Both the position numbers and the translations under genes were made by a program. DNA of 64,000 nt, taken from NCBI RefSeq assembly GCF_000250635.1, contig NC_016940.1:2094001-2158000 (forward strand). Reading direction: 5' to 3'. The DNA comes from Saprospira grandis str. Lewin. Its GTDB lineage: Bacteria > Bacteroidota > Bacteroidia > Chitinophagales > Saprospiraceae. The number at the start of each line of letters is the position of its first letter. The stretch's first letter is position 1. This document shows, piece after piece, positions 1 through 64,000 of the stretch. The notes under the pieces were generated by a model. The model saw nothing but the letters and a program-made list of their open reading frames with translations. It searched no databases and was not told the DNA's origin.

Positions 1-1350
1 TTGGGGGCCCTCTTCTTTACGGTCTATTTTAAGTTTCCCAATATTACCCGCATTGGCTTGGCCATTAACACGGTAAGAGGAAAGTATTATAGCCCAGAAA
101 ATCATATGGATGAGGATAACCCCGATACCATCAAAGATGAGTCTGTAGATGGAGAGGTAACTCCTTTTCAAGCTCTTTCTGCCGCTCTTTCGGCTACGGT
201 GGGGCTCGGAAATATCGCCGGGGTGGCTATTGCCATTTCTTTGGGTGGACCAGGCGCTACGCTCTGGATGATCGTCGCGGGCTTGCTCGGTATGGCTTCT
301 AAGTTTACCGAATGTACGCTTGGTGTAAAATATAGAGAAATTGATGCCGAAGGGACCATCCATGGCGGACCTATGTATTATCTCTCTAAAGGACTAGCCG
401 ATAAGGGCCTTGCTGGCCTCGGAAAGGTATTCGCCGTTTTCTTCGCTATTATGTGCGTAGGCGGCTCTTTTGGTGGCGGAAATATGTTCCAGGCTAACCA
501 AGCGGCTTCTCAGGTCTTGGGCACTTTTGGCATTGAAGGCGGTGCCGGTGGCTTTATCTTTGGCCTGATTACCGCCGTTTTGGTGGCAATCGTGATCATT
601 GGTGGGATTAAGCGAATTGGTAAAGTGGCCGAAACAATCGTTCCTTTTATGGCGGTCCTTTATGTCGGTAGCGCTATTATCGTAATTGCAATGAATGCTG
701 GCCAGATTCCTACCGCTTTCGGCCTTATTTTCGACGAGGCGCTCAATCCCCCCGCTATGTTTGGTGGTTTTGTTGGCGTTCTCATTACGGGTTTCCAACG
801 AGCGGCTTTCTCTAATGAAGCTGGCGTAGGTTCTGCCGCAATTGCTCACTCTGCCGTAAAAACAGCTTATCCCGCTAGTGAAGGGGTGGTGGCTCTCCTC
901 GAGCCTTTTATCGATACTGTGATTATTTGTACTATCACCGCTTTGGTCATTATCATTACAGGCCAATACGAAAACCTAGATGGCATAGATGGGGTGAGTA
1001 TGACTTCTAACGCCTTTGCTACGGCCTTGCCTTGGTTCCCCTATGTACTTACTTTGGCGGTGGCTCTTTTTGCCTTTTCTACCATGCTCTCTTGGTCTTA
1101 TTATGGCCTGCAAGCCTGGAAGTTCCTCTTTGGTAAGTCTAAGGCGATGGACCTTACCTATAAGGTGCTATTTTGCATTTTTGTTGTCATTGGCGCTTCT
1201 GCCAGCCTTGGCTCGGTGATCGGTTTTTCCGATGCCATGATTTTTGCCATGGTGTTCCCCAATATGATCGGCCTGATCATTTTGGCGCCCACGGTTCGCA
1301 AGGAGGTAAAACGCTATGTGGCCGATATTAAAGCTGGTAAATTGGGCTAA
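1..1350 (+). CDS. Sodium:alanine symporter (AGCS family), 5' truncated by window edge
   Basis: Inner-membrane AGCS carrier that imports alanine or glycine with Na+ (family knowledge). The frame is open from base 1, and the usual N-terminal residues and first membrane helices are missing, so the gene starts outside the window and the TTG at base 1 is not a real start. Visible family features are the glycine-rich stretch around 'TVGLGNIAGVAIAISLGGPG', the 'GMASKFTECTLG' segment, 'HGGPMYYLSKGL' and 'FSNEAGVGSAAIAHS', followed by several hydrophobic helices up to a short basic tail. A strong intrinsic terminator follows the stop, so it ends a transcription unit. Substrate choice cannot be read from sequence alone. 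Confidence 0.93.
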   Translation: MGALFFTVYFKFPNITRIGLAINTVRGKYYSPENHMDEDNPDTIKDESVDGEVTPFQALSAALSATVGLGNIAGVAIAISLGGPGATLWMIVAGLLGMASKFTECTLGVKYREIDAEGTIHGGPMYYLSKGLADKGLAGLGKVFAVFFAIMCVGGSFGGGNMFQANQAASQVLGTFGIEGGAGGFIFGLITAVLVAIVIIGGIKRIGKVAETIVPFMAVLYVGSAIIVIAMNAGQIPTAFGLIFDEALNPPAMFGGFVGVLITGFQRAAFSNEAGVGSAAIAHSAVKTAYPASEGVVALLEPFIDTVIICTITALVIIITGQYENLDGIDGVSMTSNAFATALPWFPYVLTLAVALFAFSTMLSWSYYGLQAWKFLFGKSKAMDLTYKVLFCIFVVIGASASLGSVIGFSDAMIFAMVFPNMIGLIILAPTVRKEVKRYVADIKAGKLG

Positions 1351-1373
1351 ATCATTAGCTTGATGTTTACGGT

Positions 1374-1412
1374 AAACGTCTCTTTCCAATTTCGGGAAGA
1401 GACGTTTTTTTT
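1374..1412 (+). terminator. Intrinsic terminator after symporter gene
   Basis: An 11-bp perfect stem (AAACGTCTCTT / AAGAGACGTTT) with a 12-nt loop is followed by a T8 run. The T-run directly abuts the GGGG end of a repeat element. Confidence 0.9.
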
Positions 1413-1533
1413 GGGGCCTCCGCTGCGGCTTCGCCTTGCGGCGCTACGCTTTGGGGCTCGCAGGTCTGCTCGGCCCTTCGCAGGCTTCGCCTGCTCGGTC
1501 TGGCCTTCGGCCACCCCGCCGCATCGCTAGGCC
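1413..1533 (+). repeat. GGCC cloverleaf element, copy 1 (type A, forward)
   Basis: Type A element (closing stem GGCCT/AGGCC). The first hairpin is enlarged. The conserved core with CTCGCAGGTCTGCTCGG is present, then hairpin 2 (GCAGG/CCTGC), hairpin 3 (TGGCC-TTC-GGCCA) and the CATCGCTAGGCC end. A GC-rich tail with further small hairpins runs on to about 1580, close to the start of the SDR gene. Confidence 0.9.
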
Positions 1534-1641
1534 AGTTTGGCCTGCGGCCAAAGGCGGCCAAGCCGCCTAGCGCTGCCCCAAATACAACCATTTGATTTAG
1601 CTGTTGTTTCTAAAGCATCAATAAGCTTAAAACAATCTATT

Positions 1642-2343
1642 ATGCAAGGAAAATCAATACTCATTATTGGCGCTAGTCGTGGCATTGGCGCGGCCTTGGC
1701 CCAAAAACTCCAAGCCGCAGGGGCCCAAGTGTATAATGCCAGCCGCTCGGCAGAAGGCCTGGGCAAAAATATTAGCTACGATGCCCTACAGGATGATCCC
1801 AAGGCGCTTTTGGCCCAATTGCCCAGCCAACTAGATGGCCTGGTCTATTGCCCCGGAAGCATCAATTTACGGCCCTTCCACCGCATCAAAGAAGAACAGT
1901 TTAATCAAGAGTTTGAGCTGAATGTCATGGGGGCGGTTCGTCTGCTACAAGCGGCTTTGCCCCAACTCAAAAAGGCCGAAGCAGGCGCTTCTGTGGTCCT
2001 TTTTAGTACGGTGGCGGTAAAGCTGGGCATGCCCTTTCATAGCGCTATTGCTATGGCCAAAGGCGCCCTAGAGGGCCTCACCAAATCTTTGGCAGCAGAA
2101 TGGGCCAGCCATAATATTCGCCTCAATGCAATTGCTCCTTCTCTAACTCATACCGATTTGGCCGAGCGCTTACTCAATACGGAGGCCAAGCAGGAGTCCG
2201 CCGCCAAACGCCACCCTTTGGGCCGCATCGGCCAGCCCCAAGATATTGCTAGCTTGGCCTATTATCTTCTGGACCAAAATAGCCAATGGATGACGGGCCA
2301 AATTTTAGGCTTAGATGGCGGCATGGGTAACCTAAAGGTCTAA
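1642..2343 (+). CDS. SDR-family oxidoreductase lacking the canonical catalytic tyrosine
   Basis: Short-chain dehydrogenase/reductase fold of 233 aa. The N-terminal nucleotide-binding motif is GASRGIGAAL. The classical YxxxK active site is not intact: the lysine lies in 'HSAIAMAKGALEGL', but the position four residues before it is isoleucine instead of tyrosine. From memory, a subgroup of bacterial SDRs shares this 'H-(A/S)-x-(I/V)-A-x-A-K-G' pattern, so this is a real divergent subfamily and probably not decay. The ATG at 1642 is chosen because the open frame upstream of it lies in repeat DNA and the glycine motif starts 7 residues later. Its stop overlaps the stop of convergent holB by 4 bp. 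Substrate unknown. Confidence 0.85.
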   Translation: MQGKSILIIGASRGIGAALAQKLQAAGAQVYNASRSAEGLGKNISYDALQDDPKALLAQLPSQLDGLVYCPGSINLRPFHRIKEEQFNQEFELNVMGAVRLLQAALPQLKKAEAGASVVLFSTVAVKLGMPFHSAIAMAKGALEGLTKSLAAEWASHNIRLNAIAPSLTHTDLAERLLNTEAKQESAAKRHPLGRIGQPQDIASLAYYLLDQNSQWMTGQILGLDGGMGNLKV

Positions 2344-3497
2344 AGTGGCTTAAAAATGCGATGAATTTTAATGGAGAGATCCAAAAAAAGAACCTTGGGA
2401 TGAGCGTTCCGCTCAATAAAATACAGATGATCGTTAAAGAGCTGTTGCAGCTTATCAATAGCAGGTAAGGGAAGCAATTTTGCTAGGCCCTGGGCCGCCT
2501 TTTGGTCCTGCGCCGATAGGCGCAAACCACTAGGGGGGAAACCCGCCTGCAATAGGCTGAGCTCTCTAAGGAAAAATAGGCCGTATTCCAAAAAGAGCAG
2601 CTGCTCTTTACGGCCTGTTTTACTGCCCTTTTTGCCCTCTTTGGGGTGCTTGCCCGTTACAAATTGCTCTACCCAATAGACCATAGGGCCGCGGCCCTGA
2701 TAACAGGCGCGGAGCCAGCCCGCAAAGGCTTGCCCCAGTTGCTGTTCTTCTTGGTTTTGGCCACTGGCCAGCTGTTTGGCTTTTCGGTAGTTGCCCTCCG
2801 AAAGATAGGCTACCTCTTTGGCCGTTTGTGTAGGAACGCCCTCTTGGACCAAGGCCTCGGCAATTAGCTCATCGTCTAAGGCGGGTAGTTTGAGCAACTG
2901 GCAGCGAGAGAGGATGGTGTTGAGAATAAGCTCGGCTCGTTCGGCCACTAAGAGAAAGACGGTATTGGGCTCGGGCTCTTCAATGAGTTTGAGCAGGCGG
3001 TTGCCCTCCTTGTCCAAATATTCGGGCATCCAGAGCAAAAGGATTTTAAAGCGGCCTTCTACCCGGGTAAAGCTAAATTTGCGCACAATATCTACACACT
3101 CCCGCTTATTGATATTGCCCCTTTGGTTATTGGCCCCCAAATAAAAAAGCCAATCGTTCATATTGACATAAGGGCCTTTTTCTTCTAGCATTTTGCGCCA
3201 TTCCTTAATATGGTCGCTGCTGACGGCTTTACTATCAATATTGGGATAAGAAAAGTGGAGATCTGGATGAATATTTCTCTGCACCTTTTTGCAGGCATTA
3301 CATTGCCCACAGGCATCGGCAATGCCAGACTCATTTTTCTCGCAAAGGAGGTATTGGCTATAGGCGAGGGCGAGGGCCAGGCCACCCGCCCCTTCTGGTC
3401 CCACAAAAATTTGGGCATGAGCGGTGCGCTCATGTTCATAAGAAACTTTGAGTTGCTCTATAGCGGCCTTCTGGCCCAATACATCCTTAAATTGCAT
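2340..3497 (-). CDS. holB: DNA polymerase III, delta' subunit (clamp loader)
   Basis: Delta' subunit of the clamp loader that places the beta clamp on DNA, 385 aa. The N-terminus ('FKDVLGQKAAIEQL', then 'HAQIFVGPEGAGG') is the AAA+ region. The P-loop is degenerate, with leucine where the Walker lysine would be, as expected for a non-hydrolysing delta' subunit. The zinc-binding cysteines are seen in 'CGQCNAC'. 'LLKLIEEPEPNTVFLL' and 'ILSRCQLLKL' match the sensor and SRC regions (here SRC is 'SRC'). It is transcribed alone, convergent with the SDR gene with a 4-bp overlap of ends. Confidence 0.92.
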   Translation of the reverse strand: MQFKDVLGQKAAIEQLKVSYEHERTAHAQIFVGPEGAGGLALALAYSQYLLCEKNESGIADACGQCNACKKVQRNIHPDLHFSYPNIDSKAVSSDHIKEWRKMLEEKGPYVNMNDWLFYLGANNQRGNINKRECVDIVRKFSFTRVEGRFKILLLWMPEYLDKEGNRLLKLIEEPEPNTVFLLVAERAELILNTILSRCQLLKLPALDDELIAEALVQEGVPTQTAKEVAYLSEGNYRKAKQLASGQNQEEQQLGQAFAGWLRACYQGRGPMVYWVEQFVTGKHPKEGKKGSKTGRKEQLLFLEYGLFFLRELSLLQAGFPPSGLRLSAQDQKAAQGLAKLLPLPAIDKLQQLFNDHLYFIERNAHPKVLFLDLSIKIHRIFKPL

Positions 3498-3553
3498 AGT
3501 ACAAATTTCTTTTTGGGCAATCGGCCCGCTTTATACGGCCGAAGGCCGTAAAT

Positions 3554-3667
3554 GGCCTAGCGATGTGCAGCAGTGGCCGTTAGGCCAGACCGAGCCGCTG
3601 AAAGCGGCGAAGGGCCGAGCGAATAGCGAGCTGCGGAACGTAGCGCCTGCCGCAGGCAGGAGGCCCC
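3554..3667 (-). repeat. GGCC cloverleaf element, copy 2 (type A, reverse)
   Basis: Reverse-oriented type A copy: begins GGCCTAGCGATG and ends AGGCCCC. Hairpin 3 has the variant loop TAAC, hairpin 2 is GCCGCT/AGCGGC and hairpin 1 is CCTGCC/GGCAGG. It has the 'GCGAATAGCGAGC' core variant. Joined to a module-D unit on its right. Confidence 0.9.
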
Positions 3668-3765
3668 AAAGCAGCAGCGAGCTGCGACAACAAGGACTTT
3701 AGTCCGCAGTTCGACGACCAAAGGGAGTAAACGTAGCGCCGAGGCGCGAAGCGAGGCGGAGGCCC
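3668..3765 (-). repeat. Element module D (GTCGTCGAACTGCGG-type unit)
   Basis: A distinct unit abutting copy 2. Reverse-complemented it reads GGGCCTCC, a hairpin, then TTTACTCCCTTTGGTCGTCG, AACTGCGG, a small hairpin, TTGTCG, and CAGCTCGCTGCTG. The same unit lies in the opposite orientation at 38844-38935. Its end is 12 bp from the stop of the glucosaminidase gene. Confidence 0.75.
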
Positions 3766-3777
3766 AAAAACCATCTA

Positions 3778-4818
3778 CTACTCCTTCTTCAATCGGATTT
3801 TATTGCCTGTTTGGGGAAGCGTTTTTCGGTAGATTTTATTCAGCTTTTCGAGTGATTTTAGGCGGATGCCATAATACTGAGAAACGGCCCGCAAATCTTG
3901 TCCTTTTCGGAGGATATGAAAATGCTGCTCGCCCTTATAGCGTTTCTTTTTGCGTTGGAGAAAGACATATTGTCCCGCCCTAGGGCGGCCCTGCTCGGCA
4001 AAATCGTTATAGCGCTCTAGCTTTTTGAGCTTAATATCGGCTCTTTGGGCCAGCTCGTGGAGGCTTTCGCCAACTTGTAGAACCATCGCTTTGCGGCCAT
4101 TGACCTCAATAATGCCCTTGGGCAATTCGAGCTCTACGGTATCCTTAATTTCACCGAAGGGGTCGGGAATGCGAATCGCCAGCCGTTCTTCTGGTCCCTT
4201 GACGCTATCTTTGGGTGGTGGTTGCAGATTGAAAATACTGTCTAATTCGCCTGGGGCCAGTTGTAAATCCTGAAAAGAGAGGTGGTCCAAACGATAAAGC
4301 TCATAGCGCTCAATGATGCTAATGAGATTTTTGCTATAGGTTTTTGCTGTGGCATAACCCGCCTTTTGCAGCCCTTTGGCCCAGGCTTTATAATCCGTTT
4401 TATCGAGATCGAAGAGAAAGCCGTAGCGCCAAGCTTTTTTAGGGTTGCGCAAAAACTCGCTATGAGCGATATAAGATTTTTCGGCTTGGTCATAAACTCG
4501 AAAGCAAGACTTGACCGTCTCATCATCCCAGAGATAAAAACTGGGGCCATCCCAATGCTTTTTTCCGCCGCATTTGATTCCAAAATGGTTATTGGCCTGA
4601 ATGGCCAGTTGGCTAGCGCCAGAGCCTGATTCTAGAATACCTTGGGCCATTTTGATACTGGCAGGAATACCCGCTCGGTCCATTTCTGCAATAGCGATAT
4701 GCTGAAACTGCAAGATATAAGCCTGCGTTTTGGCGGGGTCCAAATCCTCTATAGAAAAAGGTTTGGCCCAACTACTGGCTAAGGAAAAAAGGCAGAGAAA
4801 AAAAGCAAGGGATTTCAT
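3778..4818 (-). CDS. Secreted LysM glucosaminidase (GH73-type peptidoglycan hydrolase)
   Basis: Exported peptidoglycan hydrolase, 346 aa. A signal peptide covers about residues 1-18. The GH73/FlgJ-type catalytic domain spans roughly 30-175, with the likely catalytic glutamate E63 in 'MAQGILESGSGAS' and family features 'NNHFGIKC', 'YDQAEKSYIAHSEFL' and 'YATAKTYSKNLISIIE'. Two LysM-like wall-binding repeats follow at about 240-290 and 298-346 ('VLQVGESLHELAQ', 'HILRKGQDLRAVSQYYGI'). It is the last gene of the pheS operon, 6 bp after the polyprenyl synthase gene. The link to division or remodelling is inference. Confidence 0.9.
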   Translation of the reverse strand: MKSLAFFLCLFSLASSWAKPFSIEDLDPAKTQAYILQFQHIAIAEMDRAGIPASIKMAQGILESGSGASQLAIQANNHFGIKCGGKKHWDGPSFYLWDDETVKSCFRVYDQAEKSYIAHSEFLRNPKKAWRYGFLFDLDKTDYKAWAKGLQKAGYATAKTYSKNLISIIERYELYRLDHLSFQDLQLAPGELDSIFNLQPPPKDSVKGPEERLAIRIPDPFGEIKDTVELELPKGIIEVNGRKAMVLQVGESLHELAQRADIKLKKLERYNDFAEQGRPRAGQYVFLQRKKKRYKGEQHFHILRKGQDLRAVSQYYGIRLKSLEKLNKIYRKTLPQTGNKIRLKKE

Positions 4819-4824
4819 GGCGCA

Positions 4825-5811
4825 TTAGTGTTGGCGTTGCATGATGAAATTGAGAAACTGATAAAGAGGAGCTTTATCCGTTTGGTCTTTGGGGAGTTGG
4901 TCCAAGAAAGCAACCGCCTTGAGTCGGTAAGCCTCTACGGCTTGGCCAAGGGCGGCTTTGGCGCCAGAGCGCTCAAAAATAGCCTTAACGGTTTCGATTT
5001 TCTCCTCTTCTTTATCGGCTGGACAAGCTTGCTGATAAAGGGCCAATAACTGTTCTTTATCGGCGGCTGTACCTAGCTCTAGGGCCTTAATATAAAGGAC
5101 CGTCTTTTTATTTTGCAGAATATCTCCGCCGATGCGTTTGCCAAAGGTGGCGGCATCGCCAAAGCTATCGAGATAATCGTCTTGGAGTTGGAAGGCGATG
5201 CCCATATTTCGGCCAAATTCGCCTAGTAGTTCGGCCTCTTCGGCTGGGGCTTGGCCAATGAGGGCGCCCATTTTCATGGCGCCATAGAGCAGCACTGAGG
5301 TTTTGAGCTCAATCATTTTGAGGTAGCTTTCTAGGGCTACGCTCTGCATTTGCTCAAAGTTCATATCCATTTGTTGGCCTTCACAAACGCCAATGGCCGT
5401 TTCATTGTAGCAATCGAGCAAGGCGGCTAAATTTCCGCTGGCCGATTGGGCCAGGTACTTATAGCTATAGACCAGCATCACATCTCCAGAGAGGATAGCG
5501 GTATTGGTATCAAACTTTTTGTGCACCGTGGCCTTTCCCCTGCGCAAATCGGCCTGGTCCATAATATCGTCATGCATAAGCGAGAAATTATGGAAAAGCT
5601 CTATGGCATAGGCGGCGGGCAGGGCCGTTTCAATATTTTGGCCCAGATAGAGTTCTGCGGCCATTAATAGCAAAATGGGCCGCATTTGCTTGCCGCCCAA
5701 AGAAAGAATATAATCTAGGGGCTGATAAAGCTCCTGAGGTTGACCTTGGCCAAATTGTTCTTGGGCTGCATAGGCCCGATAAGCATTTTGGAGGCGTTGA
5801 AAAGCCTGCAT
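4825..5811 (-). CDS. Polyprenyl synthetase (trans-isoprenyl diphosphate synthase)
   Basis: Condenses isopentenyl diphosphate onto an allylic diphosphate to make farnesyl, geranylgeranyl or longer prenyl diphosphates; 328 aa. Both Mg-binding motifs are intact: DDIMD (residues 81-85, 'LMHDDIMDQADLRRG') and DDYLD (211-215, 'FQLQDDYLDSFGD'). The substrate-binding 'GGKQMRPIL' is at 39-47. Product chain length cannot be assigned with confidence; F76 is five residues before the first Asp. It sits between a small lipoprotein gene and a glucosaminidase gene in the pheS operon. Confidence 0.93.
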   Translation of the reverse strand: MQAFQRLQNAYRAYAAQEQFGQGQPQELYQPLDYILSLGGKQMRPILLLMAAELYLGQNIETALPAAYAIELFHNFSLMHDDIMDQADLRRGKATVHKKFDTNTAILSGDVMLVYSYKYLAQSASGNLAALLDCYNETAIGVCEGQQMDMNFEQMQSVALESYLKMIELKTSVLLYGAMKMGALIGQAPAEEAELLGEFGRNMGIAFQLQDDYLDSFGDAATFGKRIGGDILQNKKTVLYIKALELGTAADKEQLLALYQQACPADKEEEKIETVKAIFERSGAKAALGQAVEAYRLKAVAFLDQLPKDQTDKAPLYQFLNFIMQRQH

Positions 5812-5836
5812 AAGCGATTGGATTGAGGAAAGCTGT

Positions 5837-6253
5837 TTAGTAATTGTCTAAGTTGGCGACCACTAGCCATTTGCCTTCTCTTTGGACCATTTCAATATCT
5901 ACGGCCTCCTGATTGGCATTACAGCAGAGTTGGCAGCTGGTGCTGCCGTCTTTTTCTTGGCAGTCCAGTTGGCTAAAATCAAAACGGACCTTATCGAGCA
6001 GGGCCTCTTTTTGTGTGGGCTTAGCCGACTTAAACTGTAGCTCGGTGGCAAAGTAGCGCAATTGTTCTTGGCTAGAGGGCTCGCAGAAGGCCTCGGCTTT
6101 GGCAAAGTCTTCTGCGGCTACAGCCGTATAAAAGGCTTTGATTGCCGCTTGAGGAGTTTGTTGTTCTTGGCTATAATCTGGGCCTTCCCCCTGACAAGCG
6201 GTCAAGAGAGAAAGGCCCAAAATAAATAGCAACATAGGCGTCCAATTAGGCAT
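5837..6253 (-). CDS. Small lipoprotein (DUF4878-like)
   Basis: A 138-aa predicted lipoprotein. From the ATG at 6253 it reads MPNWTPMLLFILGLSLLTAC, a clear signal peptide with lipobox LTAC. The mature part has 'AAIKAFYTAVAAEDFAKAEAF', the pattern of DUF4878/NTF2-like lipoproteins, and ends in 'REGKWLVVANL'. The frame stays open upstream to 6316, but that start would put 21 residues before the signal peptide; the chosen ATG overlaps the pheS stop by 8 bp, typical of translational coupling. A CxxC/CC cluster near residues 106-110 is unusual for the family. Function unknown. Confidence 0.8.
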   Translation of the reverse strand: MPNWTPMLLFILGLSLLTACQGEGPDYSQEQQTPQAAIKAFYTAVAAEDFAKAEAFCEPSSQEQLRYFATELQFKSAKPTQKEALLDKVRFDFSQLDCQEKDGSTSCQLCCNANQEAVDIEMVQREGKWLVVANLDNY

Positions 6254-7283
6254 TGAGCACAGGATTAAATTGCTTGAGAAAACGCTGATCGTTTTCAAAA
6301 AATAGGCGGATATCATCTACCTCATATTTGAAAAGGGCAATGCGCTCAATTCCAATACCAAAGGCAAAACCAGTATATTCTTCGGGATCAATGCCACAGT
6401 TTTCCAACACTTTGGGGTCTACCATACCACAACCCAACACTTCTAGCCAACCTGTGCCCTTAGTTAGGCGGCGGTCCCGCTCAGTCTCTAGGCCCAAATA
6501 AACGTCCATTTCGGCGCTAGGCTCTGTAAATGGAAAATAAGAGGGACGCAGGCGGATATTGGTGGCGCCAAACATTTCTTTGGCAAAATAGTAAAGCGTT
6601 TGGCGAAGGTCGGCAAAGCTGACATCCTTGGCCACATAAAGGCCCTCAATTTGGTGGAATTGGCAGTGTGAGCGAGCCGAAACAGTTTCGTTGCGGTACA
6701 CTCGGCCGGGGGCCACAATGCGCAAAGGGGGCTTTTGCTTGAGCATGCTTCGGATCTGTACGGGCGAAGTATGCGTGCGCAAAACCATTTTTTCAGGATC
6801 TTTGACATAAAAAGTATCCTGCATATCGCGGGCGGGATGGTCCTCGGGGGTGCCCAAAGCCGTAAAGTTGGTCCAATCGTCCTCAATTTCACGTTCTTCG
6901 GCTACCGAAAAGCCAATGCGCTCAAAAATTTGCAACATTTCCTCCATGACCAAGGCCACAGGATGGCGGCTACCCCAGTTTTCTGGCTGGGCAGGAGCGG
7001 TCAGGTCAATGCGCTCATAGTTTTTCAATTCGGCTCGTTCTAGCGCTTCTTTTTTAGCATAAAACTTAGCTTCTGCGGCCTGCTTGATTTCATTGAGCAG
7101 TTGGCCATATTCTTTTTTGCGTTCGTTGGGGACATTTCGCATCTCGCCAAAAAGGGGCTTGAGTTGGTTTTTGGTCCCTAAAAATTTTAAACGAAACTGC
7201 TCTAGTTCTTCTTTATTTTGAGGCGCTGCTGCGGCCACTTCTTGGGCCAGCAGATTGGCCTTCTCAAAAGCCTCGATTTGCAT
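6246..7283 (-). CDS. pheS: Phenylalanyl-tRNA synthetase alpha subunit
   Basis: Catalytic alpha subunit of the (alpha-beta)2 PheRS, charging tRNA-Phe; 345 aa, normal length. An N-terminal coiled-coil (residues 1-90) is followed by the class II core: motif 1 region 'HPVALVMEEMLQIFERIGF', 'DTFYVKDP', 'LRTHTSPVQIRSM', motif 2 'RVYRNETVSARSHCQFHQIE' and motif 3 'GFAFGIGIERIALFKYEVDD'. First gene of a four-gene operon (pheS, lipoprotein, prenyl synthase, glucosaminidase). The beta subunit gene is not in the window. Confidence 0.97.
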   Translation of the reverse strand: MQIEAFEKANLLAQEVAAAAPQNKEELEQFRLKFLGTKNQLKPLFGEMRNVPNERKKEYGQLLNEIKQAAEAKFYAKKEALERAELKNYERIDLTAPAQPENWGSRHPVALVMEEMLQIFERIGFSVAEEREIEDDWTNFTALGTPEDHPARDMQDTFYVKDPEKMVLRTHTSPVQIRSMLKQKPPLRIVAPGRVYRNETVSARSHCQFHQIEGLYVAKDVSFADLRQTLYYFAKEMFGATNIRLRPSYFPFTEPSAEMDVYLGLETERDRRLTKGTGWLEVLGCGMVDPKVLENCGIDPEEYTGFAFGIGIERIALFKYEVDDIRLFFENDQRFLKQFNPVLNA

Positions 7284-7417
7284 TTTTTCTGGTATTTGGT
7301 TACTTCTTGCGAAGATAATGAACTTGTGTTAAAACTTGAGGGCCTTGGGGCTAAATCTAGTTTTTGCCTGTTTTTCTGGGCTGAAAACCAGGGAGCTTTT
7401 CTTTTTTATTAGGATTT

Positions 7418-7562
7418 GGGGCCCGCGGCCGGCTAGGCCTTTGGCCTAGGTCGGCCGCCGCTATGCTGCGCCGCTCGCAGCTCTGCTCGGCCCTTCACAA
7501 AACTTCGCTAACGCTCGTTTTGTTTGGTCTGGCCTGCGGCCACGGCTGCGCAGCGCTGGGCC
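7418..7562 (+). repeat. GGCC cloverleaf element, copy 3 (type C, forward)
   Basis: Type C copy: begins GGGGCCCGCGGCC and ends GCAGCGCTGGGCC, giving closing stem GGCCC/GGGCC. Hairpin 1 is long (GCGGCC..CTAGGCC-TTT-GGCCTAG..GGCCGC). Hairpin 2 is an extended AACAAAACGAGCG-like stem. It lies 134 bp upstream of the pheS start. Confidence 0.88.
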
Positions 7563-7573
7563 AAGAAGCGGCT

Positions 7574-7902
7574 AGGGCCTGGGGGCATTTTGGGCGCTTC
7601 AGAAAAGTGCGGTTGTTGTTTAATCGGGCGGTTTGGGGGATTGGAGAGGGCCAAAACAACAACAACCGCCCTAGGGCGGTTGCTGTCCATAACAAACATC
7701 AAATAAACATTAAACAAAGCTAGCCTTGCTTAATTTTTTTAGAAATGATTTTTTTATCACCACAATTAAAAATACCTAAAATTCATTTTTCATTAATGAT
7801 AGAGCCCGTAGCGCCTAGCATCCTTTAGGGGGATAAGCGGAAACTACCCCCAATTACTACAGCGAATAAAGCTAGGCGATAGGTCTCCAATTTTTTTATC
7901 GC
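7574..7902. other. Non-coding stretch with two inverted repeats and a structured segment
   Basis: No convincing gene. It holds a 12-bp inverted repeat (GCGGTTGTTGTT at 7609-7620, complement at 7658-7669), overlapped by a perfect 16-bp palindrome ACCGCCCTAGGGCGGT (7665-7680). An AT-rich part follows. At 7812-7878 an 8-bp stem (CGCCTAGC / GCTAGGCG) encloses a second G5/C5 stem. Confidence 0.5.
7812..7878. other. Possible structured RNA or DNA segment downstream of the repeat-protein gene
   Basis: Outer stem CGCCTAGC (7812-7819) pairs with GCTAGGCG (7871-7878). Inside, GGGGG and CCCCC flank a small AG-CGGAAA-CT hairpin. It lies 24 bp beyond the stop codon of the minus-strand repeat-protein gene, so it could be in its 3' UTR. 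No known RNA family recognised; strand unresolved. Confidence 0.3.
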
Positions 7903-8307
7903 TTAGTGCAAATCAAGAATATAGAAGAAATAAAAGGCCGCAATTCGCCATCTGGCTGCTCCTCGAGCATTGCCCACCTTGGAGCCTCTATAATAAACAT
8001 CTCCGTCTGATTCTACTTCGCCAATTTTAGAGCCCTTGTAATAGACATCTCCATCCGACTCAATTTCTCCGATTTTGGAGCCTTTATAATAAACATCTCC
8101 GTCTGATTCCACTTCGCCAATTTTAGAGCCCTTATAATAGACGTCTCCATCCGACTCAAATTCAGCAATTTTAGAACCTTTGTAGTAGACATCTCCATCG
8201 GACTCAATAACGCCAATTTTGGAGCCTTTGTAGTAGACAGATTGGGCCTGTGTAGCCGTGAACGATAGGGCCAGCAAAAGGGCCATGAAAAAAATACGCT
8301 TGAGCAT
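7903..8307 (-). CDS. Secreted protein of tandem 16-residue repeats
   Basis: A 134-aa protein with a signal peptide (about residues 1-21, ending TQAQ). The body is almost entirely a 16-residue repeat, consensus VYYKGSKIGEVESDGD, in about five to six copies, with short alternating strands, glycines and acidic turns suggesting a beta-rich solenoid. The C-terminus departs into a basic then aromatic tail ('AARWRIAAFYFFYILDL'). At DNA level the 48-bp units alternate between two codon versions, pointing to 96-bp duplications. I know similar 'DGDVY.xGsKIG' repeats in bacterial hypothetical proteins but no function. A candidate promoter and a leader of about 120 nt lie upstream. Confidence 0.75.
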   Translation of the reverse strand: MLKRIFFMALLLALSFTATQAQSVYYKGSKIGVIESDGDVYYKGSKIAEFESDGDVYYKGSKIGEVESDGDVYYKGSKIGEIESDGDVYYKGSKIGEVESDGDVYYRGSKVGNARGAARWRIAAFYFFYILDLH

Positions 8308-8435
8308 AAAATATGGGTTGATGAATGAATTGGTCCTGCCATTAAAGGAAAAAAGACCAAGGAAATAATTTATAATAAGATAGGGATTAAGCCGCAGCTT
8401 TGCTTAAAAAGTTGCTTCTATTTTGTTGTGTATTG

Positions 8436-8466
8436 TAAAGATAGTAAACTAAATAATAAACGCAAA
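8436..8466 (-). promoter_or_regulatory. Candidate Bacteroidota-type promoter for the repeat-protein gene
   Basis: On the minus strand TTTG (8463-8466) is followed after 19 nt by TATCTTTA (8436-8443), close to the Bacteroidota consensus TTTG-N19-21-TAnnTTTG. It would give a leader of about 120 nt with a small hairpin (TTAAGC/GCTTAA near 8385-8407). Confidence 0.4.
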
Positions 8467-8563
8467 TATTTTTAAGCATTTTTCCTCCTTTTTATCTTAT
8501 TGAGCAGTTAGTTTTGGATGTAGGGCAGGCGGCGAAGCCGCCTGCAAAGGGCCGAAGGCCCGC

Positions 8564-8677
8564 GGCCTAGGGGCCTGAAAGGGTGGCCGCAGGCCAGACC
8601 GAGCCGCTGAAAGCGGCGAAGGGCCGAGCAGCCCTGCGAGCCCTGCAAGGGCCCGGCCGCCGAAGGCGGCAGGCCCC
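8564..8677 (-). repeat. GGCC cloverleaf element, copy 4 (type A variant, reverse)
   Basis: Reverse copy beginning GGCCTAGGGGCC and ending GGCAGGCCCC. Its 3' block (CCTTTCAGGCCCCTAGGCC when reversed) differs from the standard type A end. Hairpin 2 is GCCGCT/AGCGGC. Two more small hairpins (GGCGGC-GAA-GCCGCC and GGGCC-GAA-GGCCC) precede it at 8528-8562. Confidence 0.85.
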
Positions 8678-8687
8678 AAAAAGGCAT

Positions 8688-8720
8688 AAAAAAAGCCAGT
8701 CAAGCATAAAGCAGACTGGC
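8688..8720 (-). terminator. Intrinsic terminator of the PH-like membrane protein gene
   Basis: On the minus strand GCCAGTC and GACTGGC form a 7-bp stem with a 12-nt loop, followed by T6. It sits 9 bp after the stop codon and abuts repeat copy 4. Confidence 0.85.
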
Positions 8721-8729
8721 GGAAGGGGG

Positions 8730-9206
8730 TTATTTTTTGGCCTTCGCCTCATTGAGTTGGAGTAAAAACTGCAGGAGGTCGGGATGTTTTTCTAGGTAAT
8801 ACTTCCAGTAATGGCTACGGATAAAAGAGACCGATTTGCCGAACTGGCCCTTTTCTTTAAAATGCAGCGTAACTCGGCTAAAGAGGAAGAGGTTGCTTTC
8901 CTCGAAATGTTCGAGACTGCCGTAGCTATACTTGACCGATTTGAAATAATTGGAGACATAGATATGTTCATTATCTAGGCCCACCCAGAGGTTGCGCATA
9001 AAAAAGAGGTAGAACAGCCCCAGCATAGAGATAAAAAAAGAGCTGAGGATAAGTTTTGCGCTTAGGGGGGAGAGGGGCTCTTGAATATCTTGGAGTGGCG
9101 AGAGCCAGACCACAAGGGTAAAGCCCCCGAAGAGGATCGTCCAGAGAAAGGGGAGAATAATTTTGGACAGGAAGGTCCAGCGAGAAGAAACAGTTTGTAT
9201 AGCCAT
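8730..9206 (-). CDS. Small membrane protein with a PH-like cytosolic domain
   Basis: A 158-aa protein. Two hydrophobic segments at about residues 18-36 and 54-76 are followed by a soluble part with the strand pattern of bacterial PH-like domains ('NEHIYVSNYFKSVKYSYG', then 'FSRVTLHFKEKGQFGKSVSF'). The ATG at 9206 (MAIQTVSS) is preferred to the upstream one at 9284, which would add 26 residues with no membrane-protein logic. Monocistronic with its own terminator. Function unknown; the PH-like assignment is by eye. Confidence 0.7.
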   Translation of the reverse strand: MAIQTVSSRWTFLSKIILPFLWTILFGGFTLVVWLSPLQDIQEPLSPLSAKLILSSFFISMLGLFYLFFMRNLWVGLDNEHIYVSNYFKSVKYSYGSLEHFEESNLFLFSRVTLHFKEKGQFGKSVSFIRSHYWKYYLEKHPDLLQFLLQLNEAKAKK

Positions 9207-9255
9207 AATAGTGGGTAGTCTGCTAAATAGGGGGCAAAGATAAGAAGAATTGCAT

Positions 9256-9288
9256 AAAAAAAGGCCAGCTACCAAAGTAGCCAACCTT
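9256..9288 (-). terminator. Minus-strand terminator without an assigned gene
   Basis: GCTAC-CAAA-GTAGC stem (9268-9281) with an AAGG/CCTT outer pairing and a T7 run on the minus strand. No complete minus-strand gene ends here. Immediately upstream on the minus strand a short frame reads 'ISALERRRL' and stops, perhaps a gene remnant. Confidence 0.6.
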
Positions 9289-9341
9289 TTAGTTGGGGGG
9301 AACTTATAGTCTGCGTCTTTCCAAGGCGCTAATTAGTATTG

Positions 9342-9369
9342 GACCGAGCCCGCAGGGCGGGGCAGCCCC
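9342..9369 (-). repeat. Partial GGCC element (type B GGGGCTG end only)
   Basis: Only the terminal part is present: GAGCCCGCAGGGCGGGGCAGCCCC, matching the outer end of type B copies such as 16015-16135. It lies upstream of the histidine kinase gene. Confidence 0.7.
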
Positions 9370-9425
9370 AAAAAATGCGTATAATTACAGTCGTCTACAG
9401 ATTATATATTAACAGCAACTGTAAA

Positions 9426-11696
9426 ATGAAATTACCTCATCTCCCCCTATTAGTTGTTTGTCTTTGTTGTTTTGGGTCTAGTTTATTGGCTCAGAATGGA
9501 TTAGACAGTTTGTATCGGGCCTATTACAGCTTATCTTTTGAGGAGGATCGGGCCATCAAGACGCAGATACTGGCTGATATTATTAATCAGGAAACCTATA
9601 GAAACCCTGATTTGGCGCTTCGGCAAATTGATAGTTTGACGGCAATACAGTGCAAGTATGGGAGTTATCAGCAGTGCATGGATGCCAATTATCGGATTCG
9701 GGGCAGCTATTATGCGGCCTTAGGGCAAAAACTGCAGGCCCTTAAATATTATCGGACCTATATTGATTCGGCTGAGATTAGTGGCTGGGGTGGGGGGTAT
9801 TTCCTTATAGATGTGGGCAATATTTACTACAGCTTCAATTTGAATCCTTTGGCCAGAAAACTCTACCAAAGGGCCGAGCAAATATTTAGAAAAGAAAAGC
9901 ATCTAAAGGGCTTATCTACCGTTTATGGCAACTATGGCTTATTGGCTCAGCGGCAAGATAGTTTGCAGGCGGCTATTGGCTATACCCAGCAAGCCATTTT
10001 TTATCAGTTGCAGGCCGATACGATTCCTATGCAGCTAGCTCATGCCTATACTATTTTGGGGAAGATGTATGAGAAAGCGGGGGATTATGAGCAGGCCGAA
10101 AAAGCCCTCGATAACGGCATTCAAACCTTTGAGAATCATCAGGATATTAGCGAGTACCAGCAGTTTAAGTCCTATCATTTGAGGGCCTATGCTTACCTGA
10201 TGGGGGTTTATGAGCAGCAGGGTAAAAAGGAAAAGGCCCGCTATATTTTGGAGGAAGTGCTGCCGACTATGGAGCAAAAGATTGCAGGTGTAGAAAATAT
10301 TGACTACTACCTTTCTATTGCGCAGACCCATATGCAGGCGAACAACTTGGCCAAGGCTCATTTAAGTTTGCAGCAGGCTGAAAGTCTGTTGAAGGGAGGG
10401 GAGAGCAATTCGGTACGCCTGAGTCTGGACCAAGCCTGGGCCAAATACTATAATCTTTCTGGCGAGGATAAGTTGGCGGCGAAAAAGTGGCAGGCCAACT
10501 TTAACCAACTGAAGGAGATGCGCAAACAAGATAGCCGCTCGCTTTCGCTAAGCGAGCTGCTGTTGCAGCAGGAAAAAGACCATATGATCCAGCTGCAAAA
10601 GCAAAGCCTAAGAAGTGCAGAAAAGCAGGGCTATTATTTGTTCCTTATTGTTATCATTAGTTTGTTGGCGCTTCTCTCTACTAGCCTTTTTTTATGGAAA
10701 ATCAAGGCCAAAAACAAAATACTGAGCAATTACGCCCAAATCATTAGCCGCTCCAATGAGAATAAAAAAACCTTGCTGTCGGTCATTGGGCACGACCTGC
10801 GCAACCCCTTCAATTATTTGCTCCACCAAAGCCATATTCTGCTCGAACGCTTTCAGCATGAGGATGGCCTTGTTACTTATGCCGACCTACAACAGCTAGA
10901 ACAAAGCAGTAAGCAAATTTACCTGATGATGGAGGAGCTGCTCCAATGGGTCCGCTTAGAAGACCGAGACCTCAGCGCCAATTACCAAAAAGAAAATCTC
11001 AGCCAGTTGCTGCATGAAGTCTTGGCGCAAGAAGAGGATCTGCTGCAGCAGTCGGTCCTCCATATAAATGTAGAGCTGCCCAAAGCGATTTATCTAGAAA
11101 CAGATGCCAATCTGCTCAAAATTATTTTCCGAAATATGCTGATGAATGCCGCTAAGCATAGCCAGGCCCATGAGCAAATTCGCCTCAAGGCGACTATAGA
11201 GCAGAACCAGCTTGTAGTCTCTATCCAAAACCCTGGCTCACTGCCTAAGCAAACGGTAGAGAATCTGCGCAAAGAAGAACAGCTCGATCGAGTGTTTAAG
11301 GGCCAAGGCCTTGGCCTGAGAATCATTAAGCAGCTGAGCCAGCAATTAGGACTGAGCTTTGAAATTGGCCAAGGCGAAACGGGCTATGTGGCGGCTAGCC
11401 TCCTTTGGCCCCCGCATACCCCCATCAAATTAGAAGAGGCTGCCCGCCAAGCGCATCAACTTGAAGACCCCAAAGAAACCTACTCTCCAGGATTTTTAAG
11501 TACTTTGCAGCAGCAAAACCTCTTGCAATTCGAAATCTACGAGGCCCAACCGCTTTATGCCGCCTTGCAAAAGGTAGAGCAAGAACAAGCCAATCCCGCA
11601 GATCGACGATTGTTTCAACTCCTAGAAGATGCAGTCTATGAAGGCGATCGCCAAAAACTAGAAGAACTTTACGAAATTATCAATCATGCCCACTAA
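9426..11696 (+). CDS. TPR-containing sensor histidine kinase
   Basis: Membrane sensor kinase of 756 aa. A signal peptide (MKLPHLPLLVVCLCCFGSSL, then LAQ) leads into about 375 residues of TPR-like helical pairs ('ALGQKLQALKYYRTYID', 'AIGYTQQAIFYQ', 'YEKAGDYEQAEKALD'), then one membrane helix near 401-424. The kinase core follows: phospho-acceptor H456 in 'SVIGHDLRNPFNYL', N-box 'FRNMLMNAAKHSQ' and G-box 'GQGLGLRIIKQL' near 624. About 90 extra helical residues after the ATPase domain are unusual. The ATG at 9426 is chosen because it starts the signal peptide. Its end overlaps the next gene by 11 bp, a tight kinase-regulator pair. Confidence 0.92.
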   Translation: MKLPHLPLLVVCLCCFGSSLLAQNGLDSLYRAYYSLSFEEDRAIKTQILADIINQETYRNPDLALRQIDSLTAIQCKYGSYQQCMDANYRIRGSYYAALGQKLQALKYYRTYIDSAEISGWGGGYFLIDVGNIYYSFNLNPLARKLYQRAEQIFRKEKHLKGLSTVYGNYGLLAQRQDSLQAAIGYTQQAIFYQLQADTIPMQLAHAYTILGKMYEKAGDYEQAEKALDNGIQTFENHQDISEYQQFKSYHLRAYAYLMGVYEQQGKKEKARYILEEVLPTMEQKIAGVENIDYYLSIAQTHMQANNLAKAHLSLQQAESLLKGGESNSVRLSLDQAWAKYYNLSGEDKLAAKKWQANFNQLKEMRKQDSRSLSLSELLLQQEKDHMIQLQKQSLRSAEKQGYYLFLIVIISLLALLSTSLFLWKIKAKNKILSNYAQIISRSNENKKTLLSVIGHDLRNPFNYLLHQSHILLERFQHEDGLVTYADLQQLEQSSKQIYLMMEELLQWVRLEDRDLSANYQKENLSQLLHEVLAQEEDLLQQSVLHINVELPKAIYLETDANLLKIIFRNMLMNAAKHSQAHEQIRLKATIEQNQLVVSIQNPGSLPKQTVENLRKEEQLDRVFKGQGLGLRIIKQLSQQLGLSFEIGQGETGYVAASLLWPPHTPIKLEEAARQAHQLEDPKETYSPGFLSTLQQQNLLQFEIYEAQPLYAALQKVEQEQANPADRRLFQLLEDAVYEGDRQKLEELYEIINHAH

Positions 11697-12555
11697 CAAT
11701 CACCAGATCTTAGCTGGAAAAACTATTCTGATTGCCGAAGATGACCCCCGAAATCGACGGGCAATTATTCAACTCTTTGCCAATTGGTGTCCCTCTACCG
11801 AAATCCTGATGGCCCTAGATGGCCAACAATGCCTCGATATTATGGCCCAAAGGTCCGTAGATCTCATTTTACTGGATTGGGATATGCCCCGAATGAATGG
11901 CCTCGACTTGCTAAAAGAACTCCAAAAAGAACAATATCTGCCCTATAAAAATATTCCAATTGTGGTCTATACCGGCGCCATGACCGATAGCCTCCATCTC
12001 GCTAAGGCCCTAGAGTATGGGGCCATTGATTTTCTCCGAAAACCCGCTCCTCCCATCGAGCTATTGGCCCGAATTAAGTCGATCCTCAAACAAAAAGAAT
12101 GGCAGCAACAAATGAAGGCCGCCGAGGCCGAAGTCAAAGCCCTACAACTCAAACAACTCCAAAAAGATTTGCAACAGTCGCTGCTGGTCCTCGCGCACAA
12201 AAATGAATTATTGCTCGAACTTAAAGCTAAAATTGAAGATCCCAATACCCAACGCCAACGCCTCCTCCGAGAAATTAACCAACTCATTGAAGCCGAAGAT
12301 TATTGGCTGCCCTTCCTCCAACAGTTCCAACAAATGGAACCCAATTATCAACAAAAATTGATGCAAATCGCCCCCGATATCTCTCCCGCCGAACTCCGTC
12401 TGGCGGTCCTGATTCGAGCCGACCTCGATAGCAAAAGTATCGCTCAATTACTCAATATTAGTTTGCATGGCGTGAAGAAAAGCCGCTACAGAATCCGAAA
12501 AAAATTAGATTTACAGACGAATGATAGCTTGGATAAGTTTCTGAAAAACATATAG
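11686..12555 (+). CDS. Response regulator: REC, coiled coil, C-terminal HTH
   Basis: Partner of the upstream kinase, 289 aa. The receiver domain (about 12-130) has acidic E18/D19/D20, phospho-acceptor D64 ('LILLDWDMPRMNG'), T96 and K119. A long coiled-coil linker (about 130-200) leads to a C-terminal LuxR/GerE-like HTH ('AELRLAVLIRADLDSKSIAQ', 'HGVKKSRYRIRKKLDL'). In Bacteroidota this kind of HTH often follows TPR sensors. The start codon lies inside the kinase gene (11-bp overlap), so translation is likely coupled. Targets unknown. Confidence 0.9.
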   Translation: MPTNNHQILAGKTILIAEDDPRNRRAIIQLFANWCPSTEILMALDGQQCLDIMAQRSVDLILLDWDMPRMNGLDLLKELQKEQYLPYKNIPIVVYTGAMTDSLHLAKALEYGAIDFLRKPAPPIELLARIKSILKQKEWQQQMKAAEAEVKALQLKQLQKDLQQSLLVLAHKNELLLELKAKIEDPNTQRQRLLREINQLIEAEDYWLPFLQQFQQMEPNYQQKLMQIAPDISPAELRLAVLIRADLDSKSIAQLLNISLHGVKKSRYRIRKKLDLQTNDSLDKFLKNI

Positions 12556-12681
12556 TTATCCTTGTCCACTTCTTGTCCACCCCTTTTTTTTTGAAAAGCT
12601 GCGAAAAGGGCCGTTCTTGTGCTTGACAATAATCCAATTAGCTTTTGCTATGACGATTAGGGTGTAGTGTAATTTTGCTTG
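12556..12681 (+). other. Non-coding stretch after the response regulator
   Basis: No gene seen. It contains the direct repeat CTTGTCCAC (twice within 26 bp) followed by a T-rich run, then unstructured AT-rich sequence up to the terminator hairpin. Confidence 0.5.
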
Positions 12682-12723
12682 GCATTATCCGTTTACAAAA
12701 GGGGCGGATAATGCTATTTTTTT
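12682..12723 (+). terminator. Intrinsic terminator downstream of the response regulator
   Basis: Perfect 10-bp stem GCATTATCCG / CGGATAATGC with a 13-nt loop, followed by a T-rich run. It is about 127 bp beyond the stop codon. Confidence 0.85.
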
Positions 12724-12757
12724 GCCCCTATAGGTGTTTTCCTTTTGTTTTTTTTTG

Positions 12758-12888
12758 GGGGCTGCCCACTCGCTTCGCTCGGGTCGGGCTGTTTCAGGGC
12801 TCGCAGGTCTGCTCGGCCCTTCGCAAAACTTCGCTAGCGCTCGTTTTGCTCGGTCTGGCCTTCGGCCACCCTTGTCCATCCCTCAGCC
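12758..12888 (+). repeat. GGCC cloverleaf element, copy 5 (type B, forward)
   Basis: Type B: begins GGGGCTGCCC and ends CATCCCTCAGCC, closing stem GGCTG/CAGCC. Hairpin 2 is the long version with GCAAAA at its base and CGCTAGCG near its tip. A three-hairpin tail module follows at 12910-12980. Confidence 0.9.
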
Positions 12889-12909
12889 GCGTCGCTTCGC
12901 TCCTTTTTA

Positions 12910-12980
12910 CTGTAGGTTGAAACCTACAGCAAGAGCGGTATTGCTTCGCAATAATATATGAATGAGGGTTAAAACCCTCA
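12910..12980 (+). repeat. Three-hairpin tail module, copy 1
   Basis: Three hairpins in a row: CTGTAGGTTGAAACCTACAG (12910-12929), ATTGCTTCGCAAT (12940-12952) and TGAGGGTTAAAACCCTCA (12963-12980). The same three, reverse-complemented, lie at 23521-23591, again on the CAGCC side of a type B element. Confidence 0.85.
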
Positions 12981-13032
12981 TGAAATGAACTGGCCTGTCC
13001 CTAGGCGATGATTGGCCAAATCCTAACCAGCT

Positions 13033-13062
13033 AAAGGCCCAAAACCTAAGTTTTGGGCCTTT
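13033..13062. terminator. Terminator-like hairpin AAAGGCCCAAAA/TTTTGGGCCTTT
   Basis: A 12-bp perfect stem with loop CCTAAG. Almost the same hairpin with the same loop occurs at 40350-40383. The T-run after it is weak, so its role as a terminator is uncertain. Confidence 0.55.
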
Positions 13063-13097
13063 CCTTATGGGGGTCTACAGGCGGCGAAGCCGCCGCA

Positions 13098-13222
13098 GGC
13101 CTAGGGATGGTAACTGGTGCGGCGCAGCCGCAGACCCAGGGGCTGAAGCGCAGCGGAAGCCCCGCAGGGCCGAGCAGAGAGCGAGCCAGTGCACAGCCCG
13201 GCCGCCAAAGGCGGCAGGCCCC
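13098..13222 (-). repeat. GGCC cloverleaf element, copy 6 (type A variant, reverse)
   Basis: Begins GGCCTAGGGATGG and ends GGCAGGCCCC. Core variant 'GCAGAGAGCGAGC'. Hairpin 2 has GGGGCT-GAAGCGCAGCGGA-AGCCCC. Its outer end is 5 bp from the stop codon of the RND gene. Confidence 0.85.
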
Positions 13223-13227
13223 AAATC

Positions 13228-15567
13228 CTAATCCTTATGAATGGCCCGCAACATCACAGGAATGATAAAGACGTCGCAAATGAGGGCCGAAAAGAGGGTC
13301 GAGCTAATGAGTAGACCAATGGTGACCGCCGGCGGATTGGAAGAAAAGAGCAGAATCAAAAAGCCAAAAAATAATATGACCGAGGTTAAGGTGACCGCTT
13401 TTCCCGTCTCTCTTAAGGTCAGTTTTAAGGCTTCATCAGTACTTAAACCCCTCCTTTTCATTAGCTGATAACGGCCCAAAATATGAATGGTGTCATCGAC
13501 CGCAATGCCGAAAATAATGGCAAAAACAATGGCCACGCCCGCCTCTAAAGGGATTTGCAAATAGCCCAAAATAGCCCCAGCAATCAATAAAGGCAAAATG
13601 TTGGGGACCAAGGCCACCACAATCATCTTGAGGTTGCGATACAATAAAGCCATCAATAAACTAATGACCAAAATGGCAAATCCTAAGCCCTTGAGTAAGG
13701 AATCGCGCACATAAACCGAGTTTTTGTCTACAATAACGCCCGTTCCCGTTTGCCGAAATTTAACCACATTCGTATCAATTTCTGTTTCCATAAAGTCTTG
13801 CATCTCGGCCATAAAGGCCCGAATGCTATCGGCGCCCAGATCAAGTAAGCGGGCCGAAATCCGACCGTATTTTTGGTCCTCACTGACCAACATGCCCAGA
13901 TTGTTGTTGCTGCCCAGTTTGGCCGCCAACTGCTGGTATTTGAGAAAGTCTTTCTCTTTTTCAGGCAGCTTAAAATAAGCCGAGCGGCCCGAATGAAAGG
14001 CCTGATGTAGGCTCTTATACAACCAACTAATAGAAGAAGTGGAGCGAATGGCGGGAGATTCCATCAAGCGCTGCTCCACCTTGTCCATGGCCTGAATGAC
14101 CTCAAAATCTTGCAGACTATGATCGCCCTGGGCCATTACGGCCAGCTCAAAAGGCCGAAACCCACTAAAGTTTTGCTCGAAAAAGTAAAAGTCTTGGGTC
14201 ACCTGCGCACCCTTGGGCAAAATCTGCTTAATCTGGGTGTTGGTATTGACCTGCGCCACCCCAATTCCAGCCACAATGGCTATGGCCGAAATGCCCGCTA
14301 CCACTCGCCAAGGGTAGTTTTTGCTGTAGGCATGCACCCAGTCAAAAAGGCCGTGCCACTGCTTGTTGCTCTGTCCCGCTGGCCGCAATTTAATGATCTG
14401 ATCCTTATCAAAAAGGACCAAAAGCGTACAGCTAAAGAGCATGACGGTCCCATAGGCCAACATCACCCCAATGGCCGCATTGACCCCAAAATTCTGAATG
14501 GGCTCTAAGCGAGAACTGAGCAAGGACAAAAAGCCCACAGAGGTGGTAAAAGAGGTCAGAAAAACAGACATCCCAATCTCTTTAATGGTGGTTTGTATGG
14601 CTTCCATCTTGCCCCTACCCGCCGATAATTCATCGACATATTTAGACATGACGTGAATGACGTCGGAGGTCCCAACAATGATCATGATAATAGGATAGAG
14701 CAGGGCCATGGTGTCTAGCTCTCGGCCCAAAAATCCTAAAACGCCCACAAAGAGCAATAGCCCCAAGGCAATAGAAGAAAGAGAAATGACTACGCCCCAA
14801 AATCGGCGGAAAATGAGCCACATGATAATCAGCACCAAGAAAAAGGAAACCACCGTAGAGAGAATAAATTCCTTAATTTGCATTTGGACCAACTCGGTCT
14901 GAAAATTGGCCCGACCCAAAAAATGATAGTCCAAAAAGCCCATTTCATCTAGCTTGGCCCGCAAAGCAGCCATCAATTTTTCGGCTGGCGGCTGCTGAAT
15001 ATTATCTACCGTTTTTAGGACCACCACCAAGGTTTTGGCATCTGCCGAAATGAAGTTATTGACTAAACGAGGATCGGCCAAAACCTTCTTTTTATCTCCC
15101 GCATAACGAGCCGTATCCTCCAAATGAACGGCGGGAATACTACTAAAAGAAAATGGCGTTTTTAAGGGAAATTCTACCTGCAAAAGCGAGCTGCTCTCCA
15201 CAATGGGCCGCACTTTATAGCTGCCGTCTTCCTGCTTGAATAGGGTTTTGCCCTCCTCCCAGCGACTCAAACCAATTTTGGAGAGCTCAAATTCTGTATC
15301 TCTGGCCGCCAGCGAAAACTCCCGCACTTTGGTCAAAAATTCTTGCTCAAATACCCCCTCTGGCCGATGCAAAGCCACCAATAAAAAGTTGTCGTCTGGC
15401 TCAAAACGCTGCTTAAATTCATTGTAAAACTCAAGGTCGGGGTCGCCCTTCGGAAAAAAATCCTCAAAGTTGAAGCTAAAGCCCAAACGACTGCTAGCTG
15501 CCCATGCCCCCAAAAGCGAAAGGACCAAAAAGCTGCCAATGATAATTTTTGGATAACGAATATACAT
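13228..15567 (-). CDS. RND-superfamily (MMPL/patched-type) exporter
   Basis: Inner-membrane transporter of 779 aa in two related halves, each with one transmembrane helix, a large periplasmic loop and a bundle of helices. MMPL/SSD signatures are seen in both bundles: 'MALLYPIIMIIVGTSDVIHV' in the first and 'VAIVFAIIFGIAVDDTIHIL' in the second; each carries the acidic residue typical of proton-driven members. It resembles predicted exporters of the RND superfamily that lack a membrane-fusion partner, and no such partner is nearby. Cargo (lipid, hopanoid or other) cannot be told. A repeat element ends 33 bp before the start codon and another lies 5 bp after the stop. Confidence 0.9.
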   Translation of the reverse strand: MYIRYPKIIIGSFLVLSLLGAWAASSRLGFSFNFEDFFPKGDPDLEFYNEFKQRFEPDDNFLLVALHRPEGVFEQEFLTKVREFSLAARDTEFELSKIGLSRWEEGKTLFKQEDGSYKVRPIVESSSLLQVEFPLKTPFSFSSIPAVHLEDTARYAGDKKKVLADPRLVNNFISADAKTLVVVLKTVDNIQQPPAEKLMAALRAKLDEMGFLDYHFLGRANFQTELVQMQIKEFILSTVVSFFLVLIIMWLIFRRFWGVVISLSSIALGLLLFVGVLGFLGRELDTMALLYPIIMIIVGTSDVIHVMSKYVDELSAGRGKMEAIQTTIKEIGMSVFLTSFTTSVGFLSLLSSRLEPIQNFGVNAAIGVMLAYGTVMLFSCTLLVLFDKDQIIKLRPAGQSNKQWHGLFDWVHAYSKNYPWRVVAGISAIAIVAGIGVAQVNTNTQIKQILPKGAQVTQDFYFFEQNFSGFRPFELAVMAQGDHSLQDFEVIQAMDKVEQRLMESPAIRSTSSISWLYKSLHQAFHSGRSAYFKLPEKEKDFLKYQQLAAKLGSNNNLGMLVSEDQKYGRISARLLDLGADSIRAFMAEMQDFMETEIDTNVVKFRQTGTGVIVDKNSVYVRDSLLKGLGFAILVISLLMALLYRNLKMIVVALVPNILPLLIAGAILGYLQIPLEAGVAIVFAIIFGIAVDDTIHILGRYQLMKRRGLSTDEALKLTLRETGKAVTLTSVILFFGFLILLFSSNPPAVTIGLLISSTLFSALICDVFIIPVMLRAIHKD

Positions 15568-15600
15568 AGAATAGTTGTTAGTGTTTTTTCTGAAGGATTT

Positions 15601-15712
15601 GGGGCCTCCTGCCTGCGGCAGGCGCTACGTTTCGCAGCTCGCTCTCTGCTCGGCCCTGCGCCAGCAAGCTGGCTTGGTCTGGCCTTCGGCCACTGCTGCA
15701 CATCGCTAGGCC
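15601..15712 (+). repeat. GGCC cloverleaf element, copy 7 (type A, forward)
   Basis: A compact 112-bp type A copy: GGGGCCTCC, hairpin 1 CCTGCC/GGCAGG, core with variant 'GCTCTCTGCTCGG', hairpin 2 GCCAGC-AA-GCTGGC, hairpin 3 TGGCC-TTC-GGCCA, end CATCGCTAGGCC. The GGGG end is 33 bp from the RND start codon. A module-D fragment (TTACTCCCTTCGGTCGTTGA) follows at about 15727. Confidence 0.92.
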
Positions 15713-15930
15713 ATTACCGCCCATCAGTTACTCCCTTCGGTCGTTGAGCTGCATCCTTTTTGGACCAAAAACAGCGGCCTCAAATCCGCAGTTTTAACAG
15801 CCTTTTAGGAGAAAAGTCAGGGCAAACAGAAATTTTTTTAAAAAAAACTGCTTTTGCAGGGTAACAAAATCAGAGAAACGGCCATAAACAAGCAGTAAAA
15901 GTTCTGATAAGTTAGTTAAGTTAGGTCTAA
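15713..15930. other. Non-coding stretch between two repeat elements
   Basis: No gene found on either strand. It contains a module-D fragment near 15727-15746, the sequence TTTGGACCAAAA, and an A/T-rich part with T7/A7 runs. It ends at a plus-strand terminator with no gene in front of it, so a short plus-strand transcript is conceivable. Confidence 0.4.
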
Positions 15931-15968
15931 GGGGATTTCCAGAAAAAGTTTGGAAATTCCCTTTTTTT
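15931..15968 (+). terminator. Plus-strand terminator without an assigned gene
   Basis: Stem GGGGATTTCC / GGAAATTCCC (one bulge/mismatch), followed by T7. There is no plus-strand gene in the preceding 3 kb; only the 220-nt non-coding stretch precedes it. Confidence 0.7.
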
Positions 15969-16014
15969 ATGCCCTAGCTATAGCGCCCATACTGCGGGCA
16001 AAGCCCGCAGCATC

Positions 16015-16135
16015 GGCTGAGGGGCTGTAGCAGGGCCGCCGCAGGCGGCAGACCAAAGCGGCTTTGCCGCTGCAGGGCCGAGCAGACCTGCGAGCTGCGC
16101 AATGGCCCGACCCGCCCGCAGGGCGGGGCAGCCCC
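16015..16135 (-). repeat. GGCC cloverleaf element, copy 8 (type B, reverse)
   Basis: Begins GGCTGAGGGGCTG and ends GGGGCAGCCCC. Hairpin 3 here is GCCGCC-TGC-GGCGGC in place of the usual TGGCC/GGCCA; hairpin 2 is AGCGGC/GCCGCT. Outer end is 8 bp from the stop of the next gene. A further hairpin (CTGCGGGC/GCCCGCAG) lies at 15991-16010. Confidence 0.88.
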
Positions 16136-16143
16136 AAAAAACA

Positions 16144-17796
16144 CTAGTTCAATTTGTAGAGAATCAGCCGTTCATTGCGATAAATGACTTGATAGTGCCT
16201 AGCTAGGCTATCGGCAATGGAGGGAGGGGCCTTATAGTCTTCTGTATCGAGCAAAACATAGGGAAAATGAGGACCAAAATTGGCCTGCTCCTGACTGCCA
16301 GCAAAGGGCATGGGGCAGGCCAATTTGCGTTTGGCCCGCAAAAAATAGTATTGTAAAAGGGGTTTGTCATAGCGGGCAAAACTATAGCAAACCTCGGCTT
16401 GAGGGTCGGCCAAAAGAAGCTGGGCAATCTTTTGGGCCTCGGCATCTAGGGGGCGGCTCCAATGCAAAAAATAATGTCCCCGACTAGCCCAAAACTGTAG
16501 GCCTAGAACTAAGCCAAGGGGGAGAATAAATGCTTTTTTAAAGGGCATTTTGGCCAAGGCCAAGCCCAAATAGGGCAAAAAGAATAAATAGAGGTAGCAA
16601 AAAATGCGGTAGGGCCATTGTTGGTCCAAAAAAGGCAGTAAAATGGGCCAAAGTAGAGAAAAAGCCAGCCAATAGCCTCTTTTGTTTACTAAGGGCAAAA
16701 GGCCCAAAACAAGCAGTAAATAGGGCCAAAAAAGGGGCAGGCGCCGCCCTAAAAACTGCCAATCAATGAGGCGGTAAAGATAGAAGTAGGTATTCCCCAA
16801 ACTTTGGCCAGAATCCGCCGCGGCCCCCGCCAAAATCTGAGCCCCATTGGCCAAGATAAAAGGACTGTATAAAAGGAGGCTGCCCAGGGCAAAGAGGAGT
16901 TGTTGCCGCCAGTAATTGGCCTGCCCAAAGCGAGAAAGTGCCAGGCCCAAATAAGGCAAAACAAAAATGGGGTTGCTATAAATACCGCCCCAAGCCAAAA
17001 GGAGCAAAAGCGGCCAAAGTTGCCTGTTTTCTTGGCTATCGGCCCAAAGATAAGCTCCTAGAAAAAAGAGTAAAATGCCGTAACCTCGGCCCAAAATGCC
17101 ATAAATATAAATTGGAGGCGCTAGGGCCAAAAGGGCTAAAATGGCCAGCCCCCAGCGCCAGCCCAACAAGCGTCGATAATACCAATAACTAAAGAACATC
17201 AGCCCAAAAATAGCCAAAAAAGAAGGCAGCCGAAGGTCCCAGGGACCAGCTACACCCAACTGATGCAAGAGGCTACTACAAAAAGTATAGAGAATGTGGT
17301 TATTGTGTGGGCTAATTAGGCTAAAGAGCGGCGAGCGGCTACTAAAATGCAAAAAGCTCCAGGCTTCATCGTATTCTATGGGCAGTTGCTGAATTTGGTA
17401 GAGCGTACTAATGGACCAAAAGCATAAAATAGGCAATAAAAAGGCCCATTCTATGGGCTTCGTTTGCCTAAACTCTTGGCCAATAAGTTGGACCCAAAGC
17501 CGCAACTGCTCTGCCGCAGCCGATAGCCAAAGGGCTCGTTTTTTATAGGCATAAGCCAAAAAAGCCAGATAGCCAAGGGCAAAAAAGGGTAAACTATAGC
17601 CTAAAAACAACCAGCGGCTTTTGGGGAAGTAATCTTGCTCAAAGCGGTCTAACCAATCACTTTTGCCAGCCCAAGCCAAAAGCAATTGAGCAAAGGACTC
17701 ATAGTCTAGCCCCCAAAATAAATAGGCCAAAAGGGCAAATCCCCCTAGGCCTAATAGCGCCCCAAAAAGGGCCAAAGTAGTTAAGTGCTTTTGCAT
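16144..17796 (-). CDS. Polytopic membrane protein, GT-C/PMT-like glycosyltransferase candidate
   Basis: A 550-aa protein with about 11-13 hydrophobic helices. Near residue 141 'PIEYDEAWSFLHF' gives an acidic pair in the first large loop, followed by 'NNHILYTFCSSLLHQLG' and 'RLPSFLAIFGL', the layout of GT-C (PMT/ArnT-like) glycosyltransferases that use lipid-linked sugars at the periplasmic face. A soluble C-terminal part (about 450-550) follows the helices. It is the last gene of the recG operon and its ATG directly follows the TAG of the preceding gene. Donor and acceptor unknown. Confidence 0.75.
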   Translation of the reverse strand: MQKHLTTLALFGALLGLGGFALLAYLFWGLDYESFAQLLLAWAGKSDWLDRFEQDYFPKSRWLFLGYSLPFFALGYLAFLAYAYKKRALWLSAAAEQLRLWVQLIGQEFRQTKPIEWAFLLPILCFWSISTLYQIQQLPIEYDEAWSFLHFSSRSPLFSLISPHNNHILYTFCSSLLHQLGVAGPWDLRLPSFLAIFGLMFFSYWYYRRLLGWRWGLAILALLALAPPIYIYGILGRGYGILLFFLGAYLWADSQENRQLWPLLLLLAWGGIYSNPIFVLPYLGLALSRFGQANYWRQQLLFALGSLLLYSPFILANGAQILAGAAADSGQSLGNTYFYLYRLIDWQFLGRRLPLFWPYLLLVLGLLPLVNKRGYWLAFSLLWPILLPFLDQQWPYRIFCYLYLFFLPYLGLALAKMPFKKAFILPLGLVLGLQFWASRGHYFLHWSRPLDAEAQKIAQLLLADPQAEVCYSFARYDKPLLQYYFLRAKRKLACPMPFAGSQEQANFGPHFPYVLLDTEDYKAPPSIADSLARHYQVIYRNERLILYKLN

Positions 17797-18114
17797 CTAC
17801 CTCTTTTTAAGCTCATCTATTATAATGCGCAATTGGTCAATCTCCTGCTTGAGGGCAATGGGTTGTTTTGGCGCCCAATCCTGCTCACTAAAGCGCTCGT
17901 CCATGACAATATGCTCCAAATTGGCTAGGCGTTTTTCCTGCTCGTTTTGGGTTTTTTCTAGCTGTTCGAGCTTTTCTTCTAGGCGAGCAAGTAGGTCTGC
18001 TTGTTCTTCACGTTCTTCCTGTTTTTTTTCTCTCTTAGAAGCTGGGACCACAATAACGATGAAGACAAAAATAACGACCGCCACCACAAAGGCTAAAAGT
18101 AGAATAGTAGGCAT
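17797..18114 (-). CDS. Small single-span membrane protein with coiled coil (105 aa)
   Basis: One N-terminal membrane helix (about residues 3-24) is followed by a highly charged coiled coil ('EEREEQADLLARLEEKLEQL', then heptads to about 70) and a second short helix near the C-terminus ('LKQEIDQLRIIIDELKK'). The layout resembles PspB-like small membrane proteins, but no specific family is recognised. It lies 4 bp after a similar 96-aa gene and abuts the GT-C-like gene. Confidence 0.75.
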   Translation of the reverse strand: MPTILLLAFVVAVVIFVFIVIVVPASKREKKQEEREEQADLLARLEEKLEQLEKTQNEQEKRLANLEHIVMDERFSEQDWAPKQPIALKQEIDQLRIIIDELKKR

Positions 18115-18118
18115 AAGA

Positions 18119-18409
18119 TTACTTTTTATCGGCTTTTCGCAAAATATCTAGCTCTTCTATAGAAAGCGCGATTTTGTCTTTTTCTCCAGCGCTTTCTAGC
18201 TCTGCAATGCGCTCTTCTAACAATTCTTGCTGCTGAAAAAGGTGGCCAATTTGCCGCTTGAGTTGGTCAATTTCTTCTTGCTTGCCGCCATTGTTCAGTT
18301 CCATTTTTCGCATTTTACTCCTATACGATAAAAAGATGGCCAATAGTGGAATGGAGAAAACCATCACAACAGCGACTAAGCCGATAAACTCATCCATAAA
18401 GCTATTCAT
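18119..18409 (-). CDS. Small single-span membrane protein with coiled coil (96 aa)
   Basis: An N-terminal membrane helix (about residues 9-28, 'LVAVVMVFSIPLLAIFLSY') is followed by a basic stretch and a coiled coil (about 40-75, 'KQEEIDQLKRQIGHLFQQ'). Architecture and order match PspB-type proteins of the phage-shock response, but PspA is not nearby, so the link is only structural analogy. The start shares one base with the recG stop (TAATG), strong evidence for translational coupling. Confidence 0.75.
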   Translation of the reverse strand: MNSFMDEFIGLVAVVMVFSIPLLAIFLSYRSKMRKMELNNGGKQEEIDQLKRQIGHLFQQQELLEERIAELESAGEKDKIALSIEELDILRKADKK

Positions 18410-20517
18410 TAAGAGATTTTACTAAAGGTTCTTTGCTTTTGGGCGTGCAAAAGCTCGCGTTTGAGCGGCAGGTTTTCGGGCTTTTCAAAGAGGGGGTCTT
18501 GGGCCACAATTTCTTTGGCTAAGTTTCTGGCCGTTTGCAAAATTCGGCCATCTTTGGCCAAATCGGCTAGGCGCAAACTCAAGATACCCGACTGCTGAGT
18601 GCCGTCGATACTTCCTGGTCCTCTCAATTTAAGGTCTGCTTCCGCAATTTCAAAACCATCTGTCGTTTTGCACATGGTTTTCATCCGAAAACGGCCCTCT
18701 TTAGACAATTTATAGCCCGTCATCAAAATACAATAGGCCTCTCCACCGCCTCGGCCCACTCTTCCCCGAAGCTGATGCAGCTGGGCCAAACCAAAACGCT
18801 CGGCATTTTCAATGACCATGAGGGTGGCATTGGGCACATTTACGCCTACCTCAATGACCGTAGTGGCCATGAGGATTTGGGTTTCTCCATTGGCAAAACG
18901 CTGCATCTCATAATCTTTGTCCTCCGCCTTTTGGCGGCCATGCACCACACTAATTTGATATTGGGGCTGTGGAAATTCTCTTAAAATGCTTTCATAGCCT
19001 TCCATCAGGTTTTTGATTTCGGCCAAGGCTTCTGATTCCGATTCTTCAATTAATGGATAGACAATATAGACCTGATGGCCCTTGGCTATTTGCTCTTTTA
19101 TTTGGCCAAATACCCAAAGTCGACTACTCTCAAATTTGTGGGAGGTCTGAATGGGCAAACGGCCCGGAGGCATTTCATCAATGGCCGAAACCTCCAAATC
19201 GCCATAAACGGTCATGGCCAAGGTGCGGGGAATGGGCGTGGCGGTCATGACCAAAATATGAGGCGGGCCAGCCGCATTTTTCTTCCACATTTTGGCCCTT
19301 TGCATTACCCCAAAACGATGTTGCTCATCAATAATGACGAGGCCCAAGTTCTTAAATACTACCGCATCCTCAATTAATGCGTGGGTGCCAATGAGAATAT
19401 GGATACGCCCCTCGGCCAAATCTTCTAGCAATTCTCTGCGCTGAACGCCCTTGATAGAACCCGTGAGTAGCTCAATCCGAATATCCAGTCCCTCGGCCAT
19501 TTTGAGCAGGGACTCAAAATGTTGCTGGGCCAAAATTTCGGTAGGGGCCATTAATGCCGCCTGAAAGTCGTTGTCTAGGGCCATGAGCATAGACATAAAG
19601 CCGACCACCGTTTTTCCGCTCCCCACATCGCCCTGCAAAAGGCGGTTCATCTGCTGGCCCGAACCAAGGTCCTTGCGGATTTCTCGAAGGACTCGCTTTT
19701 GGGCGCCCGTTAGCTCAAATTTGAGGTTGTTTTGGTAAAAGCCATTGAAAAAGCCGCCAATATGCGGAAACAAATGCCCTTTGGTCTCTAGTTGCTTGAG
19801 GCTTTTGCGCTGCAAAATGCGCAATTGCAAAAAGAAGAGCTCCTCAAAAATAAAGCGTCGGCGGGCTTGGTCTTTTTGGGCCAAGGTTTTGGGAAAATGA
19901 ATGCCAATTAGGGCCTCCAAACGGCTGGGCAGCTTCATGCTATCGAGCAAATATTGGGGCAGGGTTTCGGGCAAATGTTCAGGTTCCTTATAAATTGGAA
20001 TCAGGGCATTTCGGATAATTCTATGCAGGTCCTTAGACTTAATCCGCTTGCTGGCCATTTTTTCCGTCACCCGATAAACGGCATCCATCCGGGGTTCTAG
20101 GCTACTATTTTTGGCCGTTAGCGGCTCCAGTTCTGGGTGAGTAATGCTCAGGTTGCGGCCAAACTGCTGCACCTTGCCATAAATCACGTATTCAATGCCC
20201 GTTTGCAGTTGTTTGACCCAATTAAGGCCCCTAAACCAAACCAGCTCAATTTGGCCCGTATCATCTCTAAAAATGCCGACCATCCGCTTTTTTGCGCCCT
20301 CGCCATGGCTGTCAATTCGGCGCAAAATTCCTCGAATTTGCACTGGGGTTTCATTGGCCTCTAGCTCCCCAATTTTATGAAAAACGCTACGGTCAATATA
20401 GCGAAAAGGGTAGTTCATCAGCAGTTGTTCTAGGGTAAAAATCCCCAGCTCCTTTTTGAGTAAATCGGCCTTTTGTGGCCCAACTCCCTTGACGTATTCT
20501 ATAGATTTCTCTAACAT
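18409..20517 (-). CDS. recG: ATP-dependent DNA helicase RecG
   Basis: Branch-migrating helicase that regresses stalled forks, 702 aa, normal length. The N-terminal wedge/OB region starts at 'SIEYVKGVGPQKADLLKKEL' and includes 'QIRGILRRID'. The SF2 motor has Walker A 'GDVGSGKTVV', DEQH box 'IIDEQHRFGV', motif III 'MTATPIPRTLAMT' and motif VI 'QLRGRVGRGGGEAYC', with the C-terminal 'LKLRGPGSIDGTQQSG'. It heads an operon with two tiny membrane proteins and a GT-C-like protein. A reverse element ends 27 bp upstream of its ATG. Confidence 0.97.
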   Translation of the reverse strand: MLEKSIEYVKGVGPQKADLLKKELGIFTLEQLLMNYPFRYIDRSVFHKIGELEANETPVQIRGILRRIDSHGEGAKKRMVGIFRDDTGQIELVWFRGLNWVKQLQTGIEYVIYGKVQQFGRNLSITHPELEPLTAKNSSLEPRMDAVYRVTEKMASKRIKSKDLHRIIRNALIPIYKEPEHLPETLPQYLLDSMKLPSRLEALIGIHFPKTLAQKDQARRRFIFEELFFLQLRILQRKSLKQLETKGHLFPHIGGFFNGFYQNNLKFELTGAQKRVLREIRKDLGSGQQMNRLLQGDVGSGKTVVGFMSMLMALDNDFQAALMAPTEILAQQHFESLLKMAEGLDIRIELLTGSIKGVQRRELLEDLAEGRIHILIGTHALIEDAVVFKNLGLVIIDEQHRFGVMQRAKMWKKNAAGPPHILVMTATPIPRTLAMTVYGDLEVSAIDEMPPGRLPIQTSHKFESSRLWVFGQIKEQIAKGHQVYIVYPLIEESESEALAEIKNLMEGYESILREFPQPQYQISVVHGRQKAEDKDYEMQRFANGETQILMATTVIEVGVNVPNATLMVIENAERFGLAQLHQLRGRVGRGGGEAYCILMTGYKLSKEGRFRMKTMCKTTDGFEIAEADLKLRGPGSIDGTQQSGILSLRLADLAKDGRILQTARNLAKEIVAQDPLFEKPENLPLKRELLHAQKQRTFSKIS

Positions 20518-20544
20518 AAAGCGCTGATTTTATGATTTTTTTTA

Positions 20545-20656
20545 GGGCCTCCTGCCTTCGGCAGGCGCTACGTTCCGCAGCTCGCTATTCGCTCGGCCCT
20601 GCGGCGGCTTTGCCACCTTGGTCTGGCCTTCGGCCACTGCTACACATCGCTAGGCC
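20545..20656 (+). repeat. GGCC cloverleaf element, copy 9 (type A, forward)
   Basis: Begins GGGCCTCCTGCC (three Gs) after a T8 run and TA, and ends CACATCGCTAGGCC. Hairpin 1 is CTGCC-TTC-GGCAG, hairpin 3 TGGCC-TTC-GGCCA; hairpin 2 is imperfect (GCGGC/GCCAC). The G end is 27 bp from the recG start codon. Confidence 0.88.
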
Positions 20657-20773
20657 AGTCGCTTCGCTCCTTTGCCGCCTGCTAAGCGTCTTTGGACCAA
20701 CTTGCTATGCTTCAAAAATAAGCCTACAATAAAATAAACGCAAGTTTTGAGTTGATTTTGTCTGCTGTTAGAA

Positions 20774-20808
20774 TAAAAAAAGAGAGCAAAGTCCATCTTT
20801 TGCTCTCT
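20774..20808 (-). terminator. Intrinsic terminator of the 4-TM gene cluster
   Basis: Perfect 10-bp stem AGAGAGCAAA / TTTGCTCTCT with T6-7 on the minus strand. It lies beyond repeat copy 10, about 150 bp downstream of the last 4-TM gene, so the element would be in the transcript. Confidence 0.85.
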
Positions 20809-20828
20809 AGAGAGGGGCGCGCCCAATT

Positions 20829-20952
20829 GGCCCAGCGCTGCGGAGGGGTGGCCCGAAGGGCCAGACCAAAGCCGCCGAAGGCGGCTGCAGGGCCGAACAG
20901 ACCTGTGAGCCCCGCAGCATAGCGGCGGCCAGCTTTGCTGGCCGCGGGCCCC
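20829..20952 (-). repeat. GGCC cloverleaf element, copy 10 (type C, reverse)
   Basis: Begins GGCCCAGCGCTGCGG and ends GCGGGCCCC, closing stem GGCCC/GGGCC. Hairpin 1 GCGGCCAGC/GCTGGCCGC, hairpin 2 AGCCGCC/GGCGGCT, hairpin 3 TGGCCC-TTC-GGGCCA. It lies between the 4-TM gene stop (7 bp) and the downstream terminator. Confidence 0.9.
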
Positions 20953-20959
20953 AAAAAAA

Positions 20960-21400
20960 TTAAAGGTCCCAAAAAGATTTTGGGCGATTGATATAATCTT
21001 GAAGTTGGCGGATGCTGGTCCAGAAATAGCGGCCAGCAAAATAGAGGGCCACCAAGCAAATCACCCAATGCAAAACATGCAAACTGAAGATAAAGAAAGG
21101 GGCCAAAAAGCCAAAGCTAGCCAGCATCATAAACAGGCCAATACCAATTGTAATGAGGCTATAGGCCAGCAATTGCCGCATATTTTGCAAATATTGTTTG
21201 CGGTGCCAATCTTGGTGTTTTCGGACCACATAAAAGGCGTGCAACAGCTGCCAGGCCGTGAGTAAAAGAATAAAAATGCTGCTATAATACAGCAGCCCAA
21301 AATAGTTAAAATGGAGGGCAGCCTGTACCGCCCAAAGGATAAAGAGAATCAATTGGATCGAGAAATCGAGTAGTAGGCGATATTTGGTAATGCGAAGCAT
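20960..21400 (-). CDS. Four-helix membrane protein, paralogue 3 of a tandem triad
   Basis: A 146-aa protein with four predicted membrane helices and a basic loop between helices 2 and 3 ('TAWQLLHAFYVVRKHQD', 'HRKQYLQNMRQLLAYSL'). The same plan (two helices, WQL/TQL motif, basic loop, R-x-x-(Y/F)-L, two helices) is seen in the two genes upstream, so the three arose by duplication. Gap to the upstream gene is 3 bp. Function unknown. Confidence 0.75.
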   Translation of the reverse strand: MLRITKYRLLLDFSIQLILFILWAVQAALHFNYFGLLYYSSIFILLLTAWQLLHAFYVVRKHQDWHRKQYLQNMRQLLAYSLITIGIGLFMMLASFGFLAPFFIFSLHVLHWVICLVALYFAGRYFWTSIRQLQDYINRPKSFWDL

Positions 21401-21403
21401 AAA

Positions 21404-21820
21404 CTAGATCGTTTTGTAGACCGCAAAATAGAGGTCTCGGAAACAGAGGCCCAAATAGCCAAGGGCAATAATGCCCGCCAAAAATGGCAAAATGGCTACC
21501 GTAATTGGGATGGCGCTGCTAATGAGCGGGAGCAAAAAGGCCCCTACTCCAGGAATATGTAAGGCCATCCAGATACTGCCCCAAAAAACGGCAATGAGTA
21601 TAATAGAATAAAAACTATACTTCAAAAAAGTTCGTCGGCTGCGCTGCTCAAAAAAGCGGTCGTAGATGAGGCCGTTGGGCAGTTGCCAAGCCAAAAAGAT
21701 AAAGGGAATGATTGTTAAGAGCTCGAAAAAGTTTTCGGTCTTTCCGATTAAAAAGGCAAAATAGAGGAGTAAAACAAACTGAATAAAACAGTCGAGATAA
21801 AGATGTTGACGGGCATTCAT
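21404..21820 (-). CDS. Four-helix membrane protein, paralogue 2 of a tandem triad
   Basis: A 138-aa protein with four hydrophobic segments and the shared 'LAWQLPNGLIYDRFFEQRSR' loop after helix 2. The start at 21820 (MNARQHLYLDCFIQFVL) is preferred to 21847 because it lines up with the N-termini of both paralogues (MLRITKYRLLLDFSIQL and MKTPTKGMLQFDFIVQS). Middle gene of the cluster. Function unknown. Confidence 0.72.
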   Translation of the reverse strand: MNARQHLYLDCFIQFVLLLYFAFLIGKTENFFELLTIIPFIFLAWQLPNGLIYDRFFEQRSRRTFLKYSFYSIILIAVFWGSIWMALHIPGVGAFLLPLISSAIPITVAILPFLAGIIALGYLGLCFRDLYFAVYKTI

Positions 21821-21862
21821 AAGGCAAAAGGGATTGATTTGGGCCAAAGTTAGGCAGAAAGT

Positions 21863-22378
21863 TTAAGAGTTGGCTCTTCGGGCTCTTTGTCTTTCTTGAA
21901 TCTCTAGCAAGCTGCGTTCATCTTCATCCAATTCATCTAAAACAAGGCTAGTTTTTTCAGGGAAAAAACTACTGCTTCCGCTATCTTCAAAGCGGCCAGT
22001 TAGCTGCAAATAAGTGAGGACATAATAGATGCTGGCAATAATCATGGGAGGTACAATAATGGTCCCAATAATTATGAAATCGCCATAAGCGGCATTGGCA
22101 ATGGCAAAAAGGGCAGCAAAATAGACTCCGCAGGCCATCAAGTACTTTTTCCGCATCGCGCTGCCATGCCGGATACTGCGGACCAAGCCGCTAAGCAGCT
22201 GAGTACCTCCTAAGGGGACTTGCATTAGTAGGGCATAAATAAAGGCTTCATTGCTGCTGCCTATAAAGGGAAAGGTTTCACTGGCAATGGCTATGAGATA
22301 AAGCAAAACCGTGGGGAGGTAGACCAAAGACTGCACAATAAAGTCAAATTGGAGCATCCCTTTTGTGGGCGTTTTCAT
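21863..22378 (-). CDS. Four-helix membrane protein, paralogue 1 of a tandem triad
   Basis: A 171-aa protein, first of the cluster. Four helices with the shared loop 'GGTQLLSGLVRSIRHGS' and 'MRKKYLMACGVYFAALFA'. It has an extra charged C-terminal tail ('LVLDELDEDERSLLEIQERQ') that the paralogues lack. Upstream is an AT-rich region likely holding the promoter. Function unknown. Confidence 0.75.
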   Translation of the reverse strand: MKTPTKGMLQFDFIVQSLVYLPTVLLYLIAIASETFPFIGSSNEAFIYALLMQVPLGGTQLLSGLVRSIRHGSAMRKKYLMACGVYFAALFAIANAAYGDFIIIGTIIVPPMIIASIYYVLTYLQLTGRFEDSGSSSFFPEKTSLVLDELDEDERSLLEIQERQRARRANS

Positions 22379-22505
22379 AAGCGTAGGATTAAGGTGGGGA
22401 AAGCATTTACTCTTAATAAGTTAAGTCTATATAAGTTAGCCCTTTTTAAAGATAATTAGCCTAAAGCATTTGTTATTTTTACGCAAGTTGGTCCAGATAG
22501 TTTCA

Positions 22506-22531
22506 AAACTTTCAATTTTTATTGAAAGTTT
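22506..22531. terminator. A/T-rich hairpin between fabI terminator and the 4-TM cluster
   Basis: An 11-bp stem AAACTTTCAAT / ATTGAAAGTTT with a 4-nt loop, followed on the plus strand by TATTTTT. It could be a second terminator behind the fabI one or an operator; not resolved. Confidence 0.4.
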
Positions 22532-22544
22532 ATTTTTGGGTCTA

Positions 22545-22572
22545 AAAAGGGCGCAGTCATCTGCGCCCTTTT
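22545..22572 (-). terminator. Intrinsic terminator of fabI
   Basis: A 12-bp stem AAAAGGGCGCAG / CTGCGCCCTTTT with a TCAT loop, 12 bp after the fabI stop codon. Terminal A/T tracts make it potentially bidirectional. Confidence 0.88.
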
Positions 22573-22583
22573 GTTCATTATCT

Positions 22584-23387
22584 TTATTCAGGCGTTTCGC
22601 CCATCATAATTTCGCTCATGCCCATATTAGAGAAACCGCCATCATGGTAGAGGTTCTGTAGGGTAACATAGCGAGTATGATCGGAGAAGAGCGAGAGGCA
22701 ATAATCTGCGCAAGCTTCTGCGGGGGCGTTGCCTAGGGGCGACATTTTGTCGGCATAGTCTAGGAATTGGTCAAAGCCTTTTACGCCAGTACCTGCGGTA
22801 GTGGGAGTAGGCGATTGTGAAATGGTATTCACACGGACCTTATTGCGGACGCCAAAGTGGTAGCCAAAGCTACGGGCAAAAGACTCGAGCAGGGCCTTAG
22901 ACTCTGACATTTCGCTGTAGTGAGGAAATACTCTTTGGGCGCCGATATAGCTAAGGGCGAGAATAGAGCCCCATTCGGCCATAGCATCTTTTTGCCAAAG
23001 GGTTTGCATGAGTTTGTGAAAAGAGATGGCAGAGATATCAAAGGTTTTCTGCATCCAGTCATATTTGAGGTCGGTATAGGCTTTTTTCTTACGAATATTG
23101 ACCGACATACCGATAGAGTGCAAAACGAAGTCAATTTTGCCACCCAAGATCTCTTGGCTTTTTTCTACCAAGGCTTCTAGGTCTTCCAATTTAGTGGCAT
23201 CGGCTGGAATGGCCTGGCAGTCTAGTTCTTTGGCGAGTTCATCAATTTGGCCCATTCTGAATGCGATGGGCGCATTGGTCAATACAATATCTGCCCCGGC
23301 GGCCTTGGCCTGCTGGGCTACTTTCCAGGCAATCGATTGCTCATTGAGTGCGCCGAAAATGATTCCTTTTTTTCCTTTCAAAAGCAT
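22584..23387 (-). CDS. fabI: Enoyl-[acyl-carrier-protein] reductase (NADH), FabI type
   Basis: Last reductive step of fatty-acid elongation, 267 aa. It has the FabI-type nucleotide motif 'GALNEQSIAWKVAQ' in place of the classic TGxxxGIG. The Y-x6-K catalytic pair is seen in 'HYSEMSESKALLES', and 'SQSPTPTTAGTGVKGFDQFL' covers the substrate-binding loop region. The ATG at 23387 (MLLKGKKGIIFGA) is chosen; the frame is open upstream to 23468 but adds 27 residues with no family counterpart. Monocistronic, with its own terminator. Confidence 0.95.
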   Translation of the reverse strand: MLLKGKKGIIFGALNEQSIAWKVAQQAKAAGADIVLTNAPIAFRMGQIDELAKELDCQAIPADATKLEDLEALVEKSQEILGGKIDFVLHSIGMSVNIRKKKAYTDLKYDWMQKTFDISAISFHKLMQTLWQKDAMAEWGSILALSYIGAQRVFPHYSEMSESKALLESFARSFGYHFGVRNKVRVNTISQSPTPTTAGTGVKGFDQFLDYADKMSPLGNAPAEACADYCLSLFSDHTRYVTLQNLYHDGGFSNMGMSEIMMGETPE

Positions 23388-23520
23388 AGAATCAAGTTTG
23401 TTTTGTGTACAAATTTTGGCCTCTTGGCCTTTGGGGGTGATTCTGCCAGCAAAACTAGCAAACTTCAAGGGCTTTGCCTGTTTTTTGGGCTAAAATTTAT
23501 TGCTAGGCCCCTTTGTTTGT

Positions 23521-23591
23521 TGAGGGTTTTAACCCTCATACTTATATTATTGCGAAGCAATACCATTATTGCTGTAGGTTTCAACCTACAG
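23521..23591 (-). repeat. Three-hairpin tail module, copy 2
   Basis: TGAGGGTTTTAACCCTCA (23521-23538), ATTGCGAAGCAAT (23549-23561) and CTGTAGGTTTCAACCTACAG (23572-23591). This is the reverse complement of the module at 12910-12980, with changes confined mostly to the loops and spacers. Confidence 0.85.
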
Positions 23592-23632
23592 ATAGCAGGC
23601 GGCGAAGCCGCCGCAAAGGAGCGAAGCGACGC

Positions 23633-23751
23633 GGCTGAGGGGCTGTAGCAGGGCCGCCGCAGGCGGCAGACCAAAGCCCGCAGGGCTGCAGGGCCGAGCA
23701 GGCTTGCGAGCTGCGCAATGGCCCGACCCAGCCGCAGGCTGGGGCAGCCCC
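23633..23751 (-). repeat. GGCC cloverleaf element, copy 11 (type B, reverse)
   Basis: Begins GGCTGAGGGGCTG and ends GGGGCAGCCCC. Hairpin 3 is the GCCGCC/GGCGGC variant also seen in copy 8. It is linked to a three-hairpin tail module on its left, and its right end abuts the typA terminator. Confidence 0.9.
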
Positions 23752-23789
23752 AAAAAAAACGTCCCTTTCAGCAAACTGAAAAGGACGTT
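23752..23789 (-). terminator. Intrinsic terminator of typA
   Basis: A stem AACGTCCCTTTCAG / CTGAAAAGGACGTT (one mismatch) with CAAA loop, followed by T8 on the minus strand. The T-run touches the CCCC end of repeat copy 11. Confidence 0.88.
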
Positions 23790-23809
23790 ATATAAAAGCC
23801 GTTTAGGGC

Positions 23810-25633
23810 TTATTTAATGACCACATTGGCGGCATTGTTGGCGCGTTTACGCTCATGCTCTTTCAAGAAGATTTTGCGTAGGCGCAGGCTTTCGGGCGTA
23901 ATTTCTAGGTACTCATCTTCCCCAACATACTCCATGTATTGCTCCAAAGAGAACTGCAAGGGGGGAGGCAACTTGGCCTTATCATCGGCACCAGAAGAGC
24001 GCATGTTGGTGAGCTTCTTCGTTTTGGTAATATTGATCACGAGGTCATTTTCACGGCTGTGCTCGCCAATGATTTGGCCTTCGTAGATATCTACACCGGG
24101 AGAGATGAAGAAAACACCGCGATCTTTGAGCTTGTCCATAGCGTAAGGAATAGACGTACCATTTTCCAAAACGATCAATGAACCCTTGTTACGAGAAGGC
24201 AATTCGCCTTTCCAAGGAGCGTATTCTACAAAGCGGTGGTTCATGATGGCTTGGCCAGCCGTAGAGTTGAGGACCAAGGTACGCAAACCGATAATTCCAC
24301 GAGAAGGAATCATAAATTCGAGGTGCATCAAGTCGCCTTTGGGCTCCATGATGGTCATATCGCCTTTGCGCTGAGTAACCAACTCGATGATTTTACCAGA
24401 AAACTCATCGGGAACATCTACAGCAAGCAATTCGACGGGCTCCATTTTTTGGTCGTCAATCATTTTCACGATCACCTGAGGCTTACCTACTTGGAACTCA
24501 TAACCTTCACGGCGCATGCTCTCAATCAATACAGAAAGGTGCATTACACCACGGCCAAAGACCATGTAAGAATCGGGGCTTTCGGTTTCCTGAACACGAA
24601 GGGCCAAGTTTTTCTCTAGCTCTTTGTGTAGACGGTCGCGAAGGTGGCGAGAAGTAACATATTTACCCTCCTTACCAAAGAAAGGCGAATCGTTAATCGT
24701 GAAAAGCATACTCATGGTAGGCTCATCAATTTTCATGGGCGTAAGGCCTTCGGGCGCTTCAAAATCAGCGATCGTATCCCCAATTTCAAAGTTTTCAATC
24801 CCTACAACGGCACAAAGGTCACCATTGATTACGGTTTCGGTTTCGGCCTTGCCCAAACCATCAAAAGTATAAAGTTTACGTACTCTTGACTTCTCGATGC
24901 TGCCATCGCGCTTCACTACAGAAACGGGCTGGTTTACCGAAAGCGTACCACGGTGAACGCGGCCAATCGCCATACGGCCAACATACTGAGAGTAGTCCAA
25001 GCTCGTAATTTGCATCTGCAAACTTCCCTCATTTTGGGCAGGAGCAGGAATATCTTCTAGTACACGATCGAGGAGGTAAGAAACGTCGGCTGTTTGCTCT
25101 TTCCAATCAGGACCCATCCAATCGTTCTTGGCCGATCCATAAACCGTATTAAAGTCAAGCTGCTCTTCGCTAGCATCCAAGTTGAACATCAAGTCAAAGA
25201 CATCCTCTTGCACCTCATCGGGGCGGCAGTTGTCCTTATCTACTTTGTTCACCACTACCACAATCGCCTTACCGAGCTCAATAGCTTTGCTCAATACATA
25301 ACGAGTTTGGGGCATAGGACCTTCAAAGGCATCTACCAAAAGCAGTACGCCATCGGCCATATTGAGCACTCGCTCTACCTCACCACCAAAGTCGGCGTGA
25401 CCGGGAGTGTCAATAATGTTAATCTTGGTTCCTTTGTAATTGACCGAAACGTTTTTGGCCAAAATGGTAATTCCCCGCTCCCGCTCTTGGTCGTTATTGT
25501 CCAAAATCAGCTCTCCTGTTTCTTGATGAGCATGAAAAAGGCGGCAATGGTGAAGAATTTTGTCTACCAGGGTGGTTTTTCCGTGGTCTACGTGCGCAAT
25601 GATAGCGATGTTCCGTAGGTTCTGCTTTTGCAT
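23810..25633 (-). CDS. typA: Ribosome-associated GTPase TypA/BipA
   Basis: Translational GTPase involved in ribosome assembly and stress or cold growth; 607 aa, full length. G1 '[14 protein letters not shown]', G2/switch region '[12 protein letters not shown]', G3 '[17 protein letters not shown]' and G4 'VVNKVDKDN' are intact. The EF-G-like domains and the TypA-specific C-terminal domain ('[20 protein letters not shown]') follow. Monocistronic. A forward element starts 64 bp upstream of the ATG. Confidence 0.97.
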
Positions 25634-25697
25634 ACAGCTAAGTTGAAAAAGATCTGTAAGAACAAACTCATAAGACTATGGACCCGCTTATTTTTTT

Positions 25698-25812
25698 GGG
25701 GCCTCCGCAGCAAAGCTGCGGCGCTACGTTTCGGGGCTCGCTATTCGCTCGGCCCTGCGGCGCAAAGCGCCTTGGTCTGGCCCTGCGGGCCACCCCTGCA
25801 CATCGCTAGGCC
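25698..25812 (+). repeat. GGCC cloverleaf element, copy 12 (type A, forward)
   Basis: Follows a T7 run. Hairpin 1 is CCGCAG-CAAAG-CTGCGG, hairpin 2 GGCGC-AAA-GCGCC, hairpin 3 TGGCCC-TGC-GGGCCA, end CACATCGCTAGGCC. All three stems differ in sequence from most other type A copies yet remain paired. Confidence 0.92.
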
Positions 25813-25877
25813 AATTGGAGGCCGCCAACTTTTGGCTTGCCCAATGACCTTTTCGTCATAAGTTGCTCTAAATGAAT

Positions 25878-25914
25878 AAAAAAAGCAGCCCCTTGGGGAG
25901 CCGCCTAAGCTGCC
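25878..25914 (-). terminator. Intrinsic terminator of the 632-aa secreted-protein gene
   Basis: On the minus strand a GCAGC/GCTGC base stem with an inner CTCCCC/GGGG stem is followed by T7. It lies about 55 bp after the stop. Confidence 0.7.
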
Positions 25915-25968
25915 GCAAAAGTACAGCTAAATCTTTGAGTAATAAAGTTTTTTAAAGTTATTTTTAGG

Positions 25969-27867
25969 CTATTTTTCTTTAATGGCCTCTATTTCATTGA
26001 GTTTTTCGACCGCTTTGCGCAGCTCGGCCAAATTATCTAGGGCCTTAAAGCTTAGTTTGTAGGGCAGTTTGTTGGCCCGCTCGGCCGATAGGTTGAGGTA
26101 AATTTTGCCCTCTTCCTCATAAAAGGCAAAGAGCCAAATGGGCGCTTCGGCCTGCAAATTCGGAAAATTGAGGTTTTCGATATCTGTGGTTTGGCTGCGC
26201 ACCGCATATTGGCTGCCCCGATCTATGGCGATGCCTTGCATTTTGTAGGTGGGTAGCTCTTGCCCAAAGGTAAAGGCCTTGTAGGTCAGGGGCGTTTTGG
26301 GCGCTGCTTTTTGGCCCAAGGCCAATAGGCCCAAACGCTTGCTAGGGACCCATAAATAATGAAGCTCTTGCCCCAATAGATCGGGCGCAAAGGCCCGAGC
26401 CGCTAGTTTTGGCCTTAATGCGCTTAGGGCTTTGGCCAATTGCTTTTGCTCTTGGGGCGAGTACTGCTGCCAAGCTTGGCGCAAACGCTCCGCCTCGTAA
26501 TTTTGGAGTTTAGGCAGGCTGTCTCGGGCATCTTGCCAACGCCGCAGGGCTTTGAGGTAGATCTGTTGCAAACTATCTCGCTCATCACTATAAGCCAGAT
26601 ATTGCTGCTCATAAGCCCCCTTGATTTGGGCCAAACTATCCGAGAAGCTTTGCAAAATGGCCGCTTGTTGGTCCTCGTTTTTCTTTAGGCGTTTGTGCAA
26701 AATCTCCAACTCCCTTTGAAACTCCATTTGCTCTCTGGCCTTTCTCTTTTTTCCTCGCCAACGCTTTTTTTCTTTTGCGGCATAACGCGCCTTACAATCG
26801 TTAATGAGGCCCAGATAAAAGTCGTTTTCCTTGAGCAAGGGTTGCAAGGCTTGGCTATCTAGTTTGGGGTATTGCGGTTTTGGGGGCGCTACTGGAAAAG
26901 GGGGAGGGCTGGGTTTGGCGGGCAAGGCCAAATCTCGATAAACAAAAAGGCTATCATTTTGGGCCAAATGCAAGGGCAGGCAAATGGCTTGGCTATTGGG
27001 CCAGCTGCCCAGCTCTAGGCGGCCCCACTTTAGGCCCTCTTCTTGGTCCCTAGCGGCATAAAGCCCCAAGTTTTCTTGATGTTGGACCGTGGGCAAGAAA
27101 AAGGAAATACTTTGGTTGGGGGCCAACTTAAGGGCTTGTCCAGCCCTTTCGGCCTGTATTTCTACAATTGGACCCAGGGCCAAGTCTTGGCTTTGGCTGG
27201 CCAACCAATAGGGCAGGAGCTCCGATTTGCGCAAAGCCACTTTTAGCTTAATCTGAATGGGGTCGCCAGTTGGACCAAAAGCTTGGGCCGGGATAAAAAT
27301 CAGGGCGCCTTCAGGGCTTTTAAAGTAAGCGGCTTGTCCTGGATAAAACAAAAAGCTTTGGTCCTGAATACTGGCCATCCATTGGGCCAAAATAGCTCGG
27401 CGGCTCTGATAAAAGTTGGGAGCAGGTCCATCTTCTAAGCTGAGGGTATCGGTTTGCTCATTTTCTTGGTAGTGGCTGGCAATGCGCAACTGGATAATAT
27501 GTCCTGCTGTTTTGGGTAAATCGGCCTGAGGCAAGGCCTTGCTCTCAAAGCGAATGCGCTCTTTGGGCCATTGACAGCGGTTTAAAATTTGCTGTAATAA
27601 ATAGCTGCGCTTACGGACCAAATCATAGTAGGACTGCTTTTCTTCAAAGTAGTTCATTTGGCGCTCGACCACAATCCAGCTGCTATCTATAGCTTGGGCA
27701 TTTTGGACCAATATGCGGATACTATCCACCCAAGCTTGCTCGGGCAGCGCATCGGATTTAGGCGCAAAGGGAATGCGCAAATCTTGGCCCCAAAGGCTGG
27801 GCGCCGAAAGCAGGAAAATAAAAAGCCAGCCCCAAAGAGGAGCTAGCTTGCAAAAAGGTAAATTCAT
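25969..27867 (-). CDS. Large secreted protein with coiled-coil middle, function unknown
   Basis: A 632-aa protein with a signal peptide (about 1-27, ending SLWGQ). Residues about 170-310 ('GALIFIPAQAFGPTGDPIQI', then 'PIVEIQAERAGQALKLAPNQ') resemble by eye the ZU5-like beta domain common in Bacteroidota surface proteins. A proline-rich linker and a charged coiled coil (about 350-470) follow, then a C-terminal region ending in a helix. No sorting domain was recognised. Ferritin lies 23 bp upstream on the same strand, so the two may be cotranscribed. Function not inferable. Confidence 0.75.
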   Translation of the reverse strand: MNLPFCKLAPLWGWLFIFLLSAPSLWGQDLRIPFAPKSDALPEQAWVDSIRILVQNAQAIDSSWIVVERQMNYFEEKQSYYDLVRKRSYLLQQILNRCQWPKERIRFESKALPQADLPKTAGHIIQLRIASHYQENEQTDTLSLEDGPAPNFYQSRRAILAQWMASIQDQSFLFYPGQAAYFKSPEGALIFIPAQAFGPTGDPIQIKLKVALRKSELLPYWLASQSQDLALGPIVEIQAERAGQALKLAPNQSISFFLPTVQHQENLGLYAARDQEEGLKWGRLELGSWPNSQAICLPLHLAQNDSLFVYRDLALPAKPSPPPFPVAPPKPQYPKLDSQALQPLLKENDFYLGLINDCKARYAAKEKKRWRGKKRKAREQMEFQRELEILHKRLKKNEDQQAAILQSFSDSLAQIKGAYEQQYLAYSDERDSLQQIYLKALRRWQDARDSLPKLQNYEAERLRQAWQQYSPQEQKQLAKALSALRPKLAARAFAPDLLGQELHYLWVPSKRLGLLALGQKAAPKTPLTYKAFTFGQELPTYKMQGIAIDRGSQYAVRSQTTDIENLNFPNLQAEAPIWLFAFYEEEGKIYLNLSAERANKLPYKLSFKALDNLAELRKAVEKLNEIEAIKEK

Positions 27868-27890
27868 TGATCAGATAGATTCATCATCGA

Positions 27891-28409
27891 TTAGGCCTCG
27901 GCTTCTTCTGCGGGCCGGTTCTCGTTAATCTGCTGTAGCTCTTTGTCGATATAATAGAGGCTTTGTGGGCCATCGCCAATGAGCTTAATTTTATCTAGAA
28001 TATCGCGGACCATAGCTTCTTCTTCTCTTTGCTCGGCCACATACCACTGCAAAAAGACCATAGTAGAGTGGTCCTTTTCTTCTTGGCTAAGGCTCATGAG
28101 TTCATTGATAGAAGCGGTAACCGCCTTTTCTTGTTTATAAGACTTTTTGAACACCTTTTGGACCGATTCGAATTCGGTTTCGGGTTGTTCGACGGCGGGC
28201 ACGATAGCGTGACCATCCATTTCGTTTACATAATGAACAATCTTGAGCATATGCATACGCTCTTCATCAGATTGGGCATAGAAAAACTGGGCACAGTTGC
28301 CAAGGCCTTCACGGTCGCACCAAGAAGCCATCGCTAGATAGGCCGAAGAGGCGGCCGCTTCTTGAGCGATTTGAGCATTGAGTGCAGCAGTTATTTTTTT
28401 AGATAGCAT
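27891..28409 (-). CDS. ftnA: Ferritin, non-heme iron storage
   Basis: A 172-aa FtnA-type ferritin, which oxidises Fe(II) and stores it as a mineral in a 24-mer. Ferroxidase ligands E17, E50 and H53 ('AQEAAASSAYLAMASW', 'DEERMHMLKI') are at the usual positions; the later helix has 'QWYVAEQREEEAMVRDILD'. No heme-binding methionine pattern was seen. The C-terminus is unusually glutamate/alanine rich. Probably transcribed with the 632-aa gene downstream. Confidence 0.95.
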   Translation of the reverse strand: MLSKKITAALNAQIAQEAAASSAYLAMASWCDREGLGNCAQFFYAQSDEERMHMLKIVHYVNEMDGHAIVPAVEQPETEFESVQKVFKKSYKQEKAVTASINELMSLSQEEKDHSTMVFLQWYVAEQREEEAMVRDILDKIKLIGDGPQSLYYIDKELQQINENRPAEEAEA

Positions 28410-28581
28410 AAGTGTCTAATTTTGAAGAATGATAACAAAGCGGGCCTGTAGGGGCCAGCTAAAAAAGAACAAATGATGCTCTTTGCGAGTTTACTCAAAA
28501 GTAAGACAGCGGGCGCAGAAGCCCAATAATAGGGCAAAGTTAGTTCTATTTTAGAATTTATCTAATTCTAAGTAGCCTTAT

Positions 28582-28977
28582 CTAGGCTGATTTGGCTAGT
28601 TGCTCGATGAGCTCAAAATTTTCGACTAGGGCCAGGGTCAGCGAGTTGATAGAGCCCTCTAGCTCGTTGAGGTCCAAGTTTTCTAGTTCTAGAGTATCTC
28701 GATAAATGAGTTGTTGGCCCGATTCATCTAAGACAAAGGCGCCAAAAAGTAGGTAGCGGTTGGCTTTTAGGAGCTCTTGGCATTCTTGGGCCGACAACTG
28801 TTCTAGTTGGAGGAGCTTTTGCTCGATGATGAGTAGATTATCTTCACAATCTAAAATCATTTGGTGGATGCCTCTATCTTCATTGGAGATAATGAGGATT
28901 TCTTCTTCGGGAATTTCCTTGAGGATTTCGCAATCTAGTTCCTGGATAAGCCCTTTGAGCTGCTTATAGTGCGACAT
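28582..28977 (-). CDS. Small acidic protein, CesT/YbjN-like fold candidate
   Basis: A 131-aa acidic protein without signal peptide. The C-terminal half ('NRYLLFGAFVLDESGQQLIY', then a two-helix end 'INSLTLALVENFELIEQL') has the strand-helix rhythm of the type III chaperone-like/YbjN superfamily. Members often act as chaperones or adaptors, but no client is suggested by neighbours. Monocistronic. Fold assignment is by eye and needs a profile search. Confidence 0.65.
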   Translation of the reverse strand: MSHYKQLKGLIQELDCEILKEIPEEEILIISNEDRGIHQMILDCEDNLLIIEQKLLQLEQLSAQECQELLKANRYLLFGAFVLDESGQQLIYRDTLELENLDLNELEGSINSLTLALVENFELIEQLAKSA

Positions 28978-29095
28978 ATTTATAGATTATTTTGAGTTTG
29001 CTGTTTAGCTTATTTTTGCTTGGCAACCAAAGCTAAGGATTTAATTGCGGTTATCAAATTTTGCTGATTCCTTGGCGGGAAAGAGGGGCAGATTT

Positions 29096-29185
29096 GGCCC
29101 AGCGCTGCGCAGCCGTGGCCCGAAGGGCCAGACCCAAGCCGCCGCAGGCGGCTGCAGGGCCGAGCAGACCTGCGAGCGGCGCAGC
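29096..29185 (-). repeat. GGCC cloverleaf element, copy 13 (type C), left part interrupted by IS
   Basis: Begins GGCCCAGCGCTGCGCAG, with hairpin 3 TGGCCC-TTC-GGGCCA, hairpin 2 AGCCGCC/GGCGGCT and the core up to AGCGGCGCAGC. The rest resumes at 30741 after the IS4-family element. Together they form a complete type C copy. Confidence 0.9.
29175..29185. repeat. Target-site duplication, left copy (11 bp)
   Basis: AGCGGCGCAGC here and at 30741-30751 flank the IS. One copy is expected in an unbroken type C core, so this is a target duplication. Confidence 0.8.
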
Positions 29186-30740
29186 CTTGGGTTGACCCAC
29201 TTTTTATAGCGGTGTCAATTTAGGGATCGATATCCATCATACATAAATATGAATCTCTCTAATCCTAGTCCTATTTTTTTGACGGATACGGCATGCCTAG
29301 TTTTCTTCACTGCGCCATTAAATCCGCCCAACCTCGCTATGATCCAATAGGCCCAAGCTATTGATTTAGAGGTGAATGGATTGCGCAAAGAAGGGCTTTG
29401 GCTTTCGCCTTTTAGATATTGTTTAAATATAAGATCTAAGACTTCTACTTCATCTTCTGTGAAAATAGAGGTTGCTGGAGTCTCATTATCTTGGTTAAGT
29501 CCAGCTTCTTTAAGCTTAAGGACCTTGTCAGATGCACTGATTGCCATAAGTATCATTTTGCGGATAGCTTTACCTGTTTTCAAACATATATTTTCAATAT
29601 CAAAGCCATCTGATTTTAAATATTTAAAGTATGTTTCAATTAACCACCTCTTGCGGTAGCAAAGAACAAGCTCTAAGAGCTCTTCTTCGCTGTTGATTTC
29701 TTCATTTGTGAGTAAGCGCCAACTGATGGTTTTATCATCATGATCTTTTTTTGTTCGGCTTCTTTTTCTAGCGGCAGATTTTGAAAAACCTTTGCCCTTT
29801 TCAAAAACCTCAATAACATTGATGTCATTGACTTAGGCTTTGGTTCGCCAAGAACATACTTACAAGATTTGGGAACGGCAAAAGTCACTTTTTTAGATCG
29901 AATAACTAGCTTCTTCCCGTTAAGTTTTTTACGGCTACTCTTGACCGTTTCTGTCGTCTCAAAGTCTGCTGGATAATGTTCAAAGACATCACATAATGGA
30001 ATCTTTTTGCCATCCTCCCAAATCGTTGCTCGTCTATCTGTTCGAGACCGAATCAAGAACTTAATATGCTGTCTGAAAAAACTTTCCATCATAGGATAAA
30101 CATCTCCTTCTCGATCACAAACATGTAAAATATCAATTAGGTCGTTAATTATTTTTAACGCAGATTCTGTCTCTTCTACATTTATTTTCCACCTCGTAAT
30201 TTCACCTCTAAAATGACCCGTATTTCTATTTTCAGCCTCCTTACAAGTTACTCTATTTTTATATCGATTATAAAGCTGAATACCTCCTAAGCCATGATAA
30301 TGAAAGCTTTCTCGACCATATAGTAGAGCCATGTGAAGAAATACAGACAAATTTGTTTCCCGACCTCCAGGGCCTAAACCCTCTTTGTCGGTTAGTCTAT
30401 TTCTTTGCTTGTTCAGTACAACTTCAGAGGTGTCGTGAAAGGCCAGAAGCTTTTCTTCAACCACCTTCATAGACTCCCTACTTTTGCCAATAAACTCAAA
30501 TTGAATGTATTCCTCAGTAAGATTTTTGTTTGATAACAACCTCATGAAAGCCTTACGGTCTGCATCAGTTTTTGCTACATTTGTTAAATGTGGGTTAGGA
30601 TTATTTTTTAGACTCTCTACTAATCTATAACATACTCTTACTGATTGCTTATTTAACATAAATGAAGATACATTTGTACTGTCCATATAAATCTTGATTT
30701 AGAGCTAATTTAAGCTTATTTTTAAAAGTGGGTCAACCCA
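29186..30740 (-). mobile_element. IS4-family (Tn5-like) insertion sequence
   Basis: About 1.55 kb bounded by inverted repeats TGGGTTGACCCACTTTT (from 29188) and its complement ending at 30740, with two extra bases (CT) on the left between the target duplication and the perfect repeat. It carries one DDE transposase gene, broken by a frameshift. It is inserted within a type C repeat element. Base composition is clearly more AT-rich than the flanks. Confidence 0.92.
29215..30686 (-). pseudogene. Tn5/IS4-type transposase, frameshifted
   Basis: Reads in two frames. The first (30686 to about 29835) has an N-terminal DNA-binding region, catalytic Asp in 'LLAFHDTSEVV' and the second Asp in 'HVCDREGDVYPM'. 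After 'GEPKPK' homologous reading continues in the -1 frame ('VNDINVIEVFEKG') with the perfect Y-x2-R-x3-E-x6-K signature 'YRKRWLIETYFKYLK' to the stop at 29215. No slippery heptamer is obvious at the junction, so a one-base deletion is the simpler reading. Without correction both products lack part of the DDE site. Uncorrected length would be about 490 aa. Confidence 0.88.
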
Positions 30741-30796
30741 AGCGGCGCAGCATAGCGGCGGCCGACCTAGGCAAAGCCTAGCCGGCCGCGGGCCCC
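30741..30796 (-). repeat. GGCC cloverleaf element, copy 13, right part
   Basis: Starts with the duplicated AGCGGCGCAGC (30741-30751), then hairpin 1 (GCGGCCG..CTAGG-CAAAG-CCTAG..CGGCCGC) and the GGGCCCC end. Confidence 0.9.
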
Positions 30797-30797
30797 A

Positions 30798-30842
30798 AAA
30801 AAAGAAAAACACCCTAGACTAAAAAATTAGCATAGGGTGTTT
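30798..30842 (-). terminator. Intrinsic terminator of the 121-aa gene
   Basis: A stem AAACACCCTAGAC / GCATAGGGTGTTT (imperfect) with A/T loop and T-rich minus-strand tail, 21 bp after the stop. Its tail abuts repeat copy 13. Confidence 0.8.
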
Positions 30843-30862
30843 ATATAGTACAGAAAATAGAC

Positions 30863-31228
30863 CTACAAAGGCAAGATTTCTGCAGGAATTTGGTTAGCCT
30901 CAATCAAGCGTTTGGCAAAAGCCTTATGGCCATGAGGAGCAAAAATGAACAAACGACCTTGTTTGGCACTACTGAGGTAAGAAAGCAACTTCCATTTGTT
31001 AATGACTTGTCGCTTATCAGAAGATTTGAGTGCAATCTCAAAGTAACATTTGCGGCCCATCGAAACGGCGGTGATATCTGGGGCAATCGAGTCATTAGTA
31101 GAGCTTTGCGTGAATGACTTGGGGTCTTCATAGCCTTCTACAGCGGCTTTAATATTGCTATATCCCTTTTTTTCTACCCATTCTACGGCCTTCTCGATAA
31201 ATGGAATTTTTTCTTCAGCTACGGTCAT
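30863..31228 (-). CDS. Small protein with possible PD-(D/E)xK nuclease-like core
   Basis: A 121-aa soluble protein. 'APDITAVSMGRKCYFEIALK' shows Asp on one strand and Glu-x3-Lys on the next, reminiscent of PD-(D/E)xK folds, though the ExK spacing is not canonical. A helix with conserved-looking 'INKWKLLSYLSS' and a strand 'GRLFIFAPHGH' follow, consistent with that fold. No methylase or toxin partner is adjacent, so a restriction role is not supported. The leader may contain an attenuator-like terminator at 31311-31340. Confidence 0.65.
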   Translation of the reverse strand: MTVAEEKIPFIEKAVEWVEKKGYSNIKAAVEGYEDPKSFTQSSTNDSIAPDITAVSMGRKCYFEIALKSSDKRQVINKWKLLSYLSSAKQGRLFIFAPHGHKAFAKRLIEANQIPAEILPL

Positions 31229-31310
31229 GATGCTTTTGCAGTTTTGGAGGCTAATCCTCTTGTGTACGAAACTTTTAGAAATACTTGTTGTCTATGAGTT
31301 AGATGGCTAC

Positions 31311-31340
31311 AAAAAACAAAAGCCCCTTTGAAAGGGGTTG
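31311..31340 (-). terminator. Minus-strand terminator ahead of the 121-aa gene
   Basis: CCCCTTT-GAAAGGGG hairpin followed by TTTTGTTTTTT on the minus strand. It lies 83 bp before the 121-aa gene and about 35-65 nt after a good -7 box, so it ends either a small RNA or an attenuated leader. Confidence 0.75.
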
Positions 31341-31382
31341 ATTTTCATTTTTATAAGCAGAATCTGTCACTTTAAACTAAGA

Positions 31383-31414
31383 CAAAGATACGCAGAGTTC
31401 CCTTATTTTGGAAA
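31383..31414 (-). promoter_or_regulatory. Candidate promoter upstream of the 121-aa gene
   Basis: TATCTTTG (31383-31390, minus strand) matches the Bacteroidota -7 box TAnnTTTG exactly; TTTC (31411-31414), 20 nt upstream, is a near match to the -33 TTTG. Confidence 0.5.
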
Positions 31415-31432
31415 TTCTTAAAGCGCTCAAAA

Positions 31433-31469
31433 TAAAAAAAGGTCCTTGTGGACGAGACAAGGACCTTTA
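31433..31469 (-). terminator. Strong minus-strand terminator in the hmp - 121-aa gene gap
   Basis: Perfect 12-bp stem AAAGGTCCTTGT / ACAAGGACCTTT with a 7-nt loop and T7 on the minus strand. It is the second terminator downstream of the flavohemoglobin gene. Confidence 0.88.
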
Positions 31470-31523
31470 ACAATCATAAAACTGACGATATTTTGCTCCT
31501 GTTATGAGCGAGAGGAGCATCAT
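31467..31523 (-). CDS. Possible 18-aa small ORF ending at a terminator
   Basis: ATGATG start at 31523/31520, reading MMLLSLITGAKYRQFYDC and stopping directly at the base of the strong terminator. A hairpin GCTCCT/AGGAGC lies inside. Such an ORF can occur by chance; its tight fit to the terminator is the only argument for it. Confidence 0.25.
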   Translation of the reverse strand: MMLLSLITGAKYRQFYDC

Positions 31524-31579
31524 TTGGTATAGTAAACGCCCAAAAACAAATTTTGGATGAGTGCTTTGTGCAAATATTT

Positions 31580-31624
31580 TAAAAAAAAATGGAAAAGCCA
31601 TTGATTTAACTGACTTTTCCATTT
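31580..31624 (-). terminator. Intrinsic terminator of the flavohemoglobin gene
   Basis: Stem AATGGAAAAG / CTTTTCCATT followed by T9 on the minus strand, 25 bp after the stop codon. Confidence 0.88.
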
Positions 31625-31648
31625 AAACAGAATTATTTTCCGCAATGC

Positions 31649-32821
31649 TTAGCTAAGCTGCAGTTGAACGGGGTTAAATTCTTCTAAGTGAATTTGTTCT
31701 TCGGGGATACCGGCTTGGCGGAGCTGCTTTCTTTGGGCTTGCATAAAGCCTGCTGGGCCACAGAGATAATAATTGGCGGCCAGGCCAAAGGGGGCTTTGA
31801 GGGCTTCATCTAGCTGCATTCGGCCATTTTGGTCCTCATAGAAATGCTGTAATTGGAGCTGATTTTCTAGGCTGCGGAGCTCTTCGGCAAAGAGTTGTTC
31901 GTCAGCAGATTTATAGGCATCCATCCAAAGAATGGGTTGTTCTGTTTGGCTATCGATCAGGGCCTGTAGCAGTCCCCAAAGGGGGCTGACCCCTACGCCG
32001 GCGCCTAAAAAGACGCTAGGGCTGGGCTTTTGCTCTAGGTGGAAATTACCGGCGGGCACCGTCAATTCTACCTCATCTCCAATTTTCATAGCCTGATGCA
32101 AGGCATTGCTCAAACGGCCCATGGGGCAGCCAGGCGCTCCTTTTTGGGCCTTTACCGTAATGCGGTAATAATTATTATTGGGCCGAGAGTTGAGGCTATA
32201 TTGTCGAGCCTGATAAATGCCCAATTCCTTAAAGAATAGGCGCAAAGATAGATATTGGCCTGGGCGGTGCAAGGGAATTTCTCCGCCATCTGATGGCGAT
32301 AAATAAAGATGATAGACATTGGGGGCTAGCTCCTCCTTTTTGATCAGCTTAAACTTGCGCCAATCGCTCCAAGCCGCATCGGGCGCTTCGGCGGCAGCAT
32401 ACATTTTAGCCTCCATCTCAATGAGAATATCGGCCAGCTGCTGGTAGGCCCGTCCCCAAGCGCCCAAAATAGGGGCATCATCGGGCAAATCGAGCAATTC
32501 TTGCAAAGCACCCAACAAGTACTTGCCCACAATGGGGTACTGATCGGCCTGCACCTGCAAACTGCGGTGTTTGTGCCCAATGAGCTCTAGGGCAGGCAAC
32601 AAAACTTCCGGCTGCTCAATATGCTTGGCATAAGCCAAAACCGATAGGGCCAAGCTTTTTTGCTGCTGCCCCAAAGCCTGATTGGCTAGATTGAAGATGT
32701 TTTTGAGCTCGGGATGATTGCTCAGCATGTTTTTATAAAACAAACGCGTAAGGGTTTCAGCATGCTCTTCCAAAATAGGCACAGAGGCTTGTACAAGTCG
32801 GATGTCTTCCTGATTCATCAT
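31649..32821 (-). CDS. hmp: Flavohemoglobin / nitric oxide dioxygenase
   Basis: Converts NO and O2 to nitrate using NAD(P)H, 390 aa. The globin domain (about 1-135) has distal Y29 (B10) and proximal H85 in 'IGHKHRSLQV'. The reductase follows: FAD-binding 'ARQYSLNS' near 205, 'GCPMGRLSNAL', NAD-binding 'FLGAGVGVSPLWGLL' and 'YYLCGPAGFMQAQ', and the C-terminal 'IHLEEFNP'. An Rrf2-family regulator gene lies just upstream, and a candidate operator overlaps the -7 region, which points to NO-responsive control (inference). Confidence 0.95.
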   Translation of the reverse strand: MMNQEDIRLVQASVPILEEHAETLTRLFYKNMLSNHPELKNIFNLANQALGQQQKSLALSVLAYAKHIEQPEVLLPALELIGHKHRSLQVQADQYPIVGKYLLGALQELLDLPDDAPILGAWGRAYQQLADILIEMEAKMYAAAEAPDAAWSDWRKFKLIKKEELAPNVYHLYLSPSDGGEIPLHRPGQYLSLRLFFKELGIYQARQYSLNSRPNNNYYRITVKAQKGAPGCPMGRLSNALHQAMKIGDEVELTVPAGNFHLEQKPSPSVFLGAGVGVSPLWGLLQALIDSQTEQPILWMDAYKSADEQLFAEELRSLENQLQLQHFYEDQNGRMQLDEALKAPFGLAANYYLCGPAGFMQAQRKQLRQAGIPEEQIHLEEFNPVQLQLS

Positions 32822-32841
32822 GTCTTTTACTTTTAAGATAA

Positions 32842-32859
32842 AAAGATACTTTTCTCTTT
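32842..32859 (-). promoter_or_regulatory. Candidate Rrf2-type operator upstream of hmp
   Basis: AAAGA-N8-TCTTT inverted repeat 21 bp before the hmp start, overlapping a -7-like TATCTTTT (32841-32848 on the minus strand). A 25-bp stretch around it matches, at 19 positions, the reverse complement of the site upstream of the regulator gene. The segment AAGATACTTTT (32843-32853) matches the known NsrR half-site AAGATGCYTTT at 10 of 11 positions. Confidence 0.5.
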
Positions 32860-32905
32860 TATTCGAACTGGATCAAAAAAAACCGCTAGATAAGGCGGCT
32901 AATTT

Positions 32906-33343
32906 TTAGGTATCCAGAAAATAATCTACTTTTAATAGGTTATCTCGAAAATCGCCAATTGTTTGGCTCTCTAGCATTTTTGTAATTTTGGAGCGAATTA
33001 GTCCAAAATCATTGTGTAGGGGACAGGGTTTTTTGGCCGAGCACTTTTTGAGGCCCATCGCACAGCCCTCAAACAAACTGCGGCCGTCTATGGCTTCTAC
33101 TACCTTGGCCAAACTGAGGTCTAAGGCCGATTTTTCAATGTAAAAACCGCCTCCAGGCCCCTTGCTCGAGGATAAAATGCCTTGTTTGCTTAGGTTTTGT
33201 AGGATTTTGGCCAAAAAATGAAGCGGAGAATCTATTTCTTCCGCCACCTCTTTTACCCCAACTTTCCGCCCCTCTGCAGAGGCATCTGCTACATAAACCA
33301 CAGCCCGTAAACCATACTCACAACTTTTTGAAAAAATCCCCAT
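32906..33343 (-). CDS. Rrf2-family Fe-S transcription regulator (NsrR/IscR-like)
   Basis: A 145-aa Rrf2 regulator. A winged HTH covers about residues 1-80 ('YGLRAVVYVADASAEG', 'HFLAKILQNLSKQGILSSSK', 'GPGGGF'). Three cysteines in 'CAMGLKKCSAKKPC' (C-x6-C-x5-C) could hold an Fe-S cluster; the spacing fits neither the usual NsrR (C-x8-C-x5-C) nor IscR pattern exactly. Because it precedes hmp, an NO-sensing repressor role is the best guess. An operator-like site with a perfect TATATTTG -7 box inside lies upstream, suggesting autoregulation. Confidence 0.88.
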   Translation of the reverse strand: MGIFSKSCEYGLRAVVYVADASAEGRKVGVKEVAEEIDSPLHFLAKILQNLSKQGILSSSKGPGGGFYIEKSALDLSLAKVVEAIDGRSLFEGCAMGLKKCSAKKPCPLHNDFGLIRSKITKMLESQTIGDFRDNLLKVDYFLDT

Positions 33344-33385
33344 TTTTAGCGTTTTAACTGCTCAAAGCTAAAACCTTTTTTAATA

Positions 33386-33403
33386 AAAGACAAATATATC
33401 CTT
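33386..33403 (-). promoter_or_regulatory. Candidate operator and -7 box upstream of the Rrf2 gene
   Basis: AAAGA-N8-TCCTT on the plus strand; the 8-nt spacer (33391-33398) reads TATATTTG on the minus strand, a perfect Bacteroidota -7 box. It would be covered by a bound dimer. Confidence 0.5.
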
Positions 33404-33476
33404 TATTTTTTTCTCATCTTTTCTATCTACTCTTCTAACTTCCTTATCTTAGGGGCCGTTAGGAGAATAATGAGGA

Positions 33477-33593
33477 GGGGCCTCCGCTGCGGCTTTGCCT
33501 TGCGGCGCTACGTTTCGGGGCTCGCAGGTCTGCTCGGCCCTTCGGCCTTCGGCCTCGGTCTGGCCTAGGGCCACCCCTACACATCGCTAGGCC
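33477..33593 (+). repeat. GGCC cloverleaf element, copy 14 (type A, forward)
   Basis: Begins GGGGCCTCCGCTGCGGC, hairpin 2 GGCC-TTC-GGCC, hairpin 3 TGGCCTAGGGCCA, end CACATCGCTAGGCC. Lies between the divergent Rrf2 gene and porX, 133 bp from the first and 62 bp from the second. Confidence 0.9.
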
Positions 33594-33655
33594 AATTGCT
33601 CCTTTCTTTCCCCATTTTCCTTTATGGAGTTTAACAAAAAAGCTATTTCTAATTT

Positions 33656-35218
33656 ATGAGTACAATAAAAATCCTTTGGGCCGATGATGAGCAGAAACTG
33701 CTCAAGCCCCAAATCATGTTTCTAGAGAAAAAAGGCTACGAGGTCGTGCCCGTAACCAACGGACATGATGCCATTGAAGAAGTATCTGAAAAGATGGGCC
33801 ATTATGATATCGTCTTTTTAGATGAGAGTATGCCCGGGATTACGGGCCTAGAAACTCTAGACCGCATTAAGGAGCTAGCGCCCCATTTGCCCGTGGTCAT
33901 GATTACCAAAAATGAGGCAGAGGATGTGATGGAGCAAGCCATTGGCTCTAAAATTAGCGACTATCTGCTCAAGCCAGTCAATCCCCTGCAGTTGCTCTCT
34001 ACCCTGCGCAAATTAGTAGATGGCGACCGCCTGGTCCAAGAAGAAACCCGAATGAAATACCAGCAGGAGTTTCGCAATATCCTAATGGCCATCAATAATA
34101 GTATGGATGCCCACGAATGGGCCGAGGTCTACAAAAAAATTATCTATTGGGAGCTCAAATTAGATGCCTCTAAAACAGCTAGCATGGCCGATATTCTGGC
34201 CACCCAAAAAGATTCGGCCAATGCCGAGTTCGCTAAGTTTATCGACCGCAATTATGTAGATTGGCTCAACAATGAGCAAAGCCCCCCCGTGATGTCGCAC
34301 GATTTGCTCCGCTCTATGGTGTTTCCTGATGTGGACCGCAACCGCCCCACGGTTTTTCTCCTACTCGATAATCTCCGCTTTGATCAATGGAAGATGATTG
34401 AGCCCATTATTTCTCGCTACTTTAAGGTAGAGGAGGAAGATTATTTTTATAGCATTTTGCCCACTACTACGCAGTATAGCCGCAATGCTATTTTTAGCGG
34501 AATGATGCCCGGCGAAATTGCCAAACGCTATCCTGAGCTTTGGCTCAATGATAATGAGAAGGGCGGCAAAAACTTACATGAAGCCGAACTTTTGGGCCGA
34601 CAAATTAAGCGGGTGTTCCGCAAGCCAATTCAATATGGCTACTTCAAAGTGACAAATATGGACGGCGGCAAACAGCTGGTGGATAATATCCATAATTATA
34701 TTCAAAATAATGACCTCTTCTGTATTGTCTATAACTTCATTGATATGCTCTCGCATGCACGGACCGAGATGGACATTCTCAAGGAGTTGGCCGCCGATGA
34801 AAAGGCTTATCGCTCGCTTACGGTCTCTTGGTTTGAGCATTCTCCGCTTTGGGAGGCCCTCAAGTCTATTGCCCAGCAAGATGTACAGCTCTTTATTGCT
34901 ACCGACCACGGAAGTATTCGGGTGCATCAACCCTCTAAGGTAGTGGGTGACCGAGAAACAACCACCAACCTTCGCTATAAGGTGGGGCGCAATCTGCAAT
35001 ATGACCGCAAAGATGTCTTTGATATTCGCCGCCCCGAAGATGGAAAGTTGCCTCGCCCCAATGTGAGCTCTACCTTTATCTTTGCCAAGAATGACCGCTT
35101 TTTCCTATATCCCAACAATTATAATCATTACAATAATTACTATAGCAATACTTTTCAGCATGGAGGGATTTCTCTAGAAGAGATCATCTGCCCCATTATC
35201 AAGTTGCGCTCAAAATAA
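33656..35218 (+). CDS. porX: PorX-type response regulator with PglZ domain (T9SS regulator)
   Basis: A 520-aa regulator. The receiver domain (about 1-125) has D10/D11, phospho-acceptor D56 ('IVFLDESMPGITG'), T84 and K106. A helical linker leads to a PglZ/alkaline-phosphatase-like domain (about 220-515) with 'DNLRFDQWKMI', 'MLSHARTEMD', 'FIATDHGSIRVHQ' and 'FQHGGISLEEIICP'. In Bacteroidota this architecture is PorX, which works with PorY to control type IX secretion and gliding genes. The kinase is not in the window. It is followed 7 bp later by an RNase H gene, so the two are likely cotranscribed. Confidence 0.93.
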   Translation: MSTIKILWADDEQKLLKPQIMFLEKKGYEVVPVTNGHDAIEEVSEKMGHYDIVFLDESMPGITGLETLDRIKELAPHLPVVMITKNEAEDVMEQAIGSKISDYLLKPVNPLQLLSTLRKLVDGDRLVQEETRMKYQQEFRNILMAINNSMDAHEWAEVYKKIIYWELKLDASKTASMADILATQKDSANAEFAKFIDRNYVDWLNNEQSPPVMSHDLLRSMVFPDVDRNRPTVFLLLDNLRFDQWKMIEPIISRYFKVEEEDYFYSILPTTTQYSRNAIFSGMMPGEIAKRYPELWLNDNEKGGKNLHEAELLGRQIKRVFRKPIQYGYFKVTNMDGGKQLVDNIHNYIQNNDLFCIVYNFIDMLSHARTEMDILKELAADEKAYRSLTVSWFEHSPLWEALKSIAQQDVQLFIATDHGSIRVHQPSKVVGDRETTTNLRYKVGRNLQYDRKDVFDIRRPEDGKLPRPNVSSTFIFAKNDRFFLYPNNYNHYNNYYSNTFQHGGISLEEIICPIIKLRSK

Positions 35219-35225
35219 AGGAAGC

Positions 35226-35855
35226 ATGGCCAAAAAGAAATATTATGTCGTTTGGGAGGGCCATGAAACGGGAATCTTTACTTCTTGGGCCGATTGCGAG
35301 GCCCAAACTAAGGGCTACCCCCAAGCGAAATACAAAAGCTATAAAAGCCTTAGCGAAGCCCAAGAGGCCCTAGCGGGCAATTATTGGGCAGCAGTAAATA
35401 GCAGTAAAAAGAAGAGCAGCAGTAAACCTTCGGCAGCTATGGAAAAAGAGGTGGTCTGGCATAGCCTTTCAGTAGATGCCGCCTGTAGTGGCAACCCTGG
35501 CGTTATGGAATACCAGGGGGTAGATACCCAAACAGGCCGCCGCATCTTTCATCAGAAGTTTTCTTTGGGGACAAACAACATTGGGGAGTTTTTGGCCCTA
35601 GTGCATGGTTTGGCCTATTTACAGCAGAAAAACTTGCCCAATCTGCCCATTTATACCGATTCTAGGACAGCCATGAGCTGGCTGAGAAAGCAAAAAGTGA
35701 AAACGAATTTGGTCCAAAATGCCCAAACTAAACCGCTTTTTGTCCTTATTCAGCGGGCAGAAAACTGGCTAAAGAACAATAGCTATGAAAATCCCATTTT
35801 GAAATGGGATACCGAAAACTGGGGCGAAATCCCCGCTGATTTTGGCCGAAAGTAA
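35226..35855 (+). CDS. rnhA: Ribonuclease HI with N-terminal viroplasmin domain
   Basis: Degrades RNA in RNA-DNA hybrids, 209 aa. The N-terminal viroplasmin/hybrid-binding domain ('KKYYVVWEGHETGIFTSWAD', then 'YKSYKSLSEAQEAL') is joined by a serine-rich linker to a type 1 RNase H domain: catalytic Asp in 'SVDAACSGNPG', Glu in 'TNNIGEFLALVHGL', Asp in 'PIYTDSRTAMSWL', and a final Asp near the C-terminus ('ILKWDTENWGEIP'). Second gene after porX, 7-bp gap. Confidence 0.93.
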   Translation: MAKKKYYVVWEGHETGIFTSWADCEAQTKGYPQAKYKSYKSLSEAQEALAGNYWAAVNSSKKKSSSKPSAAMEKEVVWHSLSVDAACSGNPGVMEYQGVDTQTGRRIFHQKFSLGTNNIGEFLALVHGLAYLQQKNLPNLPIYTDSRTAMSWLRKQKVKTNLVQNAQTKPLFVLIQRAENWLKNNSYENPILKWDTENWGEIPADFGRK

Positions 35856-35889
35856 AGCGCTTGGTCCAGAAGGGCGCGAAGCGCCCGCC

Positions 35890-36006
35890 GGCCTAGCGAT
35901 GCGGCGGGGTGGCCGTTAGGCCAGACCTAGCGGGCGCAGCCCGCGCAGGGCCGAGCAGACCTGCGAGCCCCAAAGCGTAGCGCCGCAGCTTTGCTGCGGA
36001 GGCCCC
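35890..36006 (-). repeat. GGCC cloverleaf element, copy 15 (type A, reverse)
   Basis: Begins GGCCTAGCGATGCGG and ends GGAGGCCCC. Hairpin 1 CCGCAG/CTGCGG, hairpin 2 GCGGGC-GCA-GCCCGC, hairpin 3 TGGCC-TAAC-GGCCA. The CCCC end is 24 bp before the TraB start codon, and an extra GGGCGC/GCGCCC hairpin precedes the copy. Confidence 0.9.
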
Positions 36007-36030
36007 AAAAACAACAGAAAAAAAACATTC

Positions 36031-36975
36031 ATGCAAAACAGAACATCATTAGCATGGCTCAGCTGGAGCTTGAGCCTCTTATTTTTATTGTCTACGGCTT
36101 GTAAAACAGCCGAAAAGGTACAAATTGACCCTAGTCAGCGCCTAGAAAACTCCTTGCTTTGGGAGATTAAGGGCAAGGGCATCAAAACCTCTTATTTGTT
36201 TGGGACCATTCATATGATTGGCGAGAAAGACTATAGCTTTAGCGAAAAAGCCGAGGCTGCACTGGATAAAAGCCAGCGTTTGGTCCTCGAAATCGATATG
36301 TCGAATATGATGCAAATGGGTATGCAAATGCTCACCTTAGCGCCCATGCAAGGCGGCAAAAAACTAAAAGATTTGTTGCCTGCAGAAGACTATGAACTGA
36401 TCAAAACCTATTTTACCGAAGAGGCCACAAATCCAGAACTCAAGATGATGCCTTTTTCGATGATCGAGAACTGGAAACCCATGTTGCTGCAGTCTTTTCT
36501 GTATCAGGATATGATTGAGGGGCAGACCAAAGCCTATGAGGTGGAACTGATGGCCATGGCCAAAAAACGCAATATGAGTTTTGGGGGATTGGAGACGGTA
36601 GCCGACCAAATGAATGTCTTTGAGAAGATTCCGTATAAGGACCAAGCTCAGGCGCTGCTAGAAGGCGTAAAAGGCCTAAAAAATGGAGATCAATCGGGCA
36701 AAAAAGAGTTTGCCCAATTGGTAGAGCTCTACAAAAAAGCCGATGTTGATGGACTGATTGAAAGCAGCAGCGAACAGATGGAGGATATGGAAAACTCTGA
36801 AGAAGAGCTTTTGATCAAGCGAAACAATAACTGGATTCCCCTAATTAAGGAGTTTTCTAAAAAAGAGGCTTGTTTTTATGCCGTAGGGGCGGCCCATTTG
36901 GGCGGTCCGCATGGCGTGATTCGCCTTTTGCGCAAAGAGGGCTACCAGCTGACGCCTATTGATATTAAAGACTAA
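36031..36975 (+). CDS. TraB/GumN-family lipoprotein
   Basis: A 314-aa TraB/GumN-like protein. The N-terminus is a lipoprotein signal with lipobox 'LSTACK'. Family features are 'SLLWEIKGKGIKTSYLFGTI' followed by HM, a conserved 'LVLEIDM' strand, and near the C-terminus 'KKEACFYAVGAAHLGGPHGV' with conserved histidines, consistent with a metal-dependent Tiki/EreA-like site. Substrate unknown. It is followed 3 bp later by a deoxyribosyltransferase-like gene. Confidence 0.9.
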   Translation: MQNRTSLAWLSWSLSLLFLLSTACKTAEKVQIDPSQRLENSLLWEIKGKGIKTSYLFGTIHMIGEKDYSFSEKAEAALDKSQRLVLEIDMSNMMQMGMQMLTLAPMQGGKKLKDLLPAEDYELIKTYFTEEATNPELKMMPFSMIENWKPMLLQSFLYQDMIEGQTKAYEVELMAMAKKRNMSFGGLETVADQMNVFEKIPYKDQAQALLEGVKGLKNGDQSGKKEFAQLVELYKKADVDGLIESSSEQMEDMENSEEELLIKRNNNWIPLIKEFSKKEACFYAVGAAHLGGPHGVIRLLRKEGYQLTPIDIKD

Positions 36976-36978
36976 TTT

Positions 36979-37437
36979 ATGAGAATTATTAAGCCGCCTT
37001 TTCCCTACGAAAAAGCCCCAGAGGAAAAGTTGCTCTTTTTGGCTGGGAGCATAGATATGGGCAAGGCTCAAGACTGGCAGTCTTGGGTGGGCTATCAGCT
37101 GCTAAAAGAAGATTTGTTGATCCTAAATCCCCGCCGAGATGGCTGGGATAGTAGCTGGGAACAAAGCATTGATCATCCTGAGTTTAAGGCACAGGTAGAT
37201 TGGGAACTAAAGGGCTTGGAAGAAGCCGATTTTAGGCTGTTTCACTTTGAACCTCAATCTCAATCGCCAATTACCCTCATGGAGCTGGGCTTATTTGGGC
37301 CCAAAAAAGGCAGCATTGTGCATTGCCCCAAAGATTTTTGGAGAAAAGGCAATGTAGATGTGGTCTGCCAACGCTATGGGATTCCACAAGCGGATAGTTT
37401 AGAGGCCGCCCTAGATCAAATTCGAGCTTGGATGTAG
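36979..37437 (+). CDS. Nucleoside 2-deoxyribosyltransferase-like protein
   Basis: A 152-aa protein of the Nuc_deoxyrib_tr_2 type. 'LLFLAGSIDMGKAQDWQ' holds the GSI nucleotide loop, 'LNPRRDGWDSS' the conserved Asn-Pro-Arg, 'VDWELKGLEEADFRLFHF' the Asp, and 'SPITLMELGLFG' the conserved Glu in a helix. These enzymes or binding proteins act on nucleosides or N-glycosidic metabolites. Cotranscribed with the TraB gene (3-bp gap). Confidence 0.85.
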   Translation: MRIIKPPFPYEKAPEEKLLFLAGSIDMGKAQDWQSWVGYQLLKEDLLILNPRRDGWDSSWEQSIDHPEFKAQVDWELKGLEEADFRLFHFEPQSQSPITLMELGLFGPKKGSIVHCPKDFWRKGNVDVVCQRYGIPQADSLEAALDQIRAWM

Positions 37438-37442
37438 CTCTT

Positions 37443-37477
37443 AAAGGGAGGTTAAGCCTCCCTTTGGCCTTTTTTTA
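37443..37477 (+). terminator. Intrinsic terminator after the TraB operon
   Basis: AAAGGGAGG-TTAAG-CCTCCCTTT hairpin then GGCC and T7, 6 bp after the stop codon. Confidence 0.9.
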
Positions 37478-37515
37478 GCTCGCTAAAAGTTGTATTTTCT
37501 AAAAAACAATTGCTT

Positions 37516-38805
37516 ATGCGTACTAGCATTTTTATTCTTTGCTTTTGGCTGACCGCCCTTGGCCTTCGGGCCCAAGGTTATATCCTCCTCCCCATGGATG
37601 AGGCCCAAACCAATCACCTGAAAGCCTATGGCATCACCTATAAAGTCCTAGAATTAAAACAGGAGGCCTGGTGGTTGCTCAATTACCGAGGCGGTAGCTT
37701 CGCTTTTCCCTACTCCGATGTCTTCAAAAAGGAGTGCATTACCCGAGGCGTCCGCTTTGAGGTTTTGGCCGAGGCCAAGTTCAATAATATCCTCAACCAA
37801 ATTGCCGACCCCGAGGTCAATATGGAGGCCATGAAGCTAGAGGTCCCACCCAAAATTGCCGTTTATAGCCCTACGGTTAATGCCCGCGGAAAAGAAATTC
37901 AACCCTGGGATGATGCCGTGACCCTGGTCCTCACTTATGCCGAAATCCCCTACGATTTGGTCTATGATGATGAGGTCCTCAATATGAAGTTGCCCGAATA
38001 CGATTGGCTGCATCTTCACCATGAAGATTTTACGGGCCAATACGGAAAGTTTTACGCCAGCTATAATAATCAACAATGGTACAGAGAGTATGTCCGAAAT
38101 ATGGAAAACCTAGCCGAAAAGCACGGCTTCAATAAGGTCTCTCAACTCAAATTGGCCGTAGTTAAACGCATCCAGGAGTTTGTGGCTGGTGGCGGATTTA
38201 TGTTTGCCATGTGCTCGGCTACTGATACCTACGATATCGCACTAGCCGCCGAGGGCGTCGATATTTGCGACCATATGTATGATGGCGATCCCGCCGACCC
38301 GCAGGCCCAAGCTAAACTCGATTTTAGCAAAACTTTTGCCTTCAAGGATTTTCAATTGGTCCGAGATCCCTATAAATACGAGTATTCTACCATCGATGCC
38401 TCGCCCATGACGGCCCCCGCCCGCCGAGTGCAAGACAAACAAGATTACTTTAATCTCTTCGAGTTTTCGGCCAAATGGGACCCCGTGCCTAGCATGCTCA
38501 CCCAATGCCACAACCGCACCGTTAGGGGCTTTATGGGCCAAACAACGGCCTTCAGAAAAACTCAGATTAAGTCCAATGTGCTGGTCCTTGGCGAAAATAA
38601 AGCCGCCAATGAGGCCCGCTACATCCATGGCACTTTCCAAAAGGGCTTTTTCAGCTTTTATGGGGGCCACGACCCCGAGGATTACCGCCATTTTGTGCAC
38701 GATCCCGCCACCGACCTCAATCTGCACCCCAACTCAGAGGGCTATCGCCTGATCCTCAATAATGTGCTTTTTCCCGCCGCCAAAAAGAAAAAACGTAAAA
38801 CTTAA
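37516..38805 (+). CDS. Secreted GATase1-like protein (annotated in relatives as 'asparagine synthetase B')
   Basis: A 429-aa protein with a signal peptide ('FILCFWLTALGLRAQG'). It starts 'YILLPMDEAQTNHLKAYGI' and has 'LLNYRGGSF', a pattern I recall from Bacteroidota proteins commonly labelled asparagine synthetase B, although it lacks the synthetase domains. 'VAGGGFMFAMCSATDTYDIA' resembles a class I glutamine-amidotransferase nucleophile elbow with Cys, and 'FSFYGGHDPEDYRHF' supplies His/Asp. True function unknown. The ATG at 37516 is used in preference to a TTG 6 bp upstream. Confidence 0.8.
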   Translation: MRTSIFILCFWLTALGLRAQGYILLPMDEAQTNHLKAYGITYKVLELKQEAWWLLNYRGGSFAFPYSDVFKKECITRGVRFEVLAEAKFNNILNQIADPEVNMEAMKLEVPPKIAVYSPTVNARGKEIQPWDDAVTLVLTYAEIPYDLVYDDEVLNMKLPEYDWLHLHHEDFTGQYGKFYASYNNQQWYREYVRNMENLAEKHGFNKVSQLKLAVVKRIQEFVAGGGFMFAMCSATDTYDIALAAEGVDICDHMYDGDPADPQAQAKLDFSKTFAFKDFQLVRDPYKYEYSTIDASPMTAPARRVQDKQDYFNLFEFSAKWDPVPSMLTQCHNRTVRGFMGQTTAFRKTQIKSNVLVLGENKAANEARYIHGTFQKGFFSFYGGHDPEDYRHFVHDPATDLNLHPNSEGYRLILNNVLFPAAKKKKRKT

Positions 38806-38814
38806 TGCTATAAG

Positions 38815-38843
38815 AATAGTCTGCTTTGCAGGCTATTTTTTTT
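38815..38843 (+). terminator. Intrinsic terminator of the GATase1-like gene
   Basis: Stem AATAGTCTGC / GCAGGCTATT (one G-T pair) with a small loop and T8. The T-run runs straight into the GGGCC of a module-D unit. Confidence 0.88.
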
Positions 38844-38935
38844 GGGCCTCCCGCCTTCGGCGGGCGGTTACTCCCTTTGGTCGTCGAACTGCGGCCTAAA
38901 GGCCTTGTTGTCGTTTCGCAGCTCGCTGCTGTTCT
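38844..38935 (+). repeat. Element module D, forward copy
   Basis: GGGCCTCC, hairpin CCCGCC-TTC-GGCGGG, then GTTACTCCCTTTGGTCGTCG, AACTGCGG, GCCTAAAGGC, TTGTTGTCG and CAGCTCGCTGCTG. It matches the reverse complement of 3668-3765 and is followed by a full type A copy in the same order as there. Confidence 0.8.
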
Positions 38936-39050
38936 GGGGCCTCCCGCCTTCGGCGGGCGCTACGTTTCGCAGCTCGCAGGTCTGCTCGGCCCTTCAGCGC
39001 TAAAGCGCTTCGGTCTGGCGCTTTGCGCCACTGCTCCACATCGCTAGGCC
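38936..39050 (+). repeat. GGCC cloverleaf element, copy 16 (type A, forward)
   Basis: Hairpin 1 CCCGCC-TTC-GGCGGG, hairpin 2 AGCGCT-AA-AGCGCT, hairpin 3 TGGCGC-TTT-GCGCCA, end CACATCGCTAGGCC. Hairpin 3 is the clearest compensatory change: C-G pairs of other copies are flipped. Confidence 0.92.
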
Positions 39051-39262
39051 GGCTAAAGAAAACAGGCCCCAAGGGCCTGCCAAAAGGGCGCTCCGCGCCC
39101 AAGGCGGTCTCCTTTTGGGCCCAGAGCAACGGCCCTTTCTCTATTCCACAACAAAAATTGTCCTCGAATAGCTATCTTTGCCGCAAACCATTCTAAGCCC
39201 AACTTGCATCTACTGAGGTAATAGCACTTCATTCTCTGCATTAAAACAGACAGCTTTTAACT

Positions 39263-40345
39263 ATGCGTATATTTTACTTTCTTAGCCTGCTTTCTATCCC
39301 GCTTTTCTTTTCGAGCGCTTGCACAGATGCACAACGCGAACGCCTAGAGGTAACCCCTATGGCCTACGGTAGTGTGGACCAAATGCATCTGGTTTGTGAT
39401 GAATACCTTTGGGATAAGTCGCCTATCGGGGATAGCATCCGCCAATATTTTGAGGCCCTTTATCCTATTACCCCTCAGCCAGAGCCTATTTTGGACCTCC
39501 GTCATGTGGAGAGCCGAGAGTTTAATAAGGTGCTCAAAACACATCGCTCTATTGTCATTTTAGCTGATCTTTCTGAGGAGGAGGAGGCCGGAACGGCCCT
39601 GGTCCGCAAAGTGCTGGGCCCCAAAAAGGTGAAAAAAGCATTTACTGACCCCAGCTACCGAATTATGGTGCAAAAAAATCGCTGGGCCAAGGACCAAACG
39701 GTCATTTTTTGGTTCGCCCCCGATCGCCAAAGCTTGTTTGAAACCGTTTGCCGAGATTATCAAAAGGTGATTAACATTCTACATGAAAAGGATACCGAAA
39801 AACTGGTCAAACAGGTCTATTTTTCTGGCCAAACGGAAGAAGTAGAGGCCGATATTCGCCAAGGTTTAAACCTCAGCCTTTCGGTGCCCAAAGGCTATAA
39901 AATTGCCCATCAAGATTCGGTGGCCTGCTGGCTGCGCAAAGAAACCAATAAGGTGAGTAGCAATATTTTTATCTATAGCATTGAAAATCCTGGCCCCAAT
40001 ACCCTGAGCCCAGATAGCCTGAAGGCTATCCGTAACCGCCTGACCAAAGACTATTTTTCTAGCTGGCAAGAGGGCTCTTATATGCAAATTGACGATGTAA
40101 ATTTGCCCACTTATTACGAAAAAATTGATTTTGGAGAAAGAGAAGCCCTGCAAGCAAGGGGCATTTGGTTTATGGCCAATGACTTTATGGGCGGTCCTTT
40201 TGTGACTTACCTTATCCCTGATCCCGATAGAAATAGAATCATTTTATTAGATGGCTTTATTCATGCCCCAGGCCAAAAGAAACGGCCCGAAATGCGCAAA
40301 CTGGATGTGATATTTTCCACCTTTGCCCTAAAGACGAAAGAGTAA
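39263..40345 (+). CDS. DUF4837-family lipoprotein
   Basis: A 360-aa lipoprotein with signal peptide and lipobox 'FSSAC'. The body fits the DUF4837 family of Bacteroidota: 'AYGSVDQMHLVCDEYLWDKS' near the N-terminus, 'SIVILADL' and 'QVYFSGQTEEVEADI' in the middle, 'LPTYYEKIDFGEREALQARG' and a C-terminal 'GFIHAPGQKKRPEMRKL'. Function unknown in the family as far as I know. Monocistronic, with a terminator shared with convergent mutS. Confidence 0.85.
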   Translation: MRIFYFLSLLSIPLFFSSACTDAQRERLEVTPMAYGSVDQMHLVCDEYLWDKSPIGDSIRQYFEALYPITPQPEPILDLRHVESREFNKVLKTHRSIVILADLSEEEEAGTALVRKVLGPKKVKKAFTDPSYRIMVQKNRWAKDQTVIFWFAPDRQSLFETVCRDYQKVINILHEKDTEKLVKQVYFSGQTEEVEADIRQGLNLSLSVPKGYKIAHQDSVACWLRKETNKVSSNIFIYSIENPGPNTLSPDSLKAIRNRLTKDYFSSWQEGSYMQIDDVNLPTYYEKIDFGEREALQARGIWFMANDFMGGPFVTYLIPDPDRNRIILLDGFIHAPGQKKRPEMRKLDVIFSTFALKTKE

Positions 40346-40349
40346 AGCT

Positions 40350-40386
40350 AAAGGCCCCAAAAACCTAAGTTTTTGGGGCCTTTCTG
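40350..40386. terminator. Bidirectional terminator-like hairpin between DUF4837 and mutS
   Basis: A 14-bp perfect stem AAAGGCCCCAAAAA / TTTTTGGGGCCTTT with loop CCTAAG, 4 bp after the plus-strand stop. Nearly the same hairpin and loop as at 13033-13062. Confidence 0.8.
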
Positions 40387-40412
40387 CGTCTAGCAGGCCC
40401 GATAGGGCCGCA

Positions 40413-40533
40413 GGCTGAGGGATGGATAGGGTGGCCGAAGGCCAGACCGAGCCGCTGAAAGCGGCGATGGGCCGAGCAGACCTGCGAGCCCGGAACAGCC
40501 CGACCCGAGGCCGAAGGCCGAAGGGGCAGCCCC
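40413..40533 (-). repeat. GGCC cloverleaf element, copy 17 (type B, reverse)
   Basis: Begins GGCTGAGGGATGG and ends GGGGCAGCCCC. Hairpin 2 GCCGCT/AGCGGC, hairpin 3 TGGCC-TTC-GGCCA. The outer end is 5 bp from the mutS stop codon. Confidence 0.9.
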
Positions 40534-40538
40534 AAAAC

Positions 40539-43193
40539 CTAATGATCTTCCTCGCCTAGCATCTTTTTAATTTCCAGCAGCTTGAGCATAGACTCAATGG
40601 GGGTCATGCGGTTGAGGTCTAGGGCCTCCACATAATCCCGCATTTTCTCGAATCGGGGATCGGGAGCGGCATCAAAGATATTGAGCTGCATGGCCTGTAC
40701 ATTTTGGACCGCCTTGAGTTTGTCGCCTAGACTTTCGGCTTTTTCCTCTTGGGCCGAGCGTTGCTCTTCGAGTTGGGCCAAAATTTCGCTGGCGCGCAAA
40801 ATGAGCTGCGGCGGCATGCCCGCCATTTTGGCCACATGAATCCCAAAGCTGTGCTCGGAGCCGCCCGCCTTGAGCTTGCGCAAAAAGATGACCTTTTTGC
40901 CCAGCTCTTTAGTGGCCACATGAAAATTCTTGATGCGGTCAAACTGTTGGGCCAGCTCATTGAGCTCGTGATAGTGGGTGGCAAAAAGCGTTTTGGGCCG
41001 AGCCGTGGGGTGGTTATGCAGATATTCGGCAATGGCCCAGGCAATAGAAATGCCGTCATAAGTACTCGTTCCCCGCCCAATTTCATCCAATAAAATGAGG
41101 CTGCGGTTCGAGATATTATTGAGAATGCTGGCCGTTTCGTTCATTTCCACCATAAAAGTAGACTCCCCCGATGAGATATTATCGGAGGCGCCCACCCGGG
41201 TGAAAATGCGGTCAATAAGGCCCAATTTAGCGCTATCGGCAGGGACAAAGGCACCCATTTGGGCCATTAAGGAAATTAGGGCCGTTTGTCGCAAAAGGGC
41301 GGATTTACCCGACATATTTGGGCCAGTAATCATCAAAATCTGCTGTCGCTCATTATCCAAAAAGATATCGTTGGGCACATACAGCTCTCCAGCCTTGAGC
41401 TGTTGCTCAATCACGGGATGTCGGCCCGCCTTAATCTCAATGTCGAGGCCCTCATGCATTTGGGGGCGGCAATAATTCTGCTCCAAGGCCAAAACATGAT
41501 AGCTATGCAGGCAGTCGAGTTGGGCCACCAGTTGGGCATTGGTTTGTACGGGGCGGATATAATCATTGAGGAAAAGGACCAGCTCGCCAAAAAGCTTTTG
41601 CTCTAAGGCGATGATTTTCTCTTCGGCAGAAAGGATTTTGCCCTCCAATTGTTTCAGCTCCTCACTAATGTAGCGCTCAGAATTGGTGAGGGTTTGTTTG
41701 CGCACCCAATGATCGGGAATCAGGTCCTTATCTTTATAGCGATTCGTGACCTCTAGGTAGTAGCCAAAAACATTATTGAAGCCAATTTTGAGCTTATCAA
41801 TGCCGGTTTCTTTGGCCTCTTTGACTCGGATGCGTTCTAGGTGTTCGCGGCTATTGGCAATCAGGTCGCGCAATTCGTCTAGCTCTTCTGATACTCCAGT
41901 TCCAATAAAGCCGCCTTTATCCGTCTTAACGGCGGGCTCTTCCTTCAGCCAATTATCTACTCTTTGGCAGAGTAGGGGACAAAGCTGCATGCGTTCGGCA
42001 ATAGATTGTAGTTGGGGCTGTTTATCTTGGGCCAAAGCCTCCTTAATTGGGCCAAGGGCCAGAATAGAGCGTTGCAACTGGCGGACCTCTCTGGGGTTGA
42101 TTTTCCCCAAAGGAATTTTGGCCACCAAGCGCTCTAAATCGCCCAATTGCTGCAATTGATCTGCAATTAGCAAGGCCAAGTTGGGTTGGTCAATAAAGGC
42201 TTGCACCACCTCATGTCGACTCTCTATAGACGTCAAGTCTTTGCGGGGCATCAGGACCCATTTGCGGAGCAAACGGCTGCCCATAGGCGAAATCGTCTTG
42301 TCCATGACATCCAACAAACTCACGCCAGAGCTGTAGGCGCTGCCCACTAGCTCTAGGTTGCGAATAGTAAAACTATCCATCCAAACATAGCGGTCGGTCG
42401 GAATCCGAGCAATTTGTACAATATGCTTGAGGTTTTTGTTCTCGGTGGTTTGTACATAATGCAGAATTGCTCCTGCAGCAATTTGGGCCATTTCCAATTG
42501 CTCAATGCCAAAGCCTTTTAGGGAGCTCACTTCAAATTGCTCCAGCAGTTTTTCTCGGCTATAATCAGGCATAAAGACCCAATCTTCAATACCATAGGTA
42601 TAGTAGCGCTCTCCAAAGCGCTCCAAAAGTTCTTTCTTCTGGTTTTTGGCATAAATGATCTCGGCGGGCTGAAAATTTTGCAGCAATTTATCGATGCTAG
42701 CCGTATTGCCTTCTACCACCAAAAACTCGGCAGTAGAAATATCGAGGAGGGCCAAACCGAGCTGATCTTTGCGCCCAATATGCAGGGCGGCCAAAAAGTT
42801 GTTGCTCTTATGGTCCAGAATATTGTCATTGGTGGTAATGCCTGGGGTAACCAGCTCGACCACCCCTCTTTTTACAATTTTCTTTTGCTTAGAGGGCTTT
42901 TCTAGTTGGTCGCAAACGGCCACCCGATAACCCGCCCGCACCAATTTGGGCAAATAGGTATCTAAAGAATGATGTGGAAAACCCGCCAGCTCAATCTTAG
43001 AAGAGCCATTGTTTCGAGCAGTTAGCGTGATGCCCAAGACCTTGGAGGCCAGCACAGCATCACTCCCAAAGGTCTCATAAAAATCGCCGACTCGAAAGAG
43101 CAGGACAGCATCGGCATACTTTTGCTTAAAATCATTGTATTGCGCCATTAAAGGCGTCACTTTGGTCTTTTTCTTAGACTTGGCCAATTTCAT
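40539..43193 (-). CDS. mutS: DNA mismatch repair protein MutS
   Basis: Mismatch-recognition ATPase, 884 aa, normal length. The N-terminal mismatch-binding domain has the F-x-E motif in 'RVGDFYETFGSDAVLA'. The ABC-type ATPase has Walker A 'ITGPNMSGKSALLRQ', 'SSGESTFMVEMNETA' (signature) and Walker B 'LILLDEIGRGTSTYDG', followed by 'FATHYHELNEL'. Monocistronic; mutL is not in the window. The repeat element beside its stop codon probably forms its 3' end, since no other minus-strand terminator is obvious before the shared hairpin. Confidence 0.97.
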   Translation of the reverse strand: MKLAKSKKKTKVTPLMAQYNDFKQKYADAVLLFRVGDFYETFGSDAVLASKVLGITLTARNNGSSKIELAGFPHHSLDTYLPKLVRAGYRVAVCDQLEKPSKQKKIVKRGVVELVTPGITTNDNILDHKSNNFLAALHIGRKDQLGLALLDISTAEFLVVEGNTASIDKLLQNFQPAEIIYAKNQKKELLERFGERYYTYGIEDWVFMPDYSREKLLEQFEVSSLKGFGIEQLEMAQIAAGAILHYVQTTENKNLKHIVQIARIPTDRYVWMDSFTIRNLELVGSAYSSGVSLLDVMDKTISPMGSRLLRKWVLMPRKDLTSIESRHEVVQAFIDQPNLALLIADQLQQLGDLERLVAKIPLGKINPREVRQLQRSILALGPIKEALAQDKQPQLQSIAERMQLCPLLCQRVDNWLKEEPAVKTDKGGFIGTGVSEELDELRDLIANSREHLERIRVKEAKETGIDKLKIGFNNVFGYYLEVTNRYKDKDLIPDHWVRKQTLTNSERYISEELKQLEGKILSAEEKIIALEQKLFGELVLFLNDYIRPVQTNAQLVAQLDCLHSYHVLALEQNYCRPQMHEGLDIEIKAGRHPVIEQQLKAGELYVPNDIFLDNERQQILMITGPNMSGKSALLRQTALISLMAQMGAFVPADSAKLGLIDRIFTRVGASDNISSGESTFMVEMNETASILNNISNRSLILLDEIGRGTSTYDGISIAWAIAEYLHNHPTARPKTLFATHYHELNELAQQFDRIKNFHVATKELGKKVIFLRKLKAGGSEHSFGIHVAKMAGMPPQLILRASEILAQLEEQRSAQEEKAESLGDKLKAVQNVQAMQLNIFDAAPDPRFEKMRDYVEALDLNRMTPIESMLKLLEIKKMLGEEDH

Positions 43194-43265
43194 TCGGCTT
43201 TAAGAGGTCATGATAATAAATAGGCCCTTTCAAAAAAGGTCCTTTTTGAAAGGCGGGGAATCTTC

Positions 43266-43388
43266 CTCCGTCAAAAATCGCCTTTTTTGAAGGAAGGGGG
43301 CTGTTTCTCCGTCAAAAATCGCCCTTTTTGAAGGAAGGGGGCTGTTTCTCCGTCAAAAATCGCCCTTTTTGAAGGAAGGGGGCTGAAA
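43266..43388. repeat. 41-bp tandem repeat, three copies, each with a hairpin
   Basis: Units start at 43266, 43307 and 43348 with exactly 41-bp spacing; copies 2 and 3 are nearly identical. Each has TCAAAAA-TCGCCC-TTTTTGA, which can fold into a terminator-like hairpin. A related hairpin lies just before at about 43227-43252. They sit between the fic stop and the mutS start. Confidence 0.88.
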
Positions 43389-43395
43389 ATAAGGT

Positions 43396-44460
43396 TTAAA
43401 TCTTAGTGAGTAGGCTAAAAAGTCGGGGGTTAATATAAATATGGCTATTGGCATAGGCTCTTTTTTCAAGGAAGCCTAGCTCAAATAGTTGCTCTAAGTA
43501 CCTACGAGCAGTAGATTCACTTTTACCAATGGCTAATTGTAAGTGCTCCACCCTAGTATAAACATGCTTAAATAAATGCTCTAATAGATCTTTGCTATAT
43601 ATTCTAGGTAGCCTGGCCTGAATTTGATCTTTATAGTCTTTCATCAGCCTTAATATGGCTTGAATATTTTGAATTGTACTCCTAGCGGTTTGAATCACCC
43701 CTTCTAAGATATAAAGCACCCAAGAGGTCCAGTCGCCATGATCCCGAACAGCTTGTATGCGTTCATAGTAGGCCGCTTTTGTGGCAATAATATATTTACT
43801 AAGGTAGAGAATAGGGTAATCTAGAAGTTTTTGGGTGCAGAGGTATAAAATGTTAATAATTCGCCCAGTTCTTCCATTGCCATCATAGAAAGGGTGAATA
43901 CTTTCAAACTGAAAGTGAATCACGGCCATTTTTATTAGGGGGTCTAAATGATCCATTTCGGGCTCATTGATATAAGCCTCTAAGTTAGCCATCAGGTCCT
44001 TTATCTCTTTTGCATCTTGAGGGGGCATGTAGATTAAATTGCCGTAAGCATCTCTTAAGCTAGTCCCCGCCTGTGTCCGAAAACCTGCATTATTGGCTTC
44101 TAGTTCTTCCTGAATTTGTAGGATATGGCGGTTGAGCAATAAGCCCTGCTCTTGTATTAAAGCAAAACCCGTCTTTAGGGCCGAAGCATAATTTAATACC
44201 TCCTTAGTGCTCAAACTAGCTACTTCTTGTGTAGAACGAGCCGAGTAAAGTGCATCATGAGTGGTCACAATATTCTCTACGGCAGAGCTTTCTTTGGCCT
44301 CTGTTAAAATCAAGCTATCTACCAAAATGCTAGCATTGGGCAGTGTTCCAGTTACTCCCTTTAGTTCCGCTAACACACGGTTGGCCTCAATGGCTTTTTT
44401 CAATAAAGGAATGGTCTCTAGCTCTTCTCTAGGAGGTAATTTTAATACTTGATAGCTCAT
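43396..44460 (-). CDS. Fic-family protein (class II, with N-terminal inhibitory motif)
   Basis: A 354-aa Fic enzyme, likely transferring AMP to protein hydroxyls. The catalytic motif is perfect: HPFYDGNGRTGR (189-200). The inhibitory (S/T)xxxE(G/N) motif is 'SSAVEN' at 58-63, placing it in the class II, self-inhibited group. A flap region 'NLIYMPPQDAKEIKDLM' precedes the active site. A C-terminal winged helix (about 295-345, 'LAIGKSESTARRYLEQLFEL') suggests DNA binding or autoregulation. Monocistronic; target unknown. A reverse-reading element ends 25 bp before its ATG. Confidence 0.93.
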   Translation of the reverse strand: MSYQVLKLPPREELETIPLLKKAIEANRVLAELKGVTGTLPNASILVDSLILTEAKESSAVENIVTTHDALYSARSTQEVASLSTKEVLNYASALKTGFALIQEQGLLLNRHILQIQEELEANNAGFRTQAGTSLRDAYGNLIYMPPQDAKEIKDLMANLEAYINEPEMDHLDPLIKMAVIHFQFESIHPFYDGNGRTGRIINILYLCTQKLLDYPILYLSKYIIATKAAYYERIQAVRDHGDWTSWVLYILEGVIQTARSTIQNIQAILRLMKDYKDQIQARLPRIYSKDLLEHLFKHVYTRVEHLQLAIGKSESTARRYLEQLFELGFLEKRAYANSHIYINPRLFSLLTKI

Positions 44461-44485
44461 CTCTTGCTCTTTTTTTGATTTTTTT

Positions 44486-44600
44486 GGGGCCTCCTGCCTG
44501 CGGCAGGCGCTACGTTCCGCAGCTCGCTATTCGCTCGGCCCTTCGCCGCTTTCAGCGGCTCGGTCTGGCCCTTTGGGCCACTGCTGCACATCGCTAGGCC
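44486..44600 (+). repeat. GGCC cloverleaf element, copy 18 (type A, forward; reference copy)
   Basis: A clean copy used for the structure: GGCCT 44488-44492 with AGGCC 44596-44600; hairpin 1 CCTGCC 44493-44498 / GGCAGG 44502-44507; hairpin 2 GCCGCT 44545-44550 / AGCGGC 44554-44559; hairpin 3 TGGCCC 44566-44571 / GGGCCA 44575-44580. The core between hairpins 1 and 2 is the conserved 'CGCTACGTTCCGCAGCTCGC' stretch. Confidence 0.93.
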
Positions 44601-44606
44601 AGATAG

Positions 44607-45125
44607 CTAGAACTGTTTACGGTACCAAAAGCTATCTTTAGCTATGGGCGAGGCGCCCAATATTCTAAACTGATGCTGGGCCAGTAAGCGTTTAGAGCCT
44701 TCATTTTCTCTATGGGTATGGGCATGCACATAGCGCAATTGGAGCTCATTTTTGGCATAGTTCAGGACCAGTTCAACGGCCATTTTCATGAGGCCGCGGC
44801 GTTGCATATTGGGGTGGATCTCATAGCCAATTTCTGCTTCTTTGCGGTCCTCAGAAAAATTAAAGAGGCAAATAGAGCCAATCATTCTGGGGTGGCCAGG
44901 CAAAGAAATGGCCCAACTGATGCCTTCTCCGCTATCAATTTGTTCTTGCAGCATCTCGATATGCGCAAGGCTCTCGGCCTCTGTTTGATGTAGGGGCCGG
45001 TCAATGTAGCGCATTTGCTCGGCATCTGACCTGAGGCTAAAGAGTGCTCGGGCATCTTCTTCCTCCATATAACGCAAAAGTAGTTTGTCGTTTTGGAGCA
45101 TTGGGAAGGGCTTAAAATAACTCAT
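44607..45125 (-). CDS. GNAT-family N-acetyltransferase (RimJ/RimL-like)
   Basis: A 172-aa acetyltransferase. It has the RimJ/RimL order: 'LLLRYMEEEDARALFSLRSD' at the N-terminus, 'WAISLPGHPRMIGSICLFNF', 'AEIGYEIHPNMQRRGLMKMA' containing the acetyl-CoA loop (Q-R-R-G-L-M), and 'ENEGSKRLLAQHQFRI'. Substrate (ribosomal protein or small molecule) unknown. It overlaps the end of the upstream GT9 gene's frame by 14 bp, so the two are cotranscribed. Confidence 0.9.
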   Translation of the reverse strand: MSYFKPFPMLQNDKLLLRYMEEEDARALFSLRSDAEQMRYIDRPLHQTEAESLAHIEMLQEQIDSGEGISWAISLPGHPRMIGSICLFNFSEDRKEAEIGYEIHPNMQRRGLMKMAVELVLNYAKNELQLRYVHAHTHRENEGSKRLLAQHQFRILGASPIAKDSFWYRKQF

Positions 45126-46110
45126 GGGCTAGCTGTTTTAGTGGAGCCAATAGAGGCATTACTGCAATTTGGCCACAGTTGAAATGGGCTTTGGGGCAGG
45201 CGGTATAGCCATGCGAGCCGCAGGGCCAGCAGGCCGGGGCCGGTTGTTGATGAATAATAAATTGCGTTTTAGACAAGGGGCCAAAGCCATAGCTAGGCGA
45301 GGTAGAGCAAAAAACGGCCGCTACAGGCGCATTTATGGCCGAGCAAATATGTAAGGGCGCCGAATCTAAGACATAATTGAGTATTGCGCCTTTCATGAGG
45401 GCTACATCTTGCAAAAAACTATGTTGGCCAGCCAAATTGTACAAATTGGGGCGGTTGGCTAATTGGACCAATGCCTGCGCATGTTCGCGGTCGGCTGGGC
45501 CACCCAAAACATAAATATAGAGCGATTTGGGCAATTGCTGAAGCAGTTCGGCCCAAACGGCTAAGGGCAGGCGCTTGGTTTCCCACAAAGAGGCGGGCGA
45601 AACCGTAATATAAGGCTTTTGGCCATAATTTTCTGCTACAAAATCCCAATCTTCTGCAGAGGGGTAGAGCTTGGGCATAGCCGCTTCTTTATCGGTAAAA
45701 GCGGCAATTAGACGATGGTTTCTATAAACCTCCTGTTCGGCCCAAATATGCTCTTCGGCTTGGCTAAAGGCCCAAGCAAAAGGATTTTTCTTAAAGCCCA
45801 CTACTTTTTTCCCATTAGAGAGGCTGGCCAAGAGGCCGGCGGTAAAATGTCGGTGGCAATTGACCACCAAATCGTAGTTTTGGGGCCGAATATGGGCCAA
45901 AAGTTGCCGAATAGAGCGCCATTTATTGCTGCGGTCTAGTTCTAGCAATTGATGAATATGCGGATGCCCTTTGAGAATGCGGCCTTGGCCCTTGCGGATC
46001 AAGAGATCAATTTGGGCCGAAGGGTAATAGGCCTTGAGCTTTTCGATCAGGGCAGTGGCCAGAATAAGGTCACCTAAAAAGGCGGGTTGAATAATGAGTA
46101 TTTTGTCCAT
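45112..46110 (-). CDS. Glycosyltransferase family 9 (heptosyltransferase-like)
   Basis: A 332-aa GT9 enzyme likely acting on the LPS core. The ATG at 46110 gives the family N-terminus 'MDKILIIQPAFLGDLILATA'; the longer frame to 46170 only adds repeat-derived residues. 'NCHRHFTAGLLASLSNGKKV' and 'PYITVSPASLWETKRLPLAV' match the family, as does 'LNYVLDSAPLHICSAINAPV' (donor-binding region). The C-terminal cysteines ('CWPCGSHGYTACPKAHFNC') are typical of the family. Specific sugar cannot be assigned. Confidence 0.9.
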   Translation of the reverse strand: MDKILIIQPAFLGDLILATALIEKLKAYYPSAQIDLLIRKGQGRILKGHPHIHQLLELDRSNKWRSIRQLLAHIRPQNYDLVVNCHRHFTAGLLASLSNGKKVVGFKKNPFAWAFSQAEEHIWAEQEVYRNHRLIAAFTDKEAAMPKLYPSAEDWDFVAENYGQKPYITVSPASLWETKRLPLAVWAELLQQLPKSLYIYVLGGPADREHAQALVQLANRPNLYNLAGQHSFLQDVALMKGAILNYVLDSAPLHICSAINAPVAAVFCSTSPSYGFGPLSKTQFIIHQQPAPACWPCGSHGYTACPKAHFNCGQIAVMPLLAPLKQLAHELF

Positions 46111-46172
46111 AATCGTGTTGTGGTCCAGCAAGGCGCGCAGCGCCTTAATTTGACGACCGAAGGGAGGCAAAT

Positions 46173-46294
46173 GGCCTAGCGATGTGCAAGGGTGGCCCTT
46201 GGGCCAGACCGAGTTTTTGAGCGTAGCGAAAAAACGAAGGGCCGAGCGAATAGCGAGCCCTGGAACGTAGCGCCCGCCCTAGGCGGGAGGCCCC
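46173..46294 (-). repeat. GGCC cloverleaf element, copy 19 (type A, reverse)
   Basis: Begins GGCCTAGCGATGTGC and ends GGGAGGCCCC. Hairpin 1 CCCGCC-TAG-GGCGGG, hairpin 2 with an extended AAAAAC-type stem (TTTTTGAGCGTAGCGAAAAA), hairpin 3 TGGCCC-TTG-GGCCA. A module-D fragment (GACGACCGAAGGGAG) precedes it. Confidence 0.9.
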
Positions 46295-46418
46295 AAAATA
46301 ACAGCACAAAGTTAGCAAACTGTAGGGAGAAGAAAAGGAGTTTGGCTTGGATTTAAAAATTGGCCAAAAAAGGCGATATTTGCCCCAAAGCATTTTCCCC
46401 CAATAAATTGGACCCATT

Positions 46419-49187
46419 ATGTCATCAGAAAATAAACCGACAGCGGCCGTTCCAGAACTGAGCTATCGTCAGCAACATAAAAAGAGCTTCAAGCGCATTT
46501 TGCGTTGGATTTGGGGCATTTTTATTTTGGGCTTTGTCTCTGTCTTTAGTCTTTTTGCCTATCTCTCTACTCAGCTGCCCTCTTTTGACCAGCTGGAGAA
46601 TCCGCAGTTGCGTTTGGCCTCTGAGGTCTATAGTAGCGATGGAGAGCTTTTGGGTAAATATTATATTGAAAACCGGACCTTAGTCACTTATGATAGCATT
46701 GCGCCAGCGGTGGTTAATGCTTTGGTGTCTACTGAGGATGCTCGTTTTTATAGCCATTCGGGCATTGACCCAGAGGCTTTGGCGCGGGTGTTGGTGAAAA
46801 CGATTGTTTTCCAGCAGCGGAATGCGGGAGGGGGAAGTACCATCTCGCAGCAGTTGGCCAAATTGCTAGTGGGTCGGCCCGATACTCGAGGCATGGGGTC
46901 GGTAGAGCGGCTTTGGACCATTTTGCAGGTGAAGCTCAAAGAGTGGTTGACGGCGGTAAAATTGGAGCGTTCTTATACCAAAAAAGAGATTATTACGAAC
47001 TACCTCAATGAGTTTGACTTCTTGTATAACGCTCATGGTATTCGCTCGGCAGCCGAGACTTATTTTCAGAAAAAGCCCAGTGAATTGACAATTCCCGAGG
47101 CCGCCATGTTGGTCCGTATGCTAAAAAACCCCGCCTTGTTCAATTATCGCCGAGATATGAAAAAGGCCTTGAAAGGCCGAGAGGTGGTATTGAAAAATAT
47201 GCAGATGGCGGGGCATATCACAGAGGCTGATTATCATAAATATCGCAAAGAAAAAATCAATAAGGGCAGCTTTCAGGTCTTGAACCACAATGAGGGCCAG
47301 GCCACATATTTCCGCGAATATTTGCGGGAGTACGTCAAGGAGGTCTTGAGTCGGCCCGAAAACCTCAAGCCCAATGGCGAGGCCTATGATGTCTATCGAG
47401 ATGGCCTAAAAATTTACACCACCATTGATTCTAGAGCCCAGCGCAATGCGGAGCAGGCCGTTTGGGATCATCTTAGTGAGCATCAAGAAAAGTTATTTAA
47501 GCATTGGAAGGATTGGAACATGATTGATCCGCCCATTGGTTATAGCAAATATAATCCATGGACCTACAAAACGCATAAAAACACAGAGGCAGAAATCCAA
47601 CTGCGTTTGCGGGCCTTGGATCGTTTGATTTGGAACTCTGAGCGCTATCAGGCGGTCCGTGAAGACTACCTCAAAACAGCCGCAAAATATGAACTGCGAG
47701 ATGTTGATATTTCTCGCTTGCAAACCCTAGAACGGGCCAATAAAAAACGCAGCAAAAAAGAACAGGCCGAGGCCGTTCTTGCTGGCTGGGAAAAAGATGG
47801 CTATGCCACGAAAAAGCAGATCGTTCTTTATCGCGATTTGCTCAAATCGGGCAAATGGGAAACCATTAAAGGCGAGTATCAGGAACTGCTCAAGTATATG
47901 CAGACGCCTGTGGATATGCGCATTTTTGCCTATCAGAAAAATGGAGAACATTGGGGCCCCGGGACCAAAGATACCCTGATGAGCCCACTGGATTCTATTC
48001 GCTACCACCGGATGTTCTTGCAAACGGGCTCTGTGTCTATAGAGCCGCAAACGGGACATGTAAAAGCTTGGGTGGGCGGTATTGACCACCATTATTTCAA
48101 GCTCGATCACGTTAGTATGGGCGGCTTGTATGTGCACCCGAACAAACAACGTCCCGGACAAACTTATACCAAAGCTGGTCGTCAGGTGGGCTCTAGTATG
48201 AAGCCCTTCCTCTATGCACTCAATATTGATTTGAGAGGCTACTCGCCTTGCTATGAGGTGGAAGATGTGAAAATTACGATTGAAAAAGGCTATGGCGATT
48301 TTGGTCTAATTAAGAACTGGACCCCCAAAAATGCCAATGGCAAATATAGTGGGCAGCGCCTTACCCTAACGCAGGCCCTCCGCCAATCGCTCAACTCTGT
48401 TTCTGCTCAACTGATGAAAGATCTGGGTAGCACCGAGCGCTTTAGATCCTTTTTGCATGAGGCCGGAATTGATACCGCCAAGGTGCCCGCTTCTCCCACA
48501 ATTTGTTTGGGAACTCCAGACCTTACGCCCCTAGAAATGGCCGCCGCTTATTGCATCTTTGCCAATAAAGGGATTTATAATGAACCCGTTTTTGTAGAGC
48601 GAATTGAGGACCGACATGGCAACCTCATCTATAATTCAGCCGATCAAATTACGCAGCAAGTATTATCTGAAAGTAGCGCCTATGTGATGAGCCAAATGCT
48701 CAAAAGTGTGCAAGCTGGCGCTCCTGGCTTCCAAGGTATAAAAAGTACTTATGGCGGAAAAACGGGAACCACCAACTTCCAAGCCGATGGCTGGTTTATG
48801 GGAGTTACCCCAAATCTAGTGGTGGGAACTTGGGTAGGTTGCGATGACCGCTTTATCCGCTTCCGTAGTCTGCGCTATGGCCAAGGAGGAAGCATGGCTC
48901 GCCCCATTTTCCAAAATGTACTCCGCTACCTAGAGGCCGATGAAGCCTTTGAACTAGATACCAAGGCCAAATTTCCCGAACCCGAAAGAATTGACCGCGA
49001 AATGAACTGCCTCAAATATGCACAGTTTGGCCGTGGCGATACCTTTGATGAAGAAGGAGAGGATATGACCAACCAAGATGAAATTTATAATCAAGATTAT
49101 GATGACTTAGAGGCCGCAGAAGCCCCTAAGAAACAGCCCAAGAAGAAACCACAGCAGCCGCCTAGCAATGAGGAAGGCAGCCGGTAG
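46419..49187 (+). CDS. Penicillin-binding protein 1A (bifunctional PG synthase)
   Basis: Class A PBP, 922 aa, polymerising and cross-linking peptidoglycan. One N-terminal membrane helix (about 31-52). The GT51 domain has 'EDARFYSHSGIDPEAL' near 105 and 'GGGSTISQQLAKLL'. The transpeptidase has SxxK in 'GRQVGSSMKPFLYAL' near 591, SxN in 'RQSLNSVSAQLM' and KTGT in 'YGGKTGTTNFQADG' near 780. The acidic, lysine- and glutamine-rich tail after the transpeptidase is probably disordered. Monocistronic with its own terminator. Confidence 0.96.
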   Translation: MSSENKPTAAVPELSYRQQHKKSFKRILRWIWGIFILGFVSVFSLFAYLSTQLPSFDQLENPQLRLASEVYSSDGELLGKYYIENRTLVTYDSIAPAVVNALVSTEDARFYSHSGIDPEALARVLVKTIVFQQRNAGGGSTISQQLAKLLVGRPDTRGMGSVERLWTILQVKLKEWLTAVKLERSYTKKEIITNYLNEFDFLYNAHGIRSAAETYFQKKPSELTIPEAAMLVRMLKNPALFNYRRDMKKALKGREVVLKNMQMAGHITEADYHKYRKEKINKGSFQVLNHNEGQATYFREYLREYVKEVLSRPENLKPNGEAYDVYRDGLKIYTTIDSRAQRNAEQAVWDHLSEHQEKLFKHWKDWNMIDPPIGYSKYNPWTYKTHKNTEAEIQLRLRALDRLIWNSERYQAVREDYLKTAAKYELRDVDISRLQTLERANKKRSKKEQAEAVLAGWEKDGYATKKQIVLYRDLLKSGKWETIKGEYQELLKYMQTPVDMRIFAYQKNGEHWGPGTKDTLMSPLDSIRYHRMFLQTGSVSIEPQTGHVKAWVGGIDHHYFKLDHVSMGGLYVHPNKQRPGQTYTKAGRQVGSSMKPFLYALNIDLRGYSPCYEVEDVKITIEKGYGDFGLIKNWTPKNANGKYSGQRLTLTQALRQSLNSVSAQLMKDLGSTERFRSFLHEAGIDTAKVPASPTICLGTPDLTPLEMAAAYCIFANKGIYNEPVFVERIEDRHGNLIYNSADQITQQVLSESSAYVMSQMLKSVQAGAPGFQGIKSTYGGKTGTTNFQADGWFMGVTPNLVVGTWVGCDDRFIRFRSLRYGQGGSMARPIFQNVLRYLEADEAFELDTKAKFPEPERIDREMNCLKYAQFGRGDTFDEEGEDMTNQDEIYNQDYDDLEAAEAPKKQPKKKPQQPPSNEEGSR

Positions 49188-49210
49188 ATTATTGGCTGTA
49201 GACAAGCTTC

Positions 49211-49259
49211 CAAAACGGGCGGTTTCCATGAGTATGGAGATCGCCCGTTTTGTTTTTTA
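49211..49259 (+). terminator. Intrinsic terminator of the PBP1A gene
   Basis: CAAAACGGGCG / CGCCCGTTTTG stem with an inner CCAT/ATGG stem, followed by T6. It is 24 bp after the stop. Confidence 0.9.
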
Positions 49260-49280
49260 TCACTTTTTATTTCTAACCCT

Positions 49281-50522
49281 ATGCAATGGAATGATGCGCA
49301 AGAGCGCTATGAATTGGGCCAACTTGGCCTAGAAGAACTGGTCCAAGAGTTTGGCAGCCCGCTATTTGTTTATGATAGCGCCAAAATCAAATCGCAGTAC
49401 CTCAAAATGGAGCAGGCCTTATCTGCCTGCCCTTCGGTCAAAATTAACTATGCCTGCAAGGCCCTGAGCAACCTGACGATCCTTAAACTATTGCGCAGCC
49501 TTGGCGCTGGCCTAGATGCCGTTTCTTATCAAGAAATTAAGCTGGGATTAGCGGCTGGTTTTGCCCCTGAAGATATTATTTATACCCCCAATTCGGTGGG
49601 GGCCGAGGAGCTAGAAGCGGCCCTTGCCCTAGGCGTCAAACTCAATATTGATAATATCGAAATGCTAGAGTATTTGGGCCATAAATACCCCGGCCAAGGC
49701 TTTTGTATCCGCATCAATCCGCATATTATGGCGGGCGGAAATGCAAAGATTTCGGTGGGCCATATCGATTCTAAATTTGGTATTTCTATCCACCAAATGC
49801 CCTTGGTCGAACGGATTGTGAGTAGCCTCAAACTCAATATTGAAGGGGTGCATATGCATACCGGCTCCGACATTCTCAATGTGGAGGTCTTTTCTATGGC
49901 GGCCGATATTCTCTTCAATATTGCCCGCAAATTCGATACGGTCCGCTATGTCGATTTGGGCAGTGGCTTTAAGGTGAAATACAAGGAGAGCGATATCGAA
50001 ACCGATATGCAGGAGTTTGGCCAAGAGATTTCTCAACGCTTTAATGCCCTTTGCGAGGAGTTGGGCCGAGAGCTGACACTAATGTTTGAACCCGGCAAGT
50101 ATTTGGTTAGCGAAGCGGGCTGCTTTTTGGCCCAAGCCAATGTGATCAAACAAACCATTTCGACCATTTTTGTTGGCATCGATAGCGGTTTTAACCACCT
50201 CATCCGCCCCATGTTTTACGATGCTCATCACGAGATCGTCAATGTCTCAAATCCAGCGGGCAAACCCAAGATTTATACGGTGGTGGGCTACATTTGCGAG
50301 ACCGATACTTTTGGCTATAACCGCAAACTGGCGGAGGTCCGAGAAGGCGATATCTTGGCCTTCAAAAATGCGGGGGCCTACTGCTTTTCGATGGCGTCCA
50401 ACTACAATTCTCGCTACCGCCCCGCCGAGGTTCTTTTGCATGAGGGCCAGGCCTATCTCATCCGAGAGCGAGAAACGTTTGAGGATCTGATTCGCCTGCA
50501 AGCTGATCTAGCTATTTTTTAG
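49281..50522 (+). CDS. lysA: Diaminopimelate decarboxylase
   Basis: Last step of lysine synthesis, a PLP enzyme of 413 aa. The PLP lysine is K60 in 'VKINYACKALSNL'. Also seen are 'HMHTGSDI', the glycine loop 'VDLGSGFKVKY', 'LMFEPGKYLVSEAG' (substrate-binding Glu-Pro-Gly-(K/R)) and 'ICETDTFGYNRKL', whose 'CETD' cysteine is the family active-site residue. Its TAG stop shares its last base with the first G of a repeat element. Monocistronic. Confidence 0.96.
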   Translation: MQWNDAQERYELGQLGLEELVQEFGSPLFVYDSAKIKSQYLKMEQALSACPSVKINYACKALSNLTILKLLRSLGAGLDAVSYQEIKLGLAAGFAPEDIIYTPNSVGAEELEAALALGVKLNIDNIEMLEYLGHKYPGQGFCIRINPHIMAGGNAKISVGHIDSKFGISIHQMPLVERIVSSLKLNIEGVHMHTGSDILNVEVFSMAADILFNIARKFDTVRYVDLGSGFKVKYKESDIETDMQEFGQEISQRFNALCEELGRELTLMFEPGKYLVSEAGCFLAQANVIKQTISTIFVGIDSGFNHLIRPMFYDAHHEIVNVSNPAGKPKIYTVVGYICETDTFGYNRKLAEVREGDILAFKNAGAYCFSMASNYNSRYRPAEVLLHEGQAYLIRERETFEDLIRLQADLAIF

Positions 50523-50642
50523 GGGCCCGCGGCCAGCAAGCTGGCCGCCGCTATGCTGCGCCGCTCGCAGGTCTGCTCGGCCCTGCGTCGCCTGCGGCTC
50601 CTGGGTCTGGCCCTGCGGGCCACGGCTGCGCAGCGCTGGGCC
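50522..50642 (+). repeat. GGCC cloverleaf element, copy 20 (type C, forward)
   Basis: Begins GGGGCCCGCGGCC at the last base of the lysA stop and ends GCAGCGCTGGGCC. Hairpin 1 GCGGCCAGC-AA-GCTGGCCGC, hairpin 3 TGGCCC-TGC-GGGCCA; hairpin 2 is imperfect. No separate lysA terminator is seen. Confidence 0.92.
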
Positions 50643-50686
50643 TTTTGGACCATCTTCGCCCAGTTTGTAGGGCCCTGCCGCTGGGC

Positions 50687-50723
50687 TAAAAAAAAGGGGA
50701 GTCGCTGAAGCGACTCCCCTTTC
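50687..50723 (-). terminator. Intrinsic terminator of the yqeY-cvpA-pabA-CBS operon
   Basis: AGGGGAGTCGCT / AGCGACTCCCCT 12-bp stem with a GA loop and a T9 run on the minus strand, 4 bp after the stop of the CBS gene. Confidence 0.92.
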
Positions 50724-50726
50724 CTA

Positions 50727-51392
50727 TTACATATTGAGGTAGCGCATTAGCCCCTCATAACGATCTCGAAGATCATCCAAATATTCCGATTCATAAAAAG
50801 ATTCTACCTCATAACCAAAACGCTCTAAGGTGGCCACCACATGCTTAAGGTCTTGGCGGCTTAGCTTGAGCGTGAGCTCTAAATGAGCATCTGTTGGGGC
50901 CGAAGAGATAAAGCAACTCAAAATCTTGCAGTTTTCGCCTTCAATCAAACGGGCAATTTCGGCCAAAGAATAATCGCGGGCGGGCATCCGAATGAGGAGC
51001 ATGCCTCCAGGATGCGAAATGGCCCCCGTTTCGGCAAAATGCCGCAGCAAATTCTCTAGGGTGATGAGGCCCAAATAATTTTGTTCTTGGTCCAAAACAG
51101 GCACTACCGTCAAATTGGTATCTACAATCAGTTTCATGACCTCAAAAAGGTGTTGGCCAGGCTCTACACTCTTATGCAGCAAAATGGGCTCATTTTCCAA
51201 AATGCTTTCTTCTGGCGCATTAAAGTTGAGCAACTCATCTTCGGAGAGAATGCCCAAAAGCTGTCGGTCCTCTACAATAGGGAGGTGGCGAACATGGAAG
51301 TCGCTCATCCAATTGAGGGCCTTTTCACCGCTATCGCTAGCCCGTAGGGGCGGAACGGCATAAGAAATCAAATTGGCTGCAAGCATAAGCAT
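50727..51392 (-). CDS. CBS-domain protein (AcuB-like), with C-terminal ACT-like region
   Basis: A 221-aa cytosolic protein. Two CBS motifs cover about residues 5-125 ('HVRHLPIVEDRQLLGILSED', 'LTVVPVLDQEQNYLGLITLE'), which usually bind adenylates. The C-terminal part ('GGMLLIRMPARDYSLAEIAR', 'ILSCFISSAPTDAHLELTLK') has ACT-like strand order. Such proteins often act as small-molecule sensors; the partner is unknown. Last gene of the operon, 1 bp after pabA. Confidence 0.85.
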   Translation of the reverse strand: MLMLAANLISYAVPPLRASDSGEKALNWMSDFHVRHLPIVEDRQLLGILSEDELLNFNAPEESILENEPILLHKSVEPGQHLFEVMKLIVDTNLTVVPVLDQEQNYLGLITLENLLRHFAETGAISHPGGMLLIRMPARDYSLAEIARLIEGENCKILSCFISSAPTDAHLELTLKLSRQDLKHVVATLERFGYEVESFYESEYLDDLRDRYEGLMRYLNM

Positions 51393-51393
51393 A

Positions 51394-51975
51394 TTATTTT
51401 ATGAGGGCCAAACTGTGGAGCCAGTTGGCCAAAAGTGAGAGCCCTTCAGGGCTCAGAATGGATTCGGGATGAAATTGTACTCCCCAAACTGGGGCCAATT
51501 TATCCCTAAGGGCCATAATTTCGCCTTGGGGACCAAAGGCCGTCGCTTCTAGGCGGCTAGGCAAATCGTCTAAAATGAGCGAATGGTAGCGCATGACTTG
51601 CATGGGCTGCGCCAAACCCTCAAAGAGGTCCTTGGCCTGATGTTGAATCAGAGAGGTTTTGCCGTGCATGGGCTGCGCTGCCCGATGAAGAACCGCTCCC
51701 CATTTTAGGCCAATGGCCTGATGGCCCAAACAGATGCCCAGGCTGGGCAGGCCCAACTCATAGGCGAGATCTAGGGCGGCCATGAGCTGCCCCGCCTTTT
51801 CGGGCCGTTCTGGACCAGGAGAGAGCAAGAGCCCGTCCCAGCCTCCTTGGGCCAATTGCGAGAGCAAATCTGCCGCATCATTTCGAATGACGACTACCTT
51901 ACAATCTAAACGTAAGAAATAATCATAAAGATTAAAGGTAAAGGAATCATAATTATCTATTAGCAATAAACGCAT
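51394..51975 (-). CDS. pabA: Anthranilate/aminodeoxychorismate synthase, glutamine amidotransferase subunit
   Basis: Class I glutaminase supplying ammonia for tryptophan or folate synthesis, 193 aa. Catalytic C82 ('LGICLGHQAIGL'), H169 and E171 ('VQFHPESILSPEG') are intact, as is 'LLSPGPERPEKAG'. No synthase partner (trpE or pabB) is adjacent, so amphibolic use is likely and the choice of pabA over trpG is tentative. Third gene of the yqeY-cvpA-pabA-CBS operon. Confidence 0.9.
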   Translation of the reverse strand: MRLLLIDNYDSFTFNLYDYFLRLDCKVVVIRNDAADLLSQLAQGGWDGLLLSPGPERPEKAGQLMAALDLAYELGLPSLGICLGHQAIGLKWGAVLHRAAQPMHGKTSLIQHQAKDLFEGLAQPMQVMRYHSLILDDLPSRLEATAFGPQGEIMALRDKLAPVWGVQFHPESILSPEGLSLLANWLHSLALIK

Positions 51976-51984
51976 AGCCGTTGT

Positions 51985-52653
51985 CTAGTCTTCTTCTGTA
52001 CTTAAGTCTGTACTATCTGCGGTTGGGGGAGGAGGGGGCGGCGCCTTTTTAAGGCTGTCTAAACTATAATCTTCCTCCATAAATAAATCATCTAGCCGAG
52101 GGCCTTCTTCTTTGTAGGCTCCTCCTTCTCGCAGCTGGTCCAATGACTTTTTCATGTATTTGGTAAAGCTGCCCACATAGGGCGCAATTCGTTCTAGAAC
52201 GGCGGTGCCCACATTGGGTATTTTTTGTACATAGGGATAGAAAAAAGAACTATGTTCTAGTTTTTCGGGAGTTAGTACATGCGCTTGGCTAAAAAAGGTG
52301 ACCAAAACCGAAAACAAAAAGCTAAACATGCCCGACATCATAAAGCCGCCAATAGCGCGGGTAAACTGATTGACCCTTTTGCTGGTTACGTTTTTATCAA
52401 AGAGCAAGAAAATAATTCGAGCAATGGCCATAATGCCAAAAACAGAGACCAAAAAGGCCACAAAGGGCAAAAAGGCGGAGTCGATCTCGATGGTCAGGCT
52501 AATCAAGTCGCTCAAGGCGGGGGTAATATACATAGATACGCCTAGGGCCAAAATTAAGGAGATGATAAAAACCACCACTTTAATTAGGCCATAGGCGTAG
52601 CCAAAGTAAAAGCCATAGGCTACCATGATAATAAAAACGATATCAACGCCCAT
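51985..52653 (-). CDS. CvpA-family inner-membrane protein
   Basis: A 222-aa membrane protein with four hydrophobic helices in the first 145 residues, starting 'GVDIVFIIMVAYGFYFGYAY' and containing 'VNQFTRAIGGFMMSGMFSFL', the CvpA pattern. The C-terminal part is soluble, proline-rich and acidic ('APPPPPPTADSTDLSTEED'). The family is linked to colicin V production and envelope homeostasis. It lies 10 bp after yqeY and 9 bp before pabA, so it is in the operon. Confidence 0.9.
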   Translation of the reverse strand: MGVDIVFIIMVAYGFYFGYAYGLIKVVVFIISLILALGVSMYITPALSDLISLTIEIDSAFLPFVAFLVSVFGIMAIARIIFLLFDKNVTSKRVNQFTRAIGGFMMSGMFSFLFSVLVTFFSQAHVLTPEKLEHSSFFYPYVQKIPNVGTAVLERIAPYVGSFTKYMKKSLDQLREGGAYKEEGPRLDDLFMEEDYSLDSLKKAPPPPPPTADSTDLSTEED

Positions 52654-52663
52654 GCTTTTTTAT

Positions 52664-53110
52664 TTATCCGAGTAGTTGCTTAACGGTAGCCGAAATGCTT
52701 TTGCCGTCGGCTTTGCCCAACAATTTTTTGCTGGCCATGCCCATTACTCGGCCCATATCTTTCATGCTGCTTGCGCCAGCTTCTTCAATGATGGCCTTAA
52801 TTTCAGCCACCAAAGCTTCGCCTTCTAGTTGAGCGGGCAAAAACTCTTTGATGATGGCGATTTCCTCTGCTTCTACTTGGGCCAATTCTTCGCGGCCTTG
52901 TTCTTGATAAGTAGTGAGCGAGTCTTCTCTTTGCTTTACCATGGTTTGTAGCATCTTGAGCTCGCGCTCTTCGGTAATTTCGGCACCTGTGCCGTCAGTT
53001 TGCATCAGGAGAAGTTGGGCCTTAATGGCGCGGATGGTCCGTTTGCGGGCCTCATCTTTGTTCTTCATGGCCGTTTTTAGGCCCTCTTTGATGCGTTCAC
53101 TCAGTGACAT
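52664..53110 (-). CDS. yqeY: GatB/YqeY-domain protein
   Basis: A 148-aa YqeY-like protein, related to the tail domain of the GatB amidotransferase subunit. It has 'IKEGLKTAMKNKDEARKRTI', 'MVKQREDSLTTYQEQGREEL' and the C-terminal 'SMKDMGRVMGMASKKLLGKA', then 'DGKSISATVKQLL', all diagnostic. Role probably in tRNA-dependent amidation or translation, not established. First gene of a four-gene operon. Confidence 0.92.
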   Translation of the reverse strand: MSLSERIKEGLKTAMKNKDEARKRTIRAIKAQLLLMQTDGTGAEITEERELKMLQTMVKQREDSLTTYQEQGREELAQVEAEEIAIIKEFLPAQLEGEALVAEIKAIIEEAGASSMKDMGRVMGMASKKLLGKADGKSISATVKQLLG

Positions 53111-53280
53111 AAATTTATTTTTTGCAGATTAAAAATTACTTGGGCTAACTAGCTAAAGCGCTGAATAGTTCAAGCCTTCAGCAAAGTTCGGCTAAACTAG
53201 CCCAACAAACTAATAGATTTCTGCTTAAATTTGTAATAGTTCTTCTATGGATTTTGGGGAAGTAGACGCTCGGTCCGAAT

Positions 53281-53392
53281 GGCCTAGCGATGTGCAGCAG
53301 TGGCCCGCAGGGCCAGACCGAGGCCGAAGGCCGAAGGGCCGAGCAGACCTGCGAGCTGCGAAACGTAGCGCCTGCCGTAGGCAGGAGGCCCC
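53281..53392 (-). repeat. GGCC cloverleaf element, copy 21 (type A, reverse)
   Basis: A compact 112-bp copy: begins GGCCTAGCGATGTGC and ends GGAGGCCCC. Hairpin 1 CCTGCC-TAC-GGCAGG, hairpin 2 CGGCC-TTC-GGCCG, hairpin 3 TGGCCC-TGC-GGGCCA. Its CCCC end is 25 bp before the thioredoxin-like start codon. Confidence 0.92.
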
Positions 53393-53417
53393 AAAAAATA
53401 AAAAATAATCAAATCGT

Positions 53418-54524
53418 ATGTACAGACTAGTTTCCACCTTTGTTTGTTTGGCTGTTTTGTTTTTGCAGCAATCGGCTTTTGGGCAAATTGAGTTTTTTCA
53501 TGGCAGCTTTGCCGAGGCCCGAGAGTTGGCCAAAAAAGAGCATAAAATCATTTTTTTGGATGCCTATGCCAGCTGGTGCGGCCCTTGTAAGCGGATGGCC
53601 AAAACGGTTTTTTCGCAGGCAGAAGCGGGCGATTTTTACAATAAGCATTTTGTCAATTTGAAGATTGACATGGAGAAAGGGGAGGGGCCTGCTTTGGCCA
53701 GAAAGTACCAGGTTTCGGCTTATCCGACCTTGCTTTTTATTGATGCAGAAGGCGAGTTGGTGCATTATCAAAGAGGGGGTTTGCCGATTGATCGTTTTTT
53801 GCAGTTGGGCCAAACGGCCTTATCAAAAATTGACCATAGTGAGGAGTTTGTGGCTCGTTATGAGGAGGGCGATCGCAGTCCAGAACTGCTGCGGGCCTAT
53901 GCTTATGCCCTTTTGATGGGGGGCAAGCCGAGCCTTAAAATTGCCAATGAATATATTCGGACGCAGGAGGATTGGACGACAAAAGAGAACCTAGATTTCC
54001 TCTTTGATTTTGCCTTAGAAGCGGATTGTACGGCCTTTGAACTCTTGTTGGAGCAGCAGCAAAAGGCCAGGGCAGAAAAAGGGGAGCAGGTCTTTTTAGA
54101 TCAGTTGTTAGTGGCTGCCCGGGCAACGGCCAAAAAGGCCCAAGAATTTCAGGCTCCGGCCCTAATTAAGGAGGCCAGCAAAAAGCTAAAAAAGGCCGAT
54201 GCCAAGCTGGCTAAATCCTTTGAGGCCCAGGCTTGGGTAGATTATTATATTGCCCTAAAAGATTGGCCCAATGCGCTAAAGTATAGCAAAAAACAGCTCA
54301 AAAAATATGGCGATGCTCAAATGCAGCATAAGTATGCCCGCATTTTTGGAGAGGCGCAACTGCAAGAAAAATACTATAAGGAGGCTTTAAAATGGGCCAA
54401 ATCGGCCTTTGAGGCCAAGCCTTCGCAGGAGTATGGTCAAACCTATTTGTATTTGTTGCGCAAACTAAAGCAAGAAGAAGCGGCCAAAAAATTGGTTAAA
54501 GAGCTGCATGAAATTGGGCATTAA
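53418..54524 (+). CDS. Exported thioredoxin-fold protein with C-terminal helical repeats
   Basis: A 368-aa protein with a signal peptide (to about residue 22, 'SAFGQ'). The thioredoxin domain (about 24-140) has active site C54-G-P-C57 in 'YASWCGPCKRMAKTVF' and the cis-Pro in 'VSAYPTLLFID'. The rest is helical and TPR-like ('ALKDWPNALKYSKKQLKKYG', 'YYKEALKWAKSAFEAKP'). Probably a periplasmic disulfide reductase or chaperone-like protein. A secreted-protein gene follows in the same direction. Confidence 0.9.
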   Translation: MYRLVSTFVCLAVLFLQQSAFGQIEFFHGSFAEARELAKKEHKIIFLDAYASWCGPCKRMAKTVFSQAEAGDFYNKHFVNLKIDMEKGEGPALARKYQVSAYPTLLFIDAEGELVHYQRGGLPIDRFLQLGQTALSKIDHSEEFVARYEEGDRSPELLRAYAYALLMGGKPSLKIANEYIRTQEDWTTKENLDFLFDFALEADCTAFELLLEQQQKARAEKGEQVFLDQLLVAARATAKKAQEFQAPALIKEASKKLKKADAKLAKSFEAQAWVDYYIALKDWPNALKYSKKQLKKYGDAQMQHKYARIFGEAQLQEKYYKEALKWAKSAFEAKPSQEYGQTYLYLLRKLKQEEAAKKLVKELHEIGH

Positions 54525-54547
54525 GGGGCTGGGAAATTGTTAAAAAA

Positions 54548-54561
54548 CCCCCTTTTGGGGG
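54548..54561. other. Small hairpin CCCCC-TTTT-GGGGG after the thioredoxin gene
   Basis: A 5-bp GC stem with a T4 loop preceded by A6. On the minus strand it would have a T6 tail; on the plus strand it lacks one, so it is not a clear terminator for the thioredoxin gene. Confidence 0.4.
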
Positions 54562-54631
54562 ATAGGAGTTGAATTGGAACAATAGTTGGCTTATGTTCGC
54601 TGTTCTGAAGCAAGAACATAAAAAAAGAATA

Positions 54632-55090
54632 ATGAAACAATTTCTCCCCCTCAGTTTGCTACTGAGCCTAGTTTTTATGGGCCAACAGCTTTTTGCCCAA
54701 GATGTTAGTGGCATGCACTTTCAGTCTTTTCGTCCTTCTATGGCCTGCGAAATTCTCAATTTGGAGCTGCCAGCAGGAGCCAAGATCTCGGTAAAATATG
54801 CCCAAGGCACTCGTTTGCGTGTTGATCAAGTGATTACTTTAGGCGATGGCGGCAGCCTTCGTGTGCTAGAGTTTTTGATCAAAAAAGGGCGCTATGAGCT
54901 TGTTGGTGAAGAGCAGACGCAAGAGCAGGTTTTTTTGGTCAAAATGGCTAAAGAACCCAGCGATTTGGTACTGGCCAAAAAGAGCTGTAGCGAAAAATAC
55001 AGCTATCAAATAACCCTTCCCCCGCACATCAAGTATGTGCAATATAATGGAGCGCAGCTAGACCTAGAGCTTTCGGCTGCTAAGCAGTAG
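54632..55090 (+). CDS. Small secreted protein, unknown function
   Basis: A 152-aa protein with a signal peptide from the ATG at 54632 ('MKQFLPLSLLLSLVFMGQQL', cleaved after LFAQ). The upstream in-frame start at 54569 is rejected since it places 21 residues before the signal. The mature part is beta-rich ('NLELPAGAKISVKYAQGTRL', 'RVLEFLIKKGRYELVG') and resembles the adhesin-like DUF4097 type strand rhythm, without a firm match. Two cysteines (about 54 and 127) could pair. Possibly cotranscribed with the thioredoxin gene. Confidence 0.7.
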   Translation: MKQFLPLSLLLSLVFMGQQLFAQDVSGMHFQSFRPSMACEILNLELPAGAKISVKYAQGTRLRVDQVITLGDGGSLRVLEFLIKKGRYELVGEEQTQEQVFLVKMAKEPSDLVLAKKSCSEKYSYQITLPPHIKYVQYNGAQLDLELSAAKQ

Positions 55091-55120
55091 CGCCTCCAAA
55101 CTTTCCTAACTTTGCTAACG

Positions 55121-55154
55121 GCTGTTTCTCTTTTTTAGAGAGGCAGCTTTTTTT
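55121..55154 (+). terminator. Intrinsic terminator after the small secreted protein gene
   Basis: GCTGTTTCTCT / AGAGAGGCAGC stem (one bulge) with T5 loop, then T7. It ends 10 bp before the next start codon. Confidence 0.85.
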
Positions 55155-55164
55155 ATTTTTGGGG

Positions 55165-56241
55165 ATGAAGAACAGAATACCTAGAAAACATGTCTATTGT
55201 TTTTTGCCCTACAACCTTTCCTGCCCTAGCGCTCGCTATCGGGCCTACTTTCCTTTGCGCAATTTGGCCAAATCGGGCCAGATTACGGTAGATTTTATAC
55301 AGCCCTCTGCTCGTTGGCAAAAGCGCTTTAGATTTCTGTGGATTTACAGCCAATTGTTATTTTGGCCCAAGAAAAATAGTCGGATTTTCATTCAGAAGGT
55401 CTGCTCTACCCGTTACTATGGCTACCTGCTTCGCTTTTTGGTTTTTTGTCGTCCCAATATTAGTTTTTTTGATTTGGACGATGCTGAGAACTACCGACAG
55501 CCTAGTCAAAATATGCACTTTTTTTTGCGTAAGGCCAAAGCCTGTAGCCTAGGGAGCCAAGCCCTTAAAGAGTATGCGCAAGCCTTTAATTCCAATTGCC
55601 GCATTCATACTTCTGCTGTGCCTCGGCAGCAAGAACAAACTGGGCCCAAACATCAGCCTTTGCGTTTGATTTGGTTGGGTGATTTTGGCGATGGACGCAA
55701 AAAGTCAAAGCTGTTTTCGCATAAAACAAATGTTTATAGCTTGCTTTTTCCAGCCCTCAAAAAACTCCAATTTCCAGTAGAGTTACATCTTTTGGGCATA
55801 AAGAAAAAGAGCGACATTCCCGAAATTCAAGCGTATTTTGCCCCATCTCCTCATATTCAATTAGTGATTCCTCAACATTTAAATTGGGTAGAAGATGACT
55901 GGGTTTATCCCTACCTAGCCAAGATGGATCTGGGCCTGGCTCCTCTAGTTGATCATCCTTTCAATCAGGCCAAATCTGCCTTTAAAGCAAAGCAATACCT
56001 TTCGGTGGGCTTGCCTGTTTTAGCTAGCGATATTGGCGAAAATAGCCGCTTTGTTCAGCATGGACGAAATGGCTTTCTTTTTCGGACGGAGGCCGACTTA
56101 CTCCAACAATTGAATTTTTTTCAAGCCATAGACACTCAGCAACTCAAGGGCTTTCAATTGGCCGCCAAAGCAACTGCTGAGCAGTTTAGTATGGCCAATT
56201 ATGAGCAGCAGCTGCTACAACTGTTGTTTGAGGAGGATTAG
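55165..56241 (+). CDS. Glycosyltransferase (GT4-like)
   Basis: A 358-aa cytosolic glycosyltransferase. The N-terminal 'FLPYNLSCPSARYRAYFPLR' is the acceptor-domain type start seen in several Bacteroidota GTs. The C-terminal half is GT4-like: 'LRLIWLGDFGDGRKK', 'VELHLLGI', 'MDLGLAPLVDHPFNQAKSAF', then 'KAKQYLSVGLPVLASDIGEN' with the donor-binding Glu-x7-Glu-like region altered. ATG at 55165 preferred over TTG 6 bp upstream. The TAG stop shares its last base with the first G of a repeat element. Confidence 0.85.
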   Translation: MKNRIPRKHVYCFLPYNLSCPSARYRAYFPLRNLAKSGQITVDFIQPSARWQKRFRFLWIYSQLLFWPKKNSRIFIQKVCSTRYYGYLLRFLVFCRPNISFFDLDDAENYRQPSQNMHFFLRKAKACSLGSQALKEYAQAFNSNCRIHTSAVPRQQEQTGPKHQPLRLIWLGDFGDGRKKSKLFSHKTNVYSLLFPALKKLQFPVELHLLGIKKKSDIPEIQAYFAPSPHIQLVIPQHLNWVEDDWVYPYLAKMDLGLAPLVDHPFNQAKSAFKAKQYLSVGLPVLASDIGENSRFVQHGRNGFLFRTEADLLQQLNFFQAIDTQQLKGFQLAAKATAEQFSMANYEQQLLQLLFEED

Positions 56242-56367
56242 GGGCTGCCCCTTCGGCCCTCTGGGCCTGCGGGTCGGGCTGTGCCGCAGCTCGCAAGTCT
56301 GCTCGGCCCTGCAGCGCTAAAGCGCTTTGGTCTGGCCCTGCGGGCCACTGCTATCCATCCCTCAGCC
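56241..56367 (+). repeat. GGCC cloverleaf element, copy 22 (type B, forward)
   Basis: Begins GGGGCTGCCCC on the last base of the glycosyltransferase stop codon and ends CATCCCTCAGCC. Hairpin 2 AGCGCT-AA-AGCGCT, hairpin 3 TGGCCC-TGC-GGGCCA. Further hairpins (AGGCGC/GCGCCT, GGCGGC/GCCGCC) run on to about 56402. Confidence 0.92.
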
Positions 56368-56516
56368 GAGGCGCTGCGCGCCTTGGCGGCGGCTGCGCCG
56401 CCTTCTTGGACCAAAAAAAGAGCGGCCTAGCTTAGTTTTAAAGAGGAAAGTAAACATCTTAAAAAAAAAACCCTATTTTATCAATTACTCTCTAGTAATA
56501 GATTTGAATCCTCCCT

Positions 56517-57974
56517 ATGTCTAAGCGATCTTTATACCTCCTTTTGGGCCTCTTGGCCGTTTTTGGCCTTAGTTTTTTGCCTTTGGGCATTGCGGCTCCT
56601 TTGCTTTATGCCCTTCGTTTGGCGCTCATTGTTGCCGCTAGCCAATTGGCCCTAAAGCCCTTGCATCTTCCCCGACGGTTTTTTATCGTTTTGGGGAGCT
56701 TAGTGGTCTTTTTGGCCTTGGGCATGGCCGCTAGCTGGTTGTTGGTTATGGCTCAGGTAGCGCTTTTCCTCTTTTTGGCCTTGGTTGTTGTCGATGCTAT
56801 CTTGCTTTTTCATCCTAAGATTAAGCTCAAAGCAGCGCGAAAACTGCCCAAGTTGTTCTCGCTTAGCGACCCCAACTCTATTAAATTAGAGCTAGACAAT
56901 CAGTCGCCTGTTGCTTTATCGCTTGAAATCATTGACGAGCTCCCCTTACAGTTTCAAAAGCGAGATTTTCAGTTGTTTCATCAGCTGCAAAAAGGGGAAA
57001 AAGATACCTTGGTCTATGAGCTCAAGCCTTTGGAGCGGGGAGAGTATGTGTTTAGAAATATCAACATCTTTTTGCGGTCTAAATTGGGCCTGATTGAGCG
57101 GCATATTATTGTAGAGCAGGAGCAAACGATTCCCGTTTATCCCTCTATTATTCAAATGCGCAAATATGAGCTTTTGGCCCTTGCTCGAATCTCTATTTTT
57201 CCAGGTGTCAAGAAAATGAGACGGCTAGGGAACAGCTATGAGTTTGAGCAAATCCGAAACTATGTAAAAGGCGATGACTTTAGGAGCATCAACTGGAAGG
57301 CCACTAGCCGCCGCAATGAGTTGATGGTTAACCAATATGAAGATGAGCGTTCGCAGCAGGTCTTTTGTGTGATAGACAAAGGCCGCTCGATGAAAATGCC
57401 TTTTGAGGGCCTCAGCTTGATGGATTATGCCATTAACAGTAGCTTGGTCATTTTGAATATTGCTCTACAAAAGCACGATAAGGCGGGCTTGATGAGTTTT
57501 TCGGATAAAATTGGAAGCACGGTAAAGGCAGAAAGTGGGCCCAAGCATTTGCGGACCATCTTGGAGGCGCTTTATCGAGAGAAAGAGCGAAACTTTGAGG
57601 CCAACTATGAATTGTTGTTTCAGGCCTCTCGTCGCTTTATTCGCCGCCGCAGTTTGATTTTTCTCTACACCAACTTTGAGAGTTTTTCGGCCATGCAGCG
57701 GGTTTTGCCCATTTTGCGGCGCATTAACCATTTGCATTTGTTGGTGGTTGTCTTTTTTGAGAATACCGAAATTCAGGATTATGCCAAGCAAGAGGCTTAT
57801 GATACTGAAATGATTTACAATTGGACCATTGCGCAAAAGTTTGTAGAGGAAAAGCAGCGAATTGTTCGGGAGTTGCGGCAATATGGCATTCAGTCTATTT
57901 TAACTCGGCCCGAGGATTTGTCTATCAATACTGTAAATAAATATTTGGAGCTCAAGGCTAGGGGCTTAATTTAA
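56517..57974 (+). CDS. DUF58-domain membrane protein with degenerate vWA site
   Basis: A 485-aa protein, usually found with MoxR ATPases. Two to three N-terminal membrane helices (about 5-90) are followed by a beta domain and 'NSYEFEQIRNYVKGDDFRSI', then NWKATSR, the DUF58 hallmark. The vWA fold starts 'VFCVIDKGRSMKMPFEGLSL', with the MIDAS D-x-S-x-S changed to DKGRS. A GTP/MoxR partner is not in the window. Terminator shared with uvrA. Confidence 0.9.
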   Translation: MSKRSLYLLLGLLAVFGLSFLPLGIAAPLLYALRLALIVAASQLALKPLHLPRRFFIVLGSLVVFLALGMAASWLLVMAQVALFLFLALVVVDAILLFHPKIKLKAARKLPKLFSLSDPNSIKLELDNQSPVALSLEIIDELPLQFQKRDFQLFHQLQKGEKDTLVYELKPLERGEYVFRNINIFLRSKLGLIERHIIVEQEQTIPVYPSIIQMRKYELLALARISIFPGVKKMRRLGNSYEFEQIRNYVKGDDFRSINWKATSRRNELMVNQYEDERSQQVFCVIDKGRSMKMPFEGLSLMDYAINSSLVILNIALQKHDKAGLMSFSDKIGSTVKAESGPKHLRTILEALYREKERNFEANYELLFQASRRFIRRRSLIFLYTNFESFSAMQRVLPILRRINHLHLLVVVFFENTEIQDYAKQEAYDTEMIYNWTIAQKFVEEKQRIVRELRQYGIQSILTRPEDLSINTVNKYLELKARGLI

Positions 57975-57975
57975 G

Positions 57976-58010
57976 AAAAAGGGATATCGCTTATGCGATA
58001 TCCCTTTTTT
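57976..58010. terminator. Bidirectional terminator between the DUF58 gene and uvrA
   Basis: Perfect stem AAAAAGGGATATCGC / GCGATATCCCTTTTT with a 4-nt loop (A and T tracts on both sides), lying between two convergent genes. Confidence 0.92.
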
Positions 58011-58023
58011 GATGGCCAAGGGG

Positions 58024-60864
58024 CTACAACTCTAGTTTTAGGAAGCGGCCAGTATGGCTATTGGGGCAGGCGGCAATTTCTTCTGGGCTACCTTGGGCAA
58101 TAATTTGCCCGCCTTTGGCCCCTCCTTCTGGACCAATATCAACCAGATAGTCGGCTACCTTAATGACATCCATATTATGTTCGATCACCAGGACCGTATT
58201 GCCTCTTTCCACCAACATATTGAGGACATTGAGCAGCAGGCGAATATCGGCAAAATGTAATCCGGTGGTGGGTTCATCTAGAATATAGAAGGTGTTGCCC
58301 GTATCTCGTTTAGACAGCTCCTTGGCTAGTTTGATGCGTTGGGCTTCCCCACCAGAGAGCGTCGTCGCCGATTGTCCGAGCGTAATATAGCCTAGGCCTA
58401 CATCTTGGAGGGTAGCAATTTTGCGATGAATTTTGGGCAGGTCGGCAAAGAAGTCACTAGCTTCATCTACCGACATCTGTAGCACATCGCTAATACTTTT
58501 CTTCTTATAAATAATCTCGAGGGTTTCGCGATTATAGCGTTTGCCTTTACAGCTTTCGCATTCTACCTCTACATTGGGTAAAAACTGCATTTCGATTAGG
58601 CGGTAGCCGCTGCCTCCGCAATCTTCGCAGCGTCCGCCAGAGACATTAAAGGAAAAGCGGCCGGGTTTGTAACCTCGGATTTTAGCTTCGGGGATAGCAG
58701 CAAAGAGCTTGCGAATTTCGTCAAAAACGCCAATATAAGTAGCGGGATTAGAGCGGGGTGTTCGGCCAATGGGCTGTTGGTCAATTTCGATGACCTTATC
58801 AATATGTTCTATTCCTTCGATACTGTCGTAGGCAAGGGGTTTTTGGATCGAATTATAGAAATGTTGGCGGAGAATAGGGTAGAGGGTTTCATTGACTAGG
58901 GTTGATTTTCCGCTACCCGATACGCCAGTGACACAGATGAGTGTTCCTAGCGGCAGTTCTAAATCGACGGACTTGAGGTTATTGCCTTTTGCTCCTTTTA
59001 GCTGAAGTTGTTTGCCATGGCCTTTTCTGCGGGCTGTAGGGGTAAGGATTTTGAGTCGGTTAGCCAGATAATCGGCAGTAATGCCCGATTGAGAGAGGAA
59101 GTCATGGGGTTTTCCTTCAGCGACAATTTCGCCACCGAGTTTACCGGCTTTTGGTCCCAAATCGATCAGATAATCGGAGGCCAGCATAATATCTTTATCA
59201 TGTTCTACCACCAAGACCGAATTGCCGATATCGGTTAATTCTCGGAGGGCTACAATAAGCTGTTCATTATCTCTTTGGTGCAGGCCGATACTAGGTTCAT
59301 CTAAGACATAAGTAATACCGGTCAGTTGAGAGCCAATTTGGGTAGCTAGGCGGATGCGTTGAGATTCTCCGCCGGAGAGGGTTCTGGCGGGGCGGTTGAG
59401 TTGCAGATAATCGAGGCCCACCTCTAGGAGGAAGCCTAGTCGGAGGCGTAATTCCTTAATAATATCGGTACCAATTAGCTGTTGGCGTTTACTCAACTGG
59501 CTGGGGAGTTCTTCTAGCCAATCATAGAGGCTACGAATATCCATTTGGGCTAATTCGGCGATATTTTTTTCGGCCAATTTAAAATAGAGTGATTCTTTGC
59601 GCAGGCGGCTGCCTTCACATTGGGGGCAATCGATGACCCGCATAAACTCCTCGGCCCAGGAGCGGATTTTTTCTGAGCTAGAGCTTTTATAATAATGTTT
59701 GAGCATACGCACCAGGCCTTCATCGGCTAGATTGTGCGACAATTCTTCTCGGCCAAAATTGCGGGCATCAAAGCTACCGTCTCCGCCATAGAGAATGGTC
59801 CGGAGAGCTTCTTCGGGAATTTCCTTGACGGGAGTAGAGAAGCTAAACTTATATTTTTTGGATAGGGCGCGCAGTTGTTTGAAGGTCAGGTTTTTTCGGA
59901 CCTCTCCTAGGGGGACAATAGCTTGTTCATTAATACTTTTGCTATCATCTGGAATGACCAGTTCTAGGTCCACCTCATGTAGTTCGCCTAAGCCTTTACA
60001 GTGGGGGCAGGCGCCATAAGGAGAGTTAAAAGAGAAGCTATTGGGGGAGGGTTCTTCATAAGAAATGCCAGAATCGGTACACATCAGATACTTACTATAC
60101 TGATGAATTGTTTCGCTTTCGTGTTCCATAAACATGACAAAGCCGTTGCCATGTTTGAGGGCTGTTTTTAGAGAAAGTTCGAAGCGGTCGCGGCGTTTTT
60201 CGCTCACCTTGAGGCGGTCTACTACCAACTCAATATCATGAGTTTTATAGCGGTCGATTTGCATACCTGCTTCAAGATCGATCATATAGCCATCTATGCG
60301 CATTTTGGTAAAGCCCTGTTTGCGCATTTGTTCAAAGAGTTCGCGGTAGTGTCCTTTACGGGCGCGGACCAAGGGGGCCAGCAAGATGCCCTTTTTCCCT
60401 TCAAAATGTTGGAAGATATGCTCGATAATTTGCTCCTCGCTATAGCGTTGCATTTTTTTGCCTGTTTTATAGGAATAGGCATCGCTAGCGCGGGCATAGA
60501 GTAGGCGGAGAAAATCGTAAATTTCGGTAACGGTACCTACGGTAGAGCGGGGATTTTTGCTGGTTGTTTTTTGTTCGATAGCGATAACGGGGCTAAGGCC
60601 TTCAATTTTTTCGACATCGGGTCGTTCCATATTTCCGATAAACTGTCGGGCATAAGAGGAGAAGGTCTCCATATAGCGTCTTTGGCCCTCTGCGTAGATA
60701 GTATCGAAGGCCAGCGATGATTTGCCGCTACCACTTACCCCAGTAATGACGACCAATTGGTTGCGGGGAATACGCAAGTTAATTTTTTTGAGGTTATGCT
60801 CGGAGGCGCCCCAAATTTCCATAAATTCTTGCTCTTTTGACTCTTGCTGGCTCATGATAGGCAT
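58024..60864 (-). CDS. uvrA: Excinuclease ABC subunit A
   Basis: DNA-damage recognition ATPase of nucleotide-excision repair, about 946 aa. Two ABC cassettes: Walker A '[20 protein letters not shown]' and '[20 protein letters not shown]'; signatures '[18 protein letters not shown]' and '[18 protein letters not shown]'. Zinc modules are seen at '[13 protein letters not shown]' with '[10 protein letters not shown]' and at '[10 protein letters not shown]' with '[10 protein letters not shown]'. Two ATGs (60864 and 60855) are possible starts; the first is used. The upstream TTG at 60888 seems less likely. Confidence 0.96.
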
Positions 60865-61001
60865 TTCTAATTGAGAATGAAGTGGCAAAGATAATAAGTC
60901 TTCCTTGCTCCGAACAAAGCCGTCTTAAAAAAGATTGGAACTTTATTAAAGATTTGCGTTGGGGGAGGCGGCGCAGCCGCCTTCAAGGCGCGGAGCGCCT
61001 C

Positions 61002-61117
61002 GGCTGAGGGATGGACAGCAGTGGCCGAAGGCCAGACCAAAGCGCGAAGCGCTGCAGGGCCGAGCAGGCCTGCGAGCTGCGAAACAGCCCGACCCGAGCG
61101 GAGCGAGGGGCAGCCCC
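61002..61117 (-). repeat. GGCC cloverleaf element, copy 23 (type B, reverse)
   Basis: Begins GGCTGAGGGATGG and ends GGGGCAGCCCC. Hairpin 1 is the CCTCGCTCCGCTCGGG type, hairpin 2 AGCGC-TTC-GCGCT, hairpin 3 TGGCC-TTC-GGCCA. Two extra hairpins (GGCGGC/GCCGCC and AGGCGC/GCGCCT) precede it at 60967-61001. It lies between divergent uvrA and hisA. Confidence 0.9.
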
Positions 61118-61349
61118 AAATAAAAAAAGGACTAGCTTTGAAAAAAGTTGGAAAAATTACTTTTGGTGGATTTGTGTTTTTGGGGATAAAGCTTTGGGTT
61201 AGGTTTATTTTGGGAAGTAATTATTTTAGATCCTTCATTTTGTTCCCTGCTAGCTGGCTTGTTTTTGTGGGGAAGGGCCTTATTTTCTTAGAAAGTTGTT
61301 AAATTTAGAGCCAAGACCTAGAGTTCCAAGCCAATCAAAAAAAAGCCTT
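61118..61349 (+). other. AT-rich leader/promoter region of hisA
   Basis: No gene seen. An A-rich start is followed by T- and G-rich plus-strand sequence. No clear -33/-7 pair, operator or his-type attenuator (no run of His codons) was found. Confidence 0.4.
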
Positions 61350-62075
61350 ATGATTAAAGTTATACCTGCCTTAGATATCCTGAATGGTAAATGTGTTCGT
61401 TTGACCAAGGGAAGTTTTGAAGAAGCCAAAGTTTACGATGAAGACCCGGTAGCGGTGGCCAAGCGTTTTGCGGCGGCTGGAGTAAAGCAGTTACATTTGG
61501 TAGATTTGGATGGGGCCAAAGCGGGGCGGGTGGTCAACTATGAGATTTTGCGGGCGATCACGGAAGAGACGGATTTGGAGGTAGAATTTGGTGGTGGGAT
61601 CAAGTCGGATCAGGATTTGGCTCAGGTATTTGCGGCTGGTGCGCAAAAAGTGACGATTGGGACCTTGGCGGTAAAGAACCCGAAACTGCTTTTATCTTGG
61701 TTGCAAAAATATGGGAAAGACCGCATTATTTTGGGGGCAGATGTATTGGATGGGCTCATTCGGATTGAGGGTTGGGAGCGAGAGACAGAATTTAAGCTCT
61801 TTGACTTCATTACGAACTATCAGTGGCATGGGATTCAGTATATTTTGTGCACAGACATTGATAAAGACGGGATGATGCAGGGGAGTTCTTTGGACTTATA
61901 TGAGTCCTTGTTGGCTCAATTTCCGGATTTGAAGTTTATTGCCAATGGGGGAATTTCTTCTATTGAGGAGTTGCAGGAGTTGGATAAAATGGGCTGTTAT
62001 GCGGCTGTAGTGGGCAAGGCGCTTTATGAGGAAAAGATCAGTTTGGAAGAGCTTGCCCAGTTTTTGAGTGAATAA
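61350..62075 (+). CDS. hisA: ProFAR isomerase, histidine biosynthesis
   Basis: Amadori isomerase of histidine synthesis, 241 aa, (beta/alpha)8 barrel. The ATG at 61350 gives 'MIKVIPALDILNGKCVRLTK' with catalytic D8; the second Asp is in 'CTDIDKDGMMQGSSLDLYES'. Phosphate-binding 'EFGGGIKSDQDLAQ' and 'FIANGGISSIEEL' are present. It stands alone without other his genes, which is unusual for Bacteroidota, where his genes tend to be clustered. HisF is excluded since residues after the start match HisA. Confidence 0.93.
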   Translation: MIKVIPALDILNGKCVRLTKGSFEEAKVYDEDPVAVAKRFAAAGVKQLHLVDLDGAKAGRVVNYEILRAITEETDLEVEFGGGIKSDQDLAQVFAAGAQKVTIGTLAVKNPKLLLSWLQKYGKDRIILGADVLDGLIRIEGWERETEFKLFDFITNYQWHGIQYILCTDIDKDGMMQGSSLDLYESLLAQFPDLKFIANGGISSIEELQELDKMGCYAAVVGKALYEEKISLEELAQFLSE

Positions 62076-62186
62076 AATAAAATAGCGAAAGTCTTGAACA
62101 AAATGGTCCATGGGCTGTTGTGCTGTGTGTGATTCAAATTTCTGGGCTTGTTCCAGGATTTTGTCGAGAAACCAAGCTTTCAACTT

Positions 62187-62224
62187 AAAGGCCGTCCCGC
62201 AATTGCGGGACGGCCTTTTTTTGG
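62187..62224 (+). terminator. Intrinsic terminator downstream of hisA
   Basis: AAAGGCCGTCCCGC-AATT-GCGGGACGGCCTTT with T7: a 14-bp perfect stem, 110 bp after the hisA stop. The intervening stretch has no clear gene. Confidence 0.92.
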
Positions 62225-62225
62225 T

Positions 62226-62680
62226 TTTGGCGAAGAAAAAAGAGATATGTAAAATATAGAATAGATATAAATTACAAATGTTTATTTATACTGTCTTGAA
62301 TACTAGTAGAATAGCTGCTTGTTGTTTGCAAGGGCTATTTTTGGGTTTAGGCTCGTCGTTTACAGTAGATTACCCAATATTATAATAGAATTATATTCTA
62401 TATTTTTGTACTTAATAGTTATTTAATTTGGTTAGGCTTCCTATTTAGAGTTGTTAAAAAATACTTAGCATTTGGGGGCTTTAGATTTTGTTTCCTAATA
62501 AAATTTGAATAAAAAGGAGTAAAGCTTTAGTTTTATTGGGTGAAATCTGCAAAAGCATAGCTAAATAGTTGTTTGATGTTGGCCTTGGATTTAAAAAAAC
62601 CTTAAAATGGTTTTGTTGGGTCAAAGACAACCGCTAGCTTTATGTTGTTAAGGATTACGTTTAACCAAAAAAAGTTTTCT
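62226..62680 (+). promoter_or_regulatory. Long AT-rich upstream region of the susC-like gene
   Basis: 455 bp without a gene. It contains a perfect inverted repeat ATAGAAT-TAT-ATTCTAT (62385-62401), a possible operator, and several TTTG motifs, but no TTTG/TAnnTTTG pair with good spacing was found. Its length suggests a regulated promoter and long leader. Confidence 0.45.
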
Positions 62681-63537
62681 ATGAAGTACCTTAATCTAAT
62701 TACATTAGCCTTGCTGATGACTATTAGTACCGTCTATGCCCAAACTACGGTGACAGGGGCGGTAACTACAGAAGCAGGCGACCCTATTATTGGGGCTAAC
62801 GTCTTAGTCAAGGGTTCCTCCCCGATTATTGGAGCCATTACTGATTTTGACGGAAACTATCAGATCACGGTCCCTGAGGGCTATGAAGTTTTGTCTTATA
62901 GCTATGTAGGCTATGCCAGTCAGGACATTGAAGTAGCGGGTCAGACGACCATCAATGTTACTTTGGTAGAGGGAGTAGAAGTCAATAAGGTGGTGGTAAC
63001 TGCTTTGGGGCTATCTAGAGAAGAGAAAGCTTTGGGTTATGCGACCCAGGAGGTTTCTGGAGATGATCTCAACAAGGCTCGTGAGGTCAATGTCGTTAAC
63101 TCTTTGCAAGGTAAAGTAGCTGGTGTGCAGATTACTGGATCATCTAACTTGGGAGGATCTTCTCGCATTGTGATTCGTGGTGCGGGTTCTATTACTGGAA
63201 ACAACCAGCCTTTGTTTGTCGTTGATGGAGTACCTTTGGACAATGCCAACCACACGGATGCCGACCAAGAGCGTGGTGCTGGTGGATATGACTACGGTAA
63301 TGCCATTCAGGATCTTAACCCCGATGACATTGAGAGCATCAACGTATTGAAGGGCCCTACTGCTGCGGCACTTTATGGTAACCGTGCTGCCAATGGTGTA
63401 GTTATCATTACGACCAAAAAGGGAAAGAACATGTCTGTAAAGAATGCCCCTATTGGTGTATCGGTCAACTCTTCTATCCAATTTAATAATGTATATGTAT
63501 TGCCCAACTACCAAAACCAATATGGTGGAGGAGCGGG
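62681..63537 (+). pseudogene. SusC/RagA-family TonB-dependent receptor, truncated by IS3-family insertion
   Basis: The N-terminal 286 residues of an outer-membrane SusC-like receptor. The signal peptide starts at 62681 ('MKYLNLITLALLMTISTVYA'); the carboxypeptidase-like regulatory domain follows ('TVTGAVTTEAGDPIIGANVL'), then the plug ('NVVNSLQGKVAGVQITGSSN', 'SIVIRGAG'-like 'RIVIRGAGSITGNNQPLFVV', 'IESINVLKGPTAAALYGNRA'). Reading is lost at 63538, where the IS begins, and 38 foreign residues follow to a stop at 63652. The beta-barrel should lie beyond the IS, outside the window. Confidence 0.92.
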
Positions 63538-63606
63538 TGTAGCCTGCCCAAAAAAGCAACCATTAGTTATAGAAAATAATTATCTTAAAGAACAAAAACT
63601 AAAAGG

Positions 63607-63906
63607 ATGCGAAAAAGTAAATTCACGGAAAAGCAGAAGTTATCAATTTTAGCTGAGCACGACAGCGGCCTTAGCGTGGCAGATTTGTGTAGAAAGCACC
63701 AAATAAGCCCAGCCACTTTCTATAAATGGAAAAGATCCAAAGAGCAAGAAGTTGACGATAAAGAGCGTTTAATCAAGGGATTAGAGGCCCAAAATGCTCG
63801 TTTAAAAAAGATGTATGCAGACTTAAGCATGAATTATGAAATTTTAGAAGAGGGCTATGCAATGGCAAAAAAGCACTTAACCCCAAAAGACAAGAAAGAG
63901 TCATAG
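63607..63906 (+). CDS. IS3-family transposase OrfA
   Basis: A 99-aa OrfA with N-terminal HTH_Tnp_1 domain ('KFTEKQKLSILAEHDSGLSV', then 'ADLCRKHQISPATFYKWK') and a leucine-zipper-like second half. The slippery A-AAA-AAG at 63867-63873 is in the right phase (gcA AAA AAG) for -1 frameshifting into orfB. Confidence 0.93.
   Translation: MRKSKFTEKQKLSILAEHDSGLSVADLCRKHQISPATFYKWKRSKEQEVDDKERLIKGLEAQNARLKKMYADLSMNYEILEEGYAMAKKHLTPKDKKES
63867..63873 (+). promoter_or_regulatory. Programmed -1 frameshift site A-AAA-AAG
   Basis: A canonical slippery heptamer at the overlap of orfA and orfB, in phase with orfA. A -1 slip continues as 'KALNPKRQERVIDELSKKYS'. Confidence 0.85.
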
Positions 63907-64000
63907 ACGAGCTGTCCAAGAAGTACAGTGTGCGTCGAATCTGTGTCGTTTTGGGGTTTCGTCGTCAAACATACTATAAACGAAAGTCAGGTCATCGGCC
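63873..64000 (+). CDS. IS3-family transposase OrfB, N-terminal fragment at window edge
   Basis: The -1 frame after the slippery site reads 'RQERVIDELSKKYSVRRICV', then 'VLGFRRQTYYKRKSGHRP', the standard beginning of an IS3 OrfB before the rve integrase domain. It runs off the end of the window, so the DDE domain is not seen. It is probably made only as an OrfAB fusion. Confidence 0.88.

Follow-up and report, generated by a model that had tools for sequence, protein, structure and literature searches.

Cloverleaf repeats of alternating orientation in Saprospira grandis and their relation to MITEs

Integron attC sites are recombination sites whose identity lies in the fold of a DNA strand; their stems vary but remain paired, and within an array they share one orientation and are cassette-bound. 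ERIC, an intergenic repeat unit of enterobacteria, measures ~100–170 bp. The enterobacterial repeat units RU-1, RU-2 and RU-3 are likewise ~100–170 bp long (PMC2759123). REPs are units of 20–40 bp, tagged at one end with GTAG (or CGTC), whose orientation alternates within local clusters (PMC2817692, PMC3733652), and G-T pairs are reported to be frequent in GTAG repeats (PMC3733652). Here we describe a repeat family of Saprospira grandis and compare it with these systems.

Copies and distribution of the family

Using the covariance model R1, we found 23 intergenic copies in both orientations in the window (the whole 64-kb stretch of DNA analysed), one of them split by an insertion; all 23 copies of the original prediction were thereby recovered, essentially at their stated places. 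Including two flanking bases per side, the matches are 115–137 bp long, with one of 148 bp. The insert boundaries of the split copy (29094; far side ~30741) were set by alignment to the relative G001.

1412..1535, plus strand, cloverleaf element, R1 120.6 bits
3552..3668, minus strand, cloverleaf element, R1 113 bits; a weak partial match (E 0.34) adjoins at 3677–3767
7417..7564, plus strand, cloverleaf element, R1 91.3 bits
8562..8678, minus strand, cloverleaf element, R1 79.1 bits; absent in G001, apparently by deletion between GGCGGC repeats
12757..12890, plus strand, cloverleaf element, R1 76 bits
13096..13223, minus strand, cloverleaf element, R1 63 bits
15600..15714, plus strand, cloverleaf element, R1 109.2 bits
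16013..16136, minus strand, cloverleaf element, R1 69.1 bits
20543..20658, plus strand, cloverleaf element, R1 109.3 bits
20827..20953, minus strand, cloverleaf element, R1 120.5 bits
23631..23752, minus strand, cloverleaf element, R1 53.9 bits; oriented like its left neighbour, the sole break of alternation among the 23
25697..25814, plus strand, cloverleaf element, R1 119.6 bits
29094..29185, minus strand, 3' part of the split copy, R1 72.2 bits; the match extends into the insert, to 29230
30741..30810, minus strand, 5' part of the split copy; end approximate
33476..33595, plus strand, cloverleaf element, R1 120.2 bits
35888..36007, minus strand, cloverleaf element, R1 117.3 bits
38935..39052, plus strand, cloverleaf element, R1 118.6 bits
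40411..40534, minus strand, cloverleaf element, R1 70.6 bits
44485..44602, plus strand, cloverleaf element, R1 114.9 bits
46171..46295, minus strand, cloverleaf element, R1 100.1 bits
50521..50644, plus strand, cloverleaf element, R1 101.3 bits
53279..53393, minus strand, cloverleaf element, R1 111.3 bits; in the G001 copy both P3 arms and the core are changed together, hairpins 2 and 3 being identical
56240..56369, plus strand, cloverleaf element, R1 81.6 bits; the first G of its GGGG is the last base of the left ORF's TAG stop
61000..61118, minus strand, cloverleaf element, R1 76.2 bits

R1 yielded 157 copies in a 464-kb sample comprising the window and 20 further stretches, one of them plasmid. 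Extrapolation gives ~1,500 copies per genome, which would amount to ~4% of a bacterial genome. With ≤3 mismatches allowed, a 15-base core was counted 18 times in the window, where 1.35 occurrences were expected, and a 21-base core 896 times in the genome, where its reversed control gave 0; these counts exclude a chance origin. As predicted, placement is intergenic: among 150 sampled copies lying between two called ORFs, 8 overlap an ORF by >30 bp, judged by our own crude ORF calls, which underlie all gene-context counts given here.

In the stretches examined, the repeats are present on chromosome and plasmid, and on both they point alternately in one direction and the other. A plasmid collection contained the family in two records, both from Saprospira, which is a marine bacterium. 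Among 69 named loci around one conserved gene, R1 matches (E ≤0.05) were confined to S. grandis DSM 2844. Two same-genus genomes, G003 and G004 (both fragmented, G003 63% complete), yielded no copies. In G013 and G049, 17 of 18 fetched stretches held one R1 match and the remaining one held two, which is too sparse for alternation to be assessed there. No description of the family was found in the literature searched by title and abstract opening; a mention in print is possible, for example in the strain's main genome paper.

Covariation of the fold and the level of pairing

The fold comprises a closing stem P1, hairpin 1 and a helix P2–P3, with a mini-hairpin, hairpin 2 and hairpin 3 inside P3. 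The predicted layout was correct for hairpins 1–3, the named variants of which are present in the sequences, and had missed the long-range helices P2 and P3 and the small fourth hairpin. P3 occurs as GCAG/CTGC, GGGG/CCCC, AGGG/CCCT, GCCG/CGGC, GTGG/CCAC, CTGG/CCAG and a few other variants. In 24 Saprospira copies, chosen from 126 for clean alignment, 96.0% of 873 cells are paired versus 82.8% after shuffling, and 107 cells are double-changed versus 32.1 (alignment A1, with 74 copies and the 5' end misplaced in many rows, was not used for covariation). The values for G017, a genome of another genus, are 98.1% paired versus 92.0% in the control and 58 versus 19.3 double-changed cells, scored on a structure picked unaided by RNAalifold. 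Covariation exceeds the column-shuffle, slide and linkage controls in four of five measures; in the fifth, the number of further pair types, shuffles were as high in 57/500 and 500/500 cases.

Normalised mutual information across 131 copies links P1a to P1b (0.97) and P3a to P3b (0.83), while P3a is hardly linked to the intervening core (0.04), hairpin 2 (0.09) and hairpin 3 (0.13). Some other module links are not small (hairpin 3–P3b 0.41, P1a–P3a 0.31), and that between P1a and hairpin 1, which adjoin, reaches 0.96. The cloverleaf is well supported: distant partner strands covary while the modules between them reassort. Thermodynamic stability was rejected as proof of the fold, since four of five single copies folded no better than shuffles, as DNA or as RNA, and minimum-energy prediction often fails to return the complete cloverleaf.

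To distinguish DNA-level from RNA-level pairing, we counted pair types in the best 150 of 166 matches. The 5,225 stem cells comprised 4912 Watson-Crick, 24 G.T, 22 A.C and 267 other combinations; alignments fitted to the model gave 14 G.T and 8 A.C in the G001 and G002 rows, and 20 and 23 in G017. With G.T and A.C similarly rare, pairing looks to be kept at the DNA level. G.T wobble is nearly absent, which speaks against a simple one-strand RNA fold: in the variable stems G.U is not favoured over A.C, unlike what is expected for a functional one-strand RNA. The claim that the fold covaries and matters is thus upheld by the controls, but not as a simple one-strand RNA fold, given the scarce G.T and the poor folding of four of five copies. 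A family with strong covariation and almost no wobble separates selection on a DNA fold from selection on an RNA fold. An Rfam search of the window gave no match at the gathering threshold, and a test of 8 kb gave one sub-threshold hit (E 0.46), in agreement with the prediction that no known RNA family is involved, and assignment to an RNA family was rejected.

Gene context bears on the quite unlikely alternative that the cloverleaf acts once transcribed, by stabilising, processing or terminating mRNAs at the ends of transcription units. Consistent with such a role, copies occupy 35 of 52 convergent gene junctions; the corresponding counts are 18 of 49 for divergent and 75 of 246 for co-directional junctions. 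Of the 88 copies that turn their T side to a gene end, 34 have this side starting −1 to 15 bases from it, and RNAalifold does find a consensus RNA fold. Against it stand the similar rarity of G.T and A.C and the lack of any orientation preference relative to transcription at co-directional junctions (48 vs 43), on which grounds an orientation set by transcription was rejected. Furthermore, hairpin-plus-T-run terminators under a strict rule occur at only 4 of 88 T sides by gene ends and at 9 of 83 other sides, and the T-run was accordingly rejected as a general terminator tract.

Shared sites in relatives and the MITE-like form in another genus

The window sites are old and shared between species: G001 and G002 have 22/23 and 23/23 of them, respectively, in the same orientation, and the copy orders of these genomes are not independent of that of the window. 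Internal modules differ at shared sites, while complementarity between the long-range partner strands is mostly preserved. P3 is altered on both arms yet fully paired in 15 of 45 site comparisons. The simplest route for such module swapping would be copy-to-copy gene conversion. Three several-kb indels relative to the relatives each add or remove one plus and one minus copy together (joined coordinates):

G001, 5954/8353, paired-copy indel
G002, 11847/14600, paired-copy indel
G002, 62573/65678, paired-copy indel

These indels, together with folded sites whose stems vary yet stay paired, are what would be expected if the elements were attC-like boundaries of recombination cassettes, with gene blocks gained and lost between folded elements; alternation would then be kept automatically. 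We consider this very improbable, because there are only three such events, the one in G001 breaks strict alternation, and the 8562 copy was lost singly in G001. Moreover, collinearity is otherwise kept in the long alignments, and those listed (same strand, >400 bp) include no inversion.

In G017 the same fold lies within ~173-bp units bounded by terminal inverted repeats. The end pattern of the units, whose ends are of the GGGTGYATTTCA type, is found 120 times with ≤1 mismatch (63 forward, 57 reverse; control 0). End pairs facing each other were present in all but 2 of the 20 stretches fetched; the fold lies inside all 18 pairs (worst E 7e-9), and duplications of 7–9 bp, 10 of them perfect, flank 11 of the 18 units. 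Under a looser end rule, among 29 copies with both flanks 16 showed the 5' end, 12 the 3' end and 5 both. By these features the G017 units look like MITEs. The prediction that the family is of no recognised type therefore stands insofar as it is neither an Rfam family nor REP/BIME, and fails insofar as it is partly of a known kind, as a MITE in a related genus. As candidate autonomous partner we took the ISKra4 family. One ISKra4-family-like transposase is present in G017; its score of 176 bits does not reach the curated cut-off (205), and by eye 13 of 20 positions of its ends resemble those of the MITEs. The search of this family revealed no element with ends identical to those of the G017 MITEs, and the partnership is only a lead. 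In Saprospira, no terminal repeats or target duplications were recognised by eye, both being seen only in G017, so that domestication in Saprospira is no more than probable.

Orientation, spacing and comparison with known systems

The original prediction rightly gave both orientations and missed that neighbours alternate. They do so in 123 of 136 cases (0.90; permutation mean 76.8, maximum 105 in 20,000), including all 68 pairs <2.6 kb apart. Full copies of the same orientation are never <2.56 kb apart and are spaced at 5.5 ± 1.6 kb (CV 0.29), irrespective of the direction of neighbouring genes. Nine weak matches were excluded from these counts; with them, alternation is 125/145 (permutation mean 80.5, maximum 103 in 5,000), and of 124 same-orientation spacings 6 are shorter than 2.56 kb, several of these involving fragments beside a full copy. 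In a second genus the pattern is weaker: 20 of 26 neighbours alternate (permutation mean 13.3; 156 of 20,000 permutations as high). Matching of neighbours by subfamily was set aside (same type across 21/49 T gaps, 22/56 C gaps and 5/12 same-orientation gaps).

Two independent lattices with the observed spacings already yield an alternation of 0.85, so that the alternating order and the even spacing can mostly be regarded as a single finding. Same-orientation exclusion alone gave 0.72–0.80; exclusion at ≤3.5 kb on intergenic slots, taken from the crude ORF calls and with 5–10 exclusions per run unmet, gave 0.80 and a CV of 0.42, with both kinds of gap symmetric. Mere exclusion was rejected since it falls short, whereas two independent lattices explain most of the alternation. 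The evenly spaced, alternating arrangement is not produced by random insertion, and only partly by simple same-orientation exclusion.

These results bear on the possible, if on balance doubtful, explanation that the elements are remains of selfish MITEs and have no function for the host. The fold would have been needed by the transposase, in the Saprospira copies it would be kept by gene conversion and palindrome-correcting repair, and orientation would alternate because direct repeats at close range lead to loss of the intervening DNA and are weeded out. The terminal repeats and target duplications of G017, the differing modules at shared sites, the apparent slippage between short repeats that removed one copy from G001 and the absence of close same-orientation full copies all agree with this explanation. 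So does a remnant at ~9339–9375 of an element that G002 carries in full with a partner copy, a block that seems to have been lost from the window with its pair. It fits less well that P1 and P3 partners match although they lie far apart across reassorting modules, that exclusion reproduces neither the observed alternation and CV nor the gap asymmetry, and that the copies are probably too diverged for efficient recombination.

We tentatively favour the reading, at less than even odds, that the family consists of MITEs, probably domesticated, that act as polar DNA-level sites. Old MITEs of the Saprospiraceae would have given rise to the present, very large set with its conserved cloverleaf. Selection may now keep the fold at the DNA level, as an extruded cruciform or in single-stranded DNA, where it could serve as a polar site for a putative host DNA-binding or DNA-processing protein. 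Such a protein would need one correctly oriented site every few kilobases per strand, possibly for bounding small chromosome or supercoil domains; further copies of an orientation already present would be dispensable and disappear. More speculatively, and in our estimate unlikely, chromosome and plasmid would be organised as short polar domains marked by oriented cruciform-forming elements. Two strand-specific ~5.5-kb lattices would have members facing alternately, with neighbours as inverted pairs around blocks of few genes: a bacterial analogue of oriented boundary sites, derived from a domesticated transposon and read by the putative protein. The alternation opens a direct test of DNA-level domain organisation.

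Like MITE-type elements, the Saprospira repeats are short, non-coding, intergenic and numerous, and the G017 units share the terminal inverted repeats and target duplications. The Saprospira copies differ in having no recognisable terminal repeats, a conserved multi-branched fold, sites shared across species and alternating orientation. With attC sites they share a folded strand and variable yet paired stems, but 123 of 136 neighbours alternate instead of forming a one-orientation array. ERIC and RU units, likened here by description, are intergenic and of similar length; they are not known to have a multi-branched covarying fold or to alternate genome-wide. A REP/RAYT origin was rejected on unit size, the missing end tag and Y1_Tnp numbers that do not seem to track the repeats (1 in G000, 1 in G001 and 3 in G002, as against 2 and 3 in the copy-less G003 and G004), and the predicted exclusion of REP/BIME holds. 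REP/BIME repeats, too, are many intergenic GC-rich palindromes in mosaics, with alternating orientation inside BIMEs. Unlike them, the Saprospira units (consensus TGGGGCC...AGGCC) are 110–150 bp long, bear no GTAG or CGTC tag, nearly lack the G-T pairs of GTAG repeats, lie mostly kilobases apart and alternate across all sampled stretches.

Abundance and placement of the elements

A covariance model derived from 24 element copies was run over the window and 20 stretches of 20 kb spaced evenly over the Saprospira grandis str. Lewin genome (19 from the chromosome, one from the plasmid), which comprises two contigs of 4,345,237 and 54,948 bases with the window lying in contig 1 at 2094001-2158000. 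The search yielded 166 matches with E up to 1; we kept 157 copies with E < 1e-5 and left out nine weak matches (E 0.008 to 0.69), some of which are fragments adjoining full copies. All 23 copies that the original prediction placed in the window were recovered by the model, and both their intergenic location and their occurrence in either orientation were borne out. The 157 copies correspond to one element per 2.96 kb of the searched DNA, a sampled density that extrapolates to ∼1,490 copies genome-wide; a simple core pattern gave 896 genome-wide matches (reversed control, 0). At least one copy was present in 128 of 347 gene junctions, as delimited by our own ORF calls. One stretch (L039; contig 1, 1700001-1720000) has 34% G+C compared with 47% for the genome and carries only four elements per 20 kb, below the other stretches; it is perhaps foreign DNA.

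Judged by titles and abstract openings, literature searches listed nothing on these repeats, and PMC10508125 does not mention them. Two further repeats were seen in the window:

7972-8239: 48-bp tandem repeat (copies in the 124-nt register 76-86% similar to the reference), within minus-strand ORF 7903-8307, which perhaps encodes a repetitive protein
43230-43385: 41-bp tandem repeat (TCAAAAATCGCC...), between two ORFs

Pairing, covariation and module exchange

Regular-expression parsing of 157 core matches, minus three without a GGTC anchor and 23 without a P1 side, left 131 copies, in which helix P1 occurs as GGCCT/AGGCC (75), GGCTG/CAGCC (38), GGCCC/GGGCC (17) or mixed (1); P3 has six common partner sets. 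Across 24 copies chosen from 126 for clean alignment, 96.0% of 873 cells were paired, with 107 double and no one-sided changes. RNAalifold, run without guidance on the same alignment, recovered P1, inner P2, P3, hairpins 2 and 3 and the mini-hairpin, and placed hairpin 1 in a different register. It returned the same cloverleaf for 27 copies of another genus, in which GCATC/GATGC forms the closing stem and at least three partner sets occur for hairpin 2 and likewise for the mini-hairpin.

Because the copies are mosaics, we asked whether linkage might counterfeit covariation. Normalised mutual information over the 131 copies was 0.97 between the two P1 strands and 0.83 between the two P3 strands (0.82 inside the largest subfamily of 76 copies), and the 5′ strand of P3 was nearly unlinked to the nearer core (0.04), hairpin 2 (0.09) and hairpin 3 (0.13). 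Other links were those of the 5′ strand of P1 to the adjoining hairpin 1 (0.96) and to the 5′ strand of P3 (0.31), and of hairpin 3 to the 3′ strand of P3 (0.41). The predicted covariation stands insofar as partners are paired and linked across nearly free modules; it fails by one of five covariation measures, the number of further pair types, which shuffles equalled or exceeded in 57 of 500 cases here and in 500 of 500 for the alignment from G017, a genome of another genus. Of five single copies, only one folded better than its own shuffles, whether as DNA or as RNA, which counts against a purely thermodynamic reading.

Same-site counterparts of the 23 window copies were found for 22 in the relative G001 (∼94% identical in DNA) and for all 23 in the relative G002, invariably in the same orientation, with internal modules differing between species. 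Among 45 site comparisons of P3, scored with the best of three offsets for the 3′ arm and hence leaning towards pairing, 22 were unchanged and paired, 15 had both arms changed and fully paired, four had one arm changed (two being parser failures), three had both arms changed and incompletely paired, and one was unchanged and incompletely paired. The copy at 53279 differs from its G001 counterpart in both arms of P3 and not at all in hairpins 2 and 3. We read these module differences with preserved P3 pairing as probable copy-to-copy conversion with the fold under selection.

Other features were noted at individual sites:

3668-3767 and about 38860-38935: a ∼50-bp second module (TTACTCCCTTYGGTCGTCGAACTGCGG..TTGTTGTCGC) inside or beside elements, likewise at the G001 counterpart of 7417 and the G002 counterpart of 15600; in the cases seen it occupies the junction where GCTACG meets the P3 strand, or directly precedes a copy on its 5′ side
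about 29185-30741: insertion splitting an element; the alignments of its two flanks to G001 share 11 bases, an overlap of the kind that a target duplication produces
about 9339-9375: remnant of the T-rich 5′ side of a minus element; G002 has a full copy, a plus partner and extra DNA, and a gene block with its element pair seems to have been lost in the window lineage

Alternating orientation and regular spacing

Neighbouring copies among the 157 were oriented +- in 65 cases, -+ in 58, ++ in 9 and -- in 4, whereas 20,000 orientation permutations gave a mean of 76.8 alternations and a maximum of 105. Inclusion of the nine weak matches brought this to 125 of 145 neighbour pairs; 5,000 permutations averaged 80.5 and did not exceed 103. 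Alternation was complete for neighbours closer than 2.6 kb (68/68) and reached 55/68 for those farther apart. Copies of the same orientation were spaced by 5,490 bp on average (sd 1,572, minimum 2,563, n=115); with weak matches included, 6 of 124 such spacings fell below this minimum. Gaps averaged 3,555 bp (minimum 599) where T-rich 5′ sides face each other and 1,496 bp (minimum 37) where 3′ sides do. Gene direction showed no preference relative to element orientation at co-directional junctions (48 vs 43).

Two simulated independent lattices with the observed spacings alternated at 0.85 (sd 0.027) compared with 0.904 observed; since they nearly reproduce the alternation, the primary observation is the regular spacing within each orientation. 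They did not reproduce the gap asymmetry (2,059 vs sd 392). When copies were placed at random in intergenic slots and those of like orientation were barred from within 2.5-3.5 kb of each other, alternation reached no more than 0.72-0.80; each run left 5-10 exclusions unsatisfied.

Alternation was 7/8 in the plasmid stretch, and 23/27 in G001 and 29/30 in G002, two genomes that share sites with the window. In G017, with three weak matches left out and in stretches picked for holding hits, it was 20/26 (mean under permutation 13.3; 156 of 20,000 permutations reached or exceeded this count).

Whenever one copy inserts into an alternating row, one same-orientation neighbour pair results, so that paired gain and loss, or loss of surplus copies, is needed. 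Three indels between relatives gained or lost one + and one - copy jointly. We favour the reading that surplus same-orientation copies would be lost around a polar function at the DNA level, a function that we infer; a reading of the elements as selfish follows close behind.

Proposed DNA-level character and relation to mobile elements

G.U pairs are expected to be tolerated in an RNA stem. In alignments of the 150 best-scoring copies fitted to the covariance model, stem cells held 4,912 Watson-Crick, 24 G.T (one fixed G.T pair excluded), 22 A.C and 267 other combinations; the G001/G002 rows held 14 G.T and 8 A.C, and the G017 rows 20 and 23. Contrary to the expectation for RNA, G.T is about as scarce as A.C.

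Copies at E 1e-5 were found in 7 of 60 genomes searched, the window genome included, and these seven represent five genera; at most 58 candidates were scored per genome, which makes absences weak. Neither patterns nor model found copies in G003 and G004, two fragmented assemblies assigned to Saprospira for which few candidates were scored.

In G017 the fold is enclosed in units ending in GGGTGYATTTCAWWWTGTCG, an end found 120 times with at most one mismatch (control, 0). A facing end pair was present in 18 of 20 stretches fetched, the ends lying 168-192 bp apart in 17 units and 249 bp in one, and all 18 end-paired units matched the cloverleaf model (worst E 7e-9). Eleven of the 18 are flanked by duplications of 7-9 bp, ten of them exact and the eleventh differing at one base. 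This end-bounded, duplication-flanked unit is a MITE, a non-autonomous transposon with terminal inverted repeats. An ISKra4-like transposase, the one found in G017, scored under the curated cut-off and lies at L271 (contig 207), ∼50 bp from an element copy truncated where the locus begins. By eye, its ends match those of the MITE at 13 of 20 positions, which offers a lead only to a tie between this MITE and an ISKra4-like transposase.
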